NCBI GenBank assembly: GCA_019637115.1
Contig: JAHBWH010000044.1
Location: 1 to 50,433, forward strand
Reading direction: 5' to 3'
Length of the DNA stretch: 50,433 bases
DNA from: Myxococcales bacterium
Lineage (GTDB): Bacteria > Myxococcota_A > Polyangia > Polyangiales > Houyiibacteriaceae
How positions within the stretch are numbered: the stretch's first letter is position 1; the number at the start of each line of letters is the position of its first letter. This document shows, in pieces, positions 1 through 50,433 of this stretch. Position numbers and translations under genes: made by a program. The notes under the pieces were generated by a model. It worked only from the letters and a program-made list of their open reading frames with translations, had not been told where the DNA came from and searched no databases.

Positions 1-56
1 GCCCCGACCAAACCGCGGAGCGAGAACCATCCGCTCCGACTGAACCGCGCGCTACG

Positions 57-145
57 CGCGCTCGAGGCCGTCCTTCGGTTCGCCGTTCGCCCGCGCTCGG
101 CGCGCTCGAGGCCGTCCTTCGGTTTCGCCGTTCGCCCGGTTCGCC
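57..145. repeat. Two copies of a 44-bp tandem repeat beyond the pgm 3' end
   Basis: A unit beginning CGCGCTCGAGGCCGTCC occurs at 57 and again at 101, giving a 44-bp period. It continues into a degenerate run of short TTCGCCGTTCGC-like and CGGTTCGCG-like motifs up to about 225. No gene is supported in positions 1-237. The array lies downstream of the minus-strand phosphoglucomutase gene. Other gene 3' borders in the window carry similar short duplications. Confidence 0.7.
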
Positions 146-237
146 GTTCGCGTCGGTTTGTCGTTCGTCGGCTCGCCGTTCGCGCGGCCTCGGTTCGCGC
201 AGCCTCGGCTCGTCGGTTCGCGCGGCCTTCGTCGATC

Positions 238-1872
<1,635 letters not shown>

Positions 1873-2193
1873 CGAAGCCTCCCCACGGCATGCGGTCAAG
1901 ACACATGCCCTTCCGCCACGAGCATCGCGGCGGCCCCGAGCTGCAGACCCACCGGACCGGGTCGCGCCCGACGACCGACCAGCTCGCGCCCGCCTGCGCA
2001 AGACACGTTCGCGAGCGCCGATGACCACGCAGATCGTTCGCTCAGTGCCCACGACGCGGCAACGGATCACGGACCCGTCGAACGCCGAGCGTCGTCGTAG
2101 GATTCCCCCCGCCTCTCGACGCCGATCACGACCCTCGCGCCCCACACCATCAGCGCGCCCAACTTGGTACGCTCGGTGCTTCGTGTCCCCGGC
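1873..2193. other. Divergent intergenic region between pgm and the membrane protein
   Basis: These 321 bases separate two divergent genes and must hold both promoters. Long open frames cross it on both strands, but they have the composition of GC-rich shadows. I see no convincing -35/-10 pair, operator or small gene. Confidence 0.5.
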
Positions 2194-3285
2194 ATGCGCA
2201 TCGTCTTCATCGCCATCCTGATCCTCCACGGCCTCATCCACCTGCTCGGCTTCGTCAAAGCGTTCGACCTCGCGCCGGTCGAGCAGCTCACGACGCCGAT
2301 CTCGCGTGCCGCCGGCCTCGCGTGGTTGATCGCGTGCCTCGCGGCCCTGCTCACGGCGCTGCTCTTCGCGCTCCGCGTCGACGCCTGGTGGATGATCGGC
2401 GCCGCCACGCTCGTGCTCTCCCAAGCGCTCGTCGTCTCGGCGTGGAGCGACGCGAAGGCTGGCACGCTCGCGAACCTCGTCCTCCTCGTGGGCGTCGTGC
2501 TGGGTTTCGGGCTCGCGCGCTTCTCGAGCGAGACCGACCGCCAAGTCCACGCGCTCCTCGCAACTGCGCCGCAGGCGACCGGCGAGGTGCTCGCGCAGGA
2601 CACGCTCGACGGGCTGCCGCCCGCGACCCGGCGCTGGCTCGAGCGCTCGGGCGCCATCGGGCGCCCCCGTCCGCGCGTCGTCCGCCTCCGGCAGCTCGGC
2701 GAGATGCAGCTCGAGCCCGACGCGGGGTTCCGATCCGTCGTCGCGCATCAGACCTTCCGCGTCGACGAGCCAGCGTTTCTCTGGTCCGTGCGGCTCGCGA
2801 TGTTCGGTCTGCCCATCGTCGGACGCGACACCTACCTCGATGGCCACGGGCGCATGCGCATCGAAGCGGGCGGCCTCTTGCCCATCGTCGACGAGGCCGA
2901 CGAGAAGATCGATCAGGGCGCGATGCTCCGATACCTCGGCGAGACCGTATGGTTCCCCGCGGGCGCCCTCTCGCGCTACGTCCGCTGGGAGCCAGGTCCC
3001 GATCCGACACGCGAAGCCCGCGCGACGATGCGTCATGGCGCTCACGAGGTGAGCGGCGACTTCACCTTCGACGACGAGGGGCGCTTCGTCTCGTTGCGGG
3101 CCGAGCGCTACCGTGGTGGTGGCGCGGAGGCCTCGCTCACCCCGTGGAGCGTCCGCGCCACGGCCTGGGAGGTCTTCGACGGGGTCGAGATCCCCTCGGC
3201 GGGAGAGGTCGTTTGGCACCTCCCGGAGGGCGACTTCGTCTTCTACCGGTGGCGCGTCGATCAGCTCGAGCTCGATCCGCGTTGA
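2194..3285 (+). CDS. Membrane protein, DUF6544/DUF6920-like
   Basis: A 363-residue protein whose first ~110 residues form four hydrophobic segments: [20 protein letters not shown], then roughly 37-60, 70-90 and 100-115. A soluble C-terminal half follows. It has the motif [16 protein letters not shown] and ends in a beta-rich region with VRRWEP-, EVSGDFTFD- and [16 protein letters not shown]-like strands. This layout is what I recall for proteins annotated DUF6544 (also DUF6920); the family number is from memory and the function is unknown. The start is the ATG at 2194, because the hydrophobic segment begins directly there; the TTG 30 bases earlier adds nothing recognisable. The gene diverges from pgm. 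The next gene is a TetR regulator starting 196 bases downstream with its own operator, so they are probably not co-transcribed. Confidence 0.7.
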
Positions 3286-3450
3286 GCGGAGCGCGTCTGC
3301 GGCTCGCCCTCGAGCCGTGTCGACGTGGCTCGAACATCGGCGTCGACCGGCCGCAGCGGGTCTCGTCCGTGCGGCGTCGAGGCCACATCCAAGCGCTGCC
3401 GCCACGTCGTAGGAGACTCCGCGGCTTGACGCGCGCGCCCGCAGCATTTA

Positions 3451-3470
3451 TTGGTTGTTCGACCAACTAA
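3451..3470. promoter_or_regulatory. Palindromic TetR/BetI-type operator
   Basis: The 20-base site TTGGTTGTTCGACCAACTAA is an imperfect palindrome in which 16 of 20 positions match its own reverse complement. It ends 10 bases before the ATG of the TetR-family gene, so it overlaps the likely promoter/leader. It sits in the only AT-richer stretch nearby. Its TTGGT..ACCAA pattern recalls BetI-type operators. Autoregulation is inferred from position. Confidence 0.72.
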
Positions 3471-3480
3471 TGGAGACGCC

Positions 3481-4206
3481 ATGGGACGGCCCACCAATCG
3501 CGACGCGCGTCGCGCTCAGATCGTCGAGGGGTTGCTACGGGTCTTGCCCGAGGCGGGGTACGAGCGCGCGACGGTGGCGCGCATCGCGCAGGCCGCGGGG
3601 CTCGGGGCTGGGCTCGTGCATCACCACTTCGCCTCCAAGCAGGAGATCTTGCTCGCGCTCGGGGAGCGGCTCGCGGCCGGAATCGAGGCTCGGCTCCGGC
3701 CCGCGGAGCCCGCGCGCGGGCGGCTCGAGGCCTGGATCGACGCGCACCTCGCGCTCGGGGAGGGCGCGTCGCCCGAGGCGGTGGCTTGTTGGGTCGCGCT
3801 CGGGGCGGAGGCCCTCTCGCAGCCTGAGGTCGGCGACCTCTACCGCGCGCTCGTCGCGCGTCGGCTCGACGCGCTGCGCGGGCTGCTCCGCGAGGTCTGC
3901 CGAGAGGAGCAGCGCGCGACCGGGGGTCTCGACCTCCTGGCCGCGACCATCCTCGCGGCGATCGAGGGTTTCTATCAGCTCGCGTCGGCCGCTCCGGAGA
4001 CGGTCCCTCGCGGCCACGCGGCGCGCGCGGTGCGGGAGCTCGCCCACCGCGCGCTCGACGCGCGCCCCGCCATCCAGCCGGCCAAACCACGGACGAAGCC
4101 GCAGGCAAGCAAGCCTTCGCGGTCGAAGACGAAGCTCATCCAGCAGTCCACGAAGGCGAGGTCGACCAAGACCCGCCCACGGACCACGAAGGGAGGCCCC
4201 TCATGA
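3481..4206 (+). CDS. TetR/AcrR-family transcriptional regulator (BetI-like)
   Basis: A 241-residue protein with an N-terminal TetR helix-turn-helix (TVARIAQAAGLGAGLVHHHF, residues ~30-50) and a helical ligand-binding region like the BetI C-terminal domain (AWIDAHLALGEG, CWVALGAEAL, LDLLAATILAAIEGFYQL). Residues ~200-241 are an unusual Lys/Thr/Ser-rich tail of the type SKTKLIQQSTKARSTKTRP, probably disordered and basic. ATG 3481 is chosen because GGAGACGCC precedes it and the helix-turn-helix starts at the usual distance. The stop overlaps the next gene's start (ATGA), so the metallo-beta-lactamase-fold protein is probably translationally coupled and controlled by this regulator. The ligand is unknown. 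Confidence 0.88.
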   Translation: MGRPTNRDARRAQIVEGLLRVLPEAGYERATVARIAQAAGLGAGLVHHHFASKQEILLALGERLAAGIEARLRPAEPARGRLEAWIDAHLALGEGASPEAVACWVALGAEALSQPEVGDLYRALVARRLDALRGLLREVCREEQRATGGLDLLAATILAAIEGFYQLASAAPETVPRGHAARAVRELAHRALDARPAIQPAKPRTKPQASKPSRSKTKLIQQSTKARSTKTRPRTTKGGPS

Positions 4207-4946
4207 CGCTCTCGTTCATCGCCCTCGGCACCGGAGACGCCTTCAGCGCGAAGCGCTACGGCGCATGTCTCGCCGTCGAGCATCGCGAGGGTGACACCTC
4301 GCGCTGGCTCCTGATCGACTGCCCGCACCCGATCCGCAAGCTCCTCCACGAGGGCTCCCGCGAGGTCGCGCCCGGCCTCGACGTCGGCTCGTTCGACGCG
4401 CTCGTCCTCACGCACCTACACGCCGACCACGCGAGCGGCCTCGAAGGCTGGGGTTTCTTCCACCGCTTCGCCCTCCAGAAGAAGGCCACCCTCCTCGCGC
4501 ACCCGAGCGTCGCGCGTGACCTCTGGACCCACCTCCAGCCCAGCATGGGCTGGCTCCTCGACGCGCGACGCGAGCCCGTCGCGATGACCGAGGAGGACTA
4601 CTTCGACGTGCGGACCTTCGTCGACGAGATCGAGCTCGGCCCGTTCCGCATCGAGGCGCGCACCACCTGGCACCACATCCCGACGATCGCGCTCTGCATC
4701 CACGCGGGCGGCCGCTGCCTCGGGTACAGCGCCGACACCGCCTTCGACCCCGCGCTCTTCGAGTGGCTCGCGGCGTCCGATCTGCTCGTCCACGAAGCCA
4801 ACCTCGGACCGGCGCACACGCCCTACGCCACGCTCGCGGCCCTCCCGGCGGACGTGCGCGCCAAGATTCGGCTCATCGCGTTCCCCGACGACTTCGTCCC
4901 CGACGCGATCGAGCCGCTCCGCGAAGGAGCGAGGGTCGAGGTCTGA
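4203..4946 (+). CDS. MBL-fold metallohydrolase (RNase Z-like fold)
   Basis: A 247-residue protein with the metallo-beta-lactamase signature HLHADH at residues 71-76 after strand FDALVLT. Further candidate ligands are His and Asp in TTWHHIPTIALCIHAGGR and GYSADTAFDPALFEWL, followed by VHEANLG. This order resembles RNase Z/phosphodiesterase-like MBL proteins. The start ATG overlaps the TetR stop by four bases. The substrate cannot be told; coupling to a regulator points to a regulated hydrolase rather than housekeeping tRNA 3' processing. A small GC-rich hairpin lies about 50 bases after the stop. Confidence 0.85.
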   Translation: MTLSFIALGTGDAFSAKRYGACLAVEHREGDTSRWLLIDCPHPIRKLLHEGSREVAPGLDVGSFDALVLTHLHADHASGLEGWGFFHRFALQKKATLLAHPSVARDLWTHLQPSMGWLLDARREPVAMTEEDYFDVRTFVDEIELGPFRIEARTTWHHIPTIALCIHAGGRCLGYSADTAFDPALFEWLAASDLLVHEANLGPAHTPYATLAALPADVRAKIRLIAFPDDFVPDAIEPLREGARVEV

Positions 4947-4994
4947 TGTCCGCCGCGCGCCTCGCACGTCTCCGCCGCCTCGCGCGTCGCGGAT

Positions 4995-5008
4995 GGCCTC
5001 GTGAGGCC
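4995..5008 (+). terminator. Weak hairpin after the MBL-fold gene
   Basis: GGCCTC-GT-GAGGCC forms a 6-bp stem with a two-base loop, 49 bases after the stop at 4946. It is followed by AT-richer DNA but no immediate T run, so it is at best a weak terminator. Confidence 0.4.
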
Positions 5009-5055
5009 GCTCGGTCAGAAAATAGTCAGTAAATTTCGAGGTCTCTGGTCGTTTT

Positions 5056-5084
5056 TTGACGCACGACGCACCGCGTCGAATTGT
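5056..5084 (+). promoter_or_regulatory. Candidate sigma-70-type promoter of the carboxylase operon
   Basis: TTGACG at 5056-5061 is followed after exactly 17 bases by AATTGT at 5079-5084, within a locally AT-rich stretch (5030-5085) that contrasts with the surrounding DNA. The carboxyltransferase ATG follows about 57 bases later. The -10 match is only fair. Confidence 0.5.
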
Positions 5085-5141
5085 CGAGCGACGCGTTTCC
5101 GCGTAGGACGCCGGCTGCGCCCTCGACCCCGACGGAGACTC

Positions 5142-6785
5142 ATGAGCACGTACTCGCTGTCGAACCCGCTCGCTCCCGCCGCCGCTGCCGCGCCGCCCTC
5201 TCAGGGGCCCTACGACGACGCCCTCGCGCTCGGTCGCGAGCTGCTCGCGCGTCCCCTCCAGGGTGGCGGCCCGAGCCGCGTGCTCGTGCAGCACGTGAAG
5301 TCCCGGATGACGGTCTGGGAGCGCATCAAGGTGCTCACCGACGCCGAGCCGAACATCCTCTATCAGAACTGGGGCCCCGGCCTCGACGGCGCGTCTCTCG
5401 TTACCGGCATCCTCAACGTGAAGGGCCGCGACGTCGCCGTCTACGGCCACGACTTCACGCTGCGCGCGGGCTCGATGGACGCCACCAACGGCGCGAAGCT
5501 CGCGCGCCTCATCCTGATGGCGGCCGAGCAAGGCATCCCGCTCATCGGCATGAACGACTCGGCCGGCGCCTACGTCCCCGCGGGCGTCGGCGGGCTCGAC
5601 GGTTACAGCGAGGCGTTCTGCGCGCTACGCAAGATCAGCGGCGTCGTCCCGAGCATCATGTGCATGTTCGGCTTCAACGCCGGCGGCGGCTCGTACCTCC
5701 CGCGGCAGGGCTCGTTCCTCATCCAGGCCGAGAACACCTTCTTCGGCCTCACCGGCCCCGGCGTCGTGAAGTCGGTGCTCGGCGAGGACGTGACGGCCGA
5801 TGAGCTCGGGGGTCCGCGCGTGCACGGCCAGAGCGGCGTCGTCGACCTCGTCGCCGCCGACGAGCTCGGCTCGCTCCGCAGCGCGCTGCGGCTGCTGACC
5901 TACCTGCCCGACAACAACTCCGTCAGCCCGCCCTTCTGGCCGACGTCCGACTCCATCGACCGCTTCACGGTCGACGAGGACATCCTCTTCCGGCGCACCT
6001 TCAACTCGCCGACGGGCATGAACTCGCCCTTCGACGTCACGCTCTACCTCCAGCAGATCTGCGACCACGGCGAGTTCTTCGAGCTCCAGCCGCAGCGCGC
6101 GCGCAACCTCGTCACGGCCTTCGCCCGCATCGGCGGCCACGTCGTCGGCTTCGTCGCGAACAACTCCGCCGTCGCCTCGGGGCAGATCGACATCGCCGCG
6201 GCCCGCAAGGGCACGCGCTTCGTGCGCTTCTGCAACCTCTACAACATCCCGATGATCTTCCTGGAGGACACCACTGGCTTCCTCCCGGGGCGCGATCAGG
6301 AGGCGGGCGGCATCGTCCTCGAGGGCCGTCGCCTGCTCGACGCGATCATCGATCTCCGCGTGCCGCGCATCACGCTCATCATCCGCAACGCCTTCGGCGG
6401 CGCCTACGCAAGCTACAACTCCTACTTCACGGGCGCGAGCGTCGTGCTGACGCTCCCGACCGCGCGCATCGCGGTGATGGGGCCGGCTGGCCGCGAGTTC
6501 GTCTACAAGGACGAGATCGCCGCGATCACGGCCGCGCACCGCGACGCGCTCGCGGCGGGCGCCTCGGCCGAAGAGGCGGCCGCCGAGCGCGACGCGAAGC
6601 TCGCGGCGCTCAGCAAGCGCTACGAGGACGAGCTGCTCAACCCGAAGGAGGCGCTCGCGCTCGGCTCCGTGTCGAGCGTGGTCATGCCCGGCACCTCGCG
6701 CCGCGAGCTGGCCCGCAACCTCGACTTCTTGGTCCGGAAGTATCAGCCGAGCCCGATGAGCGGGCCGCAGAGGGAGTTCGAGTGA
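5142..6785 (+). CDS. Acyl-CoA carboxylase, carboxyltransferase subunit
   Basis: A 547-residue biotin-dependent carboxyltransferase with both the N- and C-terminal crotonase-like halves (AccD- and AccA-type). It transfers CO2 from carboxybiotin to an acyl-CoA. Visible motifs: [14 protein letters not shown] near the N-terminus; the CoA/oxyanion loops [17 protein letters not shown] and [19 protein letters not shown]; and in the second half [26 protein letters not shown] and [16 protein letters not shown]. The last two correspond to the biotin-side oxyanion hole. The ATG at 5142 has CGGAGA upstream; an Ala/Pro-rich stretch of ~20 residues precedes the conserved region. The stop TGA shares its last base with the ATG of the biotin carboxylase gene (TGATG), so the two subunits are coupled. 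Acetyl- or propionyl-CoA is the likely substrate, but this cannot be decided from sequence. Confidence 0.92.
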
Positions 6786-9523
6786 TGTTGGATCGTGATC
6801 GGGCTCGCGTGCGCTTCCACGAAGCGACCTCCGAGTGGGCGCGGAGCTTCTCGCTCGCGTCGATCAAGTGTCTGATCGTCTGCCGTGGCCCCGTGCGCAA
6901 AGAGGCGATCGACGTCTTCGACGAGGTCGGCATCGCCGAATACGGGATGCTGCTCTCGGAGAAGGACAGCATCGTCTACCCGCGCTGCCTCGCGCCCGAG
7001 ATCCGCGGCTTCCGCTTCCCCGAGAACATCCACCGCGTGCCCGACTACATGGGCGCCGGCCAGGAGGAGAAGGCGCAGCGCATCCGCGAGATCGTCGCCA
7101 TCGCGAAAGACCACGGCTACACGCACGTCTTCGCGGGCTACGGCTTCATGGCGGAGGACGCCGAGTTCATCGAGGCGATCGAGCGCGCGGGGCTGACCTT
7201 CGTCGGTCCCTCGTCGTACGTCGCGCGCGGCGCGGGCGCCAAGGACGAGGCGAAGAAGCTCGCGCGCAGCCTCGGCAACTCGGTCACCCCCGGCGTCGAC
7301 AACCCCTCGGCGCTCGCGCTCCTCGCGCGCGTGAAGGATCGCGAGGGCCTCGAAGCGCTCGCGCGCGCGAAGAGCCTCGAGTTCTCCTACGACGGCTCGC
7401 GCTCGCTCGAGGACAACGCCGAGGCGCTCCTGCAGCTCGGCTACGAGCGCGCGATCGAGCTCGTGACGATCGAAGAGCTGCAGGCGACCGCGCGCGCGCA
7501 GGCCGAGCAGATCTGGAAGGACCACCCGAAGAGCCGGATCCGCTTCAAGTACATCGGGGGCGGCGGCGGCAAGGGGCAGCGCGTCGTCTCGAGCGACGCC
7601 GAGGTCGCGGCGGCGATCATGGACATCCTCGCCGAGTCGAAGGTGGTCGCGCCGGGCAGCAACCGGAACTTCCTCATCGAGCTCAACATCGAGACGACCC
7701 GCCACAACGAGATCCAGCTCATCGGCAACGGCGAGTGGTGTGTCTCGCTCGGCGGTCGCGACTGCTCCGTGCAGATGCACGAGCAGAAGCTCCTCGAGCT
7801 CTCGCTCACCGACGAGCTGCTCGCGGTCGAGCTCGAGGCGACGACGGACCCGACGAAGCGCGCGGTGCTCGAAGCGGACCGCCGCACGCTCGCGCGCATG
7901 GAGGCCGAGTCCGCGGCGTTCGGCGCGGCCGTGAAGCTGAACAGCGTCTCGACGTGGGAGGCGATCGTCGAGGGCGAGAAGCACTTCTTCATGGAGATGA
8001 ACACGCGGATCCAGGTGGAGCACCGCGTGACCGAGCTCGCCTATCGCCTGAAGTTCACGAACCCCGCCGACCCGAGCGACGTCTTCTACGTCGAGAGCCT
8101 CATCGAGGCGATGCTCCTGCTCTCCGAGCACGGGCCGCGGGTGCCGAAGCCCGAGCGCGAGCTGCGTCACGTCGCCGGCGGCGAGGTGCGCATCAACGCG
8201 ACGAACGCGGCGCTTCAGCCCCACGCCGGCGGCATGATCCGCGCGTGGTCGCCGCCCCTCGAGGGCGAGATCCGCGACGACCAGGGCATCGGCCTCCGGA
8301 ACCCGGACACCGGCGCCTTCGTCTTCTACAACCTCGCGGGCGCCTACGACTCGAACATCGCGCTCGTCGTCACCCACGGCGAGTCGCGCCGCGACAACCT
8401 CGAGCGCCTGGCCGAGATCCTCCGGCGCACCGAGCTGCGGGGCGACGACCTGCAGACGAACATGCCCGTCCACTACGGGCTCATCCAGTGGATCCTCGGG
8501 CAGGACGCGATGCTCAAGCCCTCGACGCGCTTCATGGCGTCGTACCTCGCGGCGGTCGGCTCGCTCGCGAAGGTCGTGGCGGACGTCGACCTCCAGCTCG
8601 CCTTCGAGGCGCTCGTCGCGCGCCTCGACCGCGAGGGCCAGGCGGTCCTGCGACGGAAGATCACGCTGCTCACGAGGCCGCTGCAGCGGCTGCTCGCGAG
8701 CCCGCACCTGCTCGCAGGTTTCCTCGGTCGCTACGACGACGTCTTCTGGCGGCGCGACGGCGCGAAGGTGACGTTCATCGAGAACCCGGTGGTCGTGCTC
8801 GAGGCGCTCTATCACTTCCTCGACCTCGACGAGACGACCGCCAAGCCCCCGTCCGAGAAGATCTGGGACCACGACCACGCGATCCTCTCCGACGCGCTCG
8901 CCTTCTACGGCGTCGCGGCGGAGCGGCTCGGCACGCGCGACTGGCCTGCGCTCTCGGCGGCGCTCGCGGCCGACGCGACGCCCGAGGGCTTCGACGAGAG
9001 CCTCTGGGCCGCGTGCCGCGCGTCCCATCGCGGCTTCTCGCTCGGCGCCGAGCTGCTCGCGATGCTGCCGCGGGTGGGCATCGAGGCCGGCTTCTTCGAG
9101 CTCCGCGCGACCGAGACCCTCGACGTCGAGGTCCCCACGCGCTTCACCGACCCGCAGCTGAACGCCGAGCTCGTGAAGGCGCTCGCGCCTCCGCCCGTGG
9201 CCAGCTCGAACGAGATCGTCACGCCGATGGGGGGGCACTTCTACGCCCGCGAGGCGCCCCACCTGCCGCCGCTCGTCGACGAGGGCGACCACTTCGACGT
9301 CGGGCAGCCGCTCTTCGTCATCGAGGTCATGAAGATGTTCAACAAGGTCGTCGCGCCCTTCTCGGGCACGATCACCAAGAACCTCATGAGGGACGCGGAC
9401 GGCAAGATCGTGAAGAAGGGCCAGCCCATCTTCCTCATCGAGCCGGACGAGCGCCTCGACACCGACGACGGCGACGGCGAGGCGCGCCGCCGCGCCCTCA
9501 CGCTGAAGCTCGTCGGTCTCTGA
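6785..9523 (+). CDS. Biotin carboxylase-BCCP fusion, divergent acyl-CoA carboxylase alpha subunit
   Basis: A 912-residue protein that carboxylates its own biotin for the upstream carboxyltransferase. ATP-grasp features are the glycine loop IGGGGGKGQRVV and the catalytic MEMNTRIQVEHRVTELAYRL (canonical enzymes have HPVTE). The C-terminus is a biotinyl domain with IEVMKMFNKV; Lys850 is the predicted biotinylation site, in EVMKM rather than the usual EAMKM. The usual N-terminal NRGEIAxR motif is replaced by VCRGPVRKEAI. There is an extra ~60 residues before the ATP-grasp loop (about residues 180-250) and ~250 residues between the carboxylase and biotinyl domains. The ATG at 6785 is used, with GAGGGAG upstream; a GTG directly before it is possible. 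It forms an operon with the preceding gene. Confidence 0.9.
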   Translation: MLDRDRARVRFHEATSEWARSFSLASIKCLIVCRGPVRKEAIDVFDEVGIAEYGMLLSEKDSIVYPRCLAPEIRGFRFPENIHRVPDYMGAGQEEKAQRIREIVAIAKDHGYTHVFAGYGFMAEDAEFIEAIERAGLTFVGPSSYVARGAGAKDEAKKLARSLGNSVTPGVDNPSALALLARVKDREGLEALARAKSLEFSYDGSRSLEDNAEALLQLGYERAIELVTIEELQATARAQAEQIWKDHPKSRIRFKYIGGGGGKGQRVVSSDAEVAAAIMDILAESKVVAPGSNRNFLIELNIETTRHNEIQLIGNGEWCVSLGGRDCSVQMHEQKLLELSLTDELLAVELEATTDPTKRAVLEADRRTLARMEAESAAFGAAVKLNSVSTWEAIVEGEKHFFMEMNTRIQVEHRVTELAYRLKFTNPADPSDVFYVESLIEAMLLLSEHGPRVPKPERELRHVAGGEVRINATNAALQPHAGGMIRAWSPPLEGEIRDDQGIGLRNPDTGAFVFYNLAGAYDSNIALVVTHGESRRDNLERLAEILRRTELRGDDLQTNMPVHYGLIQWILGQDAMLKPSTRFMASYLAAVGSLAKVVADVDLQLAFEALVARLDREGQAVLRRKITLLTRPLQRLLASPHLLAGFLGRYDDVFWRRDGAKVTFIENPVVVLEALYHFLDLDETTAKPPSEKIWDHDHAILSDALAFYGVAAERLGTRDWPALSAALAADATPEGFDESLWAACRASHRGFSLGAELLAMLPRVGIEAGFFELRATETLDVEVPTRFTDPQLNAELVKALAPPPVASSNEIVTPMGGHFYAREAPHLPPLVDEGDHFDVGQPLFVIEVMKMFNKVVAPFSGTITKNLMRDADGKIVKKGQPIFLIEPDERLDTDDGDGEARRRALTLKLVGL

Positions 9524-9550
9524 CCTCGAGGTCCGGGCCGCGCCCTGGGC

Positions 9551-11488
<1,938 letters not shown>

Positions 11489-11534
11489 CCCTGCACCGCT
11501 ATCAAACTCTCGCGCGAGACGCGAGCGCGTGTCT

Positions 11535-11701
11535 CACCGCGGGAGCCACACGAGCGCGAGCCAGCCAGCGGAGCCCAGGGAGCGTGAGCGCCGGGACAGC
11601 GCCCGAACAGCCCGCCGGTGCCCGCGCGATGCTCCGCTTCACCGCGGGAGCCAGACGAGCACGAGCCAGAGGAGCCCAGGGAGCGTGAGCGCCGAGAGCG
11701 C
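11535..11701. repeat. Duplicated 3' end of the AEC carrier gene
   Basis: About 60 bases starting CACCGCGGGAGCCA at 11640, which are the last ~18 codons and stop of the AEC gene read on the minus strand, recur at 11535-11597. The copies share ACGAGC.CGAGCCAG, GGAGCCCAGGGAGCGTGAG and the stop. The downstream copy has a 4-base insertion and a few substitutions. The offset is 105 bases. The spacer between the copies is not obviously related. Confidence 0.85.
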
Positions 11702-12571
11702 GCTGGTGGAGACGATCGCGCGGCTCGTGCGCTCGACGCCCACGCCGAGCTCACGCGCGATCGAGAAGGTCGTGATCGCGGCGGGCATGCCCGCCAGCAG
11801 ACAGAGCACCTGCGCCTCGGGCGTCGTGAGCCAGCCGATCTCTCGGAGGCCCAGGGCGCCGGCGATCGTGAGCGCGGGCAAGGCGAGCAGCTTCGCGAGC
11901 GGGTGCGCGAGGTCGCCGCGCTCGACGTCGAGCACTCGGGCGCGCTCGGTGAAGAGGTAGAGCCCGAGGAGGAAGAGCGCGGAGGGCGCGGCCGCGCGAC
12001 CGAGCGGTGTCGCGAGCACCTCGAGCGACTCGCGCGCGGGGTCGGGCAAGGCCCGCGCGGCGAAGGCCACGAGGGGCGTCCAGATCAGCGGCTGGCGGGC
12101 CAGCCGGCGCAGGCTCTCGCGCGGCGTGCCTCCGTGTCCGCTCCACTGCAAGAGCCAGTAGGGGCCGAGGGAGAGGCCGAGCGTGACGTGCAGCGCGACC
12201 GCGAGGGACGCGAGCCCCACTTGCGCCTCACCGAGCGCGCTCTCGACGAGTGGCAGCCCGAGGTACGCGACGTTGCCAAAGGAGAGACCGAGCGCGAGCG
12301 TGGGCGCCTGCGTCCGCGTCAGCAGGCGCGTCAGCCCGACCGTGACGAGGAACGCCGCGGGCACGAGGAGCCAGAAGCCCGGCGTGCTCGGCAGCGCGAA
12401 GCGCGAGTCCACGAGCCCGCGGAAGATGAGCGCGGGAAATGCAACGTAGAGCGCGAAGCGGTTGAGATCGTCGACCGCGCGCGCGGGCTCCGGGAAGACG
12501 CGGAGGTACCCCGCCAGGCCGCCGAGCGCGGCGGGCAGGGTGAGCGCGGCAGCGTCGAGCCAGAGCGACAC
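11639..12571 (-). CDS. AEC (auxin efflux carrier)-family transporter
   Basis: A 310-residue, almost wholly hydrophobic protein with about ten membrane segments. It has AEC-type features: N-terminal LPAALGGLAGYLRVF, the LNRFALYVAFPALIFRGLVD region, GLSFGNVAYLGLPL with a Pro/Gly-rich kink, LFLLGLYLF, and C-terminal AGMPAAITTFSIARELGVGV. Homologues move organic acids or related metabolites across the inner membrane; the substrate here is unknown. Its position next to acsA on the same strand makes acetate or another carboxylate a reasonable guess. The start is GTG 12571 and no ATG is available in frame nearby. Its last codons are duplicated just downstream. Confidence 0.85.
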   Translation of the reverse strand: MSLWLDAAALTLPAALGGLAGYLRVFPEPARAVDDLNRFALYVAFPALIFRGLVDSRFALPSTPGFWLLVPAAFLVTVGLTRLLTRTQAPTLALGLSFGNVAYLGLPLVESALGEAQVGLASLAVALHVTLGLSLGPYWLLQWSGHGGTPRESLRRLARQPLIWTPLVAFAARALPDPARESLEVLATPLGRAAAPSALFLLGLYLFTERARVLDVERGDLAHPLAKLLALPALTIAGALGLREIGWLTTPEAQVLCLLAGMPAAITTFSIARELGVGVERTSRAIVSTSALSALTLPGLLWLVLVWLPR

Positions 12572-12675
12572 CCGCCGCTCTTGGCAGGCGTCGGACGAAC
12601 GTCAACCGTCCGCGCCCGCGCCCGTGCCCGACGAGCAGCCGTGACATCGCCGCTCCGCGGGGGCACCCTAGCGTC

Positions 12676-12744
12676 ATGGACTTCACCGAACGCATCTGAT
12701 CCCGCTTCTCCCGCCGGGTCACGCTCACGCTCCTGGCGGTCTTC
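12676..12744 (+). other. Interrupted 5' end of the MFS gene (in-frame TGA)
   Basis: ATG 12676 opens MDFTERI, then TGA at 12697-12699, and the same frame continues SRFSRRVTLTLLAVFLLDEV directly into the MFS protein. The residues after the stop look like genuine coding sequence: a basic cytoplasmic start followed by a hydrophobic segment. The stop therefore looks like a mutation (for example CGA or TGG to TGA), a sequencing error or a recoding event rather than leader DNA. Confidence 0.65.
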
Positions 12745-13875
12745 TTGTTGGACGAGGTGGCCTCGGGGATTCCTCCCGCGGCGGCGCCGCTCATCGCGAG
12801 TGAGCGCGCTGTCGGGGCCGGCACGGGCGCGGGCGCCATCGTCGCGGCTTTCTACGGCCTCGCGTTCATCGTCGAGCCCCAGCTCCTGCGCTGGAGCGAG
12901 CGCTTCCGCGCGCGCTCGTGGCTCGTTGCTTGGTCCGTCGTCTGCGCGCTGGTCCTCGTCGCCGCAGCGTCCACCTCGTCGTGGTGGGTCTTCCTCTTCG
13001 CCCTGGCGATCTACGGTCCGACCTCGTCGGCGCTGACCGCCGTCGCCGAGGGGCTGCTCGTCGAGTCCACGCCCGAGTCGCGCGAGCGCACGCTCGCGCG
13101 GGTGATGCTTGCGGGCGGGCTCGGTGACCTCGTCGTCCCGGTGCTCCTCGGCGCAGTCGCCCTCGTCCACCTCGATTGGCGCGCGGCCCTGACCGTCGCC
13201 GCCCTCGTGGCGGTCGCGCTCGCGCTCACCTTCGCGGCCACCCGCACGCTCGACCGCCCGCTCGCGGGGCTCGACGATGACGAGGACGACATCGGGGATC
13301 CCCCGCGACTGCGCGACGCGCTCCGCAACCGCCCGCTGGTCGGCTGGGCGCTCGCGAGCAGCGCGACGAACTTGATGGACGAGGTGATGGCGGCCTTCGC
13401 GGTCGTCCACATCCACCGCCACGTGACGAGCGACCCCCTCGAGCTCGCCATCGCGATCGGTGCGTGGATCAGCGGTGGGCTCGTGGGCGTTGCGCTGCTG
13501 GAGCGCGCGCTCGCCCGCGTCGCCCCGATGCGTGCGCTCTTCGTCACGGCGTCGCTCGGGCTGCCCGCCTTCGGTGGGCTGATGCTCGCGCCCGACGTCC
13601 CGAGCGCGTGCGTCGCGTTGGCGGCGCTCGGCGGCGTGGTGTCGACGTACTACCCGCTCGTGCACGCGCGTGCCTACGCGGCGATGCCCGGCCACCCTGG
13701 CGTCGTGAACGGTGTCGTCTCGCTCCTCTCGCCGCTCGAGCTCTCGGTCCCGCTCGCGCTTGGGCTGGTGGCCGACGCCGCGGGGTCGACGACGGCGCTC
13801 GCGCTGCTCGCCCTAGTCCCCATCGCGATGGTCGTCGTGTCGGCTCTGGCTCTCTTCGGGCGAGCACGGGAGTGA
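12745..13875 (+). CDS. MFS-type transporter, 5' end interrupted by an in-frame TGA
   Basis: The open part is 376 residues with about 11 hydrophobic segments of MFS type: VASGIPPAAAPLIA, FYGLAFIVEPQLLRW, ALAIYGPTSSALTAVAEGLL, RVMLAGGLGDLVVPVLLG, and after an acidic cytoplasmic loop (LDDDEDDIGDPP) a second bundle from ALRNRPLVGWALASSATNL to LGLVADAAGSTTALALLALV. The substrate is unknown. The natural start is probably ATG 12676, but TGA at 12697 interrupts that frame. The coordinates given begin at the first possible TTG after it, which would remove most of the first membrane segment. It is divergent from the AEC gene and converges on the DUF1552 gene across a strong hairpin pair. It could be a young pseudogene. 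Confidence 0.7.
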   Translation: MLDEVASGIPPAAAPLIASERAVGAGTGAGAIVAAFYGLAFIVEPQLLRWSERFRARSWLVAWSVVCALVLVAAASTSSWWVFLFALAIYGPTSSALTAVAEGLLVESTPESRERTLARVMLAGGLGDLVVPVLLGAVALVHLDWRAALTVAALVAVALALTFAATRTLDRPLAGLDDDEDDIGDPPRLRDALRNRPLVGWALASSATNLMDEVMAAFAVVHIHRHVTSDPLELAIAIGAWISGGLVGVALLERALARVAPMRALFVTASLGLPAFGGLMLAPDVPSACVALAALGGVVSTYYPLVHARAYAAMPGHPGVVNGVVSLLSPLELSVPLALGLVADAAGSTTALALLALVPIAMVVVSALALFGRARE

Positions 13876-13918
13876 GCAGGCCGGATGTCGCCCCCTGCGC
13901 TCGACAGCGCCTCCAAGA

Positions 13919-13983
13919 CCGGCTCGTTCGAGCCGGCGCCCCCGTCCGGCTTCGGCTCCGCAACGCTGCGGGTCCGGGGGCGC
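13919..13983. terminator. Two GC-rich hairpins between convergent genes
   Basis: CCGGCTC-GTTC-GAGCCGG (13919-13936) is followed by a larger stem, GGCGCCCCCG at 13935-13944 pairing with CGGGGGCGCC at 13974-13983. Both lie between the MFS stop (13875) and the DUF1552 stop (14000). They probably act as a two-way terminator, though without T runs. Confidence 0.65.
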
Positions 13984-13999
13984 CGAGCGCGAGCACGCG

Positions 14000-15346
14000 T
14001 CAGGCGGCGAGGAGCTGCGTGATCGGGCCGCTGCAGAGCTGGCGCGAGCCGAAGACGTTCGTCTCGATCCCGTAGGCCTGCAGGAACGTGATGAAGAGGT
14101 CGTTGTGGGCGCGGCCGCCGAGCGGGACGTGCCTCCCGGTCGCGAAGGTCGGCTGTCCGTCGCTCGCGCGGGGGATGTTGCCCGCCATGAGGAAGGGCAT
14201 GCCGGTGTGGATGTGGAGGTCTCCGCGCGAGAGCTCGTTCGACCAGAAGAGCACCGTGTGGTCGGCGAGCGTCCCCGTCCCCTGGGGGACCGACTCGAGC
14301 CGCGCGATCAGGTACGCGAACTGTTCTGCGTACCAGGTGTTGATGCGCACGAGCTTCTCGATCGAGCCGGGCGAGGTGTCGTGCGCGAGGTCGTGGTGGC
14401 GCTCGCCGACGCCGATCCACGGCAGCGGCACGTAGGCCCCCGAGTGGTACCACTGGATCGATCCGACGCGGGTGAGGTCGCAGGCGAAGGCCATCGCCAG
14501 GATGTCCGCGTGCATCCGGCCGATGCTCGGGATGTCCGGCGTCGGGCGCAGGTCGGGCGGGTTGCACGTGCCCGTGTAAGCCTCGAGCCGGCGCTCGAGA
14601 TCGCGCACCGCCTCGGTGTGCACCTCGAGGCGCTCGCGGTCGACGGCCGAGAGGCGCCGCTGGAGCGCGTCGAGGGACTCGAGCTGGTGGTCGAGCAAGC
14701 TCTGCCGGCGAGCGAGGCGGTTGCGCACGGCGTCGGCGTCGGCGTTCGGATCGCCGAAGACGCGCACGTAGGCGTCGACCGGGCTGTTCATCGGCGGCAG
14801 CGGCTGGCCCGCCGCGCGGTAACACATGCGCGTGTAGATCCGCGCGCGGCCGTCGACGCCGACGCCGAGCTCGAGCGAGCGGAGCTTCGTCGTGGTGCCG
14901 ATGCGGTCGGCGATCACCTGGTCGACCGAGGGGCCACCCGCCCACGAGGACGGCGGGCAGGTCTCGCAGCCGCCCTGCGTGTCACCGGGCAGCAGCGGGA
15001 TCGCCGTGAGCGCGTGCCCCATCCCGGCCTGGTGCGCGTCGTGGTTGATGATCAGCGTGCTCGACATGTTCAGGCCCGAGGTCACGAGCACGCGCGCGCG
15101 GTGGGGCTCGAGCGGCGCGAGGATGCGCCGGAACGTGAACTCGGTGCCGGTCCCGCTGGGCGTCCATTGGCTCGGGATCGTCCCGTTCGGAGAGAACATC
15201 ACGAGGAAGCGCTTCGGGATCTCCGCGGGCTGCGCCTGCGCGCCGCCGCGCTCGAGCTGCTTGACGAAGGGGGCGAGGACGGTGCCGGCGGCCGCGCCGA
15301 GGGCGGCCTGTCGAATGAACCGGCGACGGGAGGAGAAGGTGGTCAT
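14000..15346 (-). CDS. DUF1552 protein with Tat-type signal
   Basis: A 448-residue exported protein. The N-terminus MTTFSSRRRFIRQAALGAAA is a twin-arginine-type signal (RRRFIRQ) followed by a hydrophobic stretch, pointing to export in folded form. The body matches DUF1552: PKRFLVMFSPNGTIPSQW, NHDAHQAGMGHALTAI, PSVDQVIADRIG, RSLELGVG, a helical linker with LARRQSLLDHQLESLDALQ, and C-terminal TVLFWSNELSRGDLHIHTGM and HNDLFITFLQAYGI. The overall shape recalls alkaline-phosphatase/sulfatase-like DUF1501 relatives. The function is unknown. ATG 15346 overlaps the stop of the upstream gene by four bases, with AGAGAGG upstream of the start. The pair is a recurrent unit in Planctomycetota and Myxococcota. 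Confidence 0.9.
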   Translation of the reverse strand: MTTFSSRRRFIRQAALGAAAGTVLAPFVKQLERGGAQAQPAEIPKRFLVMFSPNGTIPSQWTPSGTGTEFTFRRILAPLEPHRARVLVTSGLNMSSTLIINHDAHQAGMGHALTAIPLLPGDTQGGCETCPPSSWAGGPSVDQVIADRIGTTTKLRSLELGVGVDGRARIYTRMCYRAAGQPLPPMNSPVDAYVRVFGDPNADADAVRNRLARRQSLLDHQLESLDALQRRLSAVDRERLEVHTEAVRDLERRLEAYTGTCNPPDLRPTPDIPSIGRMHADILAMAFACDLTRVGSIQWYHSGAYVPLPWIGVGERHHDLAHDTSPGSIEKLVRINTWYAEQFAYLIARLESVPQGTGTLADHTVLFWSNELSRGDLHIHTGMPFLMAGNIPRASDGQPTFATGRHVPLGGRAHNDLFITFLQAYGIETNVFGSRQLCSGPITQLLAA

Positions 15347-16989
15347 CGGGTCGGCCTCTCTGAGGGGACTTGGCGGTGCCTGAACGAAGGGCTCTCGACG
15401 ATAGCGAGGAGCAGCTCGCGGAAGTCTCCGCCCGACTCCGCGAAGCGACGCCGGACGTCTTCGGTGGTGCAGGCGTCCTGACGCGCCTCGATGCGGTTGA
15501 GCGCGAAGCGCGTCCACTGCGTCGCCACGCAGTCGCGGACGATGCCGCTCGAGCCGAGCTGCAGGGCCATCTCGACCGCGCCGTCGAACTCGCCCGAGGC
15601 GTCGGCGGCGTCGACGATCTCACCCGAGGCGTCGATGGGCCGGTCATCGTCGGTCTCACGCCAGCGGCCGATCGCGTCGTAGTGCTCGAAGCCGAAGCCG
15701 ACGGGATCGATGAGCCGGTGGCAGCCCGCGCAGACCGGGTCGGAGCGGTGCTGGTCGAAGCGCTCGCGGGTGGTCTGACCGGCCATCGGCTCGGGCACGA
15801 CCGGGATGATGTCGTTGGGCGGGGTCGGGAGCGGCTGGCAGAGGAGCTTCGTGCGCACGAAGATGCCGCGGTGGATCGGGTCGCTCTGGTTCGGCTTGCC
15901 GAGCAGCGTGAGCAACGCGGGGTGGGTGAGCAGGCCAGTGCGCTGGTCGGGGTCGAGCTCGACGCGGTGGAAGCCCTCTTCGGTCGGCGGCTCGACGCCG
16001 AAGAGGGGCGCGATCGGCGCCGAGACCATCGCGAAGGTCGACGTGAGCAGGCCCTCGACGGTTGCGTCGGTGCGCATCACCTCGTCGATGTAGGCCTCGA
16101 GCGAGGCGCGGAGCTCGGCGGCGTGGGCGGCGGTGAACCCCGGGTAGTACGCCGGATCGCGCTCCAGGGTCGCGAAGGCGTCGAGGCCGAGCCACTGACG
16201 GTGGAAGTCGTGCAGACCGCGCGACGAGCGGGCATCCTCGAGCAGGCGCTGCGCCTGCGCCGAGAGGCCCTCGGGCGTGTCGAGGGCGCCGGAGGCGGCG
16301 GCGTCGAGCAGCTCCTCGTCGGGCACCGAGCGCCAGACGAAGAACGAGAGGCGCGCCGCGAGCTCGAAGCTCGTGAGGCCGTGTACGGAGCCCGGCTCCG
16401 CGTCCGAGGGGTTCAGCTCGACGTGATAGAGGAACTGGGGCGAGACGAGCATCGACGCGAGCGCGTGCCGGAGGCCGGCGCGGTAGCCGCCGAACGCGCG
16501 ACCGCGCGCAAACGCGCGGATGATCGCGGCGGTCTCCTCGACCGTCAGATCGTGGCGGTAGGCGCGGCGCGCGAGGGGGGTCAGCAGCTCTCGGGCGCAG
16601 ACCTCTTCGCCGCGCGCCGCCGGGTCGCACTCGCCGAGCGCGTCGAGGTCGACCGCGGCGCCGACCGCTTCGGCCGCGTAGAGATATTGCTCGGCAAGGA
16701 GCGGCGAGACGAGGCTCCCGACCTCGTAGCCCGTGGTGACGTCGTCCGGCGCCAGCGACTCCGAGGGGCGGAGCTCGAGGTCGAAGAGGTCGCGGACGAT
16801 GAAGTCGTACTCGGTCCGCGTGATGTGGCGGAGGGGCGAGGTCGCCGTCGTCGGGTCTTCGCAGTGGACGCCGGGGTCGGTGGGGGCCGCGGGCGGACGG
16901 GCGGGGTCCGCGATCTGACCCTGGCACCCGAGCACGCTGATGAGGGCGCAGGCCATCCACTTCGTCGCTCTGTGGGGTGTGCGTGCCAT
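15343..16989 (-). CDS. DUF1592/DUF1588/DUF1595/DUF1585-type lipoprotein with a CxxCH motif
   Basis: A 548-residue lipoprotein: signal WMACALISVLGCQG with lipobox VLGC, then a short Pro-rich linker. The order is typical of this planctomycete/myxobacterial family: LRHITRTEYDFIVRDLFD (DUF1587-like), LARRAYRHDLTVEE (DUF1595), SMLVSPQFLYHVEL with ELAARLSFFVWRSVPDEELL (DUF1592), RTGLLTHPALLTLLGKPNQS (DUF1588) with the c-type haem-like motif CAGCH in DPVCAGCHRLIDPVGFGFEH, and a C-terminal DUF1585 segment. A redox role is possible from CAGCH but not shown. ATG 16989 has AGGAG 7 bases upstream. The gene is translated just before, and coupled to, the DUF1552 gene; they likely act together in the envelope. 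Confidence 0.9.
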   Translation of the reverse strand: MARTPHRATKWMACALISVLGCQGQIADPARPPAAPTDPGVHCEDPTTATSPLRHITRTEYDFIVRDLFDLELRPSESLAPDDVTTGYEVGSLVSPLLAEQYLYAAEAVGAAVDLDALGECDPAARGEEVCARELLTPLARRAYRHDLTVEETAAIIRAFARGRAFGGYRAGLRHALASMLVSPQFLYHVELNPSDAEPGSVHGLTSFELAARLSFFVWRSVPDEELLDAAASGALDTPEGLSAQAQRLLEDARSSRGLHDFHRQWLGLDAFATLERDPAYYPGFTAAHAAELRASLEAYIDEVMRTDATVEGLLTSTFAMVSAPIAPLFGVEPPTEEGFHRVELDPDQRTGLLTHPALLTLLGKPNQSDPIHRGIFVRTKLLCQPLPTPPNDIIPVVPEPMAGQTTRERFDQHRSDPVCAGCHRLIDPVGFGFEHYDAIGRWRETDDDRPIDASGEIVDAADASGEFDGAVEMALQLGSSGIVRDCVATQWTRFALNRIEARQDACTTEDVRRRFAESGGDFRELLLAIVESPSFRHRQVPSERPTR

Positions 16990-17089
16990 TCGATCGCTCC
17001 TGAGTCCGTCCGCAAGGCGCACGACTCCCGCCGCCCCAGCGGGGGCCGCCTGGCTCGCGGCGTCACCACGGGGCCGTGAGCGTCGAGTC

Positions 17090-17285
17090 GTTCACAGGGT
17101 CTCTCATGAGCAGATATCGTGCCAGCAGAAATTTCCACAAAGGACGCATTTTTGCGCCGTGGCGCGCCACATTGGCCGGGGTGCAGGGACCCCATGTAGA
17201 CCGTCGACCCCACCGGTCCGTGTCGTAAATGCGCGAAACAAAACGTGAATTTGGATCGCGTCGCTCGGCGTCCCCGTTCGCGGCC
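17090..17285. other. AT-richer divergent intergenic stretch
   Basis: Between the DUF1592-type gene (-) and the mevalonate operon (+), positions 17090-17260 are clearly less GC-rich (for example AGAAATTTCCACAAAGG and GTAAATGCGCGAAACAAAAC). This is the most likely place for both promoters, but I cannot assign exact elements. No small gene is visible in 16990-17707. Confidence 0.45.
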
Positions 17286-17650
17286 GATTGACGCGGCGCG
17301 ACCGCGGACTTCGTGTCGGTCCGCGGCCGCGCCGCCCGCAGACCCAGCGGGTCCGCGGTCCGGCGGCTTCGGCTCACGTCCGGGCGAACGGGTCCCCGCT
17401 GCGGCGGGTTCGGGCGGTCCAGCAGGTCCGCGGTCCGCGGCGGGTTCGGGCGGCGGGTCCGTGTCCGTGTCCACCCGCTCCGGGTCCGCGGTCCGCGGGG
17501 GGTCGGGCGGCGGGTTCGGGTCCGGCCGGGGGCGAGGGCCCGGGTCCGCGGTCGGTTCGGGCGGCGGGCTCGGGTCCGGGCGCGGGCCAGGGTCCGCGGC
17601 GGGTTCTGGCGGCGGGCTCGGGTTCGGGCGCGGTCCAGGATCGACCTCGA
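17286..17650. repeat. Degenerate G-rich repeat block upstream of the mevalonate operon
   Basis: The core GGTCCGCGG recurs at about 17350, 17425, 17483, 17543 and 17591. Each is followed by variants of CGGGTTCGGGCGGCGGG, giving irregular units of roughly 48-75 bp. The plus strand is strongly G-biased with many GGG runs, so G-quadruplex or R-loop formation is conceivable. It ends about 55 bases before the mevalonate kinase start and would be part of the operon leader if transcription begins in the AT-richer stretch. Confidence 0.7.
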
Positions 17651-17707
17651 ACGGCTCGCCCGAAGTGCGGATGCTCGCACCGTGGGGGGCTGCTAAGTGC
17701 GCGGCGC

Positions 17708-18673
17708 ATGGCGTTCGGTCGCGGCAAGGTGATCCTGCTCGGCGAGCACGGGGTGGTCTACGGACACCCAGCGCTCGCCGCAGGGCTCGGGGTCGGGGTG
17801 CACGCGCGCGCGGTGGCGTCGGACGTCGACGTGATCGAGGCGCGCCCCTGGGGCGTCTTCGCGCGAGTCGACGACGACGACGAGCCCCTGGCGAAGGGCT
17901 ACGCGGCCATCCTCGAGGGCTATCCCTCGACCCGCCCCCGCCTCCGCGTCGAGGTCGACGTCGAGCTGCCGGGCGGGGCAGGCCTCGGCTGCTCGGCCGC
18001 GCTCGGCGTGGCCGTCACGGGCGCGATCGACGAAGCCCTCGGGATCGAGCGGAGCGCGACGGAGCGCGGCGAGTACTCCCTCCGCTGGGAGCGGGTCTTC
18101 CACGGAAACCCCTCCGGCGTCGACAACGCGATGGCCGCCGCGGGCGGCATCGCGCTCTTCCGCAAGGGCCACCCCCTCGAGCCCGTCCGCGCGCGGCGGC
18201 CGCTCCCGCTCGTCATCGCGCACAGCGGCGAGAGCTCGTCGACCAAAGAGGTCGTCGCGATGGTCGCGCGCCAGCACGAGAAGGAGCCCGCGCGTGTCGG
18301 CGAGGTCTTCGAGGGCATCGCGTCGCTCGTGCGCAACGCGCGCCTCGCGGTCGAGGCGGGTGACCTCGCCGCGCTCGGCCAGCTGATGGACATGAACCAC
18401 GCGCTGCTCTCGGCGCTGATGCTCTCGACGGAGCAGCTCGAGGCGCTCTGCCGCGCGGCGCGCGAGGCGGGCGCGCTCGGCGCGAAGCTCACGGGCGCGG
18501 GCGCTGGCGGCTGCATGATCGCCCTCGCCGCGAGCCGCGCGCAGGCCGAGGCGATCCGCGCGCGGCTCGCCACGCTGTCACCGCTCACGCTCGTCGCCGA
18601 GGCGGGCGGCCTCGACGAGGACGTGATGTTGGCCGACGCCGAAGGGCGTCGTGAGGAAGGGAAGCCGGAATGA
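17708..18673 (+). CDS. mvk: Mevalonate kinase (GHMP family)
   Basis: A 321-residue GHMP kinase that phosphorylates mevalonate to 5-phosphomevalonate, the first step of the lower mevalonate pathway. Motif 1: GRGKVILLGEHGVVYGHPAL. Motif 2, the ATP loop: PGGAGLGCSAALGVAV; a Cys stands where most GHMP enzymes have Ser (GLGSSAA). The catalytic Asp is in GNPSGVDNAM. Motif 3: KLTGAGAGGCMIAL near the C-terminus. Length fits bacterial mevalonate kinases. ATG 17708 starts right at motif 1. The stop overlaps the next start (ATGA). With the two following genes it makes isopentenyl diphosphate; HMG-CoA synthase, HMG-CoA reductase and IPP isomerase are not in the window. Confidence 0.93.
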   Translation: MAFGRGKVILLGEHGVVYGHPALAAGLGVGVHARAVASDVDVIEARPWGVFARVDDDDEPLAKGYAAILEGYPSTRPRLRVEVDVELPGGAGLGCSAALGVAVTGAIDEALGIERSATERGEYSLRWERVFHGNPSGVDNAMAAAGGIALFRKGHPLEPVRARRPLPLVIAHSGESSSTKEVVAMVARQHEKEPARVGEVFEGIASLVRNARLAVEAGDLAALGQLMDMNHALLSALMLSTEQLEALCRAAREAGALGAKLTGAGAGGCMIALAASRAQAEAIRARLATLSPLTLVAEAGGLDEDVMLADAEGRREEGKPE

Positions 18674-19878
18674 AGAAGGTCCGAGGGGCGAGCCGCGCGT
18701 CGACGACGCCCGAGGAGATCGCTTCCGCCGCGTCGACGGGCGCCGCGTCCGCGAAGGCTGCGAAGGCCGCGAAGGCCGCGTCCGCGAAGGCCGCGCCCGC
18801 GAAGGCCGCGCCCGCAAAGGCTGCGCCCGCGAAGGCCGCGAAGGCCGCGCCCCCGAAGCCGCGCGCGCCGAAGCCGCGCGCGAAGCGTGGGCTCGCCGTG
18901 GCCGCGCGCGGCGCCGAGGCGACCGCGCACGCGAACATCGCGGTCGCGAAGTATTGGGGCAAGAGCGACGTCGCGCTGAACCTCCCGGCCGTGCCGTCGA
19001 TCTCGCTGACGCTCGACGGCCTCGTGACGAAGACGCGCGTGCGCTTCGACGAGTCGTTGAAGGCCGATCAGATCATGCTCGACGGGCGGGTCGCGACCGA
19101 CAAGGAGGCCGCGCGCGTCGTCGAGCTCCTCGACCGCGTCCGCGCCGCCGCGGGCATGCTGCTTCGCGCCGAGGTCGTCAGCGAGAACCGCTTCCCGACC
19201 GCCGCGGGCCTCGCGTCGAGCGCGAGCGGCTTCGCGGCGCTCGCGGGCGCGGCCGTCGCCGCCGCCGGCCTCTCGTGGAGCGAGGCGCAGCTCTCGGCGC
19301 TCGCGCGCTGGTCGAGCGCGTCCGCGGGCCGCTCCATCTTCGGCGGCTGGGCGAAGCTCCCGGCGGGCAAGCCCGGCCAAGCGACGCTCGCGGCCAAGCC
19401 GCTCTTCGGGCCCGACCACTGGGACGTGCGCCTCGTCGTGGCCGAGACCGTGAAGGGGCCGAAAAAGGTCGGCTCCACCGAGGGCATGGAGCGCTCCCGG
19501 CGGACCTCTCCGATCTACGAGGCTTGGGTCGCCGGCGCGCCCGCGCTCACGCGGCGCATCGAGCGCGCGCTCGCCAAGCGCGACCTCGATGGGCTCGGCG
19601 CCGCGATGGAGCAGAGCACCTACGCCTTCCACGCCTGCGCGATGAGCGCTTCGCCCTCGATCCTCTACTGGCAGCCCGGCACGCTCGCGGCGCTGCGGAC
19701 CGTCGAGACGCTGCGGGAGAAGGGCACGAGCGCGTGGGCGACGATGGACGCGGGGCCGCACGTGAAGGTGCTCTGCCACGCCGCGGACGCGCCCAAGGTG
19801 CGGCGCGCGCTCGGCGCGACCGAGGGCGTGACCAAGACGATGATCGCCAGGCCCGGCGCCGGGCTCGTGGTTCGGTGA
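18670..19878 (+). CDS. mvaD: Diphosphomevalonate decarboxylase with an Ala/Lys-rich N-terminal tail
   Basis: A 402-residue protein that converts 5-diphosphomevalonate to isopentenyl diphosphate. The enzyme core starts near residue 84 with TAHANIAVAKYWGKSD, followed by LPAVPSISLTLDGL, the ATP loop FPTAAGLASSASGFAALA, SAGRSIFGGWAKL and C-terminal WATMDAGPHVKVL. Residues ~28-75 are an added tail made of AKAAPAKAAPAK-type repeats and PKPRAPKPRAKR, much like a histone H1 C-terminal tail; usual enzymes start within about 10 residues of the ANIAVAKYWGK motif. The tail is coded by 15-bp tandem repeats at about 18754-18860. The start overlaps the mevalonate kinase stop. A downstream start without the tail (no ATG is available) seems unlikely. 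Confidence 0.93.
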   Translation: MKKVRGASRASTTPEEIASAASTGAASAKAAKAAKAASAKAAPAKAAPAKAAPAKAAKAAPPKPRAPKPRAKRGLAVAARGAEATAHANIAVAKYWGKSDVALNLPAVPSISLTLDGLVTKTRVRFDESLKADQIMLDGRVATDKEAARVVELLDRVRAAAGMLLRAEVVSENRFPTAAGLASSASGFAALAGAAVAAAGLSWSEAQLSALARWSSASAGRSIFGGWAKLPAGKPGQATLAAKPLFGPDHWDVRLVVAETVKGPKKVGSTEGMERSRRTSPIYEAWVAGAPALTRRIERALAKRDLDGLGAAMEQSTYAFHACAMSASPSILYWQPGTLAALRTVETLREKGTSAWATMDAGPHVKVLCHAADAPKVRRALGATEGVTKTMIARPGAGLVVR

Positions 19879-19903
19879 CGTGGGCGAGCGCGTGGGTGTG
19901 ACG

Positions 19904-21061
19904 ATGCAGGCGAGCGCGCCGGGCAAGATGATGGTCTCCGGCGAGTACGCGGTGCTCGAGGGCGCGCCCGCGATCGTCATGGCCGCGCAGACCCGCGGCG
20001 TCGTGCGGCTCGAGGGGTCGCCGCGGGCGCTCGAGCACGTCGCCGCGGGCCTCGAGGCGCCGACGCCGCGTTATCCGGAGGCGGCGCACGCGCGCCGGCA
20101 GGCGGAGCGACGCCTCGGCGTCGTCCCGGGGGCGCTCGTGGTCGACGTCTCGGCGCTGCGCCGGGATGGCCAGAAGCTCGGGCTCGGATCGAGCGCGGCC
20201 ACCGCCGCGGCGTCGGCGGCGCTCGTGCATGCGTGGCATGGGCGCGACCTCGACGACCCGCGCGTGCGAGACGAGGTCTTCGAGGACGCCTACCTCGGGC
20301 ATATGTCGGTGGCCCCGCAGGGCAGCGGCGCCGACGTCGCGGCCGCGGTGCTCGGTGGCGTCGTGCGCTTCCAGCGCGGGGCCTACGCGAGCGCGACCTC
20401 CGGCGCGCCGTCGGACGAAGCCTCCATGGCGCTGACCTCCGCGACGCAGGTGGCCGACACGGCGCCGACCCCGGCGCAGGTAACCGACACGGCGCCGATC
20501 TCGGCGCAGCCGAAAACGGCGCCGACCTCGGCGCGTGCGGGTGGCGCTCTTACGCGCGCTGGCTCGAGCGGTGAGGCCGCCCGCACGGCGCCGCTGGTCT
20601 GGCCTGCGGGGCTCATCGTACGCGTCGCGTGGACGGGCCAGGCCGCGAGCACGGCGGCGCTCGTCGCGCAGGTGAAGGCCCTGGCGGCGTCCTCGCCCGC
20701 CCGGCATCGCGCGGCGATGGACGCGCTCGCGGCCGAGGCAGAGGCCTTCGTCGTGGCGTTCGCGCAGGACGCGCGCGCCGTCGTCGAGGCGGCTGGCCGC
20801 TACCACGACGCGATGGCGGCGCTCGGAGCGGCCGCGGGCGCCCCCATCGTCGAGGCCCGGCTCGAGCAGGTCGCGGCGCTCGCGGCGGCCACCGGGGGTC
20901 GCGCGAAGCCGAGCGGCGCAGGAGGCGGCGACGTCGCGCTCGCCTTCTTCGCGGGCGACGAAGACGCAGCGGCTTTCGCCGCGCGTTGCGCGCGCGAGGG
21001 GGTCGAGGTGCTCGCGCTCGAGCTCGGCGGCCCCGGCGCGCGGGTCGACCGCGTCGACTGA
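19904..21061 (+). CDS. Phosphomevalonate kinase (GHMP family) with a repeat insertion
   Basis: A 385-residue GHMP kinase that by position and motifs converts phosphomevalonate to diphosphomevalonate. N-terminal SAPGKMMVSGEYAVLEGAPA, ATP loop KLGLGSSAATAAASAAL, and C-terminal GRAKPSGAGGGDVALAFFAG are the three GHMP motifs of the ERG8-type enzyme. About residues 180-225 are a low-complexity insert with the recurring pattern DTAPTPAQ/DTAPISAQ/KTAPTSAR, coded by a short tandem repeat, probably a disordered surface loop. ATG 19904 is used because motif 1 follows at once; GTG 19880 would add eight residues. The last codons and stop lie in a 43-bp tandem repeat. It is the third gene of the mevalonate operon. 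Confidence 0.9.
   Translation: MQASAPGKMMVSGEYAVLEGAPAIVMAAQTRGVVRLEGSPRALEHVAAGLEAPTPRYPEAAHARRQAERRLGVVPGALVVDVSALRRDGQKLGLGSSAATAAASAALVHAWHGRDLDDPRVRDEVFEDAYLGHMSVAPQGSGADVAAAVLGGVVRFQRGAYASATSGAPSDEASMALTSATQVADTAPTPAQVTDTAPISAQPKTAPTSARAGGALTRAGSSGEAARTAPLVWPAGLIVRVAWTGQAASTAALVAQVKALAASSPARHRAAMDALAAEAEAFVVAFAQDARAVVEAAGRYHDAMAALGAAAGAPIVEARLEQVAALAAATGGRAKPSGAGGGDVALAFFAGDEDAAAFAARCAREGVEVLALELGGPGARVDRVD
20454..20535 (+). repeat. Imperfect tandem repeat inside the phosphomevalonate kinase gene
   Basis: The motif CCGACACGGCGCCGA occurs at 20454 and 20484 (30-bp period), with a decayed third copy at about 20510. It encodes the DTAPxxAQ repeats, stays in frame and interrupts the kinase domain between conserved blocks. 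Confidence 0.75.
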
Positions 21062-21169
21062 CGCGGTTCGCGGCCCCGGCGCGCGGGTCGACCGCGTCGA
21101 CTGACGCGGTTCGCGGCCCCGGCGCGCGGGTCGACCGCGTCGACTGACGCGGTTCGCGGCCCCGGCGCG
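21027..21169. repeat. 43-bp tandem repeat, 3.3 copies, carrying the phosphomevalonate kinase stop
   Basis: The unit starts GCGGCCCCGGCGCGCGGGTC and recurs at 21027, 21070, 21113 and, truncated, 21156, always with a 43-bp period. The first three are virtually identical. The first copy encodes the last 11 residues and stop of the kinase (GGPGARVDRVD); the others are noncoding copies with the same TGA. Because 43 is not a multiple of three, the copies are in different frames. Confidence 0.93.
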
Positions 21170-21212
21170 TGGGGCGGCGCGGGGCACAGCCCCTGCTACA
21201 CCGCCGCTCCTC

Positions 21213-22076
21213 ATGGGCTCCTCACGCGATCGCGTCGTCGGAACCGCGCTCGTCCTTCTGGCCGCGAGCTCGTGGGGCACGTGGAGCTTGTGGCTCCGGC
21301 CGACCGGGCTGCCGAGCGAGGTCACGACGCCCGTCCTCTTCCTCGCGATGGCGATCGGCGCGTGGCCCCTCGCGCTGCGCGAGCGGACGCCGCGCTGGTC
21401 GAAGCGGACGCTGCTGCTGCTGCTCGCGTTCGGCGTCTCCGACGCCATCAACGTCGGCACCTTCTTCGCGGCGATGAACGTGACCACGGTGGCGATCGCG
21501 GTCCTCACGCACTACGCCGCGCCCGTCCTCGTCGCGCTCCTCGCCCCGCGCATCGACGGAGTCCACGTGCCCCACGCGAAGCTCGCCGCGCTCCTCGCGC
21601 TCGTCGGGCTCACGATCGTGCTGCAGCCCTGGCGCGAGCTCGAAGGCGACGTCGTGCTCGGCGCGACGCTCGGGCTCGCCAGCGCCTTCGCCTATGCGAG
21701 CAACGTCTTCCTCGCCCGCCGCCTCACCGAGGACCTCGGCGCCAGCCGCACCTTGGGCCTGCACTCCGTCGTCGCGGCGCTCTTGCTCTTGCCGCTCGCG
21801 GGGTCGCGCATGCTCGACATCGACGCCGCGGCGATCCCCTATCTCGCGATCGGCTGCGTCGGGCCGGGGCTCCTCGCCGGGCTCGCGTTCTTCCGCGCGC
21901 TCACCCTCATCGGCGCCGCGCGCGCCTCGATCCTCGCGTTCGTCGAACCGCTCGTGGCCTGCCTCGTCGGCTGGCTCGCGTGGGACGAGCCGCTCGGCTG
22001 GAGCGTCGTGGTCGGCGGCGCGCTGGTGATCGCCGCCGGGGTGCTCGTCGTGGCCCCTCGCACCCCCGATCGGTAG
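21213..22076 (+). CDS. EamA/DMT-superfamily transporter
   Basis: A 287-residue integral membrane protein with ten predicted helices arranged as two EamA-type repeats. The first starts VVGTALVLLAASSWGTWSLW and contains NVGTFFAAMNVTTVAIAVLTHYAAPVLVALL. The second contains LGLASAFAYASNVFLARRL and ends with ASILAFVEPLVACLVGWLAW and GGALVIAAGVLVV. The family exports amino acids, metabolites or drugs; the substrate here is unknown. The ATG at 21213 directly follows the duplicated 3' end of the mevalonate operon, so its promoter must lie in or beyond the 43-bp repeats, or it is read through from the operon. Confidence 0.87.
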   Translation: MGSSRDRVVGTALVLLAASSWGTWSLWLRPTGLPSEVTTPVLFLAMAIGAWPLALRERTPRWSKRTLLLLLAFGVSDAINVGTFFAAMNVTTVAIAVLTHYAAPVLVALLAPRIDGVHVPHAKLAALLALVGLTIVLQPWRELEGDVVLGATLGLASAFAYASNVFLARRLTEDLGASRTLGLHSVVAALLLLPLAGSRMLDIDAAAIPYLAIGCVGPGLLAGLAFFRALTLIGAARASILAFVEPLVACLVGWLAWDEPLGWSVVVGGALVIAAGVLVVAPRTPDR

Positions 22077-22332
22077 TCCGCTCCGGAGGCTGCCGTGGAC
22101 GATCGGCGTGGAGGTCGTTTGCGCCAGGGCGACGCCGTCGCGCGTGGGTGTGCAGATGGGAGGCCGACGAAGAATGGGCACGCGAGGAGGTCGGCGAGTG
22201 AGATCCGCGTCGAGGACCACGGATCACTCCCGCGAAGTCGACTCCTCGTCCGCGTGAGGCCGCGGGACGAGACACGATGCCGATCCTTCGACGCACCAAT
22301 CCTCCGGTCGTACGTGGCATCATCGGTCGCCG

Positions 22333-23379
22333 ATGGTCGAGACGCGCGTGCATCGTTGCCAGTTCTGTGCGGCCCCGCTGGAGCGCTCGGACGAACGAGA
22401 GCGGCTCGTTCGATGCCGATACTGCGGCCGGCAGAACGAGCTCGCGGGGGGCGCGTCGCCGCTGGAGCTCCCGGACGAGGCGGCGCCCCCGGCCCCCACC
22501 AAGCCCTCGAGCCCGTGGATCGCGGTCGCGGTGCTCGCGGTCGCGGCGATTGGGGTCGGCGTCGGGCTCTCGTCGATGGAGGATCAGCGCTCGGGCGGGT
22601 CGCGTCCCCCCTCGCTCGACGGGCCCTTCTCGATGAGCTGGGCGGACGACACCCGGATCGTCGTGGACGGCAAGGACGACGTGTACGCGCGCGTGTCGCT
22701 CTTCGAGGGGCACTACCAGATCACCTTCCACCAGTTCCCGGTGGGCACGCGCTGGGCGGTCGGCGAGCGCCGCGGGATCCTCGACAGCGACATCTACGCG
22801 ATCGTCAGGCTCGGGAGCATCGAGGACGAGCTCGGCGCGGTGCCGGTCGCGCGCTTCCGGAACCACGCGGTCGGACCGACCGAGACGCTCGAGGTGCAGA
22901 TCCCCTCGGGGCATCAGGCGACCATCGCGCTCCGGCCGTTGCCCGTCGGGTACACCTTGCGCCAGACCCTCCAGGGCATCGAGAACGGGCCGGTGCGCTT
23001 CGAGCCCGAGCCCGCGCGCGGCGAACGCAACAGCGTCGCCCTGCTCGAGACGGCGGGTCTGAAGGTCTTCGGCCCTGCCCAGACGATGCGCGACGTCGAC
23101 CAGCTCGCCGTCGTCCGCGTGCTCCCCGAGCTGCACGGCGAGAAGCGCTGCGGCGGACAGGACGCGCGCGGGCGCCCGCTGCCCGAGGTCACGCTCCGGC
23201 TGAAGGAGACCGAGGTCATCGTCTATGACCGCCGCACGGGCGACGTCGCCGAGCGGCGCGTCTTCCCGCCCGACGATCGCTGCCCGACCCTCGCGCTCTC
23301 GGCGTCGCGCGACGCGCGGGACACCTACCCGCCCACGCGCGACATCGAGGCGTGGCTCGCGACGCTCGTCCGTCGGTAG
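22333..23379 (+). CDS. Zinc-ribbon membrane-anchored protein of unknown function
   Basis: A 348-residue protein with an N-terminal zinc ribbon (CQFCAAPL...CRYCGRQN; two CxxC pairs at about residues 9-12 and 28-31), a Pro-rich linker, one membrane helix (about residues 62-80, WIAVAVLAVAAIGVGVGL) and a ~265-residue outer domain of unknown fold with an Asp/Val-rich beta pattern (DDTRIVVDGKDDVYARVSLF, HYQITFHQFPVGTRWAVGE). The orientation suggests a cytoplasmic ribbon and an external domain. No enzyme motif is seen. ATG 22333 is supported by the immediate ribbon. The gap 22077-22332 shows nothing convincing. A strong hairpin separates it from the next, convergent gene. Confidence 0.75.
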   Translation: MVETRVHRCQFCAAPLERSDERERLVRCRYCGRQNELAGGASPLELPDEAAPPAPTKPSSPWIAVAVLAVAAIGVGVGLSSMEDQRSGGSRPPSLDGPFSMSWADDTRIVVDGKDDVYARVSLFEGHYQITFHQFPVGTRWAVGERRGILDSDIYAIVRLGSIEDELGAVPVARFRNHAVGPTETLEVQIPSGHQATIALRPLPVGYTLRQTLQGIENGPVRFEPEPARGERNSVALLETAGLKVFGPAQTMRDVDQLAVVRVLPELHGEKRCGGQDARGRPLPEVTLRLKETEVIVYDRRTGDVAERRVFPPDDRCPTLALSASRDARDTYPPTRDIEAWLATLVRR

Positions 23380-23467
23380 CGTCGAGCCGCTCAGCGCGAC
23401 GCCGCGCGACACGCGCGCGCGTCGACACGCACCCGCCGGGCTCAGGGCGCGGGGGCGCGAAATAGCG

Positions 23468-23501
23468 CCGAAGGGCGCGCCGTCGCCAGCGCGCCCTTCG
23501 G
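23468..23501. terminator. Bidirectional terminator hairpin
   Basis: CCGAAGGGCGCG (23468-23479) pairs perfectly with CGCGCCCTTCGG (23490-23501) across a 10-base loop, a 12-bp stem between the convergent stops at 23379 and 23533. Confidence 0.82.
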
Positions 23502-23532
23502 GGGTTGATGTCGCCTCGAGGCGACTGCTCGA

Positions 23533-24918
23533 TCAGCGGCGGCGGCGGAGCGCCATGCCGACGAAGAGCCCGAGCACGAGCAGCGAGGGCAGGCCGCTCC
23601 GGCCCGGCGTGCTGCAGCCGCAGCCGCCCGAGTCCTCCTCGGTCCCGCCAGCGTCGACGCCGACGCCGCCATCCGCGGGCGTCGACGCGTCGGTGGTGAT
23701 CGCGGCATCCGGCGGCACGCTCGCGTCCGCGGGCACGCTCGCGTCCTCGTCGACGCCCGCGTCCTCCTCGACGCCACCGTCCATCGGGCCGCCGTCGACG
23801 CCCGCGTCGCCCACGCCGCCGTCCTCACCGGGCGCGATCGTCTGGCAGGTCGCCGAGCAGGTCTCGCCGGGCGGATCACACTCCTCGCCCTCGGCCTCTT
23901 GGACGATGCTGTCGCCGCAGTACGGGCCCATGAGCTCGATCTCCTCGCAGTCGGTGTTGCAGCCGGTGCAGGTCATCGTGCCGTAGTCGCAGGCGGTGCG
24001 CGGGGTGTCGCCCTCGTCGCACTGTTCGTCGGGCGTGTCGACGGTGCCGTCGCCACAGACGCCCCCCATCAGCTCGAGCTCCATCGAGCAGTCGGCGTTG
24101 CAGAGCGTGCAGGTCGCCTCGCCGTAGGGGCAGGCCGTCTCGGTGACCGTGTTGCCGTCGTCGCAGACGTCGCCTTCGGAGATGATGCCGTTGCCGCAGC
24201 GGGTGGTGGCGATGACGAGGTTGTCGATGGCGAGCGCGTCGCGGCTGCCGCTGCCAGTCGCATCATCCGTACTCCAAACGAGCTCGACCGTCGCGCCGTC
24301 AGCGATGGGGGTCGCGTCGAGGTCGAGGGTCGCTCGCACGGTCTGACGCGTCCAGGTCACGGGGGCGGGGTCCGCCTCCGCTGGGGTCACCGTCGAGAAG
24401 ATCTCGGCCGAATCGTCACCCACACGAAGCTCCGCGACGAACGCCTGACCGCGCGGCTGATTGTTGAAAACGAGGAAGTCGAAGCTCACGTCGAGCGACG
24501 TGATCGGCGCGCCCGTCCCGTTCGTGAACCGGAAATGAATGGTGCCTGGAGTAAAGAGCGGACCAGTGGGCTTGATGCCAAGAGCGAAGTCGTCGGTTCC
24601 GACCACATAGGCGTAAACTCCCCCGCTGGTTCGAGACCCAGGATCGGTACGCTGGCCTAGGACGCCAGCCGGCGCGGCAGCCGGCATCGTGTAGACCACT
24701 GTGTCGCCGAAGTCGGAAGTACTCTCTGCGCTCCCGCCATCGAAGCGCCACTCGTCGGAGTCGAGACGCCCATCCGTTCCGCCCGGGTCCAGGCCGGTCC
24801 CCCGGTAGGCCGAGAAGTCTTCCTCGATGACGCCGTCCGCGGTGAGGCTGCGCTGCGCGAGCGCGGGGGCCGATGTGAGCGCCAGGAGGGCGCAGACCAA
24901 GAGGTAACGTGATCGCAT
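23533..24918 (-). CDS. Secreted DUF4215 Cys-rich protein with a MYXO-CTERM-like anchor
   Basis: A 461-residue secreted protein. Signal peptide MRSRYLLVCALLALTSAPALA is followed by a ~210-residue jelly-roll-like domain (starting EEDFSAYRGTGLDPGG). Then come three DUF4215-type Cys modules: CGNGIISEGDVCDDGNTVTE, CGDGTVDTPDEQCDEGDTP and CGDSIVQEAEGEECDPPGET. An Asp/Ala/Val-rich spacer (DAGVDGG, DASVPADAS) leads to the sorting tail GGCGCSTPGRSGLPSLL, a hydrophobic helix and RRRR. The tail matches the MYXO-CTERM pattern (Gly-Cys-x-Cys, helix, Arg cluster), which directs surface anchoring or release in Myxococcota. ATG 24918 begins the signal peptide. The binding partner is unknown. The bidirectional hairpin lies just after its stop. 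Confidence 0.9.
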   Translation of the reverse strand: MRSRYLLVCALLALTSAPALAQRSLTADGVIEEDFSAYRGTGLDPGGTDGRLDSDEWRFDGGSAESTSDFGDTVVYTMPAAAPAGVLGQRTDPGSRTSGGVYAYVVGTDDFALGIKPTGPLFTPGTIHFRFTNGTGAPITSLDVSFDFLVFNNQPRGQAFVAELRVGDDSAEIFSTVTPAEADPAPVTWTRQTVRATLDLDATPIADGATVELVWSTDDATGSGSRDALAIDNLVIATTRCGNGIISEGDVCDDGNTVTETACPYGEATCTLCNADCSMELELMGGVCGDGTVDTPDEQCDEGDTPRTACDYGTMTCTGCNTDCEEIELMGPYCGDSIVQEAEGEECDPPGETCSATCQTIAPGEDGGVGDAGVDGGPMDGGVEEDAGVDEDASVPADASVPPDAAITTDASTPADGGVGVDAGGTEEDSGGCGCSTPGRSGLPSLLVLGLFVGMALRRRR

Positions 24919-25559
24919 GTCGCCGGAGGGTACCACGGCGAGCCACGTTCGGTTCCCGGGCGCGGGGCGCGTGACAGAAGCGTCACTCTCCGCGCGGGCG
25001 GTCTTTGGTTGCCGCGTACGTGTTCACCCTCCGGGCCTTTGGGGGTGGTTGATGCGGGAGCTCTCGCGCGGACGGCGAGGCGCCGTGGCGCCCCGCCAAC
25101 CGCGATGCCTCGACACGCCTCCTTGGCCGCCGTGGTTTCGCGCCTCGTGGGACCGAGAGCGCAGCGAGTCCAACGACCGCGATCGGCACCGGGGGCCCGA
25201 ACGCCCATCGAACGGATAAGCGTGTCCTCCCCGCCCTAAGCCATGCTGAGATGAGATCCAATCGTCCAACGTGGCGACGTGGGCTGGACGCGGTGTCGGT
25301 GCCTGACGTTTGGACAGCAAGAACTCGGACTCCGACTCGGAGTCCGACCCGGACTCGTACCCGAGGGGTCAGGCGGGATTCGAGGGTCAGGCGGCGGGGT
25401 CGCGGGAAGGCTCGAGCGGGGGCTGGAGGGAGCGGGGACTGGTGGAGCGGAGTGGGACCTGGAAGTTGTGGCGGAAGCGGGGCAGCAGGAGCGGAGCGGG
25501 CGGAGCTTGGGGGCAGGGGCAGGGGCAGGGGCAGGGGCAGGGGACGGGTTTTGCTGCTT
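24919..25559. other. 641-base intergenic region with hairpin and hexanucleotide array
   Basis: No believable gene is present. It contains a perfect hairpin GGACTCCG-ACT-CGGAGTCC at 25328-25346 inside an (ACTCGG/ACTCCG)-like run (25320-25370), and a G-rich tract from about 25370 that ends in a (GGGGCA)5 array. The part next to 24918 should carry the promoter of the MYXO-CTERM gene (-), but no clear element is seen. Confidence 0.55.
25510..25539. repeat. (GGGGCA)5 hexanucleotide array
   Basis: Five perfect GGGGCA units lie 21 bases past the stop of the aldehyde dehydrogenase gene. Read on the other strand this is (CCCCTG)n, the same family as the arrays at 42502 and 48528. Confidence 0.9.
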
Positions 25560-26987
25560 TCACGGGCCCAAACAAACGTACTTCACCTCCGTCCACTCCT
25601 CCATCCCGTGCCGGCTCCCTTCGCGGCCCAGGCCGCTCTCCTTCACGCCTCCGAAGGGGGCGACCGCCGTCGAGACGAGGCCCGTTCCGACGCCCACCAT
25701 GCCGACCTCGAGCGCCTCCGCCACGCGGAAGACGCGACCGACGTCGCGCGCGTAGAAGTACGCCGCCAGACCCGCTGGGGTGTCGTTCGCGAGCGCGATT
25801 GCCTCCTCCTCCGTGTCGAAGGCCATCACGCCCAGCGCCGGGCCGAAGGTCTCCTCGTTCGCCATGCGCATCTCCGTCGTCACGCCCGTCAGGAGCGTCG
25901 GCGCATAGAACGTCCGCCCGAGCTCGTGCGCCGACCCGCCGAGGTGCAGCGTCGCGCCCTTCGCGCGCGCGTCGTCCACGTGGCCCGCGACCTTGTCGAA
26001 GCTCGGTCGGTTCACGAGCGGCCCGAGCGCGACGCCCTCCTCGAGCCCCGGCCCGACCCTCACCCCCCGAAGCCGCGCCGCGACCCTCTCGACGAAGGCG
26101 TCGTGCACGCTCCGCTGCACGAGGATGCGGTTGGCCGCGACGCAGGTCTGCCCACCATTGCGGAGCTTCGCCACCATCAACCCGTCCGCCGCGGCGTCGA
26201 GGTCCGCGTCGTCGAAGACGAGGAAGGGCGCGTTCCCGCCGAGCTCGAGCGAGACCTTCTTCACGGTGTCCGCGCAGGCGCGGTAGAGCCGCTTGCCCAC
26301 CGCCGTGCTCCCCGTGAAGCTCAGCGCGCGGACCCGCGCGTCCCCCGTGAGGACCTCGCCGACCGGCGCCGCCTCGGAGGTAGGGACCACGTTCACGACG
26401 CCCTTCGGGACACCGGCCTCCTCGCAGAGCGCGGCGAGCGCGAGCGCCGAGAGCGGCGTGAGCTCCGAGGGCTTGAGCACGAAGGTGCAGCCCGCCGCGA
26501 GCGCGGGCGCGAGCTTTCGCGCGATCATCGCCGACGGGAAGTTCCACGGCGTGATGGCCGCGCCGACCCCGATCGGCTGCCGGAACGTGAGCAGGCGGTG
26601 ACCCGGGAAAGGCGAGGGGATCGTCTCGCCGTGCGGGCGCAGGGCTTCTTCGGCGAAGAACTCGTAGAAGCTCGCGGCGTAGCGGATCTCGCCCCTGGCC
26701 TCGGCGAGGGGCTTGCCCTGCTCGCGCGTGAGCAGGCGCGCGAGCTCGTCCTCGCGCTCGGCGTGGAGCGCGCGGAGGCGACGCACCACGCCGGCGCGCT
26801 CGTGCGCGGTCTTCGCGCGCCACGCGGGCCAAGCGTCCGCGGCGGCGTCGACGGCCTGACGCGTGAGCGCGGCGTCCGCGTCGCTCACGTCGGCGAGGTG
26901 CTCACCCGTGGCGGGATCGGTGACGGCGAAGCGGCGGTCGGTGGCGATCCACTCGCCGCCCACGTAGGCGCGGTCTCGAGGCGTCAT
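25560..26987 (-). CDS. gabD: NAD(P)-dependent succinate-semialdehyde dehydrogenase-like aldehyde dehydrogenase
   Basis: A 475-residue aldehyde dehydrogenase oxidising an aldehyde to the acid, most like the GabD/SSADH group. Motifs: ITPWNFPSAMIARKLAPALA (cofactor-binding Trp-Asn), LKPSELTPLSALAL, FTGSTAVGKRL, ELGGNAPFLVFDDADLD with the general-base Glu, GGQTCVAANR with the catalytic Cys (about residue 275), and C-terminal NEETFGPALGV and FGGVKESGLGREGSRHGMEE. The last block with Arg-Glu-Gly-Ser is typical of SSADH, which oxidises succinate semialdehyde from the GABA shunt. ATG 26987. No partner gene (a GABA transaminase) is nearby, so the physiological substrate stays uncertain. Confidence 0.88.
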   Translation of the reverse strand: MTPRDRAYVGGEWIATDRRFAVTDPATGEHLADVSDADAALTRQAVDAAADAWPAWRAKTAHERAGVVRRLRALHAEREDELARLLTREQGKPLAEARGEIRYAASFYEFFAEEALRPHGETIPSPFPGHRLLTFRQPIGVGAAITPWNFPSAMIARKLAPALAAGCTFVLKPSELTPLSALALAALCEEAGVPKGVVNVVPTSEAAPVGEVLTGDARVRALSFTGSTAVGKRLYRACADTVKKVSLELGGNAPFLVFDDADLDAAADGLMVAKLRNGGQTCVAANRILVQRSVHDAFVERVAARLRGVRVGPGLEEGVALGPLVNRPSFDKVAGHVDDARAKGATLHLGGSAHELGRTFYAPTLLTGVTTEMRMANEETFGPALGVMAFDTEEEAIALANDTPAGLAAYFYARDVGRVFRVAEALEVGMVGVGTGLVSTAVAPFGGVKESGLGREGSRHGMEEWTEVKYVCLGP

Positions 26988-27033
26988 ACGCTCCGCTTAG
27001 CGCGAACGCGCCGGCGATGAAACGGGCTCGCGC

Positions 27034-27198
27034 GCTCAGTACAGTGAACCAGGAGTTCGTGACGAGGTGCAAAGAGGCGCGCGTCCAGCAAGGCGCGACG
27101 AAGGAGCGGGCTGCTCACCCGTGACTGAGGAGCAACGCAGCTGGACGGGATGGATCTGCCGCACCTGGTCACGAACTCCTTGGGGAACTGTACTCAGC
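27034..27198. mobile_element. MITE-like palindromic element with ~37-bp inverted arms
   Basis: The left arm (27034-27070; core AGGAGTTCGTGACGAGGTGC) and right arm (27161-27198; core GCACCTGGTCACGAACTCCT) are inverted copies with few mismatches and one 1-base gap, around 90 bases of interior. Within the interior CGTCCAGC and GCTGGACG also pair, so the transcript could fold into one long branched hairpin. No transposase gene is present. It could be a MITE, an IS remnant or a structured RNA. It lies between the aldehyde dehydrogenase start (26987) and the repeat element at 27206. Confidence 0.75.
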
Positions 27199-27205
27199 TC
27201 CCTAT

Positions 27206-27318
27206 GAGGGGCTGTCGCCAGCCCCTCCCCCACGGGGCATGAAGCCCCGCGGGGCCCCCTCCCGCGAGCCTACGCTCGCTCCGCTCGCTGCGCGCCGTCC
27301 GGTAGGGCGGCTTGCCAA
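27206..27318. repeat. Dispersed structured repeat, copy 1 (intergenic)
   Basis: The segment begins with the hairpin GAGGGGCTG-TCGC-CAGCCCCTC (27206-27227). It continues through GGGGCCCCCTCCC, GCGAGC-CTAC-GCTCGC and CGCTCGCTGCGCGCCGTCC to AGGGCGGCTTGC. A second copy sits at 37678-37769, inside the acyl-CoA oxidase gene. It ends 10 bases past the stop of the lipoprotein gene (27328), so the hairpins may also end that transcript. Confidence 0.85.
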
Positions 27319-27327
27319 AACGGTGGA

Positions 27328-29517
27328 TCAGGGGCACGCCGTGGTCGCGTGGGCGCCCCAGCCCACGCGCATCGCCGCGACGTCCGCGGCCGGGAGGCCA
27401 TAGGCGGTGAGCGCCTGACACGGGTTCTGCGCGAAGGGGGTCGCGCCGAAGTTGGCGCGGATGTCGTAGGGGGCCGTCAGCTCGGTGACGTGCCCGAAGA
27501 GCATCGGATAGACCGGCACGAAGGCGTCGTACATCGCCCAGACGTCGACCACCTCGCCGCCGACGACGAAGTACACCACGGGGCTCGTCCCGCGGTAGTC
27601 GACCGCGAAGCCATAGGTGTCGCGCGAGGGGTCGAACGCGCGGCGGTACATGAGGTTCTGCCAGGTGGCGCCGAACGTGTTGAGGGTGCAGCTCGGCGGC
27701 ACGAGCGCGTCGTCGTAGGGATCGAGGTCGCCCTCGGCGATGACGAGGCCCGCGCCCTGGTTGTCGGGCCCGATGAGGCGCGTGGCCTCGAAATACCAGA
27801 AGTCGCCGTAGAGGCCTTGGTTGGCGCGGAGGGCCATCTTTCGGGGGTCGCTCCACCGGACCGAGAGGCCGTCGGGGGAGAGCGCCATCCCGCTGCCGAC
27901 GAGCGGGTCGACGGCCGGGTCGTCCACGAGCCGCACGGTGGCCGGCGTCGGGAGCGCGCCCGTCACCTCGAGCCGCACGATGGCTTGGCGCCGGGCGCCG
28001 TACGAGTCCTGGACGGTGACGCGGATCGGGTGGAGCCCGACGGTGCGGGGCGTGTAGACGAAGGTCCCGCCGAGGGCGCCGTCGCGGGCGGCGTAGACCG
28101 TCGCGAGGTCTTCCCAGACGATCCGGTCGCTGAGCTCGCCCTCTTCGGCGTCGCTCGCCGACGCGACGAGCGTGACGGTGGCGCCGAGGGCGACGCTCAT
28201 GTCGGCGGGGGCCGTGAGCGATGGGCGCGCGTTCGTCGGGAGCGCCCGCGTGCCGGTCCAGCCGAGCACGAGGGCGTCGGCGACGGAGCCGAGCCCCTCG
28301 GCGCGCAACACGGCGTCGACGTCGTGCGCGAAGGGGCGGTTGTTCGTGTCGAGGCCGAAGTTGAAGCTCGCGTCGACGCCGACCTTGCAGCGCACCCCCG
28401 TCGCCATCGCGTGGACGGGCGCGTTCGTGGCGAGCGCCTGGGACGCGAGCACGGAGGGGCCGTGCTCGTCCTCTCCCACGACGTGAACGACGGGGCTCGC
28501 GCCGCGGTAGTCGACGACGAAGCCCCAGGTCGTGCCCGTCCCTGCCGGGCCGAGGCGCATGTCGCTCGTGTTGATGCCGCCGAGGATGACGACGTCGAGA
28601 CCGGACGCGGTGGAGCCCGGGTGGGTCGTGAGGCTCGCGGACGCGGTCCCGACGCCGAGGTTGAGGCCGCCACGGGGCGTCGGCACGCAGCCGAGCGGCG
28701 CCTCGGTCGGATCGCACTCCCAGGGCTCGATGCTCGCCTCGAAGTAGAAGACGCCGCTCGCGGGCGCCACGGCGCACTCGGACCGCACGCCCCCGACCAC
28801 GCCCGTATGCCACTCGGCCGCGAGCCGGTCGGGCGTGAGGCTGACGATGGCGTCGCCGGTCTTGTCGGTCGCGCTCAGGCGGCAGTCGAAGCCCGGCGCG
28901 CCGACGACGTACGTACGAGACGCCGTGTCGTGCAGGCCGGCCTCGTCGACGACGCGCTGACGGACGAGGACGGTGCCCGACGAGGAGAAGACCCGCGCGT
29001 TGGCCAGCGCGAAGCCATCACCGAAGTCGTACTCCACACGCGTGATGGGCGCGTCGCCGGGGGTCGCGTGGCTGGTCGCGGTGACGAGGAGCGGCGCGGC
29101 GCCGGTCGCGGGGTCGAGCGTGAACGCAGCCGTCGGACCGACGCGACAGATGCCCGCGACGCAGCCCCCGCTCGCGCAGTCCGCGCCTTCGCGACACGCG
29201 CGGCCGGACGCGCACGGGGGACAGAGGCCCCCGCAGTCGACGTCGGACTCGGTGCCGTTGAGGACGCCGTCGTCGCAGCGCCCGGCGTCGGGGCCGCCGT
29301 CGTGCCCGGCGTCGGGCCCGCCGTCTGCGTCGAGCGCGTCGCCCGGCGCATCACGGACGTCTGCGTCGCGTGGATCCACGCTCGCGTCGTCCCCGCCAGC
29401 GTCGATGGCGCCGTCGGCGGTGCCGGCGTCGCAGTGGTCGTCGAGGCACGTCGCGTCGTCGCCGCAGGCGATGACGAAGAGAACCATCGATGTCCACACG
29501 AGGGCCCGCATCATCAT
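27328..29517 (-). CDS. Large PKD-domain lipoprotein with two SPRY-like modules
   Basis: A 729-residue lipoprotein: signal [14 protein letters not shown] with lipobox VIAC; an Asp/Gly/Ala-rich linker to about residue 75; a small Cys-rich module ([20 protein letters not shown]...[13 protein letters not shown]); a PKD domain ([20 protein letters not shown]...VEYDFGDG); two B30.2/SPRY-like modules sharing [17 protein letters not shown] and [19 protein letters not shown]; and between them an Ig/cadherin-like segment ([20 protein letters not shown]). It is likely a surface-exposed binding protein; no enzyme motif is seen. Three consecutive ATGs (29517, 29514, 29511) are possible starts; the first is given. 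Confidence 0.85.
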
Positions 29518-29978
29518 CCCACCAACCGGAGGGTAGCTGGCTGCGAGCACGGATGCGAACGACCTCGGCCGCTGAACGCCGTATCCCCTACTCCATTTTA
29601 GGTAGAGAGACTGGGCGTCACGAAGTGATCTTGGCTCGCTGTTTTCGCGAGATCGAGGCGCGGAGCGCGGCCCTCGGATGGGGTGGGGTCGTCGTCCACG
29701 TTGGGGAACGACGGACGCGCGCCGACTCGGATGAGGCGACGCGAAGGCTCCTAGCGAAGATGTTCCGGGCAGTTCGTCGCAGATCTCGATCGCTGTCGGC
29801 GACTGGAGGGAGCCGGCTCAGCCGCGCAGGCCGAGACGGAGCATGGCTCACGTCGTGTGCTCACGTCCTGTGCTCACGTCCTGCGGTCGGCGTGCGGCGA
29901 CGACGCCCTGCGCGGCGCCGATCGGGTTGGGGAGCAGCTCGGACCTTGGGCTGGCCGCTTCTCGTGTACGCTCGCCCG
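29518..29978. other. 461-base intergenic region with a 13-bp tandem repeat
   Basis: No gene is supported. The part near 29580-29650 is AT-richer and may hold promoters for the divergent genes. At 29846-29884 a 13-bp unit GCTCACGTCCTGT occurs three times (29846, 29859, 29872), the first copy with two changes. Confidence 0.55.
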
Positions 29979-30377
29979 GTGGCCCGGCTCTTCTTCGGCA
30001 TCGCGGCGCTCCATGGTTTGCTCGGCGTAGGGCTCGGCGCGTTCGGCGCGCACGCGCTGCGCAACCGCTTCGGCGCGCTGGACGACGGCGCGAAGCGGCT
30101 CGAGTGGTGGCAGACCGCGACGACCTATCAGCTGGTCCACTTGGTGGGTCTCTTCGCGGCCTCGTGGGTGCTGGCGCGTGGCGCCGCGGGGGCGGGCGCT
30201 GCGACGGTCGCCGGGTGGTGCTTCACGGTGGGCGTCGTGCTCTTCTCGGGGAGTCTCTACGTGATGGCGCTCAGCGGGCTGAGGTGGCTCGGCGCGGTGA
30301 CGCCCTTTGGCGGCCTCGCGCTCCTCGCGGGCTGGACGTGCTTGGTGGTCGCCGCGTGGCGAGGGGCGCCGGGGTAG
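29979..30377 (+). CDS. DUF423 family small membrane protein
   Basis: A 132-residue protein with four membrane helices: FFGIAALHGLLGVGLGAFGA, TTYQLVHLVGLFAASWVLA, ATVAGWCFTVGVVLFSGSLY and VTPFGGLALLAGWTCLVVAA. The motif GAFGAHALRNRF, then a Trp-Trp-Gln-Thr-Ala segment (EWWQTATTYQLVH), is typical of DUF423 (YgdD-like) proteins, which are about 120-130 residues and of unknown function. The start is taken as GTG 29979; GTG 29964 would add five residues. It converges on the histidine kinase gene. Confidence 0.88.
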   Translation: MARLFFGIAALHGLLGVGLGAFGAHALRNRFGALDDGAKRLEWWQTATTYQLVHLVGLFAASWVLARGAAGAGAATVAGWCFTVGVVLFSGSLYVMALSGLRWLGAVTPFGGLALLAGWTCLVVAAWRGAPG

Positions 30378-30502
30378 CTCCGCCGCCTGGATACGAGAGA
30401 CCGGATGGAGTCCCCCCGATCCGCTCGCGCGCCAGGGCCGAGGTCCCGAAGATTGGCAGCCAGCCTCGCTTCGCCTTTCGTCGCATCGGTTCCGATTCGT
30501 CC

Positions 30503-31900
30503 TCAAACGACCGCGGCCCGTCGGCCCGTACGCCCCGTTGGCTCGCGCCGCTTCGGGAGGCGCAGCGTGACCACCAGGCCGCCGTCGGGGTGGTTGCGCG
30601 CGGAGATGCTCCCGCCGTGCACCTGCGCGGCCGAGCTCGCGATCGCGAGACCGACCCCGCTGCCGCCGCTCTTGCGATCGCGCGCGGTGCTCACGCGGTA
30701 AAACGGTCGAAAGATCGCCTCGAGCTCGTCCTCGGGGACGCCGGGGCCGTGATCGCGCACCGCGACCTCCACGGCGTCGCGCCCTTCGCGGATCGTCACT
30801 TGCACCTTCGTGCCCTCCGGCGTGAAGCGGACCGCGTTGCGCAGCACGTTCTCGATCGCCCAGCGCAGCACGTCCGACCGGCCCGGGATCTGCCACCGCC
30901 CCTCCGACTCGAGCGCGACCTCGCGCGCCGAGCCGCGCGCCTCGTAGTCTGCGTCCTGGACGAGCTCCGCGACGAGCGCGCCGAGCTCGAGCTCCTCCCG
31001 CACGGGCCCTTCGGCCTCGAGCCGAGTGAGCGTGAGGATCTGTCCGATCAGATCGCTGAGGCGCTCCGTCTCGAGCTCGATGCGGTCGAGGTGCGGCGCC
31101 GCGTGATCGGGACCCTTCGCGTCGCGCGCGAGCTCCAGCGCCACCCGAAGGCGCGCGAGCGGCGAGCGGAGCTCGTGCGAGACGTCGCGGAGCAAGCGCT
31201 GCTGCGCCTCGAGGAGCTGCGCGATGCGCTCGGCCATGCGGTCGAAGTCGTGCGCGACCTCCACGACCTCCTCGGTCGCGCCACGGAGGGCGGGCGTCAC
31301 GCGCACGTCGAGATCGCCGGCCGCGATGCGCTGCGCCGCGCCGCGGAACTGACGGAGGGGTCGCGACAGATAGCGCGCCAGCCCGAACGCGACGACGCCG
31401 CCGATCAGCAGCATGATGGCGAGCCGGACCGGCAGAGTGGACCTGCTGCCGAAGAAGCGCTCGACGATCGTCCGACGAGAGCGCGCCGCGATGACTCGGT
31501 CGCCGTTCTCGAGCGGGAGGACGACCGCGACGCGAGAGCCGATGCGGAGCTCGTAACGCTCTTCGCGCTGCGCCTCCGCGATCGCACGTTCGACGATCCG
31601 CTCGGGCGACAGCGCCCCCAGCAAGACGCGGTCGTCGCGCTCGATGAAGATCGCGACGTCGCTGCGCTCGTAGAGGGCGCGGAGCCGCTGGTTCGCCCGC
31701 TCCTCACCCTCGTGCGCGAGCACCTCGAGGGCGGCCTCCGCGTGTCCGAGGAGCGTCTCGTCGAAGAGCGATCGCTGCCGACGCCAGCGCTCATCGGGCT
31801 CCGAGACCCCGTAGACGATCGCGGATGCCGCGCCGACGAGCGTCAACGCCACCCAGAACCAGAGGAAGATGCGGAGGAAGAGGCCGCGCAAAGCCGTCAC
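30503..31900 (-). CDS. Sensor histidine kinase (CpxA-like)
   Basis: A 465-residue inner-membrane kinase. It has TM1 at residues 9-30, a ~125-residue periplasmic sensor region, TM2 at about 158-176, HAMP (ARYLSRPLRQFRGAAQRIAAGDLDVRV begins at 175), and the HisKA box RDVSHELRSPLARLR with phosphoacceptor His242. The ATPase domain has N box NVLRNAVRFTP, G1 DHGPGVP and G2 GGSGVGLAIASS. The layout is that of CpxA-type envelope-stress sensors. The start is GTG 31900, overlapping the regulator's stop (GTGA), so it is translated after the response regulator. The sensed signal is unknown. Confidence 0.92.
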   Translation of the reverse strand: MTALRGLFLRIFLWFWVALTLVGAASAIVYGVSEPDERWRRQRSLFDETLLGHAEAALEVLAHEGEERANQRLRALYERSDVAIFIERDDRVLLGALSPERIVERAIAEAQREERYELRIGSRVAVVLPLENGDRVIAARSRRTIVERFFGSRSTLPVRLAIMLLIGGVVAFGLARYLSRPLRQFRGAAQRIAAGDLDVRVTPALRGATEEVVEVAHDFDRMAERIAQLLEAQQRLLRDVSHELRSPLARLRVALELARDAKGPDHAAPHLDRIELETERLSDLIGQILTLTRLEAEGPVREELELGALVAELVQDADYEARGSAREVALESEGRWQIPGRSDVLRWAIENVLRNAVRFTPEGTKVQVTIREGRDAVEVAVRDHGPGVPEDELEAIFRPFYRVSTARDRKSGGSGVGLAIASSAAQVHGGSISARNHPDGGLVVTLRLPKRREPTGRTGRRAAVV

Positions 31901-32580
31901 CTGAGCGCGTAGAGGTAGCCCACGCCTCGTACGGTGCGGATCGCGTCGCCGCCGCCGAGCTTCTTGCGGAGGTTCGAGACATGTACGTCGATGCTGCGAT
32001 CGAGCGGCGAGAAGGGCCGACCGAGCGCGTGGTCGGAGAGGTCCTCGCGCGACACCACGCGGCCAGCGCTGCGCAACAGCAGCTCGAGGATCGCGAGCTC
32101 CGCCGTCGTGAGCTGCAGCTCCTCGCCCGCGAGCGTCGCGACGTGCGAGGCCGGGTCGAGCTCGACGTCCCCCACGCGGAGCTTGGGCGGCGCGCCCGCT
32201 CCAGCCTGCGCTCCCTCGCTCGAGAACCGGCGCTGGATCGCGCGGATGCGCGCGACGAGCTCGCGCGGGTTGAAGGGCTTGGGGAGGTAGTCGTCAGCGC
32301 CGAGCTCGAGCCCGACGATGCGATCGATGTCCTCTCCCCGCGCCGTGAGCATGACGACCGGCACCTTCGAGGTCGTGCGGAGCGCGCGGAGGACGTCGAA
32401 GCCATTCATCTCCGGGAGCATCACGTCGAGGACGACCAGATCATGCTCCCCGCGCTGAGCGCGCTCGAGGCCTCGCTTGCCGGTGTGCTCGAAGTCGACC
32501 TCGAAGCCCTCGGCGGAGAAGTAGTCTCCGAGGAGCTCGGCGAGCTCGACGTCGTCGTCGATGACGAGGATGCGCGACAT
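31897..32580 (-). CDS. OmpR/PhoB-family response regulator (CpxR-like)
   Basis: A 227-residue regulator. The receiver domain (MSRILVIDDDVELAELL...) has acidic residues at 8-10, phosphoacceptor Asp52 in VVLDVMLPEMNG, Thr in VVMLTARGE and Lys in DDYLPKPFNPRELVAR. The C-terminal winged helix has LQLTTAELAILELLLRSAGR, the recognition region SPLDRSIDVHVSNLRKKL and IRTVRGVGYLY. The start is ATG 32580, directly at the receiver domain; GGGGAC is close upstream. It is the first gene of the two-component operon. A run of five 10-bp-spaced direct repeats 32-78 bases upstream is the probable binding site for this protein itself. Confidence 0.94.
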   Translation of the reverse strand: MSRILVIDDDVELAELLGDYFSAEGFEVDFEHTGKRGLERAQRGEHDLVVLDVMLPEMNGFDVLRALRTTSKVPVVMLTARGEDIDRIVGLELGADDYLPKPFNPRELVARIRAIQRRFSSEGAQAGAGAPPKLRVGDVELDPASHVATLAGEELQLTTAELAILELLLRSAGRVVSREDLSDHALGRPFSPLDRSIDVHVSNLRKKLGGGDAIRTVRGVGYLYALR

Positions 32581-32611
32581 GTCCCCGAGGATGCGCCAGG
32601 CGTCGCGGCGT

Positions 32612-32658
32612 TTCCACGCTTCTTCACGGGACTCCACGTGTCTTCACGAAGCCTTACG
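32612..32658 (-). promoter_or_regulatory. Five 10-bp-phased direct repeats, probable OmpR-type operator
   Basis: On the minus strand the 7-base motif CGTGRAG occurs five times at exact 10-bp spacing: CGTAAGG, CGTGAAG, CGTGGAG, CGTGAAG, CGTGGAA. On the plus strand these are 32652-32658, 32642-32648, 32632-32638, 32622-32628 and 32612-32618. Direct repeats with one helical turn spacing are the classical target of OmpR/PhoB winged-helix dimers. The site lies between the divergent regulator operon (start 32580) and the lipoprotein gene (start 32744) and could control both. Confidence 0.8.
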
Positions 32659-32743
32659 CGGGCATCGCGCAGCGCCGTCACCTGGGTGACGTTTGACCGC
32701 TTCGCGAACGGGCGCCACGTTGGAGCCGGACGGGAGACGAGAT

Positions 32744-34927
32744 ATGCGTAGAATTTTGCACTTGATGGTGAGCCTCGCCCTCTGCAGCGCGCTCGGCTGC
32801 GGCGATGACGACGTGACCACCGACGGCGGAGTCGACGGCGGCGTCGATGGCGGACGAGACGGCGGCCCCGACCTCGACTCGGACGTCATGCCCGATGCCG
32901 ACACCGACGCGGACGTCGTGCCCGACGCCGACACCGACGGCGGCCCGGTCGACGGCGGCCCCATCCCCGACGCCGGAATCGAGGGCGTCCGCGCGGCGAC
33001 GCCGGGCGGCCACGACCCCGCGATCGTCGTCGAGGAGGTCGTCGTCACCTACGTGCGCCCGGCGCTCGGCGCCGACCCGGCGGGCTTCTTCGTGCAGGCG
33101 GGCCCGACGGGCCCGGCGGTCTTCGTCGCCATCGACCCCGAGACGCTCGATCCGGTCCCGGCGCCCGGCGACACCGTGGACTTCGAGGTCACGACGACCG
33201 CGCGCGCGAGCGGTATGCTCCACGTCACGGCGATCACGGGCTACGCCCGCACGGGCACCGGCGCCGACCTCGCCCCGCTCGTGCAGGATCTCTCGGACGC
33301 GGCCGACCTCCTCAGCGCGACCGAGAGCTACGAAAGCGAGTACGTCGTCGTGACGGCCACGCTCGCCGGCGCCGACGTCGCCGCGGGCGGCGGCCACCGC
33401 GCCTTCCCGCTCGACACCGCCGGTGTGTCGGGCGAAGCCGACGTCCAGCTCCGCTTGGCGCCGGGTCTGCTCGAAGAGCTCGGGCTCGAGGCGGGCTGCG
33501 TGGTCACCGTGGGCCCCTCGCCCCTCTGGCGCTTCGCGACAGCGGCCGTCAACCGGCCGCAGTTCATGGGGTACCGCGCGAGCGACGTCACGATCACCTC
33601 GTGCCCGGCGCCGACGGTCACGGGCGCGAGCTCGAACGGCGAGACCGTACGGGTGAGCTTCAGCCGCCCCCTCGACGAAGCGACGGTCGAGGCCAGCGAC
33701 TTCGCGATCACCGGCGGCACGGGCACGGTCGAGGTGACGGCGGTCGCCTTCGACGGCAGCGACGTCATCCTGACGGTGACGGGGCTCGAACCGGAAACCG
33801 ACTACACGGTCGCCGTGACCAACGTTGCGGACCTCCTCGGCGGCTTCATCGACGGGGTGCGAAACACCGCCACGTTCGCGACTCCCGCTCGGCCCGTCGT
33901 GCCAGCCGTCTTCGGGGACATCATCGTCTCCGAGATGTTCTACGGACCCACGCCCACCTGGTTCGAACTCCACAACCCGAGCGACGTAAGCTATCAGCTC
34001 GAAGGTTGTGTGGTGCGCGGAACCAACGGCTCGACGACAATCACGACATCTCTACTGGTCGAGCCATTGGGATACGTTGTCTTTGGCGAGGCAGGATCCG
34101 CGGCCGGCGCTGGGCCTGACTTCGAGATTTCCTTCGGGCTTGGTCACGAGGACGACGTCGTCGAGCTGGATTGTGGTGGCGTAACGATCGAGCGAATCTC
34201 ATACCATGTTGGCGAATCCGGGTGGCCTGTATTCGTCGATGGAGCCTCCGTTCAGCTCGACCAGCTTTCGTTCTTGGGTGACCGCAACAGCGGGTCCAAT
34301 TGGTGTTCTGCGCCGTCGTATCGAACGTTTGGTGCGGACTCACACCTCGGAACGCCAGGCGAGTCGAACGTTTCATGCGGAGCATACCTCGCATTCTCCG
34401 AGTACGTCTACGGAACGAGCAATAATAAGGCGCTCGAGGTGGCGAACCTTGGAAGCGCGCCAAGAAGCCTTGCCGGATGCTCGATCCGTCGATATTCCAA
34501 TGGTACGACCACCCCCACGTCAATCCCTCTCGCCACAGAGCGAACGTTGCTCCCTGGGGAGACATGGGCGGTCTGCAACTCGTCGTTGACTGGGGCAGCC
34601 ACGATCTGTGACCAGCTCGCGAATCAAGTGAACCACAATGGCGACGATGCCTACGACCTGGTCTGCGGAGACGTCCTCTTTGACGTCATCGGGCGGATCG
34701 GCGAGCAACCTTCCAACGGCTTCTGGCCTCGTCCCGAGGTGAACGCCGCGCCGACCGCGACCACCGGACGTGGCGTCATCCGCCGTCGATGCGTGTCCAC
34801 GCTGGGACGAACGGCTCCGATGTCTGACTTCGACCCGTCGGCCGAGTGGGTTCAAGCGGCCCCTGCTGCGGCCCCCGACGTATTCGGCGACCTGGGTCAA
34901 AACTATATGTGCCACCTGACTTTCTGA
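32744..34927 (+). CDS. Lipoprotein with lamin-tail-like domains
   Basis: A 727-residue lipoprotein: signal MRRILHLMVSLALCSALGC with lipobox ALGC, then an Asp/Gly-rich linker with VDGGVDGGRDGG and PDADTDADVVPDADTD repeats (residues ~25-75). Next come a beta-rich domain, an Ig/Big-like domain (VTGASSNGETVRVSFSRPLD...LEPETDYTVAVTN) and two lamin-tail-like domains (DIIVSEMFYGPTPTWFELHN and LAFSEYVYGTSNNKALEVAN). Lamin-tail domains occur in secreted nucleases and surface proteins; no catalytic domain is seen here. GGGAGACG precedes ATG 32744. DNA from about 33950 onwards is clearly less GC-rich than the first half, so the gene looks mosaic. It is a candidate target of the divergent response regulator. 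Confidence 0.85.
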   Translation: MRRILHLMVSLALCSALGCGDDDVTTDGGVDGGVDGGRDGGPDLDSDVMPDADTDADVVPDADTDGGPVDGGPIPDAGIEGVRAATPGGHDPAIVVEEVVVTYVRPALGADPAGFFVQAGPTGPAVFVAIDPETLDPVPAPGDTVDFEVTTTARASGMLHVTAITGYARTGTGADLAPLVQDLSDAADLLSATESYESEYVVVTATLAGADVAAGGGHRAFPLDTAGVSGEADVQLRLAPGLLEELGLEAGCVVTVGPSPLWRFATAAVNRPQFMGYRASDVTITSCPAPTVTGASSNGETVRVSFSRPLDEATVEASDFAITGGTGTVEVTAVAFDGSDVILTVTGLEPETDYTVAVTNVADLLGGFIDGVRNTATFATPARPVVPAVFGDIIVSEMFYGPTPTWFELHNPSDVSYQLEGCVVRGTNGSTTITTSLLVEPLGYVVFGEAGSAAGAGPDFEISFGLGHEDDVVELDCGGVTIERISYHVGESGWPVFVDGASVQLDQLSFLGDRNSGSNWCSAPSYRTFGADSHLGTPGESNVSCGAYLAFSEYVYGTSNNKALEVANLGSAPRSLAGCSIRRYSNGTTTPTSIPLATERTLLPGETWAVCNSSLTGAATICDQLANQVNHNGDDAYDLVCGDVLFDVIGRIGEQPSNGFWPRPEVNAAPTATTGRGVIRRRCVSTLGRTAPMSDFDPSAEWVQAAPAAAPDVFGDLGQNYMCHLTF

Positions 34928-34997
34928 AGAATTCGGGCAACTCGCGTGTCGGCCGGCCGAGCAGAAGCTGGACCCTCACTGCGGGAGCAACATCGTC

Positions 34998-36554
34998 ATG
35001 GTAAAAAAACAGCTATGCTACGCCATTGTCATCGCCACTGCGTCGGCGTGCAGTACTCTTCCAAGCAACCCATGTGGGGAGTTGATCCGCGTGGGAGGGC
35101 GATGTGTCTGCCCGCCAGGTACGGTCGCGGTCGATGATTGGGTGTGCGAACGAGAGGACGGAACGAGGATCGTCTCGCCAGAAGCACCTGACGGCTACGC
35201 AGCGTCGCCGCCGGATGGTGGTTTGGTACAACCGGACTCGGGTCTGGCGTCCGACTCTGACGCGGGCAACAGTTCGAGGGACTCGGGTGTGTCGGACGAC
35301 GCTTCGGATGATTGCCGCCATGATGTAGAGTGCGAGGATTCGCTGTGGTGCACATCGAGCGCGTGCGTTGCGGGTCAGTGTGTCAGTGTCCCAATCGCGG
35401 ATGCGTGCTTGATCGACGGAGAGTGCTGGCGTTCAGGTTCATTGAGGGACGATGGGTGCGCGACATGTCAGCCATCGACCTCGCCGACCGAGTGGCGGGA
35501 GGAATCCACCGCGGTTCGATTGTCTACGGAGATCTTCCACACGTGTACCATTCGTTCAGACCGTACGCTCTGGTGTTGGGGATGGAACGTCGACGGGGGT
35601 CTGGGCCTCGGAGATCGCGACATGAGGGAGTTGCCGACTCAGGTGGGCACGGACGAAGACTGGGTCGAGATCAGTGCAGGGACTCACTCGTGCGGAATCA
35701 AGGCCGATAGAAGTCTGTGGTGCTGGGGGCGCAACGACCGAGGGCAACTGGGCCTAGGCGATCGGGAGATGCGGCTGGTGCCGGTCCGAGTGGGAACCCA
35801 GCGATGGGCCAGCGTCAGCGTCGGAGCAACGTCGACGTGTGGGATTCGCTCCGAAGGAACGCTTTGGTGTTGGGGCGACAACACGTACGGCCAGCTTGGC
35901 CACCTCCCTAGTGCATCCGTCGTCACGAGCCCACAGCGCGTCGGGAGCCTTTCCGGTTGGTCTGTCGTGAGCGCAGCAGAGTATGCTCACGCATGCGGGA
36001 TCCGGACGGACGGAAGTATGTGGTGCTGGGGAGGAAACTCCGTGGGACAACTGGGCGTAGGCGACACTGAGCCGCGTGTCGGCCAAGTTCGAGTGAATCC
36101 CGATGTGACGTACTTGTCAGTGTCGGTAGGTGCGATTCATTCGTGTGCGATCCGCGGAGACCAATGGATGGAGTGTTGGGGCCAGAACCAAGATGGTAGT
36201 TTGGGAGTCGGTGATGGCGAAGACAGAGTGAGTCCCACCGTCGTGGCGACTGTGACGTGGGCGTCCGTATCCGCGGGGATGAACTTCACGTGTGGGCTGC
36301 GCACCGAAGGTAGCCTGTGGTGCTGGGGCTCTAACGCCGATCAGGCGTTAGGAACCAGTGACACCGACGACCGGGTTCAGCCTGCGCGAGTGGGGGTTGG
36401 CACGGACTGGGAGGCCGTGGATGGAGGGAGCGGCCATACATGTGGAATCGCTTCGGGACGCGTCTTGTGCTGGGGTCTTGGGGACTTCGGCGTCCACGGT
36501 GTCGTGCCGGAGGCGACAAGGAATACGCCCGCTCCCACGAGCTGCGTCTGGTGA
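34998..36554 (+). CDS. RCC1-repeat lipoprotein
   Basis: A 518-residue lipoprotein: MVKKQLCYAIVIATASACST with lipobox ASAC, a Cys-rich segment (CGELIRVGGRCVCPPGT), a Ser/Asp-rich linker, a second Cys-rich segment (residues ~105-165) and then seven RCC1-like blades. The blades carry the hallmark CxIRxDxxLWCWGxNxxGQLG, for example TLWCWGWNVDGGLGLGD, SLWCWGRNDRGQLGLGD and SMWCWGGNSVGQLGVGD, predicting a beta-propeller with a Cys pair in each blade. The function is unknown; probably surface display and protein binding. Codon use is relaxed (many A/T third positions) and unlike most of the window, suggesting recent acquisition together with the end of the preceding gene. A hairpin follows the stop. 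Confidence 0.88.
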   Translation: MVKKQLCYAIVIATASACSTLPSNPCGELIRVGGRCVCPPGTVAVDDWVCEREDGTRIVSPEAPDGYAASPPDGGLVQPDSGLASDSDAGNSSRDSGVSDDASDDCRHDVECEDSLWCTSSACVAGQCVSVPIADACLIDGECWRSGSLRDDGCATCQPSTSPTEWREESTAVRLSTEIFHTCTIRSDRTLWCWGWNVDGGLGLGDRDMRELPTQVGTDEDWVEISAGTHSCGIKADRSLWCWGRNDRGQLGLGDREMRLVPVRVGTQRWASVSVGATSTCGIRSEGTLWCWGDNTYGQLGHLPSASVVTSPQRVGSLSGWSVVSAAEYAHACGIRTDGSMWCWGGNSVGQLGVGDTEPRVGQVRVNPDVTYLSVSVGAIHSCAIRGDQWMECWGQNQDGSLGVGDGEDRVSPTVVATVTWASVSAGMNFTCGLRTEGSLWCWGSNADQALGTSDTDDRVQPARVGVGTDWEAVDGGSGHTCGIASGRVLCWGLGDFGVHGVVPEATRNTPAPTSCVW

Positions 36555-36626
36555 GGTCCCGGCTCTTCGACAGCGGGCCAGTGACGTGCGCCAGACGCAA
36601 TGCGTCCGGCATCGCACGGAGCGTAC

Positions 36627-36650
36627 CGGAGCCGATGATTGTCGGCTCCG
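36627..36650 (+). terminator. Terminator hairpin after the RCC1 lipoprotein gene
   Basis: CGGAGCCGA (36627-36635) pairs with TCGGCTCCG (36642-36650) across the loop TGATTG, a 9-bp stem 73 bases after the stop at 36554. A smaller stem, GACGC-AAT-GCGTC, lies just before it. Confidence 0.7.
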
Positions 36651-36663
36651 CACGCCATCGGGA

Positions 36664-36844
36664 CTAGTGGTGCTCGGCGGATTTGGCGATCCCGTACCGG
36701 CGAGGATTCGGCGTCGCTCGGCGGTCCGAATCGACGAAGGACATGCAGAGCGTCTTAGAGGAGATAGGCCGAAGGCCGGTCGGGCCGGCGAGCGGCGCCG
36801 AGGACCGGCGAAAACGGGTCGTCAAATCCGCCGAGCACCACTAG
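36664..36844. mobile_element. MITE-like palindrome with ~31-bp terminal inverted repeats
   Basis: The left end (CTAGTGGTGCTCGGCGGATT from 36664) and right end (AATCCGCCGAGCACCACTAG to 36844) are perfect inverse copies over the outer 21 bases. They continue with few mismatches to about 36695 and 36814. The interior also pairs in part (CGGCGTCGCTCGG against CGAGCGGCGCCG). The ends are flush CTAG. No transposase is present. The right end stops one base before the stop codon of the acyl-CoA oxidase gene (36846). Its sequence differs from the element at 27034. Confidence 0.78.
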
Positions 36845-36845
36845 C

Positions 36846-39302
36846 TCAATCCGGGACGCGCGGTCGACGTCGGGCGGGGTCGCCGAACGCGATCGGCGCC
36901 GCGAGCGCGCGATCGGGCACGCCGAAGGCGTCGACGAGCCCCCGCGCGTCGGCTCGCAGCTCCAGGCAGAGCGCGTCGACGAGCTTCCGGATCGCGCGGA
37001 TCTTCGGGCCCTCGAAGAAGCCGTTCTCCAGGTACCAAGCCGCCTCTCGCTCGAGGCGCGAGAGCGCGAAGAGATCACGCAGCGCGACGAGGTGACGGGC
37101 CGGTCCGTCGGGGAGCTCGGCGCCCGCGATCACCTCGTCGAAGCTCTCGAGCACGAAGCGGTCGATGTGGGCCTCCGCCAACGCGACGAGGTGTGGCTGG
37201 ACCTCGATCATCGCTGCGTGCGGGTCCATCCCCTCGCCCAAGCGGCGCTGCAGGCGCCTCGCGACACCCGAGCGCAGGACGTCCGCGCGCGCCGCGAAGA
37301 GGTCGCGATGGTAGTCGGCGTCACGCAGATGACCTTCGTCCGCCCTGCGCGCGCGGAGCGGGCTCCGGTCGATCGCGCGCCCGGCCGCCTCGCGGACGAG
37401 GCGCAGGCTCGACAGCAGCCGCGACTCCTGGAACTGGCGGCGAAACGAGGTCAGCAGTCCACGGGCGACCAAGGAGAGCAACACCGTGTTGTCACCCTCG
37501 AAGGTCGCGAAGATGTCGGCGTCCCGGCGGAGCATCGCGATGCGGTTTTCGCTCAGGTAGCCCTGGCCACCGCAGCACTCGCGCGCGTGTTGGAGGGTCT
37601 CGATCGCGTGCCGGCTCGCGGCGGCCTTCAGCCCCGCGGCGAGCGTCTCGAGCTCTCGGGAGCCCTCCGCTTCCTTCGAGGGGCCGTCGGCCGCTCCCTG
37701 CGGGGCCCCCTCCCACGAGCCTACGCTCGCTTCGCTCGCTGCGCGCCGTCCAGCAGGGCGGCTTGCGAAGCCAGCTGAGAGCTTTGTTTCACCAGTGGCG
37801 TCGGCGGCGAGGTAGCGGCGTCGCGCTGCGTCCACCGCGAAGTGGTAGGCGTACGTGGTCGCGAGCGCGGGGAGGAGCCGGCGCTGGTGCGTTCGATAGT
37901 CGAGCAGCGGCGCCTCGGGGCGGCCTTCGGGTCCGAATTGTCGACGGGAGTCGCCGTAGCGCACCGCGACCGCGAGGCCGACCTTCGTCGCGCTCACCGA
38001 CGCCGCCGCCACCCCGAGGCGGCCGCCGACGAGCGTGCCCAACATCGTGAAGAAGCGCCGGGACGCGCTCGGGATCGGGCTCTCGTAGCGCCCCTCGGCG
38101 TCGACCTGCGCGTAGCGCGCCAGCAGGTTCTCGCGGGGCACCTCCACCTGGTCGAACCAGAGCCGACCGTTGTCCACGCCTTCGAGGCCCATCTTGGCGC
38201 CGTTGTCGACGACGCGGACGCCGGGCATGAGCTCGCCGGAGTCGTCGCGGATCGGCACGAAGAACGCATGGACGCCGTGCCACGCCTCGCCGACGCGGAG
38301 CTGCGCGAAGACGACGGCGTCGCGCCCGTGGCAGGCCGCGTTGCCGATCCATTCCTTTCGCGCCGACTCCGACGGCGTGTGGACGACGAAGGCGTCGCGC
38401 TCGGGCTCGTAGCGCGCGACGGTCTCGAGGGCCGCGACGTTCGACCCGTGGCCGAGCTCGCTCATGGCGAAGCAGCCCAGCCGCTCGCCCCGCGCGATCT
38501 CGGGCAACCAGCGCGCGCGCTGCGCGTCGTCGCCGAGGAAGTAGATCGCGCCGCCGAAGAGGCCGAACTGCACCCCCGTCTTCACCCAGACGCTGAGGTC
38601 GCCGAAGCCGAGCGTCTCGAACGCGACCATGAAGGCCTCGAGGTCCGGCTCGTCGGTGGTCACCCCCGGGTAGGCCCACCGCCCGAGGCCCGCGTCGGCG
38701 AGGGCGAGCACGCGCGCCTTCACGTGCTCGCGGTACGCGCCGCGCTCGAGGTCGAAGCTCGGCTCCGCGCCGGGCTCGTCGAGCAGCGCGCGGACGCGCG
38801 CCCTGACGTCCGCTCGGTGGCCGTCGAGGAGCTGGCGCAGGGCGAGGGCGCCTTCGCGCACCTCGGTCGCGAAGTCCGGGAGGGGCTCCTCCTCGCCGAG
38901 CTCGAAGAAGCAGGCGGTGGCCTCGGGGCCATGGAGCCCGAGGGCTTCCTCGATCGACTCGAGCGCGTCGCGGACGTCGGCATCGCGCGCCTCGTCGTCC
39001 GCGCCCCGCCGCGCCATCGCCTCTCCGAGCGCGGCGAGCGACCGCCGCTCGTGGGGATCCAAGGTGCCCGCGCTCTCGCGCACGCGCGCGAGCAGCGAGG
39101 CCAGCGCCTCCGCCGATGGCGGCGCGCTCGCGTCGAGCCAGGGCGCGAGCGCCTCCCGCGCGTCCGGGCCGAGCCACGGAAGCGACGCGACCTTCTGCTC
39201 GAGCAACGCGAGCTCGTCGGGCGCGAGGTCACCATCGGCCCACGCGACGTAGAGCAGCGGAAGAAAGGGCCTGACGTGCGGGTGGGCGAGTGCTTCCGTC
39301 AT
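36846..39302 (-). CDS. Acyl-CoA oxidase/dehydrogenase with N-terminal TerB-like domain
   Basis: An 818-residue protein. Residues ~8-130 resemble a TerB-like helical domain (LPLLYVAWADGDLAPDELALL...VASLPWLG). The remainder is an acyl-CoA oxidase-type flavoenzyme oxidising acyl-CoA to trans-2-enoyl-CoA: GVQFGLFGGAIYFLGDDAQR, CFAMSELGHGSNVAALET, GKMG-like KMGLEGVDNGRLWFDQVEVP, GGRLGVAAASVSATKVGLAV, RRQFGPEG, CCGGQGYLSENRI and TFEGDNTVLLSLVARGLL. About residues 511-542 are an Ala/Ser/Gly-rich insertion coded by a dispersed DNA repeat, placed between the helix ending YLAADATGETK and LETLAAGLKAAASRHA. The start is ATG 39302 with GGAGAC 6 bases upstream. Role: beta-oxidation; chain-length preference unknown. 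Confidence 0.9.
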   Translation of the reverse strand: MTEALAHPHVRPFLPLLYVAWADGDLAPDELALLEQKVASLPWLGPDAREALAPWLDASAPPSAEALASLLARVRESAGTLDPHERRSLAALGEAMARRGADDEARDADVRDALESIEEALGLHGPEATACFFELGEEEPLPDFATEVREGALALRQLLDGHRADVRARVRALLDEPGAEPSFDLERGAYREHVKARVLALADAGLGRWAYPGVTTDEPDLEAFMVAFETLGFGDLSVWVKTGVQFGLFGGAIYFLGDDAQRARWLPEIARGERLGCFAMSELGHGSNVAALETVARYEPERDAFVVHTPSESARKEWIGNAACHGRDAVVFAQLRVGEAWHGVHAFFVPIRDDSGELMPGVRVVDNGAKMGLEGVDNGRLWFDQVEVPRENLLARYAQVDAEGRYESPIPSASRRFFTMLGTLVGGRLGVAAASVSATKVGLAVAVRYGDSRRQFGPEGRPEAPLLDYRTHQRRLLPALATTYAYHFAVDAARRRYLAADATGETKLSAGFASRPAGRRAASEASVGSWEGAPQGAADGPSKEAEGSRELETLAAGLKAAASRHAIETLQHARECCGGQGYLSENRIAMLRRDADIFATFEGDNTVLLSLVARGLLTSFRRQFQESRLLSSLRLVREAAGRAIDRSPLRARRADEGHLRDADYHRDLFAARADVLRSGVARRLQRRLGEGMDPHAAMIEVQPHLVALAEAHIDRFVLESFDEVIAGAELPDGPARHLVALRDLFALSRLEREAAWYLENGFFEGPKIRAIRKLVDALCLELRADARGLVDAFGVPDRALAAPIAFGDPARRRPRVPD
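37678..37769. repeat. Dispersed structured repeat, copy 2 (inside the acyl-CoA oxidase gene)
   Basis: It shares with 27206-27318 the start GAGGGGC.GTCG, the block GCGGGGCCCCCTCCC, CGAGCCTACGCTCGCT, CGCTCGCTGCGCGCCGTCC and the end AGGGCGGCTTGC, with scattered substitutions and a shorter 5' part. Here it is read in frame on the minus strand as an Ala/Arg/Ser/Gly-rich peptide without stops. Confidence 0.85.
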
Positions 39303-39582
39303 CGTGGGTCTCCATGAGGCGCTCGAGTCATGCTCTGCGGCCGACAGACCCCTTCGTCGACGGGTCTCCGACTCCTGCCCACCTCGCCGGAGCCGAGGCG
39401 GGACGAGTCCCCCGCGAAAGTCTCGAAGAGCGTCTCCGTCGACTGCTAACATGCGCGCATGTCCGACGTCGACGAGCCGCGCACCAAGGCACCGACGGAG
39501 GCGTCCATCAACGCGTGAGCGATCACCTCGCGACGACTACGTTGAGGCCAAGCGCGAAGCCCGCGCCCGGGTCCATCTCGCG

Positions 39583-39999
39583 ATGATCGGCACGCTCCAC
39601 GCCCTCGGCATCCTCTTCACGGTCGTCGCCGCGCTCGGCTGCGCGATCCGTTGGCCTGCGCGTCCGACGTGGCGCCGAGGGCTCGCGTCGGCGCTCGTCG
39701 TCGTCCTCGGGGTGATGGTCGGGCTGCTCTCGCTGCACGGCTGCGACGCGGGATCGCCGCTGACGCAGTGGCTCGTCCCCACGCTGGCGGCCGTCGCGGC
39801 CGTGCTTTTCTGCGGCGCGCGTCGGCCGCGCGTCGTCGTCGTCGCGGCGTCCGTTGGTGTCGCCGTCGCGCTCTCGCTGCACTTCAACGTCGCGGTCCAC
39901 GGCCCCGCCTGGATCGGGAACCCCGACGCGCGCTCGCTGGAGGGCGCGGGTGTCTTCGCCGAGTGGCACACGCCGCTGACCGGGCTCTGGCGGCGCTGA
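39583..39999 (+). CDS. Small four-helix membrane protein, possible 5' frameshift
   Basis: A 138-residue protein with four hydrophobic segments (GTLHALGILFTVVAALGCAI, ASALVVVLGVMVGLLSLHGC, LVPTLAAVAAVLFCGA, VVVVAASVGVAVALSLHF) and a short C-terminal EWHTPLTGLWRR. I do not recognise the family. ATG 39583 is the first ATG next to the first helix. The open frame upstream gives a plausible cytoplasmic stretch DDYVEAKREARARVHLA, which could belong to the protein. A second frame starting at ATG 39459 (MSDVDEPRTKAPTEASINA) stops at 39518 just before it. A +1/-1 frameshift near 39515 would join them into one longer protein; this is inference. Confidence 0.6.
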   Translation: MIGTLHALGILFTVVAALGCAIRWPARPTWRRGLASALVVVLGVMVGLLSLHGCDAGSPLTQWLVPTLAAVAAVLFCGARRPRVVVVAASVGVAVALSLHFNVAVHGPAWIGNPDARSLEGAGVFAEWHTPLTGLWRR

Positions 40000-40109
40000 G
40001 CGGACCCCTCTCCTCCCTGCGGAGACTCGCGGGGGGGGCACAGTCCACGGCCTCGTCGACTTCACCGAACTTTACGGGACGCGCGATCACGCGGTGATAG
40101 GGTCCACTC

Positions 40110-40751
40110 ATGCCGAGGGGACTTCTCGCTGCGCTGATGATGGTCGGAGCATCCTGGGAGTCTGACCGCGTGCGCGCTCAATCGGAGCATCTCGGCGCTC
40201 CGAGGACGGAGGCAGCGGCGGATGTTCAGCCGGTCGCGTCGCCCGCGGCCGCCACCATCCCCGTCGCGGAGGAGGTGGCCCGGGACGACGTGCCGGCGCC
40301 CCCTCCTGCGTTCCGCGAGAGCGTCCCGTTCGTACCCAACGTGCGCATCACCACCGAGCCCGCGCGCTATTCGCGCTACGTCCTGCACCGCGCGGGCGTG
40401 CCGATCCCAGACGGGGCTCGGCTCGTTCAGCGGCGGCGCATGGAGCTCGTGGGCGCCGCCTTCGGGGTCTTCGCCATCGGCTACGTCGTGGGCACGATGG
40501 CCGCCTACGGCGCGAGCGAGAGTTGGCTCGGCCTCGTGCCGATCGCGGGGCCGCTCATCTGGCATGCCCAAGAGCGAAGCAACCTCTCCGGAGGGCTCGG
40601 CGTCGCGGCGGTCGTCACGCAGCTCGCGGGTCTGTTCGGGATCGGGATCGCGCTGCGCGGTCGATGGTACGTCCACACGCAGGACGGCGAACGTCCGGCG
40701 GTCGACTTCGTCGTCCACGGGACGTCCCTCGGACTGCGTGTGCGCATCTGA
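40110..40751 (+). CDS. Unknown exported/membrane protein
   Basis: A 213-residue protein with a weak N-terminal signal (MPRGLLAALMMVGASWE), an Ala/Pro-rich stretch to about residue 70, a segment FVPNVRITTEPARYSRYVLH, then two or three hydrophobic segments (LVGAAFGVFAIGYVVGTMAA, LGLVPIAGPLIW, LGVAAVVTQLAGLFGIGIAL) and the tail RWYVHTQDGERPAVDF ending GLRVRI. I do not recognise the family; similar signal + Pro-rich + two-helix proteins are frequent in myxobacterial genomes and usually called hypothetical. ATG 40110. Its last 30 codons plus stop are repeated almost perfectly directly downstream. Confidence 0.7.
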   Translation: MPRGLLAALMMVGASWESDRVRAQSEHLGAPRTEAAADVQPVASPAAATIPVAEEVARDDVPAPPPAFRESVPFVPNVRITTEPARYSRYVLHRAGVPIPDGARLVQRRRMELVGAAFGVFAIGYVVGTMAAYGASESWLGLVPIAGPLIWHAQERSNLSGGLGVAAVVTQLAGLFGIGIALRGRWYVHTQDGERPAVDFVVHGTSLGLRVRI

Positions 40752-40844
40752 CCGATGGCACGTCCACACGCAGGACGGCGAACGTCCGGCGGTCGACTTC
40801 GTCGTCCACGGGACGTCCCTTCGGACTGCGTGTGCGCATCTGAC
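40662..40844. repeat. 91-bp tandem duplication spanning the 3' end and stop
   Basis: Unit 1 is 40662-40752 and unit 2 is 40753-40844. They differ by one substitution (GGTACG to GGCACG) and one inserted T (TCCCTCGG to TCCCTTCGG). Unit 1 holds the last 30 codons and TGA of the preceding gene. Unit 2 is noncoding and ends 53 bases before the HD hydrolase start. Confidence 0.95.
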
Positions 40845-40897
40845 CGAAGGGAGGGTTCGGCGCCCACCGGCGTCGAACGAGCGCTACCCTGGCGGGC

Positions 40898-41335
40898 ATG
40901 TCGGATCTCGAACGGGCCATCGCCATCGCAGCCCAAGCGCACCGAGGCGTCGTCGACAAGGCGGGCGCGCCGTACATCCTCCATCCGCTGCGTGTGATGC
41001 TAGCGCAGACCACGAACGACGCGCGCATCGTGGGTGTGCTCCACGACGTGGTGGAGGACTCCGACTGGACCTTCGAAGCCCTGCGGGCAGAGGGTTTCTC
41101 CGAGCCCGTGCTCGAGGCGCTCGTGGCGGTGACGAAGACGCCCGAGGAGCATGGAAGCGAGGAGGGCTACGAGCGCTTCGTGCGGCGCGCGGCGGCCCAC
41201 CCGATCGGGCGCGCGGTGAAGCTCGCCGACCTGGAGGACAACGCGGATCTCTCGCGCATCGCGGCGCCGACCGTCGCGGATCACGCGCGCGTCGAGAAGT
41301 ACCGGCGCGCGATCGCCGCGCTCCGAGACCCGTGA
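40898..41335 (+). CDS. HD-domain phosphohydrolase, (p)ppGpp-hydrolase-like (MESH1/SAH type)
   Basis: A 145-residue single-domain protein. The metal-binding HD signature is present: His in AHRGVVDKAGAPYILHPLRV (His29 likely ligand), His49-Asp50 in GVLHDVVEDSDW with the Glu-Asp of the SpoT-type HDxxED motif, and Asp114-Asn115 in VKLADLEDNADLSR. This set and the length match small alarmone hydrolases and related RelA/SpoT HD proteins, which remove pyrophosphate from (p)ppGpp; other nucleotide substrates are possible. No synthetase or TGS domain is present. ATG 40898. The last ~32 codons plus stop are repeated twice downstream. Confidence 0.85.
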   Translation: MSDLERAIAIAAQAHRGVVDKAGAPYILHPLRVMLAQTTNDARIVGVLHDVVEDSDWTFEALRAEGFSEPVLEALVAVTKTPEEHGSEEGYERFVRRAAAHPIGRAVKLADLEDNADLSRIAAPTVADHARVEKYRRAIAALRDP

Positions 41336-41513
41336 CGAACGCGCGCCTCGCGGCGCCGACCGTCGCGGATCACGCACGCATCGAGAAGTACCGCGCGCGA
41401 TCGCCGCGCTCCGAGGGGCGTGACGAACGCGCGCCTCGCGGCGCCGACCGTCGCGGAACACGCAAAGGTCGAGAGGTACCGGCGCGGCTCAGCTCGCTCC
41501 GAGACGTGTGACG
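41240..41513. repeat. Three tandem copies of the HD-hydrolase 3' end
   Basis: Copy 1 (41240-41337, 98 bp) encodes the C-terminus from NADLSR to the stop and ends TGACG. Copy 2 (41338-41425, 88 bp) and copy 3 (41426-41513) each start AACGCGCGCCTCGCGGCGCC, run through CGACCGTCGCGGA and GTCGAGA/ATCGAGA.GTACCG, and end CTCCGAG..GTGACG. Copy 2 lacks about 10 bases of copy 1. Copy 3 is more diverged at its end. Confidence 0.93.
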
Positions 41514-41541
41514 ACGTCCGCGGCTGGCCGGCCGCGACTCA

Positions 41542-42471
41542 CTACCGCAGCCGGCCGCGGAAGGTCCGCGCCTCGAGCTCTTCGGTGATGAAGCGCGCGA
41601 GCTGGGCGGCGCCGCGCCCGGGGGGCCGCGCGGCGTGCCAGCCGATGCGGGGCGTGAAGCGGCGGCGGAAACCCTCGTCGAGCAGGACCACCCCGAGCCG
41701 CTTGTCCCGGAGCGGCTCGTCGGCGAGGTGGCGGGGCAGCCAGCCGAAGCCGACGCCGCCGAGGAGGGCCTCGCGCTTGGCGTGAAAGTCCGAGAGCCGG
41801 ACGACGCTGGGGCTGCCGATGGCGGCGAGGCGCACCGAGCCCGCGCGCGAGGAATCGGCGACCGTCAGCTCGACGTGCTCGGCGAGCTCCTCACGCGACC
41901 GCCGCTGTGAGCGGGAGGTGAGCGGGTGGTCGGCGCTCGCGACCAGCAAGACCTCGAGCGCGGGGAGGGCACGCCAGCTCACCGACCGTTCGCGCTCGCG
42001 CTCGGGGGTCTGATCCTCGACCCCGAGGGAGAGGTAGAGATCGCCGTCGTCCTCGACGAAGCGCTCGTGCACGCCGAGCAGGAACTCCACCTTCAGCTCG
42101 ACGCGCGTCGGGGTGCCGAGCTCCGTGAAGCGGCGGAGCGCGCGCATCATCGGCTCGAGCGGGAGCACGCCGTCGATGACCACCAGCACGCGCGGCTCGA
42201 AGCCGCTCGCCAGCTCGCGCGTCACCCGGTGGAGCCCCTCGACGCGGGCGAGGACCGCGCGGGCCTCGATGAGCACGCGCTCGCCGGCCGGGGTGAGCGA
42301 GGCCTTGTGACCGGAGCGATCGAAGAGGGTTACGCCGATCGCGTCCTCGAGCTGCTTGATGGCGTAGCTCACGGCGCTGGTGGCCCGGTGGAGCCGCCGC
42401 CCTGCGCCCGTAAAGGTGCCCTCCGCCGCGATCGCGTCCAACACGCGGAGCTGGTCGAGCGTCAGGTCCAC
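41542..42471 (-). CDS. LysR-family transcriptional regulator
   Basis: A 309-residue regulator. The N-terminal winged helix-turn-helix (LRVLDAIAAEGTFTGAGRRL, ATSAVSYAIKQLEDAIGVTL, then FDRSGHKASLTPAGERVL) is canonical for LysR. The rest is the two-lobed substrate-binding domain (VLVVIDGVLPLEPMMRALRR, LYLSLGVEDQ, FGWLPRHLADEPL). GTG 42471 starts immediately before the DNA-binding domain. It is transcribed away from the 4-hydroxyphenylpyruvate dioxygenase gene, the usual arrangement for a LysR regulator and its target, and a perfect 9+9 inverted repeat lies in front of that gene. The inducer may be an aromatic compound of tyrosine breakdown; this is inference. Confidence 0.92.
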   Translation of the reverse strand: MDLTLDQLRVLDAIAAEGTFTGAGRRLHRATSAVSYAIKQLEDAIGVTLFDRSGHKASLTPAGERVLIEARAVLARVEGLHRVTRELASGFEPRVLVVIDGVLPLEPMMRALRRFTELGTPTRVELKVEFLLGVHERFVEDDGDLYLSLGVEDQTPERERERSVSWRALPALEVLLVASADHPLTSRSQRRSREELAEHVELTVADSSRAGSVRLAAIGSPSVVRLSDFHAKREALLGGVGFGWLPRHLADEPLRDKRLGVVLLDEGFRRRFTPRIGWHAARPPGRGAAQLARFITEELEARTFRGRLR

Positions 42472-42500
42472 GTCCGGCTCCGCTCAGGGCAGGGGTCAAC

Positions 42501-42643
<143 letters not shown>

Positions 42644-42830
42644 CGCGCGTCCTCGTCCCCGTACAGGTGCGCGTCGACGTCGACCTCCCCGTCCCCACAG
42701 CGTCCGACGCCGCGTCCGACACCCACTCCCCGCCCCGACCCCCCAGCATGGGACCTTCCGCACACCAACGCGGCGCCCCAGCTGACCGCGATCAAGACGC
42801 GATCGGCCCGTCTCACCGAGCGCTCCGCCA

Positions 42831-42853
42831 GTCGTTCGAGCATTTCGAACGAC
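42831..42853. promoter_or_regulatory. Perfect 9+9 inverted repeat with a LysR-type T-N11-A core
   Basis: GTCGTTCGA (42831-42839) and TCGAACGAC (42845-42853) are exact inverse copies around the spacer GCATT. The inner part fits the LysR box T-N11-A. The site is 55 bases before the dioxygenase ATG and followed by AT-richer DNA (AGCAAAAACTTGTGATGG) that may contain the promoter. Confidence 0.75.
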
Positions 42854-42908
42854 TCTAGCAAAAACTTGTGATGGGTGAGAACGACCTCGAACCCTTATCC
42901 ATGTCCCC

Positions 42909-43943
42909 ATGACGACCGAGACGACGATCGATCCGCAAAACCCCTGCGGCCTCACCGGCCTGGCCTTCGTCGAGTTCGCCTCGCCGAAGCCCGAAGAGCT
43001 CGACGCCCTCTGGCGCGCCTTCGGCTTCTCGAAGCTCAAGCGGCACCGCACGCTCGACGTCACGTACTACCGCCAGAACGACATCCACTTCTTCGTCAAC
43101 CGCGAGCCCCGCTCGTTCGCGGCCGACTTCGCGTCTCAGCATGGGCCGAGCCTCTGCGCGATGGGTTGGCGCGTGAAGGACGCCGCCGCCGCCCACGCCG
43201 AGGCCCTGCGTCGCGGCGCGCGCCCCTTCGAGGGCGAGGGCCCCTACGGCTGCCCCGCGGTCTACGGCATCGGCGACTCCGTCCTCTGCTTCGTCGAGGG
43301 CGACCGCTTCCTCGACGCCTTCCTCGACCTCGACGCCCCCGAAGTACAGCGCGACAAGGGCTTCCTCACCATCGATCACCTCACGAACAACGTCGAGAAG
43401 GGCACGATGGCGAAGTGGGCGACCTTCTACAAAGAGGTCTTCGGCTTCACCGAGGTGCGCTACTTCGACATCCGCGGCGCGAAGACCGGGCTGACCTCCT
43501 ACGCGCTCCGCTCGCCCTGCGGCAGCTTCTGCATCCCGATCAACGAGGGCTCGGAGGAGAAGTCGCAGATCGAGGAGTACCTCCGCGAGTACAAGGGCCC
43601 GGGCGTGCAGCACCTCGCCTTTCTCTCGAAGGACCTGCTCGCGAGCCTCGACGCGCTCGAGGACGACCGCATCGAGACGCTCGACATCGACGACGAGTAC
43701 TACGCCGAGGTCTTCGAGCGCGTGCCCAACGTGAAGGAGGATCACGAGCGCATCCGCAAGCACCAGGTGCTCGTCGACGGCGACGAGGAGGGGTACCTCC
43801 TGCAGATCTTCACCCGCAACCTCATCGGGCCGATCTTCATCGAGATGATCCAGCGTGAGAATCACCACGCGTTCGGCGAAGGAAATTTCGGCGCGCTCTT
43901 CCGCTCGATCGAGCGCGACCAGGAGCGACGCGGCGCGCTCTGA
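42909..43943 (+). CDS. hppD: 4-hydroxyphenylpyruvate dioxygenase
   Basis: A 344-residue non-haem Fe(II) enzyme converting 4-hydroxyphenylpyruvate to homogentisate in tyrosine degradation. Two vicinal-oxygen-chelate halves are clear: residues ~14-140 (GLTGLAFVEFASPKPEELDA) and ~150-344. Predicted iron ligands are His157 (FLTIDHLTNNV), His235 (GVQHLAFLS) and Glu312 (GPIFIEMIQR). The C-terminal GEGNFGALFRSIERDQ helix gates the active site in known enzymes. Length is typical of bacterial HPPD (about 340-360). ATG 42909 is used; ATG 42901 is out of frame. Homogentisate dioxygenase and fumarylacetoacetase are not in the window. Control by the divergent LysR regulator is likely. Confidence 0.96.
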   Translation: MTTETTIDPQNPCGLTGLAFVEFASPKPEELDALWRAFGFSKLKRHRTLDVTYYRQNDIHFFVNREPRSFAADFASQHGPSLCAMGWRVKDAAAAHAEALRRGARPFEGEGPYGCPAVYGIGDSVLCFVEGDRFLDAFLDLDAPEVQRDKGFLTIDHLTNNVEKGTMAKWATFYKEVFGFTEVRYFDIRGAKTGLTSYALRSPCGSFCIPINEGSEEKSQIEEYLREYKGPGVQHLAFLSKDLLASLDALEDDRIETLDIDDEYYAEVFERVPNVKEDHERIRKHQVLVDGDEEGYLLQIFTRNLIGPIFIEMIQRENHHAFGEGNFGALFRSIERDQERRGAL

Positions 43944-43963
43944 GGCGCTCCTGGCTGCGCGCC

Positions 43964-44073
43964 GGAGCCCGCCGTCACGGCGGCGGGCTTCGAAACGGGA
44001 GCCTCTGAGCCCGCGCGTGGGCCGTGCACCGGAGCCCGCCGTCACGGCGCGAGCTTCGAAACGAGGGAGCCGT
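43964..44073. repeat. 67-bp tandem repeat after the dioxygenase gene
   Basis: GGAGCCCGCCGTCACGGCG starts at 43964 and again at 44031. Both copies continue GCTTCGAAACG and GGAGCC, with small indels. The unit begins 20 bases after the dioxygenase stop and contains the terminator-like hairpin; in the second copy the stem is damaged. Confidence 0.85.
43965..43990 (+). terminator. Terminator hairpin of the dioxygenase gene
   Basis: AGCCCGCCG (43966-43974) pairs with CGGCGGGCT (43981-43989) across TCACGG, 23 bases past the stop, followed by TTCGAAA. Confidence 0.72.
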
Positions 44074-44154
44074 GGTCCGACGCGTTGGGGAGGACACGAC
44101 TTCAGGGCGCCATGACGTGGACGAGCCGCCCCCCGTAGGCGACACTGCGCGGCG

Positions 44155-45912
44155 ATGCGCCGTTTGCTTGCTTCGTGCCTCTGTCTCCTCGCCGCCTGCG
44201 CCGCCGAGGCGCCCGGGTCCCTCACCTCCCCGATCATCAACGGCAGCCCGACGAGCAGTTACCGCGAGGTCGTCGCGGTGGTGACCGTCACGAGCGGCGG
44301 CTCCGTCCGCGGTATTTGCAGCGGCACCGTGATCGGGCCGCGCACCGTGCTCACGGCGAAGCACTGCATCGACGACGGGACGCGCCGCACACCCCCCGCG
44401 AACCTGCGGGTCGTGGTCGGGACGAACATCTTCAGCAGCGTCGAGGCGACCTACCAAGTCACCGAGGTCTTCGCGCCGCCCGGGCCTTTCGTCGACGACG
44501 ACCTGCTCATGGGCAACGACATCGCGCTCGTGAACGTGAGCGCGAACATCAACACGCCGATCCGCGAGGTCGCGCGCAGCACCGCGCGCCGCGGCATGCC
44601 GATCACGATCGTCGGCTTCGGCCGCACCGATCCGAACCGCAGCGGCAGCGGCGTGAAGTTCATGGGCACGACGAACGTCGGGGAGATCTACCTGCGCGTC
44701 TTTCAGACGATGGGCATGTCGCGCACGTGTCAGGGGGACAGCGGCGGGCCCGCTTTCGACGCGGCGGGGCGGGTGATCGGCATCACGAGCTTCGGCATCG
44801 ACGAGCGCTGCCGCGAAGACATGTCGTTCTACACGGAGACCGCGCACCACCGCGAGCTCATCGCCCAGGCGCTCGGCGGCGAGCCGCCTTGCACTCCCCG
44901 CGCGACCGAGTGCAACGGCGCGGACGACGACTGCGACGGCCGCGTCGACTCGGGCTGCGGCACGCTCGGCGCGGACTGCTTCGAATCGAGCGATTGCACC
45001 AGCGGTCAGTGCCGTCGGATCCAAGATCGCATGGTCTGCACGCAGGACTGCGTGCCCTTCTCGACCGCCGGCGCCACCGGCACCTGCCCCGCTGGCTACT
45101 ACTGCGACGTGACGAGCTGCTCGCTCGGCGCCTGCGTGCCTGGCTCGCCGGGCACGGCGCCCGACGGCGCGAGCTGCACCCGCGACGGTGACTGCGCCTC
45201 CGCGCATTGCCAGAACCTCGCGACCGGCGGCGCCATCTGCGGGCGCCCCTGCCGCAGCGACGGAGACGCCTGCGGCGAGGGGCTGACCTGCAACACGCAG
45301 GGGCTCACCTGCGGCGTCTGCGTGTCCGACGAGGGCCCGATGCTGCCCTTCGGCACCCCGTGCGGCGAGGACCGTGACTGCGCGAGCGGCAACTGCGAGG
45401 GGATGTGCACGCAGGCGTGCACCACGAACGCCGACTGCCCCGGCTTCCGCTGCGGCCCCGCGGGCGTGTGCACCTTCGACCCGCCGGGGCCGCACGGCGC
45501 GCTCTGCGAGGACGGCGCCGACTGCCAGGCCGGCCTGGCGTGCGCGACGGTCGACGGCGACGACGTCTGCACGAGCGCCTGCGACGCGGGCTGCCCCGTC
45601 GGAACCGAATGCGATCGCGGCGTCTGCCTGCCGCCCGGCGATGTCCTCGGCGTGCCCTGCGAGGCCAACACCGACTGCCGCTCAGGCATCTGCGCGGGCG
45701 TCTGCACGCGGGTCTGCGACGAGCGCATCGGCTGCCCCGACGGCTTCGAGTGCCGCCCCGCGGGCGTCGTCTCCGGTTGTTTCCCCGCCCCCGCCGAGCC
45801 CGAGCCCGAGAGCGGCGGGCGCTGCAGCGTCGGCGGCTCCTCCGAGCCTCTGGCGCTCGGCGCCTTCGGCCTCGCGCTCCTCGCGCTGGCGCGCCGCCGC
45901 CGCCAACGCTGA
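44155..45912 (+). CDS. Trypsin-like serine protease lipoprotein with Cys-rich repeats and MYXO-CTERM-like tail
   Basis: A 585-residue exported protein. Signal MRRLLASCLCLLAACAAE has lipobox LAAC (Cys15). A trypsin-fold (S1) domain follows from IINGSP (residue 27, possible activation site) with catalytic triad His70 (LTAKHC), Asp122 (GNDIAL) and Ser196 (CQGDSGGPAF), all present. Residues ~250-270 carry the MopE-like metal-binding motif ATECNGADDDCDGRVDSGCG. Then about seven Cys-rich modules of the form C..D.DC.SG.C (to ~550). The tail is GGRCSVGG, a hydrophobic helix and ARRRRQR, a MYXO-CTERM variant. Having both a lipobox and a C-terminal sorting tail is odd and may mean one is not used. ATG 44155. 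Likely a surface protease. Confidence 0.9.
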   Translation: MRRLLASCLCLLAACAAEAPGSLTSPIINGSPTSSYREVVAVVTVTSGGSVRGICSGTVIGPRTVLTAKHCIDDGTRRTPPANLRVVVGTNIFSSVEATYQVTEVFAPPGPFVDDDLLMGNDIALVNVSANINTPIREVARSTARRGMPITIVGFGRTDPNRSGSGVKFMGTTNVGEIYLRVFQTMGMSRTCQGDSGGPAFDAAGRVIGITSFGIDERCREDMSFYTETAHHRELIAQALGGEPPCTPRATECNGADDDCDGRVDSGCGTLGADCFESSDCTSGQCRRIQDRMVCTQDCVPFSTAGATGTCPAGYYCDVTSCSLGACVPGSPGTAPDGASCTRDGDCASAHCQNLATGGAICGRPCRSDGDACGEGLTCNTQGLTCGVCVSDEGPMLPFGTPCGEDRDCASGNCEGMCTQACTTNADCPGFRCGPAGVCTFDPPGPHGALCEDGADCQAGLACATVDGDDVCTSACDAGCPVGTECDRGVCLPPGDVLGVPCEANTDCRSGICAGVCTRVCDERIGCPDGFECRPAGVVSGCFPAPAEPEPESGGRCSVGGSSEPLALGAFGLALLALARRRRQR

Positions 45913-46048
45913 ACGTCCACGGGCTCCACGGCCCGCGCATGCGTCCGACAGGGGTCCCGAATCGGCTGGGTTGCGCCCGAGGCCACACCGCGGTGGAATA
46001 GCGCCCGATGTGCGGAGAGCGGCAGACGCCGTCGTCGCGTCGAACCGA

Positions 46049-46774
46049 TTAGCCGTGCTCGGCGAGGAACGCGCGCACGCGCGCGGCGGCGGCGGCCACG
46101 TCGTCTGGGCCCTTCCACCGGAGCACGAGCTCTGGGTTCGGCGCGAGCGTCGCGACCTCTCTCGAGATCGAGGCCGGGTGGTAGACGTCGTCCCCGAGGA
46201 AGACCAGCAGCGGGAGCTCGCACGCCGCGACGTCCTCGCGCGTCGCCCCGAAGAGGAAGTCGCCGCCGAACATCCGCTCCCGGAACGCGCACCAATTCGC
46301 GTCGTCGACCTCGGGATGCGCCGCGCGCTGCTCTTCCGCCCAGCCATCGAAGAGCGCGTAGAACGTCTCGCGGTTGTCCGAGAGCCCGATGGGCTGGAAC
46401 ATCACGCCCGCGCGCATCCGACCCTTCGCGGCGCGCGCGAGGCGAACGACGAAGGGCCCGCCGATGCAGACCCCGAGCGCCGCGAAGTCCTCGACCCCGA
46501 GGTGGTCGAGGAGCGCGAGCTGGTCGGCGGTGTAGTCCGCCCAGCCCGCCTCCGGGCCGATCGGCCCGCGCGATCGCCCCGCGTTGCGCTGGTCCATCAC
46601 GACGACGCGGTGACGATCCGCGAGCCCCTCGACCGGACTCCACGGCATCCGCGAGAGCGCTTCGATCGTCGAGCGCATCCCGCCCGGCGCGAGGACGAGC
46701 ACCGTCGACGTGGCGTCCTCGGGGCCATGCACCTCGTAGTGGATCGAGACCCCATCGCGCTCGAAGCTCGGCAT
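46049..46774 (-). CDS. Alpha/beta hydrolase with a Cys at the nucleophile elbow
   Basis: A 241-residue alpha/beta hydrolase. N-terminal strand HYEVHGPEDATSTVLVLAPGG with the oxyanion region APGGMRST; VVVMDQRNAGRSRGPIG; nucleophile elbow GVCIGGPFVVRL, where Cys stands in the usual Ser position (G-x-S-x-G); acid region LLVFLGDDVYHPA; and late His in ARVRAFLAEHG or earlier. A Cys nucleophile is known in dienelactone hydrolase-type enzymes. The substrate is unknown. ATG 46774 is chosen because GGGAGGT lies 3-4 bases upstream; the longer frame adds an unlikely MAPQGAG leader. It shares direction with the two following minus-strand genes upstream of it. Confidence 0.85.
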   Translation of the reverse strand: MPSFERDGVSIHYEVHGPEDATSTVLVLAPGGMRSTIEALSRMPWSPVEGLADRHRVVVMDQRNAGRSRGPIGPEAGWADYTADQLALLDHLGVEDFAALGVCIGGPFVVRLARAAKGRMRAGVMFQPIGLSDNRETFYALFDGWAEEQRAAHPEVDDANWCAFRERMFGGDFLFGATREDVAACELPLLVFLGDDVYHPASISREVATLAPNPELVLRWKGPDDVAAAAARVRAFLAEHG

Positions 46775-46826
46775 GGACCTCCCATACCACGCGCCGGCAC
46801 CCTGGGGGGCCATCCTCGCTGACCGC

Positions 46827-47408
46827 TCAAGACTGCGAGACGATGACGGCGCTCATCACCAGGACGTAGACGACGACGCCGACGAGGATCCACAAACCGA
46901 GCCGCCGGGACCTCGGGCTGTCCACCTGCGCGCGCGCTGCCTGGTGCGCCTCCTCGAGGACCCGCCGATCCCTGTCGGCTGCGGACTGGGCCCGCGGCGA
47001 GGGGCGCAGGTCGAGCGCTCGCTCGATGCGCGCGACGTGTTTGCGCGCCTTGCCCGTGCCCAGGGGCATCAGCCGATAGAGCTCGTGACGCACGCCGCCA
47101 TCCGTGAGGTAGATGACGATCGCGACGTGTCGGCCGCTCCCGGTCGTCCGGTAGCCGGCGGCGTGCGTGGGGGACAGGTGCTGGGTCCCGCGGCCGAGCG
47201 CGCGCAGCTCGACGCGATCTCCGTCTCGCACGACCGTTCGCGCCGATCGCACCCCGAGCCCGAGGAGCAGCGCACCGAAGAGTCCGAGGGCGATCGTGCC
47301 GCCGTCGCTCGGAGCGCCCGCGACGGCCGCGATCCCGAGCAGCGAGGCGCCCCCCAACCACTCGAAGACGGGGATCCAACGGACGCTCCCCTCGCCAGTC
47401 CAGAGCAC
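46827..47408 (-). CDS. Unknown membrane protein with C-terminal anchor
   Basis: About 193 residues from GTG 47408 (TTG 47444 would give 205, but its extra codons lie in a 37-bp tandem repeat). Two membrane helices near the N-terminus (WLGGASLLGIAAVAG and GTIALGLFGALLLGLGV), a basic beta-rich central domain (VVRDGDRVELRALG, HVAIVIYLTDGGVRHELYRL), a helical stretch LEEAHQAARAQVDS and a C-terminal helix (LGLWILVGVVVYVLVMSAVI). The middle resembles bacterial PH-like small domains only in a general way. I do not recognise the family. It may be co-transcribed with the alpha/beta hydrolase (52 bases apart). Confidence 0.6.
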   Translation of the reverse strand: MLWTGEGSVRWIPVFEWLGGASLLGIAAVAGAPSDGGTIALGLFGALLLGLGVRSARTVVRDGDRVELRALGRGTQHLSPTHAAGYRTTGSGRHVAIVIYLTDGGVRHELYRLMPLGTGKARKHVARIERALDLRPSPRAQSAADRDRRVLEEAHQAARAQVDSPRSRRLGLWILVGVVVYVLVMSAVIVSQS

Positions 47409-47433
47409 CTCGCGAAGGTGCCCGGGATCGCGC

Positions 47434-47507
47434 GCGCGACGCAAGCGACCTCGGCGGGAGGCTCAGCCTCGCGCGACGCAAGCGACCTCCGCGGGAGGCT
47501 CAGCCTC
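47434..47507. repeat. 37-bp tandem repeat after the TraB/GumN gene
   Basis: Unit GCGCGACGCAAGCGACCTC.GCGGGAGGCTCAGCCTC occurs at 47434-47470 and 47471-47507, differing at one position. It directly abuts the TraB/GumN stop codon (47506-47508) on its 3' side. Each unit contains the small stem GAGGC-TCA-GCCTC. Confidence 0.9.
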
Positions 47508-48483
47508 AGTCGACGCGGGTGATCGTGTAGCCCTCGGCCCGGAGGGTGGCGAGCAGCCCCTGGTCACCGAGCCAATGGCCGAGACCGACGGCGACGAACG
47601 CGCCGCCCTCGTCGAGCTCGCGCTTCAGCACCGGCAGCCAGGCGGCGTTGCGGCGGGTGAAGAGGTGCTCGTGCATCTCGGGGGCGAGCCGTCGCTGCTC
47701 GGGGTCGAAGATCTTGTCTTCGATCTGGACCTCGATACCGAGACGGTAGGCGTCGACGAGCCCCTGCAGCTCATCGCGGAAGCGGTCGGGGTGCTCGACC
47801 ATCTCCGAGACCACGCGGACCATCTGGTCGTCCGGGATCGCGCCGAGCGCCGCCATCTGCTGGGCCGGTGTCTCGAGCGGGCGTAGCGCGAGGCCGCGAT
47901 CCTGCGTGTAGCGCACGAGGGTGACGTCCATGGCCTCGGGGAGCCGTCCGCCGCCGAAGACGTCGGCCGCGCGCTTCTGCGTGAGCACGACCATCGCGAA
48001 CCAGGGGCGCACGTGGCGGAGCTGATCGATGGGGAAGGTGCGCTGCAGCTCGTCGGTCAGCGAGTGCCAGGTGCTCGCGCGGAAGGCGTCGGCGAGCGAC
48101 CCGCGCCGGAGCCGGGCGGCCTGGGTTAGCTCCTCGGGGCGCATCGCGGTCGGGTCGATCTCGACGAGCACGACGCGCGATTGGTCGATGACGTCGAGGT
48201 ATTGCGCGGGGAGCGCGGCGTCGAGGCTGACGCCGACGTGGATCGTGCCGAGCAGATACGAGGGGCGCTCCGCGCGATCGACGCGGTAGATGAAGGGGCG
48301 CTGGACGGCCTGCGGTGGGCGCCGCGCGGGGGTGGCCGCTTCGTCGCCCGTGGTGGGCGCAGGGGTCGGCGTGACGATGGGCGCCGGCTCGTCGCTCGGG
48401 TGGTACTCGGGCGCGCGATGCGAAGGTGTCCCGCAGGCAGCCGCGGCGAGCAGAACGGTCGAGCCCAAGATCCAGGTTCGCAT
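47506..48483 (-). CDS. TraB/GumN family lipoprotein
   Basis: A 325-residue lipoprotein: MRTWILGSTVLLAAAACGTP with lipobox AAAC, then a Pro/Thr-rich linker to about residue 55. The TraB/GumN domain follows: YLLGTIHVGVSLDAALPAQ (GTIH motif), VLVEIDPTAMRPEEL, VRPWFAMVVLTQKR, EAMDVTLVRYTQDRGLALRPLET, and C-terminal AFVAVGLGHWLGDQGLLATL with GYTITRV. The family includes TIKI/TraB proteases or erythromycin-esterase-like metalloproteins with conserved His and Glu in GTIH and related motifs; its bacterial role is poorly known. The start is ATG 48483 with GGGAGGGG upstream. A hexanucleotide array lies just in front of the gene. Confidence 0.9.
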   Translation of the reverse strand: MRTWILGSTVLLAAAACGTPSHRAPEYHPSDEPAPIVTPTPAPTTGDEAATPARRPPQAVQRPFIYRVDRAERPSYLLGTIHVGVSLDAALPAQYLDVIDQSRVVLVEIDPTAMRPEELTQAARLRRGSLADAFRASTWHSLTDELQRTFPIDQLRHVRPWFAMVVLTQKRAADVFGGGRLPEAMDVTLVRYTQDRGLALRPLETPAQQMAALGAIPDDQMVRVVSEMVEHPDRFRDELQGLVDAYRLGIEVQIEDKIFDPEQRRLAPEMHEHLFTRRNAAWLPVLKRELDEGGAFVAVGLGHWLGDQGLLATLRAEGYTITRVD

Positions 48484-48527
48484 GGGCCCCTCCCATGCCA
48501 GGGGCCGAGGGAAGCGGCAAGCGAACA

Positions 48528-48599
48528 CCCGTGCCCGTGCCCGTGCTGGTGCCCGTGCCCCTGCCCCTGCCCCTGCCCCTGCCCCTGCCCGTGCCCCTC
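48528..48599. repeat. CCCNTG hexanucleotide array, 12 units
   Basis: Twelve hexamers: six of CCCGTG/CTGGTG type and the rest mostly CCCCTG, in one phase from 48528 to 48599. It lies between the divergent TraB/GumN and type VI secretion genes and runs in frame into the CusF-like remnant. Confidence 0.93.
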
Positions 48600-48602
48600 C
48601 CC

Positions 48603-48710
48603 TTCAGCAAGAACCCCCTCGAAGGGCTCGCCGCTGGCCAGCGCGTTCGGTTCACCTTCGTCGCCGAGCGAGGCGGACGGCACGTGATCCGCTCGATCGA
48701 GCGGCTCTGA
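48603..48710 (+). pseudogene. Truncated CusF-like (copper-binding domain) gene remnant
   Basis: The last 35 residues of an open frame, FSKNPLEGLAAGQRVRFTF...GRHVIRSIERL, look like the C-terminal half of a CusF-type periplasmic metal-binding domain (L..LK.GD.VRFTF......VI..I). The N-terminal half and signal are missing. Upstream the frame runs into the hexanucleotide array as Pro-Val/Pro-Leu repeats back to ATG 48495 (71 codons in all). It appears that array growth or a deletion replaced the front of the gene. Whether the hybrid is translated is unknown. Confidence 0.5.
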
Positions 48711-48806
48711 CGGTCGGTTTCCGCGTCCGGGAACTTTTTGCGCAACTCGCCCACGGCTGGGTCGAGGAGGGACCTGCATCCGCCCCCCGAGACCGCGAGC
48801 GAGACG

Positions 48807-50396
48807 ATGTCCTCATCCCGAAACGCCCCCGTCCCTCCTCCCCTCCAGCCGCCCCCCCAGGACCACGAGCCGCTGAAGACCGTTCGGGTCGACCGCTCGA
48901 TGATCCCCGACCTCGACGCGCCGCCGCCGGTCGCCCCGCCTCCGCACGCGCCGGCGCAGGGTGGAGGTGCCAGGACGATGGTCCTCCCGCGCTACGAGCC
49001 GCCCGAGGAGAGCGCGCTGAACGTGGTCGCTGGGCAGCCGGTCTACGATGACCTCGACGGACCGACGATGGCGGTCCCGCGCTTCGAGCCCTCGCTGGAC
49101 GCGCCAGGGGTCCCGCCCGTCGGCCCGCCAATGTCCACGCCGCCTCCGGGCCCGCCAAGGTCCGCCCCGCAGGCCGCGCCGATGCCCGCGCCGTCTGCCC
49201 CGCCCGCGTCGAGCGCTCCGCCCCGCTTCGCGCCCTTCCTCGACGCGCCGGATGCGCTCGGCGTCGCCCGCGCGCCCCTGGCCGGATCCGCCGATCCCTA
49301 CGGCGCGCCGCCGGTGGCGCCCGCGCCGCTCGCGCACGCGGTGGCGCGCGCCCCAATGGGCTCTCCGTTCCCCCGGGCCGAGGGCGAAGAAGACCGCGCG
49401 CGCGCCCCCCATGCGACGCCCCACGCCGAGGCCCCTCGCGCGCCGGTCCCGGCGATGCCTGCGTACGCCGCGCCCGCGTACTCAGCGCCTGCGTACTCCG
49501 CGCCCGCGCCCGCCGCGCCCACACGCCCGGCGACGTCCGCGCCGGCGGCTTACACGCAGGCCCCCGCCCCCGCCGCCTTCCGCGAGGGCCACGCCACCGC
49601 AGAGACCGCGCTCATCCCCCGCCCCGGTCGCCGTCGCCCTGGCCGCGCGAGCGCGCTCCCGCTCGCGCACGACCTGCTCCGGACCATCGTCGACCTCGGG
49701 CGCGCCGACGTCGGCACTCTCCCACCCGTGGGCGCCATCGAGGCCCAGCTCCGTGGCGCCGTCGAGCGCTTCCGCGCGACGGCCTCGGAGGCCGGTCATC
49801 CGACGGGTGACATCGAGGACATGAGCTACGCGCTCGTGGCCTTCGCCGACGAGAGCCTGCTCTCGCGCAGCGACGAGCTCCGCGACCAATGGGCCGGCCG
49901 CCTCCTGCAGATCGCGTTCTTCCGCGAGAACACCGCGGGCGAGGGCTTCTTCAGCCGGCTCGAGGCGCTCCTCCCCGATCGCACGCGGCGCCCCGTCCTC
50001 GAGGTCTACGGCGCCTGTCTCCTGCTCGGCTTCCGTGGCCGCTACGCCGTGCGGGGCGGCGACGCCGAGCTGCAGGGCCACGTCGAGTCCGTCCGCCGCG
50101 TGCTCCAGCTCGGGCCCGACGCGCTCGATGTGCCCCTCTCGCCGCGCCCCTACGTGCCGCCCCCCCTGCTCGCCCGTGGTGGCGGCTCGTGGCTCGCGCG
50201 CGCGGCGCTGATCGTCTTGACCCTCGCCGTCGCGCTCTACGTCGGCCTCCAGATCGACCTCAGCGCGCGCGCGGCCGCCCTCGCCGACCCCGACGCGCCC
50301 GCCGACCTCGAGCCGGCCTCCCTCGCCCCGCGCCGCAGCACGCCCCTCGCCGCCGAGCCAACCCCTCCCCAGGCCCCGGCTCCCGAGGACGACTGA
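48807..50396 (+). CDS. DotU/TssL-type type VI secretion protein with long Pro/Ala-rich N-terminus
   Basis: A 529-residue protein. The first ~285 residues are low-complexity Pro/Ala-rich and probably disordered, with repeated Thr-Arg-Pro motifs (LKTVRVDRS, ARTMVLPRYEPPEE, GPTMAVPRFEP). The DotU/IcmH domain occupies ~290-465: LAHDLLRTIVDLGR, AQLRGAVERFRATA, DMSYALVAFADESLL, WAGRLLQIAFFRENTAGEGFF, ALLPDRTRRPVLEVYGACLLLGFRGRYA. A single C-terminal helix (LARAALIVLTLAVALYVGL) ends in a Pro/Glu-rich tail. In type VI systems TssL anchors the membrane complex with TssM and TssJ. The other components must lie beyond the window end. ATG 48807 is used with GAGCGAGACG upstream; a TTG further upstream is unlikely. 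Confidence 0.87.
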   Translation: MSSSRNAPVPPPLQPPPQDHEPLKTVRVDRSMIPDLDAPPPVAPPPHAPAQGGGARTMVLPRYEPPEESALNVVAGQPVYDDLDGPTMAVPRFEPSLDAPGVPPVGPPMSTPPPGPPRSAPQAAPMPAPSAPPASSAPPRFAPFLDAPDALGVARAPLAGSADPYGAPPVAPAPLAHAVARAPMGSPFPRAEGEEDRARAPHATPHAEAPRAPVPAMPAYAAPAYSAPAYSAPAPAAPTRPATSAPAAYTQAPAPAAFREGHATAETALIPRPGRRRPGRASALPLAHDLLRTIVDLGRADVGTLPPVGAIEAQLRGAVERFRATASEAGHPTGDIEDMSYALVAFADESLLSRSDELRDQWAGRLLQIAFFRENTAGEGFFSRLEALLPDRTRRPVLEVYGACLLLGFRGRYAVRGGDAELQGHVESVRRVLQLGPDALDVPLSPRPYVPPPLLARGGGSWLARAALIVLTLAVALYVGLQIDLSARAAALADPDAPADLEPASLAPRRSTPLAAEPTPPQAPAPEDD

Positions 50397-50399
50397 TCG

Positions 50400-50432
<33 letters not shown>

Positions 50433-50433
50433 G

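Follow-up and report, generated by a model that had tools for sequence, protein, structure and literature searches.

The question raised by this locus is why the last codons of several genes, together with their stop codons, are repeated downstream of the genes themselves, and whether such repeats point to a process that duplicates gene ends, to a function of the copies, or simply to places where duplications do no harm. The window, i.e., the whole stretch of 50,433 nucleotides that was analysed, is one of the 434 contigs of a draft genome that totals 8,880,847 bases. The sequence-only reading had described four gene tails, each copied head-to-tail with its stop codon, and this description holds for three of them. 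The first array follows a GHMP-kinase family gene resembling those of phosphomevalonate kinases (gene call, 19904–21061, plus strand; Pfam GHMP_kinases_N, E = 2.1e-06, run on 19880–21061), which is adjoined by a diphosphomevalonate decarboxylase gene. This array was located by Tandem Repeats Finder (TRF) and direct reading of the DNA at 21027–21173 on the plus strand (43 bp x 3.4, 99% matches), and its first copy comprises the last 35 coding bases, including the TGA stop at 21059–21061, with copied stops at 21102 and 21145. The second array, detected by TRF and verified by direct reading and alignment, lies at 40662–40847 (plus strand, 91 bp x 2.0, 97% matches), at the end of an orphan gene with no Pfam match (gene call, 40275–40751, plus strand; longest ORF 40110–40751). 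Its first copy corresponds to the last 90 coding bases including the TGA at 40749–40751, and the copied stop is found at 40841; the stop-to-stop spacing is therefore 92 and not 91, because the second copy carries one extra T. The third array belongs to an HD-domain gene (HD_4; 40898–41335, plus strand) whose Pfam match (E 1.4e-05, 25.3 bits) falls just under the curated cut-off of 27.2. It consists of 88 bp x 3.0 with 87% matches at 41253–41514 on the plus strand, as established by TRF, direct reading and alignment, and its first copy spans the final 83 coding bases including the TGA at 41333–41335, with copied stops at 41421 and 41509. The start of this array had previously been set at 41240, which TRF corrects to about 41253. 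In agreement with the earlier proposal that decay increases away from the gene, 80 of 89 alignment columns are identical between copies 1 and 2, against 72 of 90 between copies 1 and 3.

The fourth case, the AEC carrier gene (11639–12571, minus strand; Pfam Mem_trans, E 1.1e-21), is of a different kind. A diverged copy of its tail, with a TGA, was recognized by local alignment and direct reading at 11534–11602 on the minus strand, covering approximately the last 65 bases of the gene with small gaps, and the alignment score of 89 compares with a maximum of 33 in 500 shuffles. The tail copy is thus genuine, but it is gapped (the alignment contains two 2-base gaps) and is not adjacent head-to-tail; no array of period 105 was reported by TRF at this tail, and no likeness was apparent by eye between the 40 bases following the first stop and the 40 following the second. 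Moreover, the gene's stop at 11639–11641 and the copied TGA at 11534–11536 downstream are separated by 105 bp, which is a multiple of three. The assertion that the periods are not multiples of three consequently stands for the kinase, orphan and HD arrays, with stop spacings of 43, 92 and 88, respectively, and fails for the AEC copy.

The window arrays go beyond chance. When 438,170 real non-coding bases were scanned, 174 TRF rows of any period were obtained at a period of at least 25 and a score of at least 100 (overlapping rows counted separately), while one second-order Markov resample of the same bases yielded none at the same cut-offs. The distribution of such arrays was then counted in 68 contigs or contig parts of the window's own genome, mostly long contigs, amounting to 2,526,736 of its 8,880,847 bases and holding 1,737 genes called by a home-made codon-model finder. 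The main count comprised TRF arrays with a period of at least 25, a score of at least 100 and a period that is not a multiple of three; multiples of three were kept out because genes missed by the finder could place in-frame repeats among the intergenic arrays. An array was assigned to a 3′ or 5′ end when it contained at least 9 coding bases, and to the intergenic class when it overlapped a gene by fewer than 9 bases, if at all. Among the 79 arrays thus obtained, 56 were intergenic, 18 lay over a 3′ end only, one over a 5′ end only and four over both, and none was found inside a gene. Were arrays spread evenly over all positions at which no gene is cut, the expected numbers would be 58.2, 9.1, 9.6 and 2.1, respectively. 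These array counts are small, and the gene calls come from a home-made finder. The asymmetry between the two gene ends is strong (p = 1.9e-5). This count supersedes an earlier one on 1.88 Mb with a looser overlap rule, in which 16 of 57 arrays lay at 3′ ends and none at 5′ ends. Among the 137 arrays whose periods are multiples of three, 62 were in genes, 61 were intergenic, eight lay at 3′ ends (7.6 expected), five at 5′ ends (7.9 expected) and one at both, so that the asymmetry is weak in this class, to which in-frame repeats of coding sequence next to a wrongly placed start may contribute. A striking visual pattern has thereby become a counted one. The 22 stop-spanning arrays of the sample, with units of 26–125 bp and four of them also reaching a 5′ end, correspond to 0.44 per 50 kb, against three in the window; the Poisson chance of at least three is 0.010 per window. 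The sample should contain 0.5 such windows, and the present one was chosen for that very feature, so that its three arrays are not surprising.

It is very probable that the stop-spanning arrays have an ordinary origin, being duplications that survive where they are harmless, at the rate seen in convergent non-coding DNA. Small tandem duplications, from tens to about 130 bp, would arise at many places in this Myxococcota genome, presumably through replication slippage or recombination between short homologies. A duplication inside a gene would shift its frame and be lost, and one over a start codon or promoter would disturb expression and mostly be lost. A duplication over a stop codon, on the other hand, would leave the gene intact in its upstream copy and could therefore persist, decaying afterwards like other non-coding DNA. 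The asymmetry between stops and starts looks like the footprint of purifying selection, to which the scarcity of arrays over starts and within genes may be attributed, and stop-spanning duplications appear to behave as the least constrained non-coding DNA does.

A competing explanation is that gene 3′ ends are preferred sites of tandem duplication because of a process linked to transcription ends, such as stalled polymerase, R-loops or replication–transcription conflict. What distinguishes the two is the background against which the 18 arrays are set. When the whole of the intergenic DNA serves as the background, the enrichment of arrays at 3′ ends is 2.16-fold (95% interval 1.19–3.78, p = 0.008), which such a process would predict; the p value becomes 0.047 when the window's contig is left out and ranges from 0.0002 to 0.33 over ten settings, which differed in the period, score, overlap and identity required and in whether that contig was included. 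Pooled intergenic DNA includes the surroundings of promoters, and it is in convergent gaps that no neighbouring gene starts. In the gap analysis, 71 of the 79 arrays could be placed in a gap, and eight were unplaced owing to contig ends or N; three arrays spanned both gap ends. Per 10 kb of viable positions, convergent gaps held 3.03 arrays at 3′ ends and 2.73 in their intergenic part; tandem gaps held 2.85 at 3′ ends, none at 5′ ends and 1.05 in intergenic positions; and divergent gaps held 0.33 at 5′ ends and 1.29 in intergenic positions. Duplications that include a gene end are thus no commoner than those lying between two gene ends: the rate ratio is 1.07 (95% interval 0.50–2.37, p = 1.0), and across the ten settings it stayed between roughly 0.7 and 1.6, with p values of 0.32 to 1. 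The neutral account offered by the sequence-only reading is supported in this respect, the rate at 3′ ends not differing from that of convergent non-coding DNA and arrays being nearly absent over starts and inside genes. Arrays are enriched at 3′ ends relative to starts and to pooled intergenic DNA, with no clear excess relative to convergent intergenic DNA, and we infer that the pooled figure reflects a depletion of arrays near promoters. A process at transcription ends could also claim the convergent gaps, which are flanked by two gene ends and exceed the other gaps in arrays (p = 0.010), and if it acted throughout such gaps it would give an alike pattern. Array coverage, which is 2.6% over all non-coding DNA, can be read in both directions: it amounts to 2.3% in the first 25 nt after stops and 0.34% in the first 25 nt before starts, and it peaks at 5.6% at 100–125 nt after stops, above anything seen before starts, but it also climbs before starts to 4.0% at 200–225 nt, indicating that arrays lie away from starts and not only at stops. 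Furthermore, the stop has no preferred place within the unit. The three mostly coding cases of the window had hinted at one, and the stop positions in 21 arrays are compatible with a uniform distribution (p = 0.24; the one of the 22 left out has more coding bases than its period). A transcription-end process is not needed for the counts and is unlikely to be their source, even though 18 arrays leave room for a small real excess at 3′ ends, of at most about twofold. There is also a slim chance that, besides the purge at starts, transcription ends and convergent gaps act in this lineage as modest hotspots, where small tandem duplications arise up to about twice as often as in other non-coding DNA.

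Selection for the copies themselves, as spare stop codons or spare terminators, is extremely improbable. With the stop spacings given above, the nearest copy of the stop does not lie in the reading frame at any of the three window arrays, and the next in-frame stop is absent within 600 nt for the kinase gene and lies 243 nt away for the orphan gene and 447 nt away for the HD gene, i.e., beyond the array; spare in-frame stops are hence not provided by any of them. As for terminators, direct reading does show a 7-bp inverted repeat surrounding the stop in the 43-bp unit at 21027, and this unit is more stable on folding than 99% of 150 matched ends. However, duplication of an intrinsic terminator would place a stem-loop and a T run in each unit, and no terminator-like site was detected in 20800–21400 or 40500–41700 by a simple consensus based on T runs, a criterion perhaps ill-suited to a genome of 71% GC. 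The raw folding energy of the 22 stop-spanning units was higher than that of matched ends (p = 0.005), an excess that vanished when hairpins were scored against dinucleotide shuffles, the z-scores of the units then equalling those of random gene ends (p = 0.98); hairpins were rejected as a cause on this ground. The decay of the HD copies also argues against their being kept for use. It is, finally, highly unlikely that the arrays are artefacts of assembly or sequencing. The number of contigs in this draft and the near identity of the 43-bp copies are what such an origin would lead one to look for, and copy number could be wrong; nevertheless, substitutions and indels separate the copies of the 91- and 88-bp arrays and of the AEC tail, and arrays avoid starts and gene interiors, which would not be expected of assembly errors.

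Repeats of this kind have been described before, in Yersinia pestis. There, 10 of 88 VNTRs lie over ORF stops and six over starts, one of the latter being a CRISPR locus, and in the 24 VNTRs located inside ORFs the unit length is a multiple of three (PMC3689786). Its authors suggest that a change of copy number at a stop affects the ORF less, and that purifying selection is stronger on VNTRs less than 400 bp from the 5′ end, where diversity is lower (PMC3689786). As in the present genome, the stop of an ORF is found inside a tandem array; the difference is that 84.1% of the 88 Y. pestis loci have motifs of 7–21 bp and that diversity was drawn from 97 strains (PMC3689786), whereas the 22 stop-spanning arrays described here have the longer units given above and come from one draft genome. 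Head-to-tail copies that include the stop of the adjacent gene, which is the Y. pestis type of arrangement, are formed by the three window arrays and by the 22 arrays of the 2.53 Mb overall, and the AEC copy stands apart since it is not head-to-tail. The same text reports low diversity of the Y. pestis repeats at 3′ ends, read by its authors as possible constraint, and this is a point against full neutrality in that species (PMC3689786). In Mycobacterium tuberculosis, an array of the MIRU-VNTR type extends from 40 bp downstream of the rnc stop to the fpg1 start codon, and its length was tied by the authors to fpg1 expression (PMC2734929). An array can thus persist beside a start codon, and 5′ ends are not purged without exception. 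It resembles the present arrays in that its repeats measure tens of bp, are intergenic after a stop, and make up a long array in one species complex, whereas other species lack them; it differs in being a persisting 5′ array and in that MIRUs form a dispersed family (PMC2734929). Of the window arrays, the 43-bp and HD ones were searched, and neither unit recurs genome-wide in the manner of a dispersed MIRU-type family. A query of 1,001 bases over the 43-bp array gave, in the whole genome, 16 matches among the 40 of 1577 candidates scored, one of them the query's own locus and the other 15 short and weak (E values from 2.7e-5 to 6.2e-4), and the HD gene gave, in G000, three matches among the 18 of 838 candidates scored, namely itself and the two copies of its own array. 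We conclude that tandem repeats overlapping stop codons belong to a type already on record and can be explained in ordinary terms, and that repeated gene tails should not, taken alone, be read as evidence of function.

The age of the duplications was approached through relatives. The 37 genomes searched include one of the same genus, G001, which is another species, and no other strain of the window's species. In G001, the relative of the HD gene (85% identical protein, 86% identical DNA) ends without copies, and arrays are likewise missing around the ends of two remoter HD relatives, in G025 and G007. The HD duplication thus probably arose after the two species split, the alternative being a loss in G001. 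The AEC relative in G001 (54% identical) likewise has no array near its end, and no DNA match of more than 30 bases to the gene ending at 40751 was found in that genome. More broadly, 48 loci of relatives (228,707 bases; retained from 57 after removal of three duplicates and of six loci from records of other groups) contained two arrays at a score of at least 80, both intergenic, where the density of the window's own genome predicts about eight; these loci centre on query matches, and nothing is drawn from the figure. Relatives of both the kinase and the decarboxylase are present in G001, and small arrays of 15 bp x 3.7 and 19 bp x 2.5 lie downstream of its kinase gene; to judge by these sequences, arrays seem to have been acquired independently behind the kinase gene in the two species.

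A further tandem array, consisting of two copies of a 37-bp unit (47433-47507), was found in the gap 3′ of a TraB/PrgY/gumN-family gene encoded on the minus strand (47506-48483), and the stop codon of this gene overlaps the array by 2 bases. A hexanucleotide array, composed of 23.8 copies of GCCCAT with 97% matches (42501-42643), is flanked by a LysR-type regulator gene on the minus strand (41542-42471) and a hydroxyphenylpyruvate-dioxygenase-like gene on the plus strand (42909-43943). It is also overlapped by a weak short ORF on the minus strand (42462-42638), called by our home-made gene finder. Variation in the copy number of GCCCAT could alter spacing within a promoter region.

The right-hand end of the window holds a gene encoding a DotU domain, associated with type VI secretion (48978-50396), and the terminus itself is a run of 29 C (50404-50432), which looks like an artefact of sequencing or assembly where the contig ends.

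A relative of the window's mevalonate decarboxylase, sharing 47% identity with it, was found in a database record (L200) whose title gives it as a Klebsiella pneumoniae MAG; this label may therefore be incorrect.

Follow-up and report, generated by a model that had tools for sequence, protein, structure and literature searches.

A hairpin repeat bordered by TCAG, found at gene ends and occasionally in frame within genes of a Myxococcales bacterium

IS200/IS605-type elements lack inverted repeats, carry hairpins and insert beside a fixed tetranucleotide. Palindromic repeats are also known inside genes. In Rickettsia conorii, nearly half of the palindromic elements lie in frame in genes (PMC10969869). 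REPs are found close to 3′ gene ends, where their GTAG tag often supplies a TAG stop, and in-gene REPs have been reported in several other bacteria outside Rickettsia (PMC3733652).

The repeat described here, element A, is present twice in a 50,433-nucleotide stretch of contig of a Myxococcales bacterium (the window), once between genes and once within an acyl-CoA oxidase gene. An earlier note on this DNA had compared the in-gene copy with the Rickettsia elements and had remarked on its occurrence in a very different lineage. That point loses its novelty, since in-gene palindromic repeats had already been reported outside Rickettsia (PMC3733652). Element A itself had no earlier published description that a literature search could find, which is not proof of absence. 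We think it likely that element A is a non-autonomous mobile repeat that inserts at TCAG, rebuilds stop codons at its borders, and is purged from genes unless it is in frame.

Copies of element A within genes

The in-gene copy of the window is described by the following features:

36846-39302, minus strand: acyl-CoA oxidase gene (Pfam ACOX_C_alpha1, ACOX and Acyl-CoA_dh; solved homologues, e.g. 5ys9; homologues in related genomes)
37666-37788, within this minus-strand gene: element A copy, in frame (repeat matches, homologue alignment and boundaries)
37789-37792, plus strand: TCAC, a degenerate 3′ terminal TCAG of element A (border comparison)

The solved structures nearest to the product of gene 36846-39302 are acyl-CoA oxidases. 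The insert is 123 bp long (3 × 41, i.e. 41 codons) and is bounded by TCCG (37666-37669) and TCAC (37789-37792), both of them degenerate versions of the TCAG that borders other element A copies. The element is in plus orientation, hence antisense to the gene, and the translation of the insert contains ..KLSAGFASRPAGRRAASEASVGSWEGAPQGAADGPSKEA.. The earlier note had put a repeat copy at this place, where it is indeed found, but had given it 92 bp and ~31 residues instead of 123 bp and ~41 residues.

The in-frame insertion is real. Eight homologues from eight other genomes, the congener included, match the enzyme up to residue ~497-503 and resume at residue ~541-547; the segment is thus not a conserved part of other acyl-CoA oxidases, being absent from 8/8 of the homologues checked. 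The site, which the earlier note had placed between conserved blocks, is one at which the homologues differ in length; the one from G005, a genome of another genus of the same family, has ~18 residues of its own at this point. At the DNA level, the two window copies (37678-37769 and 27206-27318) are 92% identical across 74 bp, and their local alignment score of 62 stands far above the values from 1000 dinucleotide shuffles (mean 16, maximum 29), which bears out the relationship first noticed between them. The alternative, that this stretch belongs to the normal conserved sequence of the enzyme and resembles the intergenic repeat by chance, is refuted by both the eight homologues that lack it and the shuffles; nothing was found in its favour, and we regard its probability as negligible.

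Compared with the consensus peptide, the acyl-CoA oxidase copy lacks one 21-bp hairpin (7 residues). Its predicted folding is at the level of shuffled sequences (z of -0.4 and +0.2), whereas two intact copies gave z values of -3.3 to -4.7. We infer that this copy has lost its folding and is by now retained or tolerated purely as protein sequence. A single-sequence model of the enzyme, unusable as a structure (pLDDT 38), would show the insert as coil flanked by two predicted helices. We claim no benefit of the insert to the acyl-CoA oxidase.

A genome-wide search, which the earlier note had proposed, revealed dozens of further copies in the host genome (G000; 8.88 Mb in 434 contigs, completeness 98%). 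With fragments merged, G000 has 60 sites with at least 72 copies of element A, and its congener G001 (completeness 89%) has 73 sites with at least 80 copies; these numbers are lower bounds, because only the top candidates of each search were scored. Both assemblies are fragmented, with frequent breaks at element A. A search for carriage of the element by phages or plasmids returned no match.

For each copy, an open frame through the element together with coding-like codon usage on both sides was taken as the in-frame test. Only 5 of the 133 sites in the two genomes lie in frame inside genes, the remainder being mainly intergenic. Besides the acyl-CoA oxidase copy, they are:

G000, L194: Ser/Thr kinase with ATPase and repeat region; insert absent from 7 homologues
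G001, L132: flavin-dependent monooxygenase; element itself and coding signal on both sides
G001, L147: helicase-like protein with MZB domain; element itself and coding signal on both sides
G001, L212: ABC-F ATPase; insert absent from 8 homologues

In the monooxygenase and the helicase, the insertion was judged from the element and the flanking coding signal. The five inserts measure 123, 141, 141, 144 and 138 bp (the last in the ABC-F gene), all multiples of 3. Four of the five are read in the same antisense frame and give, in whole or in part and with few substitutions, the common peptide ASRPxGRRAASEASxGSWEGAP (AASEASVGSWEGAPR is an example from the insert-bearing proteins); the fifth is read in the sense frame. 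The insert is missing from the ABC-F orthologue in G000, which is 87% identical and differs by a net 138 bp. The simplest reading of this sequence comparison is that the ABC-F insertion took place after the two species had separated, which would allow function with and without an insert to be compared directly for one of the five proteins.

These copies bear on whether element A is a selfish, protein-coding palindromic element of the Rickettsia type, spreading in genes by way of a tolerable peptide. The five insertions in unrelated proteins, four of them with a common peptide, and a size close to the ~150 bp of Rickettsia palindromic elements (RPEs; PMC10969869) are what such an element would leave. 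The likeness drawn in the earlier note holds to this extent: the repeat is dispersed, palindromic and in frame, and four further in-frame cases exist. It does not extend to a coding family, with 5/133 sites against nearly half in Rickettsia (PMC10969869). Furthermore, the absence of stops, to which the earlier note had tied survival in genes, is not a special property, since ~95% of shuffles of the same composition are open in at least one of six frames, and most shuffles have more open frames than the G000 consensus. Within genes, element A is also far less frequent than the tetranucleotide that is its target. We therefore hold a Rickettsia-type element to be very improbable. For a mobile repeat that inserts at TCAG and is mostly lost from genes, the same counts provide a measured rate, 5 of 133 sites in two species, at which a repeat becomes protein.

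Modular hairpins conserved by pairing

The consensus of element A reads TCAG-CTTCCTATGAGGGGCTGTCGCCAGCCCCTCCCCCACGGGGCATGAAGCCCCGCGGGGCCCCCTCCCACGAGCCTACGCTCGCTTCGCTCGCTGCGCGCCGTCCGGTAGGGCGGCTTGCGAAATCGGCTGAGCTTCTTT-TCAG and is ~145 bp long, or 153 bp when 8 bp of the first loop are duplicated; with extra arms the element reaches up to ~240 bp. Hairpin 1 is formed by GAGGGNCTG...CAGNCCCTC, and hairpin 2 lies behind it. Both hairpins are kept in G000, G001, G005 and G026, the last from another family of the same order, and the stem of hairpin 2 has been swapped outright among them (CGGGGC/GCCCCG, GCGGAAT/ATTCCGC, TGTCGGG/CCCGACA, ATGGG/CCCAT and ACGCGA/TCGCGT).

The pattern of hairpin 1 was detected in 18 of the 318 genomes of the class, and a reversed control pattern gave 0 matches. 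Counts above 15 were confined to genera g1 and g5 within family f1 and to family f3. In 102 of the 108 places listed, the two free positions of hairpin 1 form a Watson-Crick pair, which is of three kinds (G-C, T-A and C-G). Within the genus most stem positions are invariant, and RNAalifold revealed two pairs with changes on both sides; hence, the case for the structure comes mainly from the comparison between genera. We conclude that element A is built of hairpin modules, and that what two families of the order have retained in the stems is the pairing rather than the sequence. Such a fold, kept in both families while its stems change freely, suggests that an enzyme reads the hairpins.

The modules vary in number as well. 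Hairpin 2 of some copies is enlarged by an additional branched arm of ~90 bp, in others an arm replaces the GAGC hairpin, and both species have such forms. Long forms with one of the two extra branched arms were seen at L222, L229, L240 and L249, and on G000 contigs C10, C46, C60, C179 and C235. Related hairpin repeats, differing in their stem sequences, occur in G005 (loci L148-L167) and G026 (loci L168-L181), often in arrays and at contig ends.

TCAG borders, stop codons and a proposed mechanism

The intergenic copy of the window adjoins a second repeat, termed repeat B, and a converging gene:

27040-27192, plus strand: repeat B, MITE-like, with terminal inverted repeats and CTNAG target duplications (27035-27039 and 27193-27197)
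27198-27327, plus strand: intergenic element A copy with shortened 3′ end; TCAG at 27194-27197 and 27328-27331
27328-27331, plus strand: terminal TCAG of this copy; its TCA (27328-27330) is the TGA stop of the minus-strand gene 27328-29550

At the 5′ border, CTTC is directly preceded by TCAG in 44 of 63 copies; at the 3′ border, AGCTTC is followed by TCAG within 3-8 bases in 42 copies. A longer direct repeat, of 4 bp or more, flanked the element in 0 of 33 cases. The ends of element A are direct AGCTTC repeats, not inverted ones, and head-to-tail tandem copies are joined via one TCAG. Whether TCAG is counted as part of the element or as a target duplication, the resulting sequence is identical.

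In the window, element A directly follows the right TCAG of repeat B. The same was found with four matched copies of repeat B, in which element A begins exactly after the right TCAG, and an alignment added a fifth on contig C45. Because repeat B ends in its own CTNAG duplication, its copies without element A display the empty site, with one TCAG. Between the intergenic copies of G000 and G001, the comparison gave one syntenic pair and no orthologous empty site resolved to the base. Repeat B is ~155 bp long, has roughly 40 copies in the genome and looks like an ordinary MITE. One gene is followed by element A in G001 (L218, C470) and by repeat B, directly at the stop codon, in G000 (L261, C124).

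The position relative to genes was analysed with gene calls from a codon-usage score trained on this genome, not from curated annotation. As in the window, the terminal TCA is the exact TGA stop codon of the converging 3′ neighbour in 31 of the 41 copies with such a gene ending in the range examined, which amounts to ~39% of the testable copies (31/80). On the 5′ side, plus-strand genes showed no peak (30 cases, with no position shared by more than 3). In all of the tested stop-codon copies (22/22) the coding sequence ends at the element, and since coding never continues past it these are natural gene ends, not truncations. The 3′ neighbour is biased in orientation, lying on the minus strand in 71 cases versus 20. 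A count of TCAG/CTGA in 494 kb of retrieved sequence gave 1174 occurrences within genes, 187 at stops and 483 in intergenic DNA, where the ends of the elements themselves are also counted. Insertion at TCAG followed by the loss of harmful insertions explains the distribution of element A, so that no special aiming at stop codons is needed; TCAG insertion that rebuilds stops likewise explains the orientation bias and the tandem copies.

The same observations can be read as signs of a functional RNA at gene ends, a 3′ UTR stabiliser or terminator that spread for its benefit. Pairing-conserved stems, a position directly after stop codons and the orientation bias of 71 versus 20 on the 3′ side would all suit such a role. 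However, position and orientation already follow from TCAG insertion plus purging from genes, the element is patchy across genera, and a search of 11 loci against Rfam produced nothing at E ≤ 1, nor did the window at the gathering threshold. We consider it rather unlikely that element A is mainly such an RNA. The orientation bias, taken up for a time as a hint of RNA function, was dropped for the reason that TCAG insertion at stop codons explains it.

For a mobile repeat directed to TCAG, the following mechanism may be proposed. An enzyme would insert element A at TCAG, which is CTGA on the other strand, and would probably recognise its hairpins as single-stranded DNA, a mode of recognition suggested by the presence of hairpins and the lack of inverted repeats. 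As TCAG would be left at each junction, a stop of the form NNC-TGA would be rebuilt and the insertion would be harmless. The element's own end would offer a renewed target, from which tandem copies could arise. Insertions within genes would be purged unless they were a multiple of 3, had an open frame and fell in a tolerant loop; the acyl-CoA oxidase copy may be one such survivor, persisting simply as coding sequence. Such a repeat can land on stop codons without destroying them, a low-cost way of filling a compact genome.

It could be asked whether the enzyme is a RAYT (Y1) transposase, with element A a repeat of the REP/BIME type and CTGA its terminal tag. Hairpins, a location near 3′ gene ends and a terminal tetranucleotide that supplies the stop, as GTAG does in REPs (PMC3733652), agree with this. 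Y1_Tnp (PF01797), however, had no match in G000 or G001, although five control genomes and 21 of 38 related ones gave matches; moreover, the tag is neither GTAG nor CGTC, and the element has about 145 bp with several hairpins, compared with the one palindrome of 20-40 bp in a REP. A RAYT-moved repeat is thus an unlikely identity for element A. No other mobilising enzyme and no autonomous partner of element A was found. Tentatively, element A might represent a distinct class of small mobile elements of this order, tagged with CTGA, built with interchangeable hairpin arms and inserted at TCAG so that stops are rebuilt; gene ends would be its safe landing sites, and the shared peptide would occasionally be added to a protein.

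Comparison with known systems

The comparison with RPEs was made by features. Like them, element A is palindromic, ~150 bp long, and present in frame in several unrelated proteins with a conserved peptide; unlike them, it is coding at ~4% of its sites, sits at TCAG and stop codons, and has a multi-hairpin core common to two families. With the GTAG- and CGTC-tagged REPs and BIMEs it shares hairpins, the vicinity of 3′ gene ends, a stop-supplying tetranucleotide and occasional in-gene copies, but its tetranucleotide is CTGA/TCAG, it measures ~145-240 bp with several hairpins or branched arms, and no RAYT was detected in G000 or G001.

MITEs such as ERIC, BOX, Correia and Anabaena MITEb/e are similarly short, non-autonomous and dispersed, with occasional in-frame fusion to host genes. 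Element A differs from them in having no terminal inverted repeats and only TCAG at its borders, whereas the adjoining repeat B fits a MITE. IS200/IS605-type elements resemble it in the lack of inverted repeats, the hairpins and the fixed tetranucleotide; no Y1 transposase for element A was found in G000 or G001, nor an autonomous copy, and any likeness to them in mechanism is putative.

We conclude that: i) element A works like REPs and Rickettsia palindromic elements but belongs in neither group, and ii) what is new here are the pairing-conserved modular hairpins, the TCAG borders, and a terminal TCA that in most cases with a converging neighbour (31 of 41) is the TGA stop of that gene.
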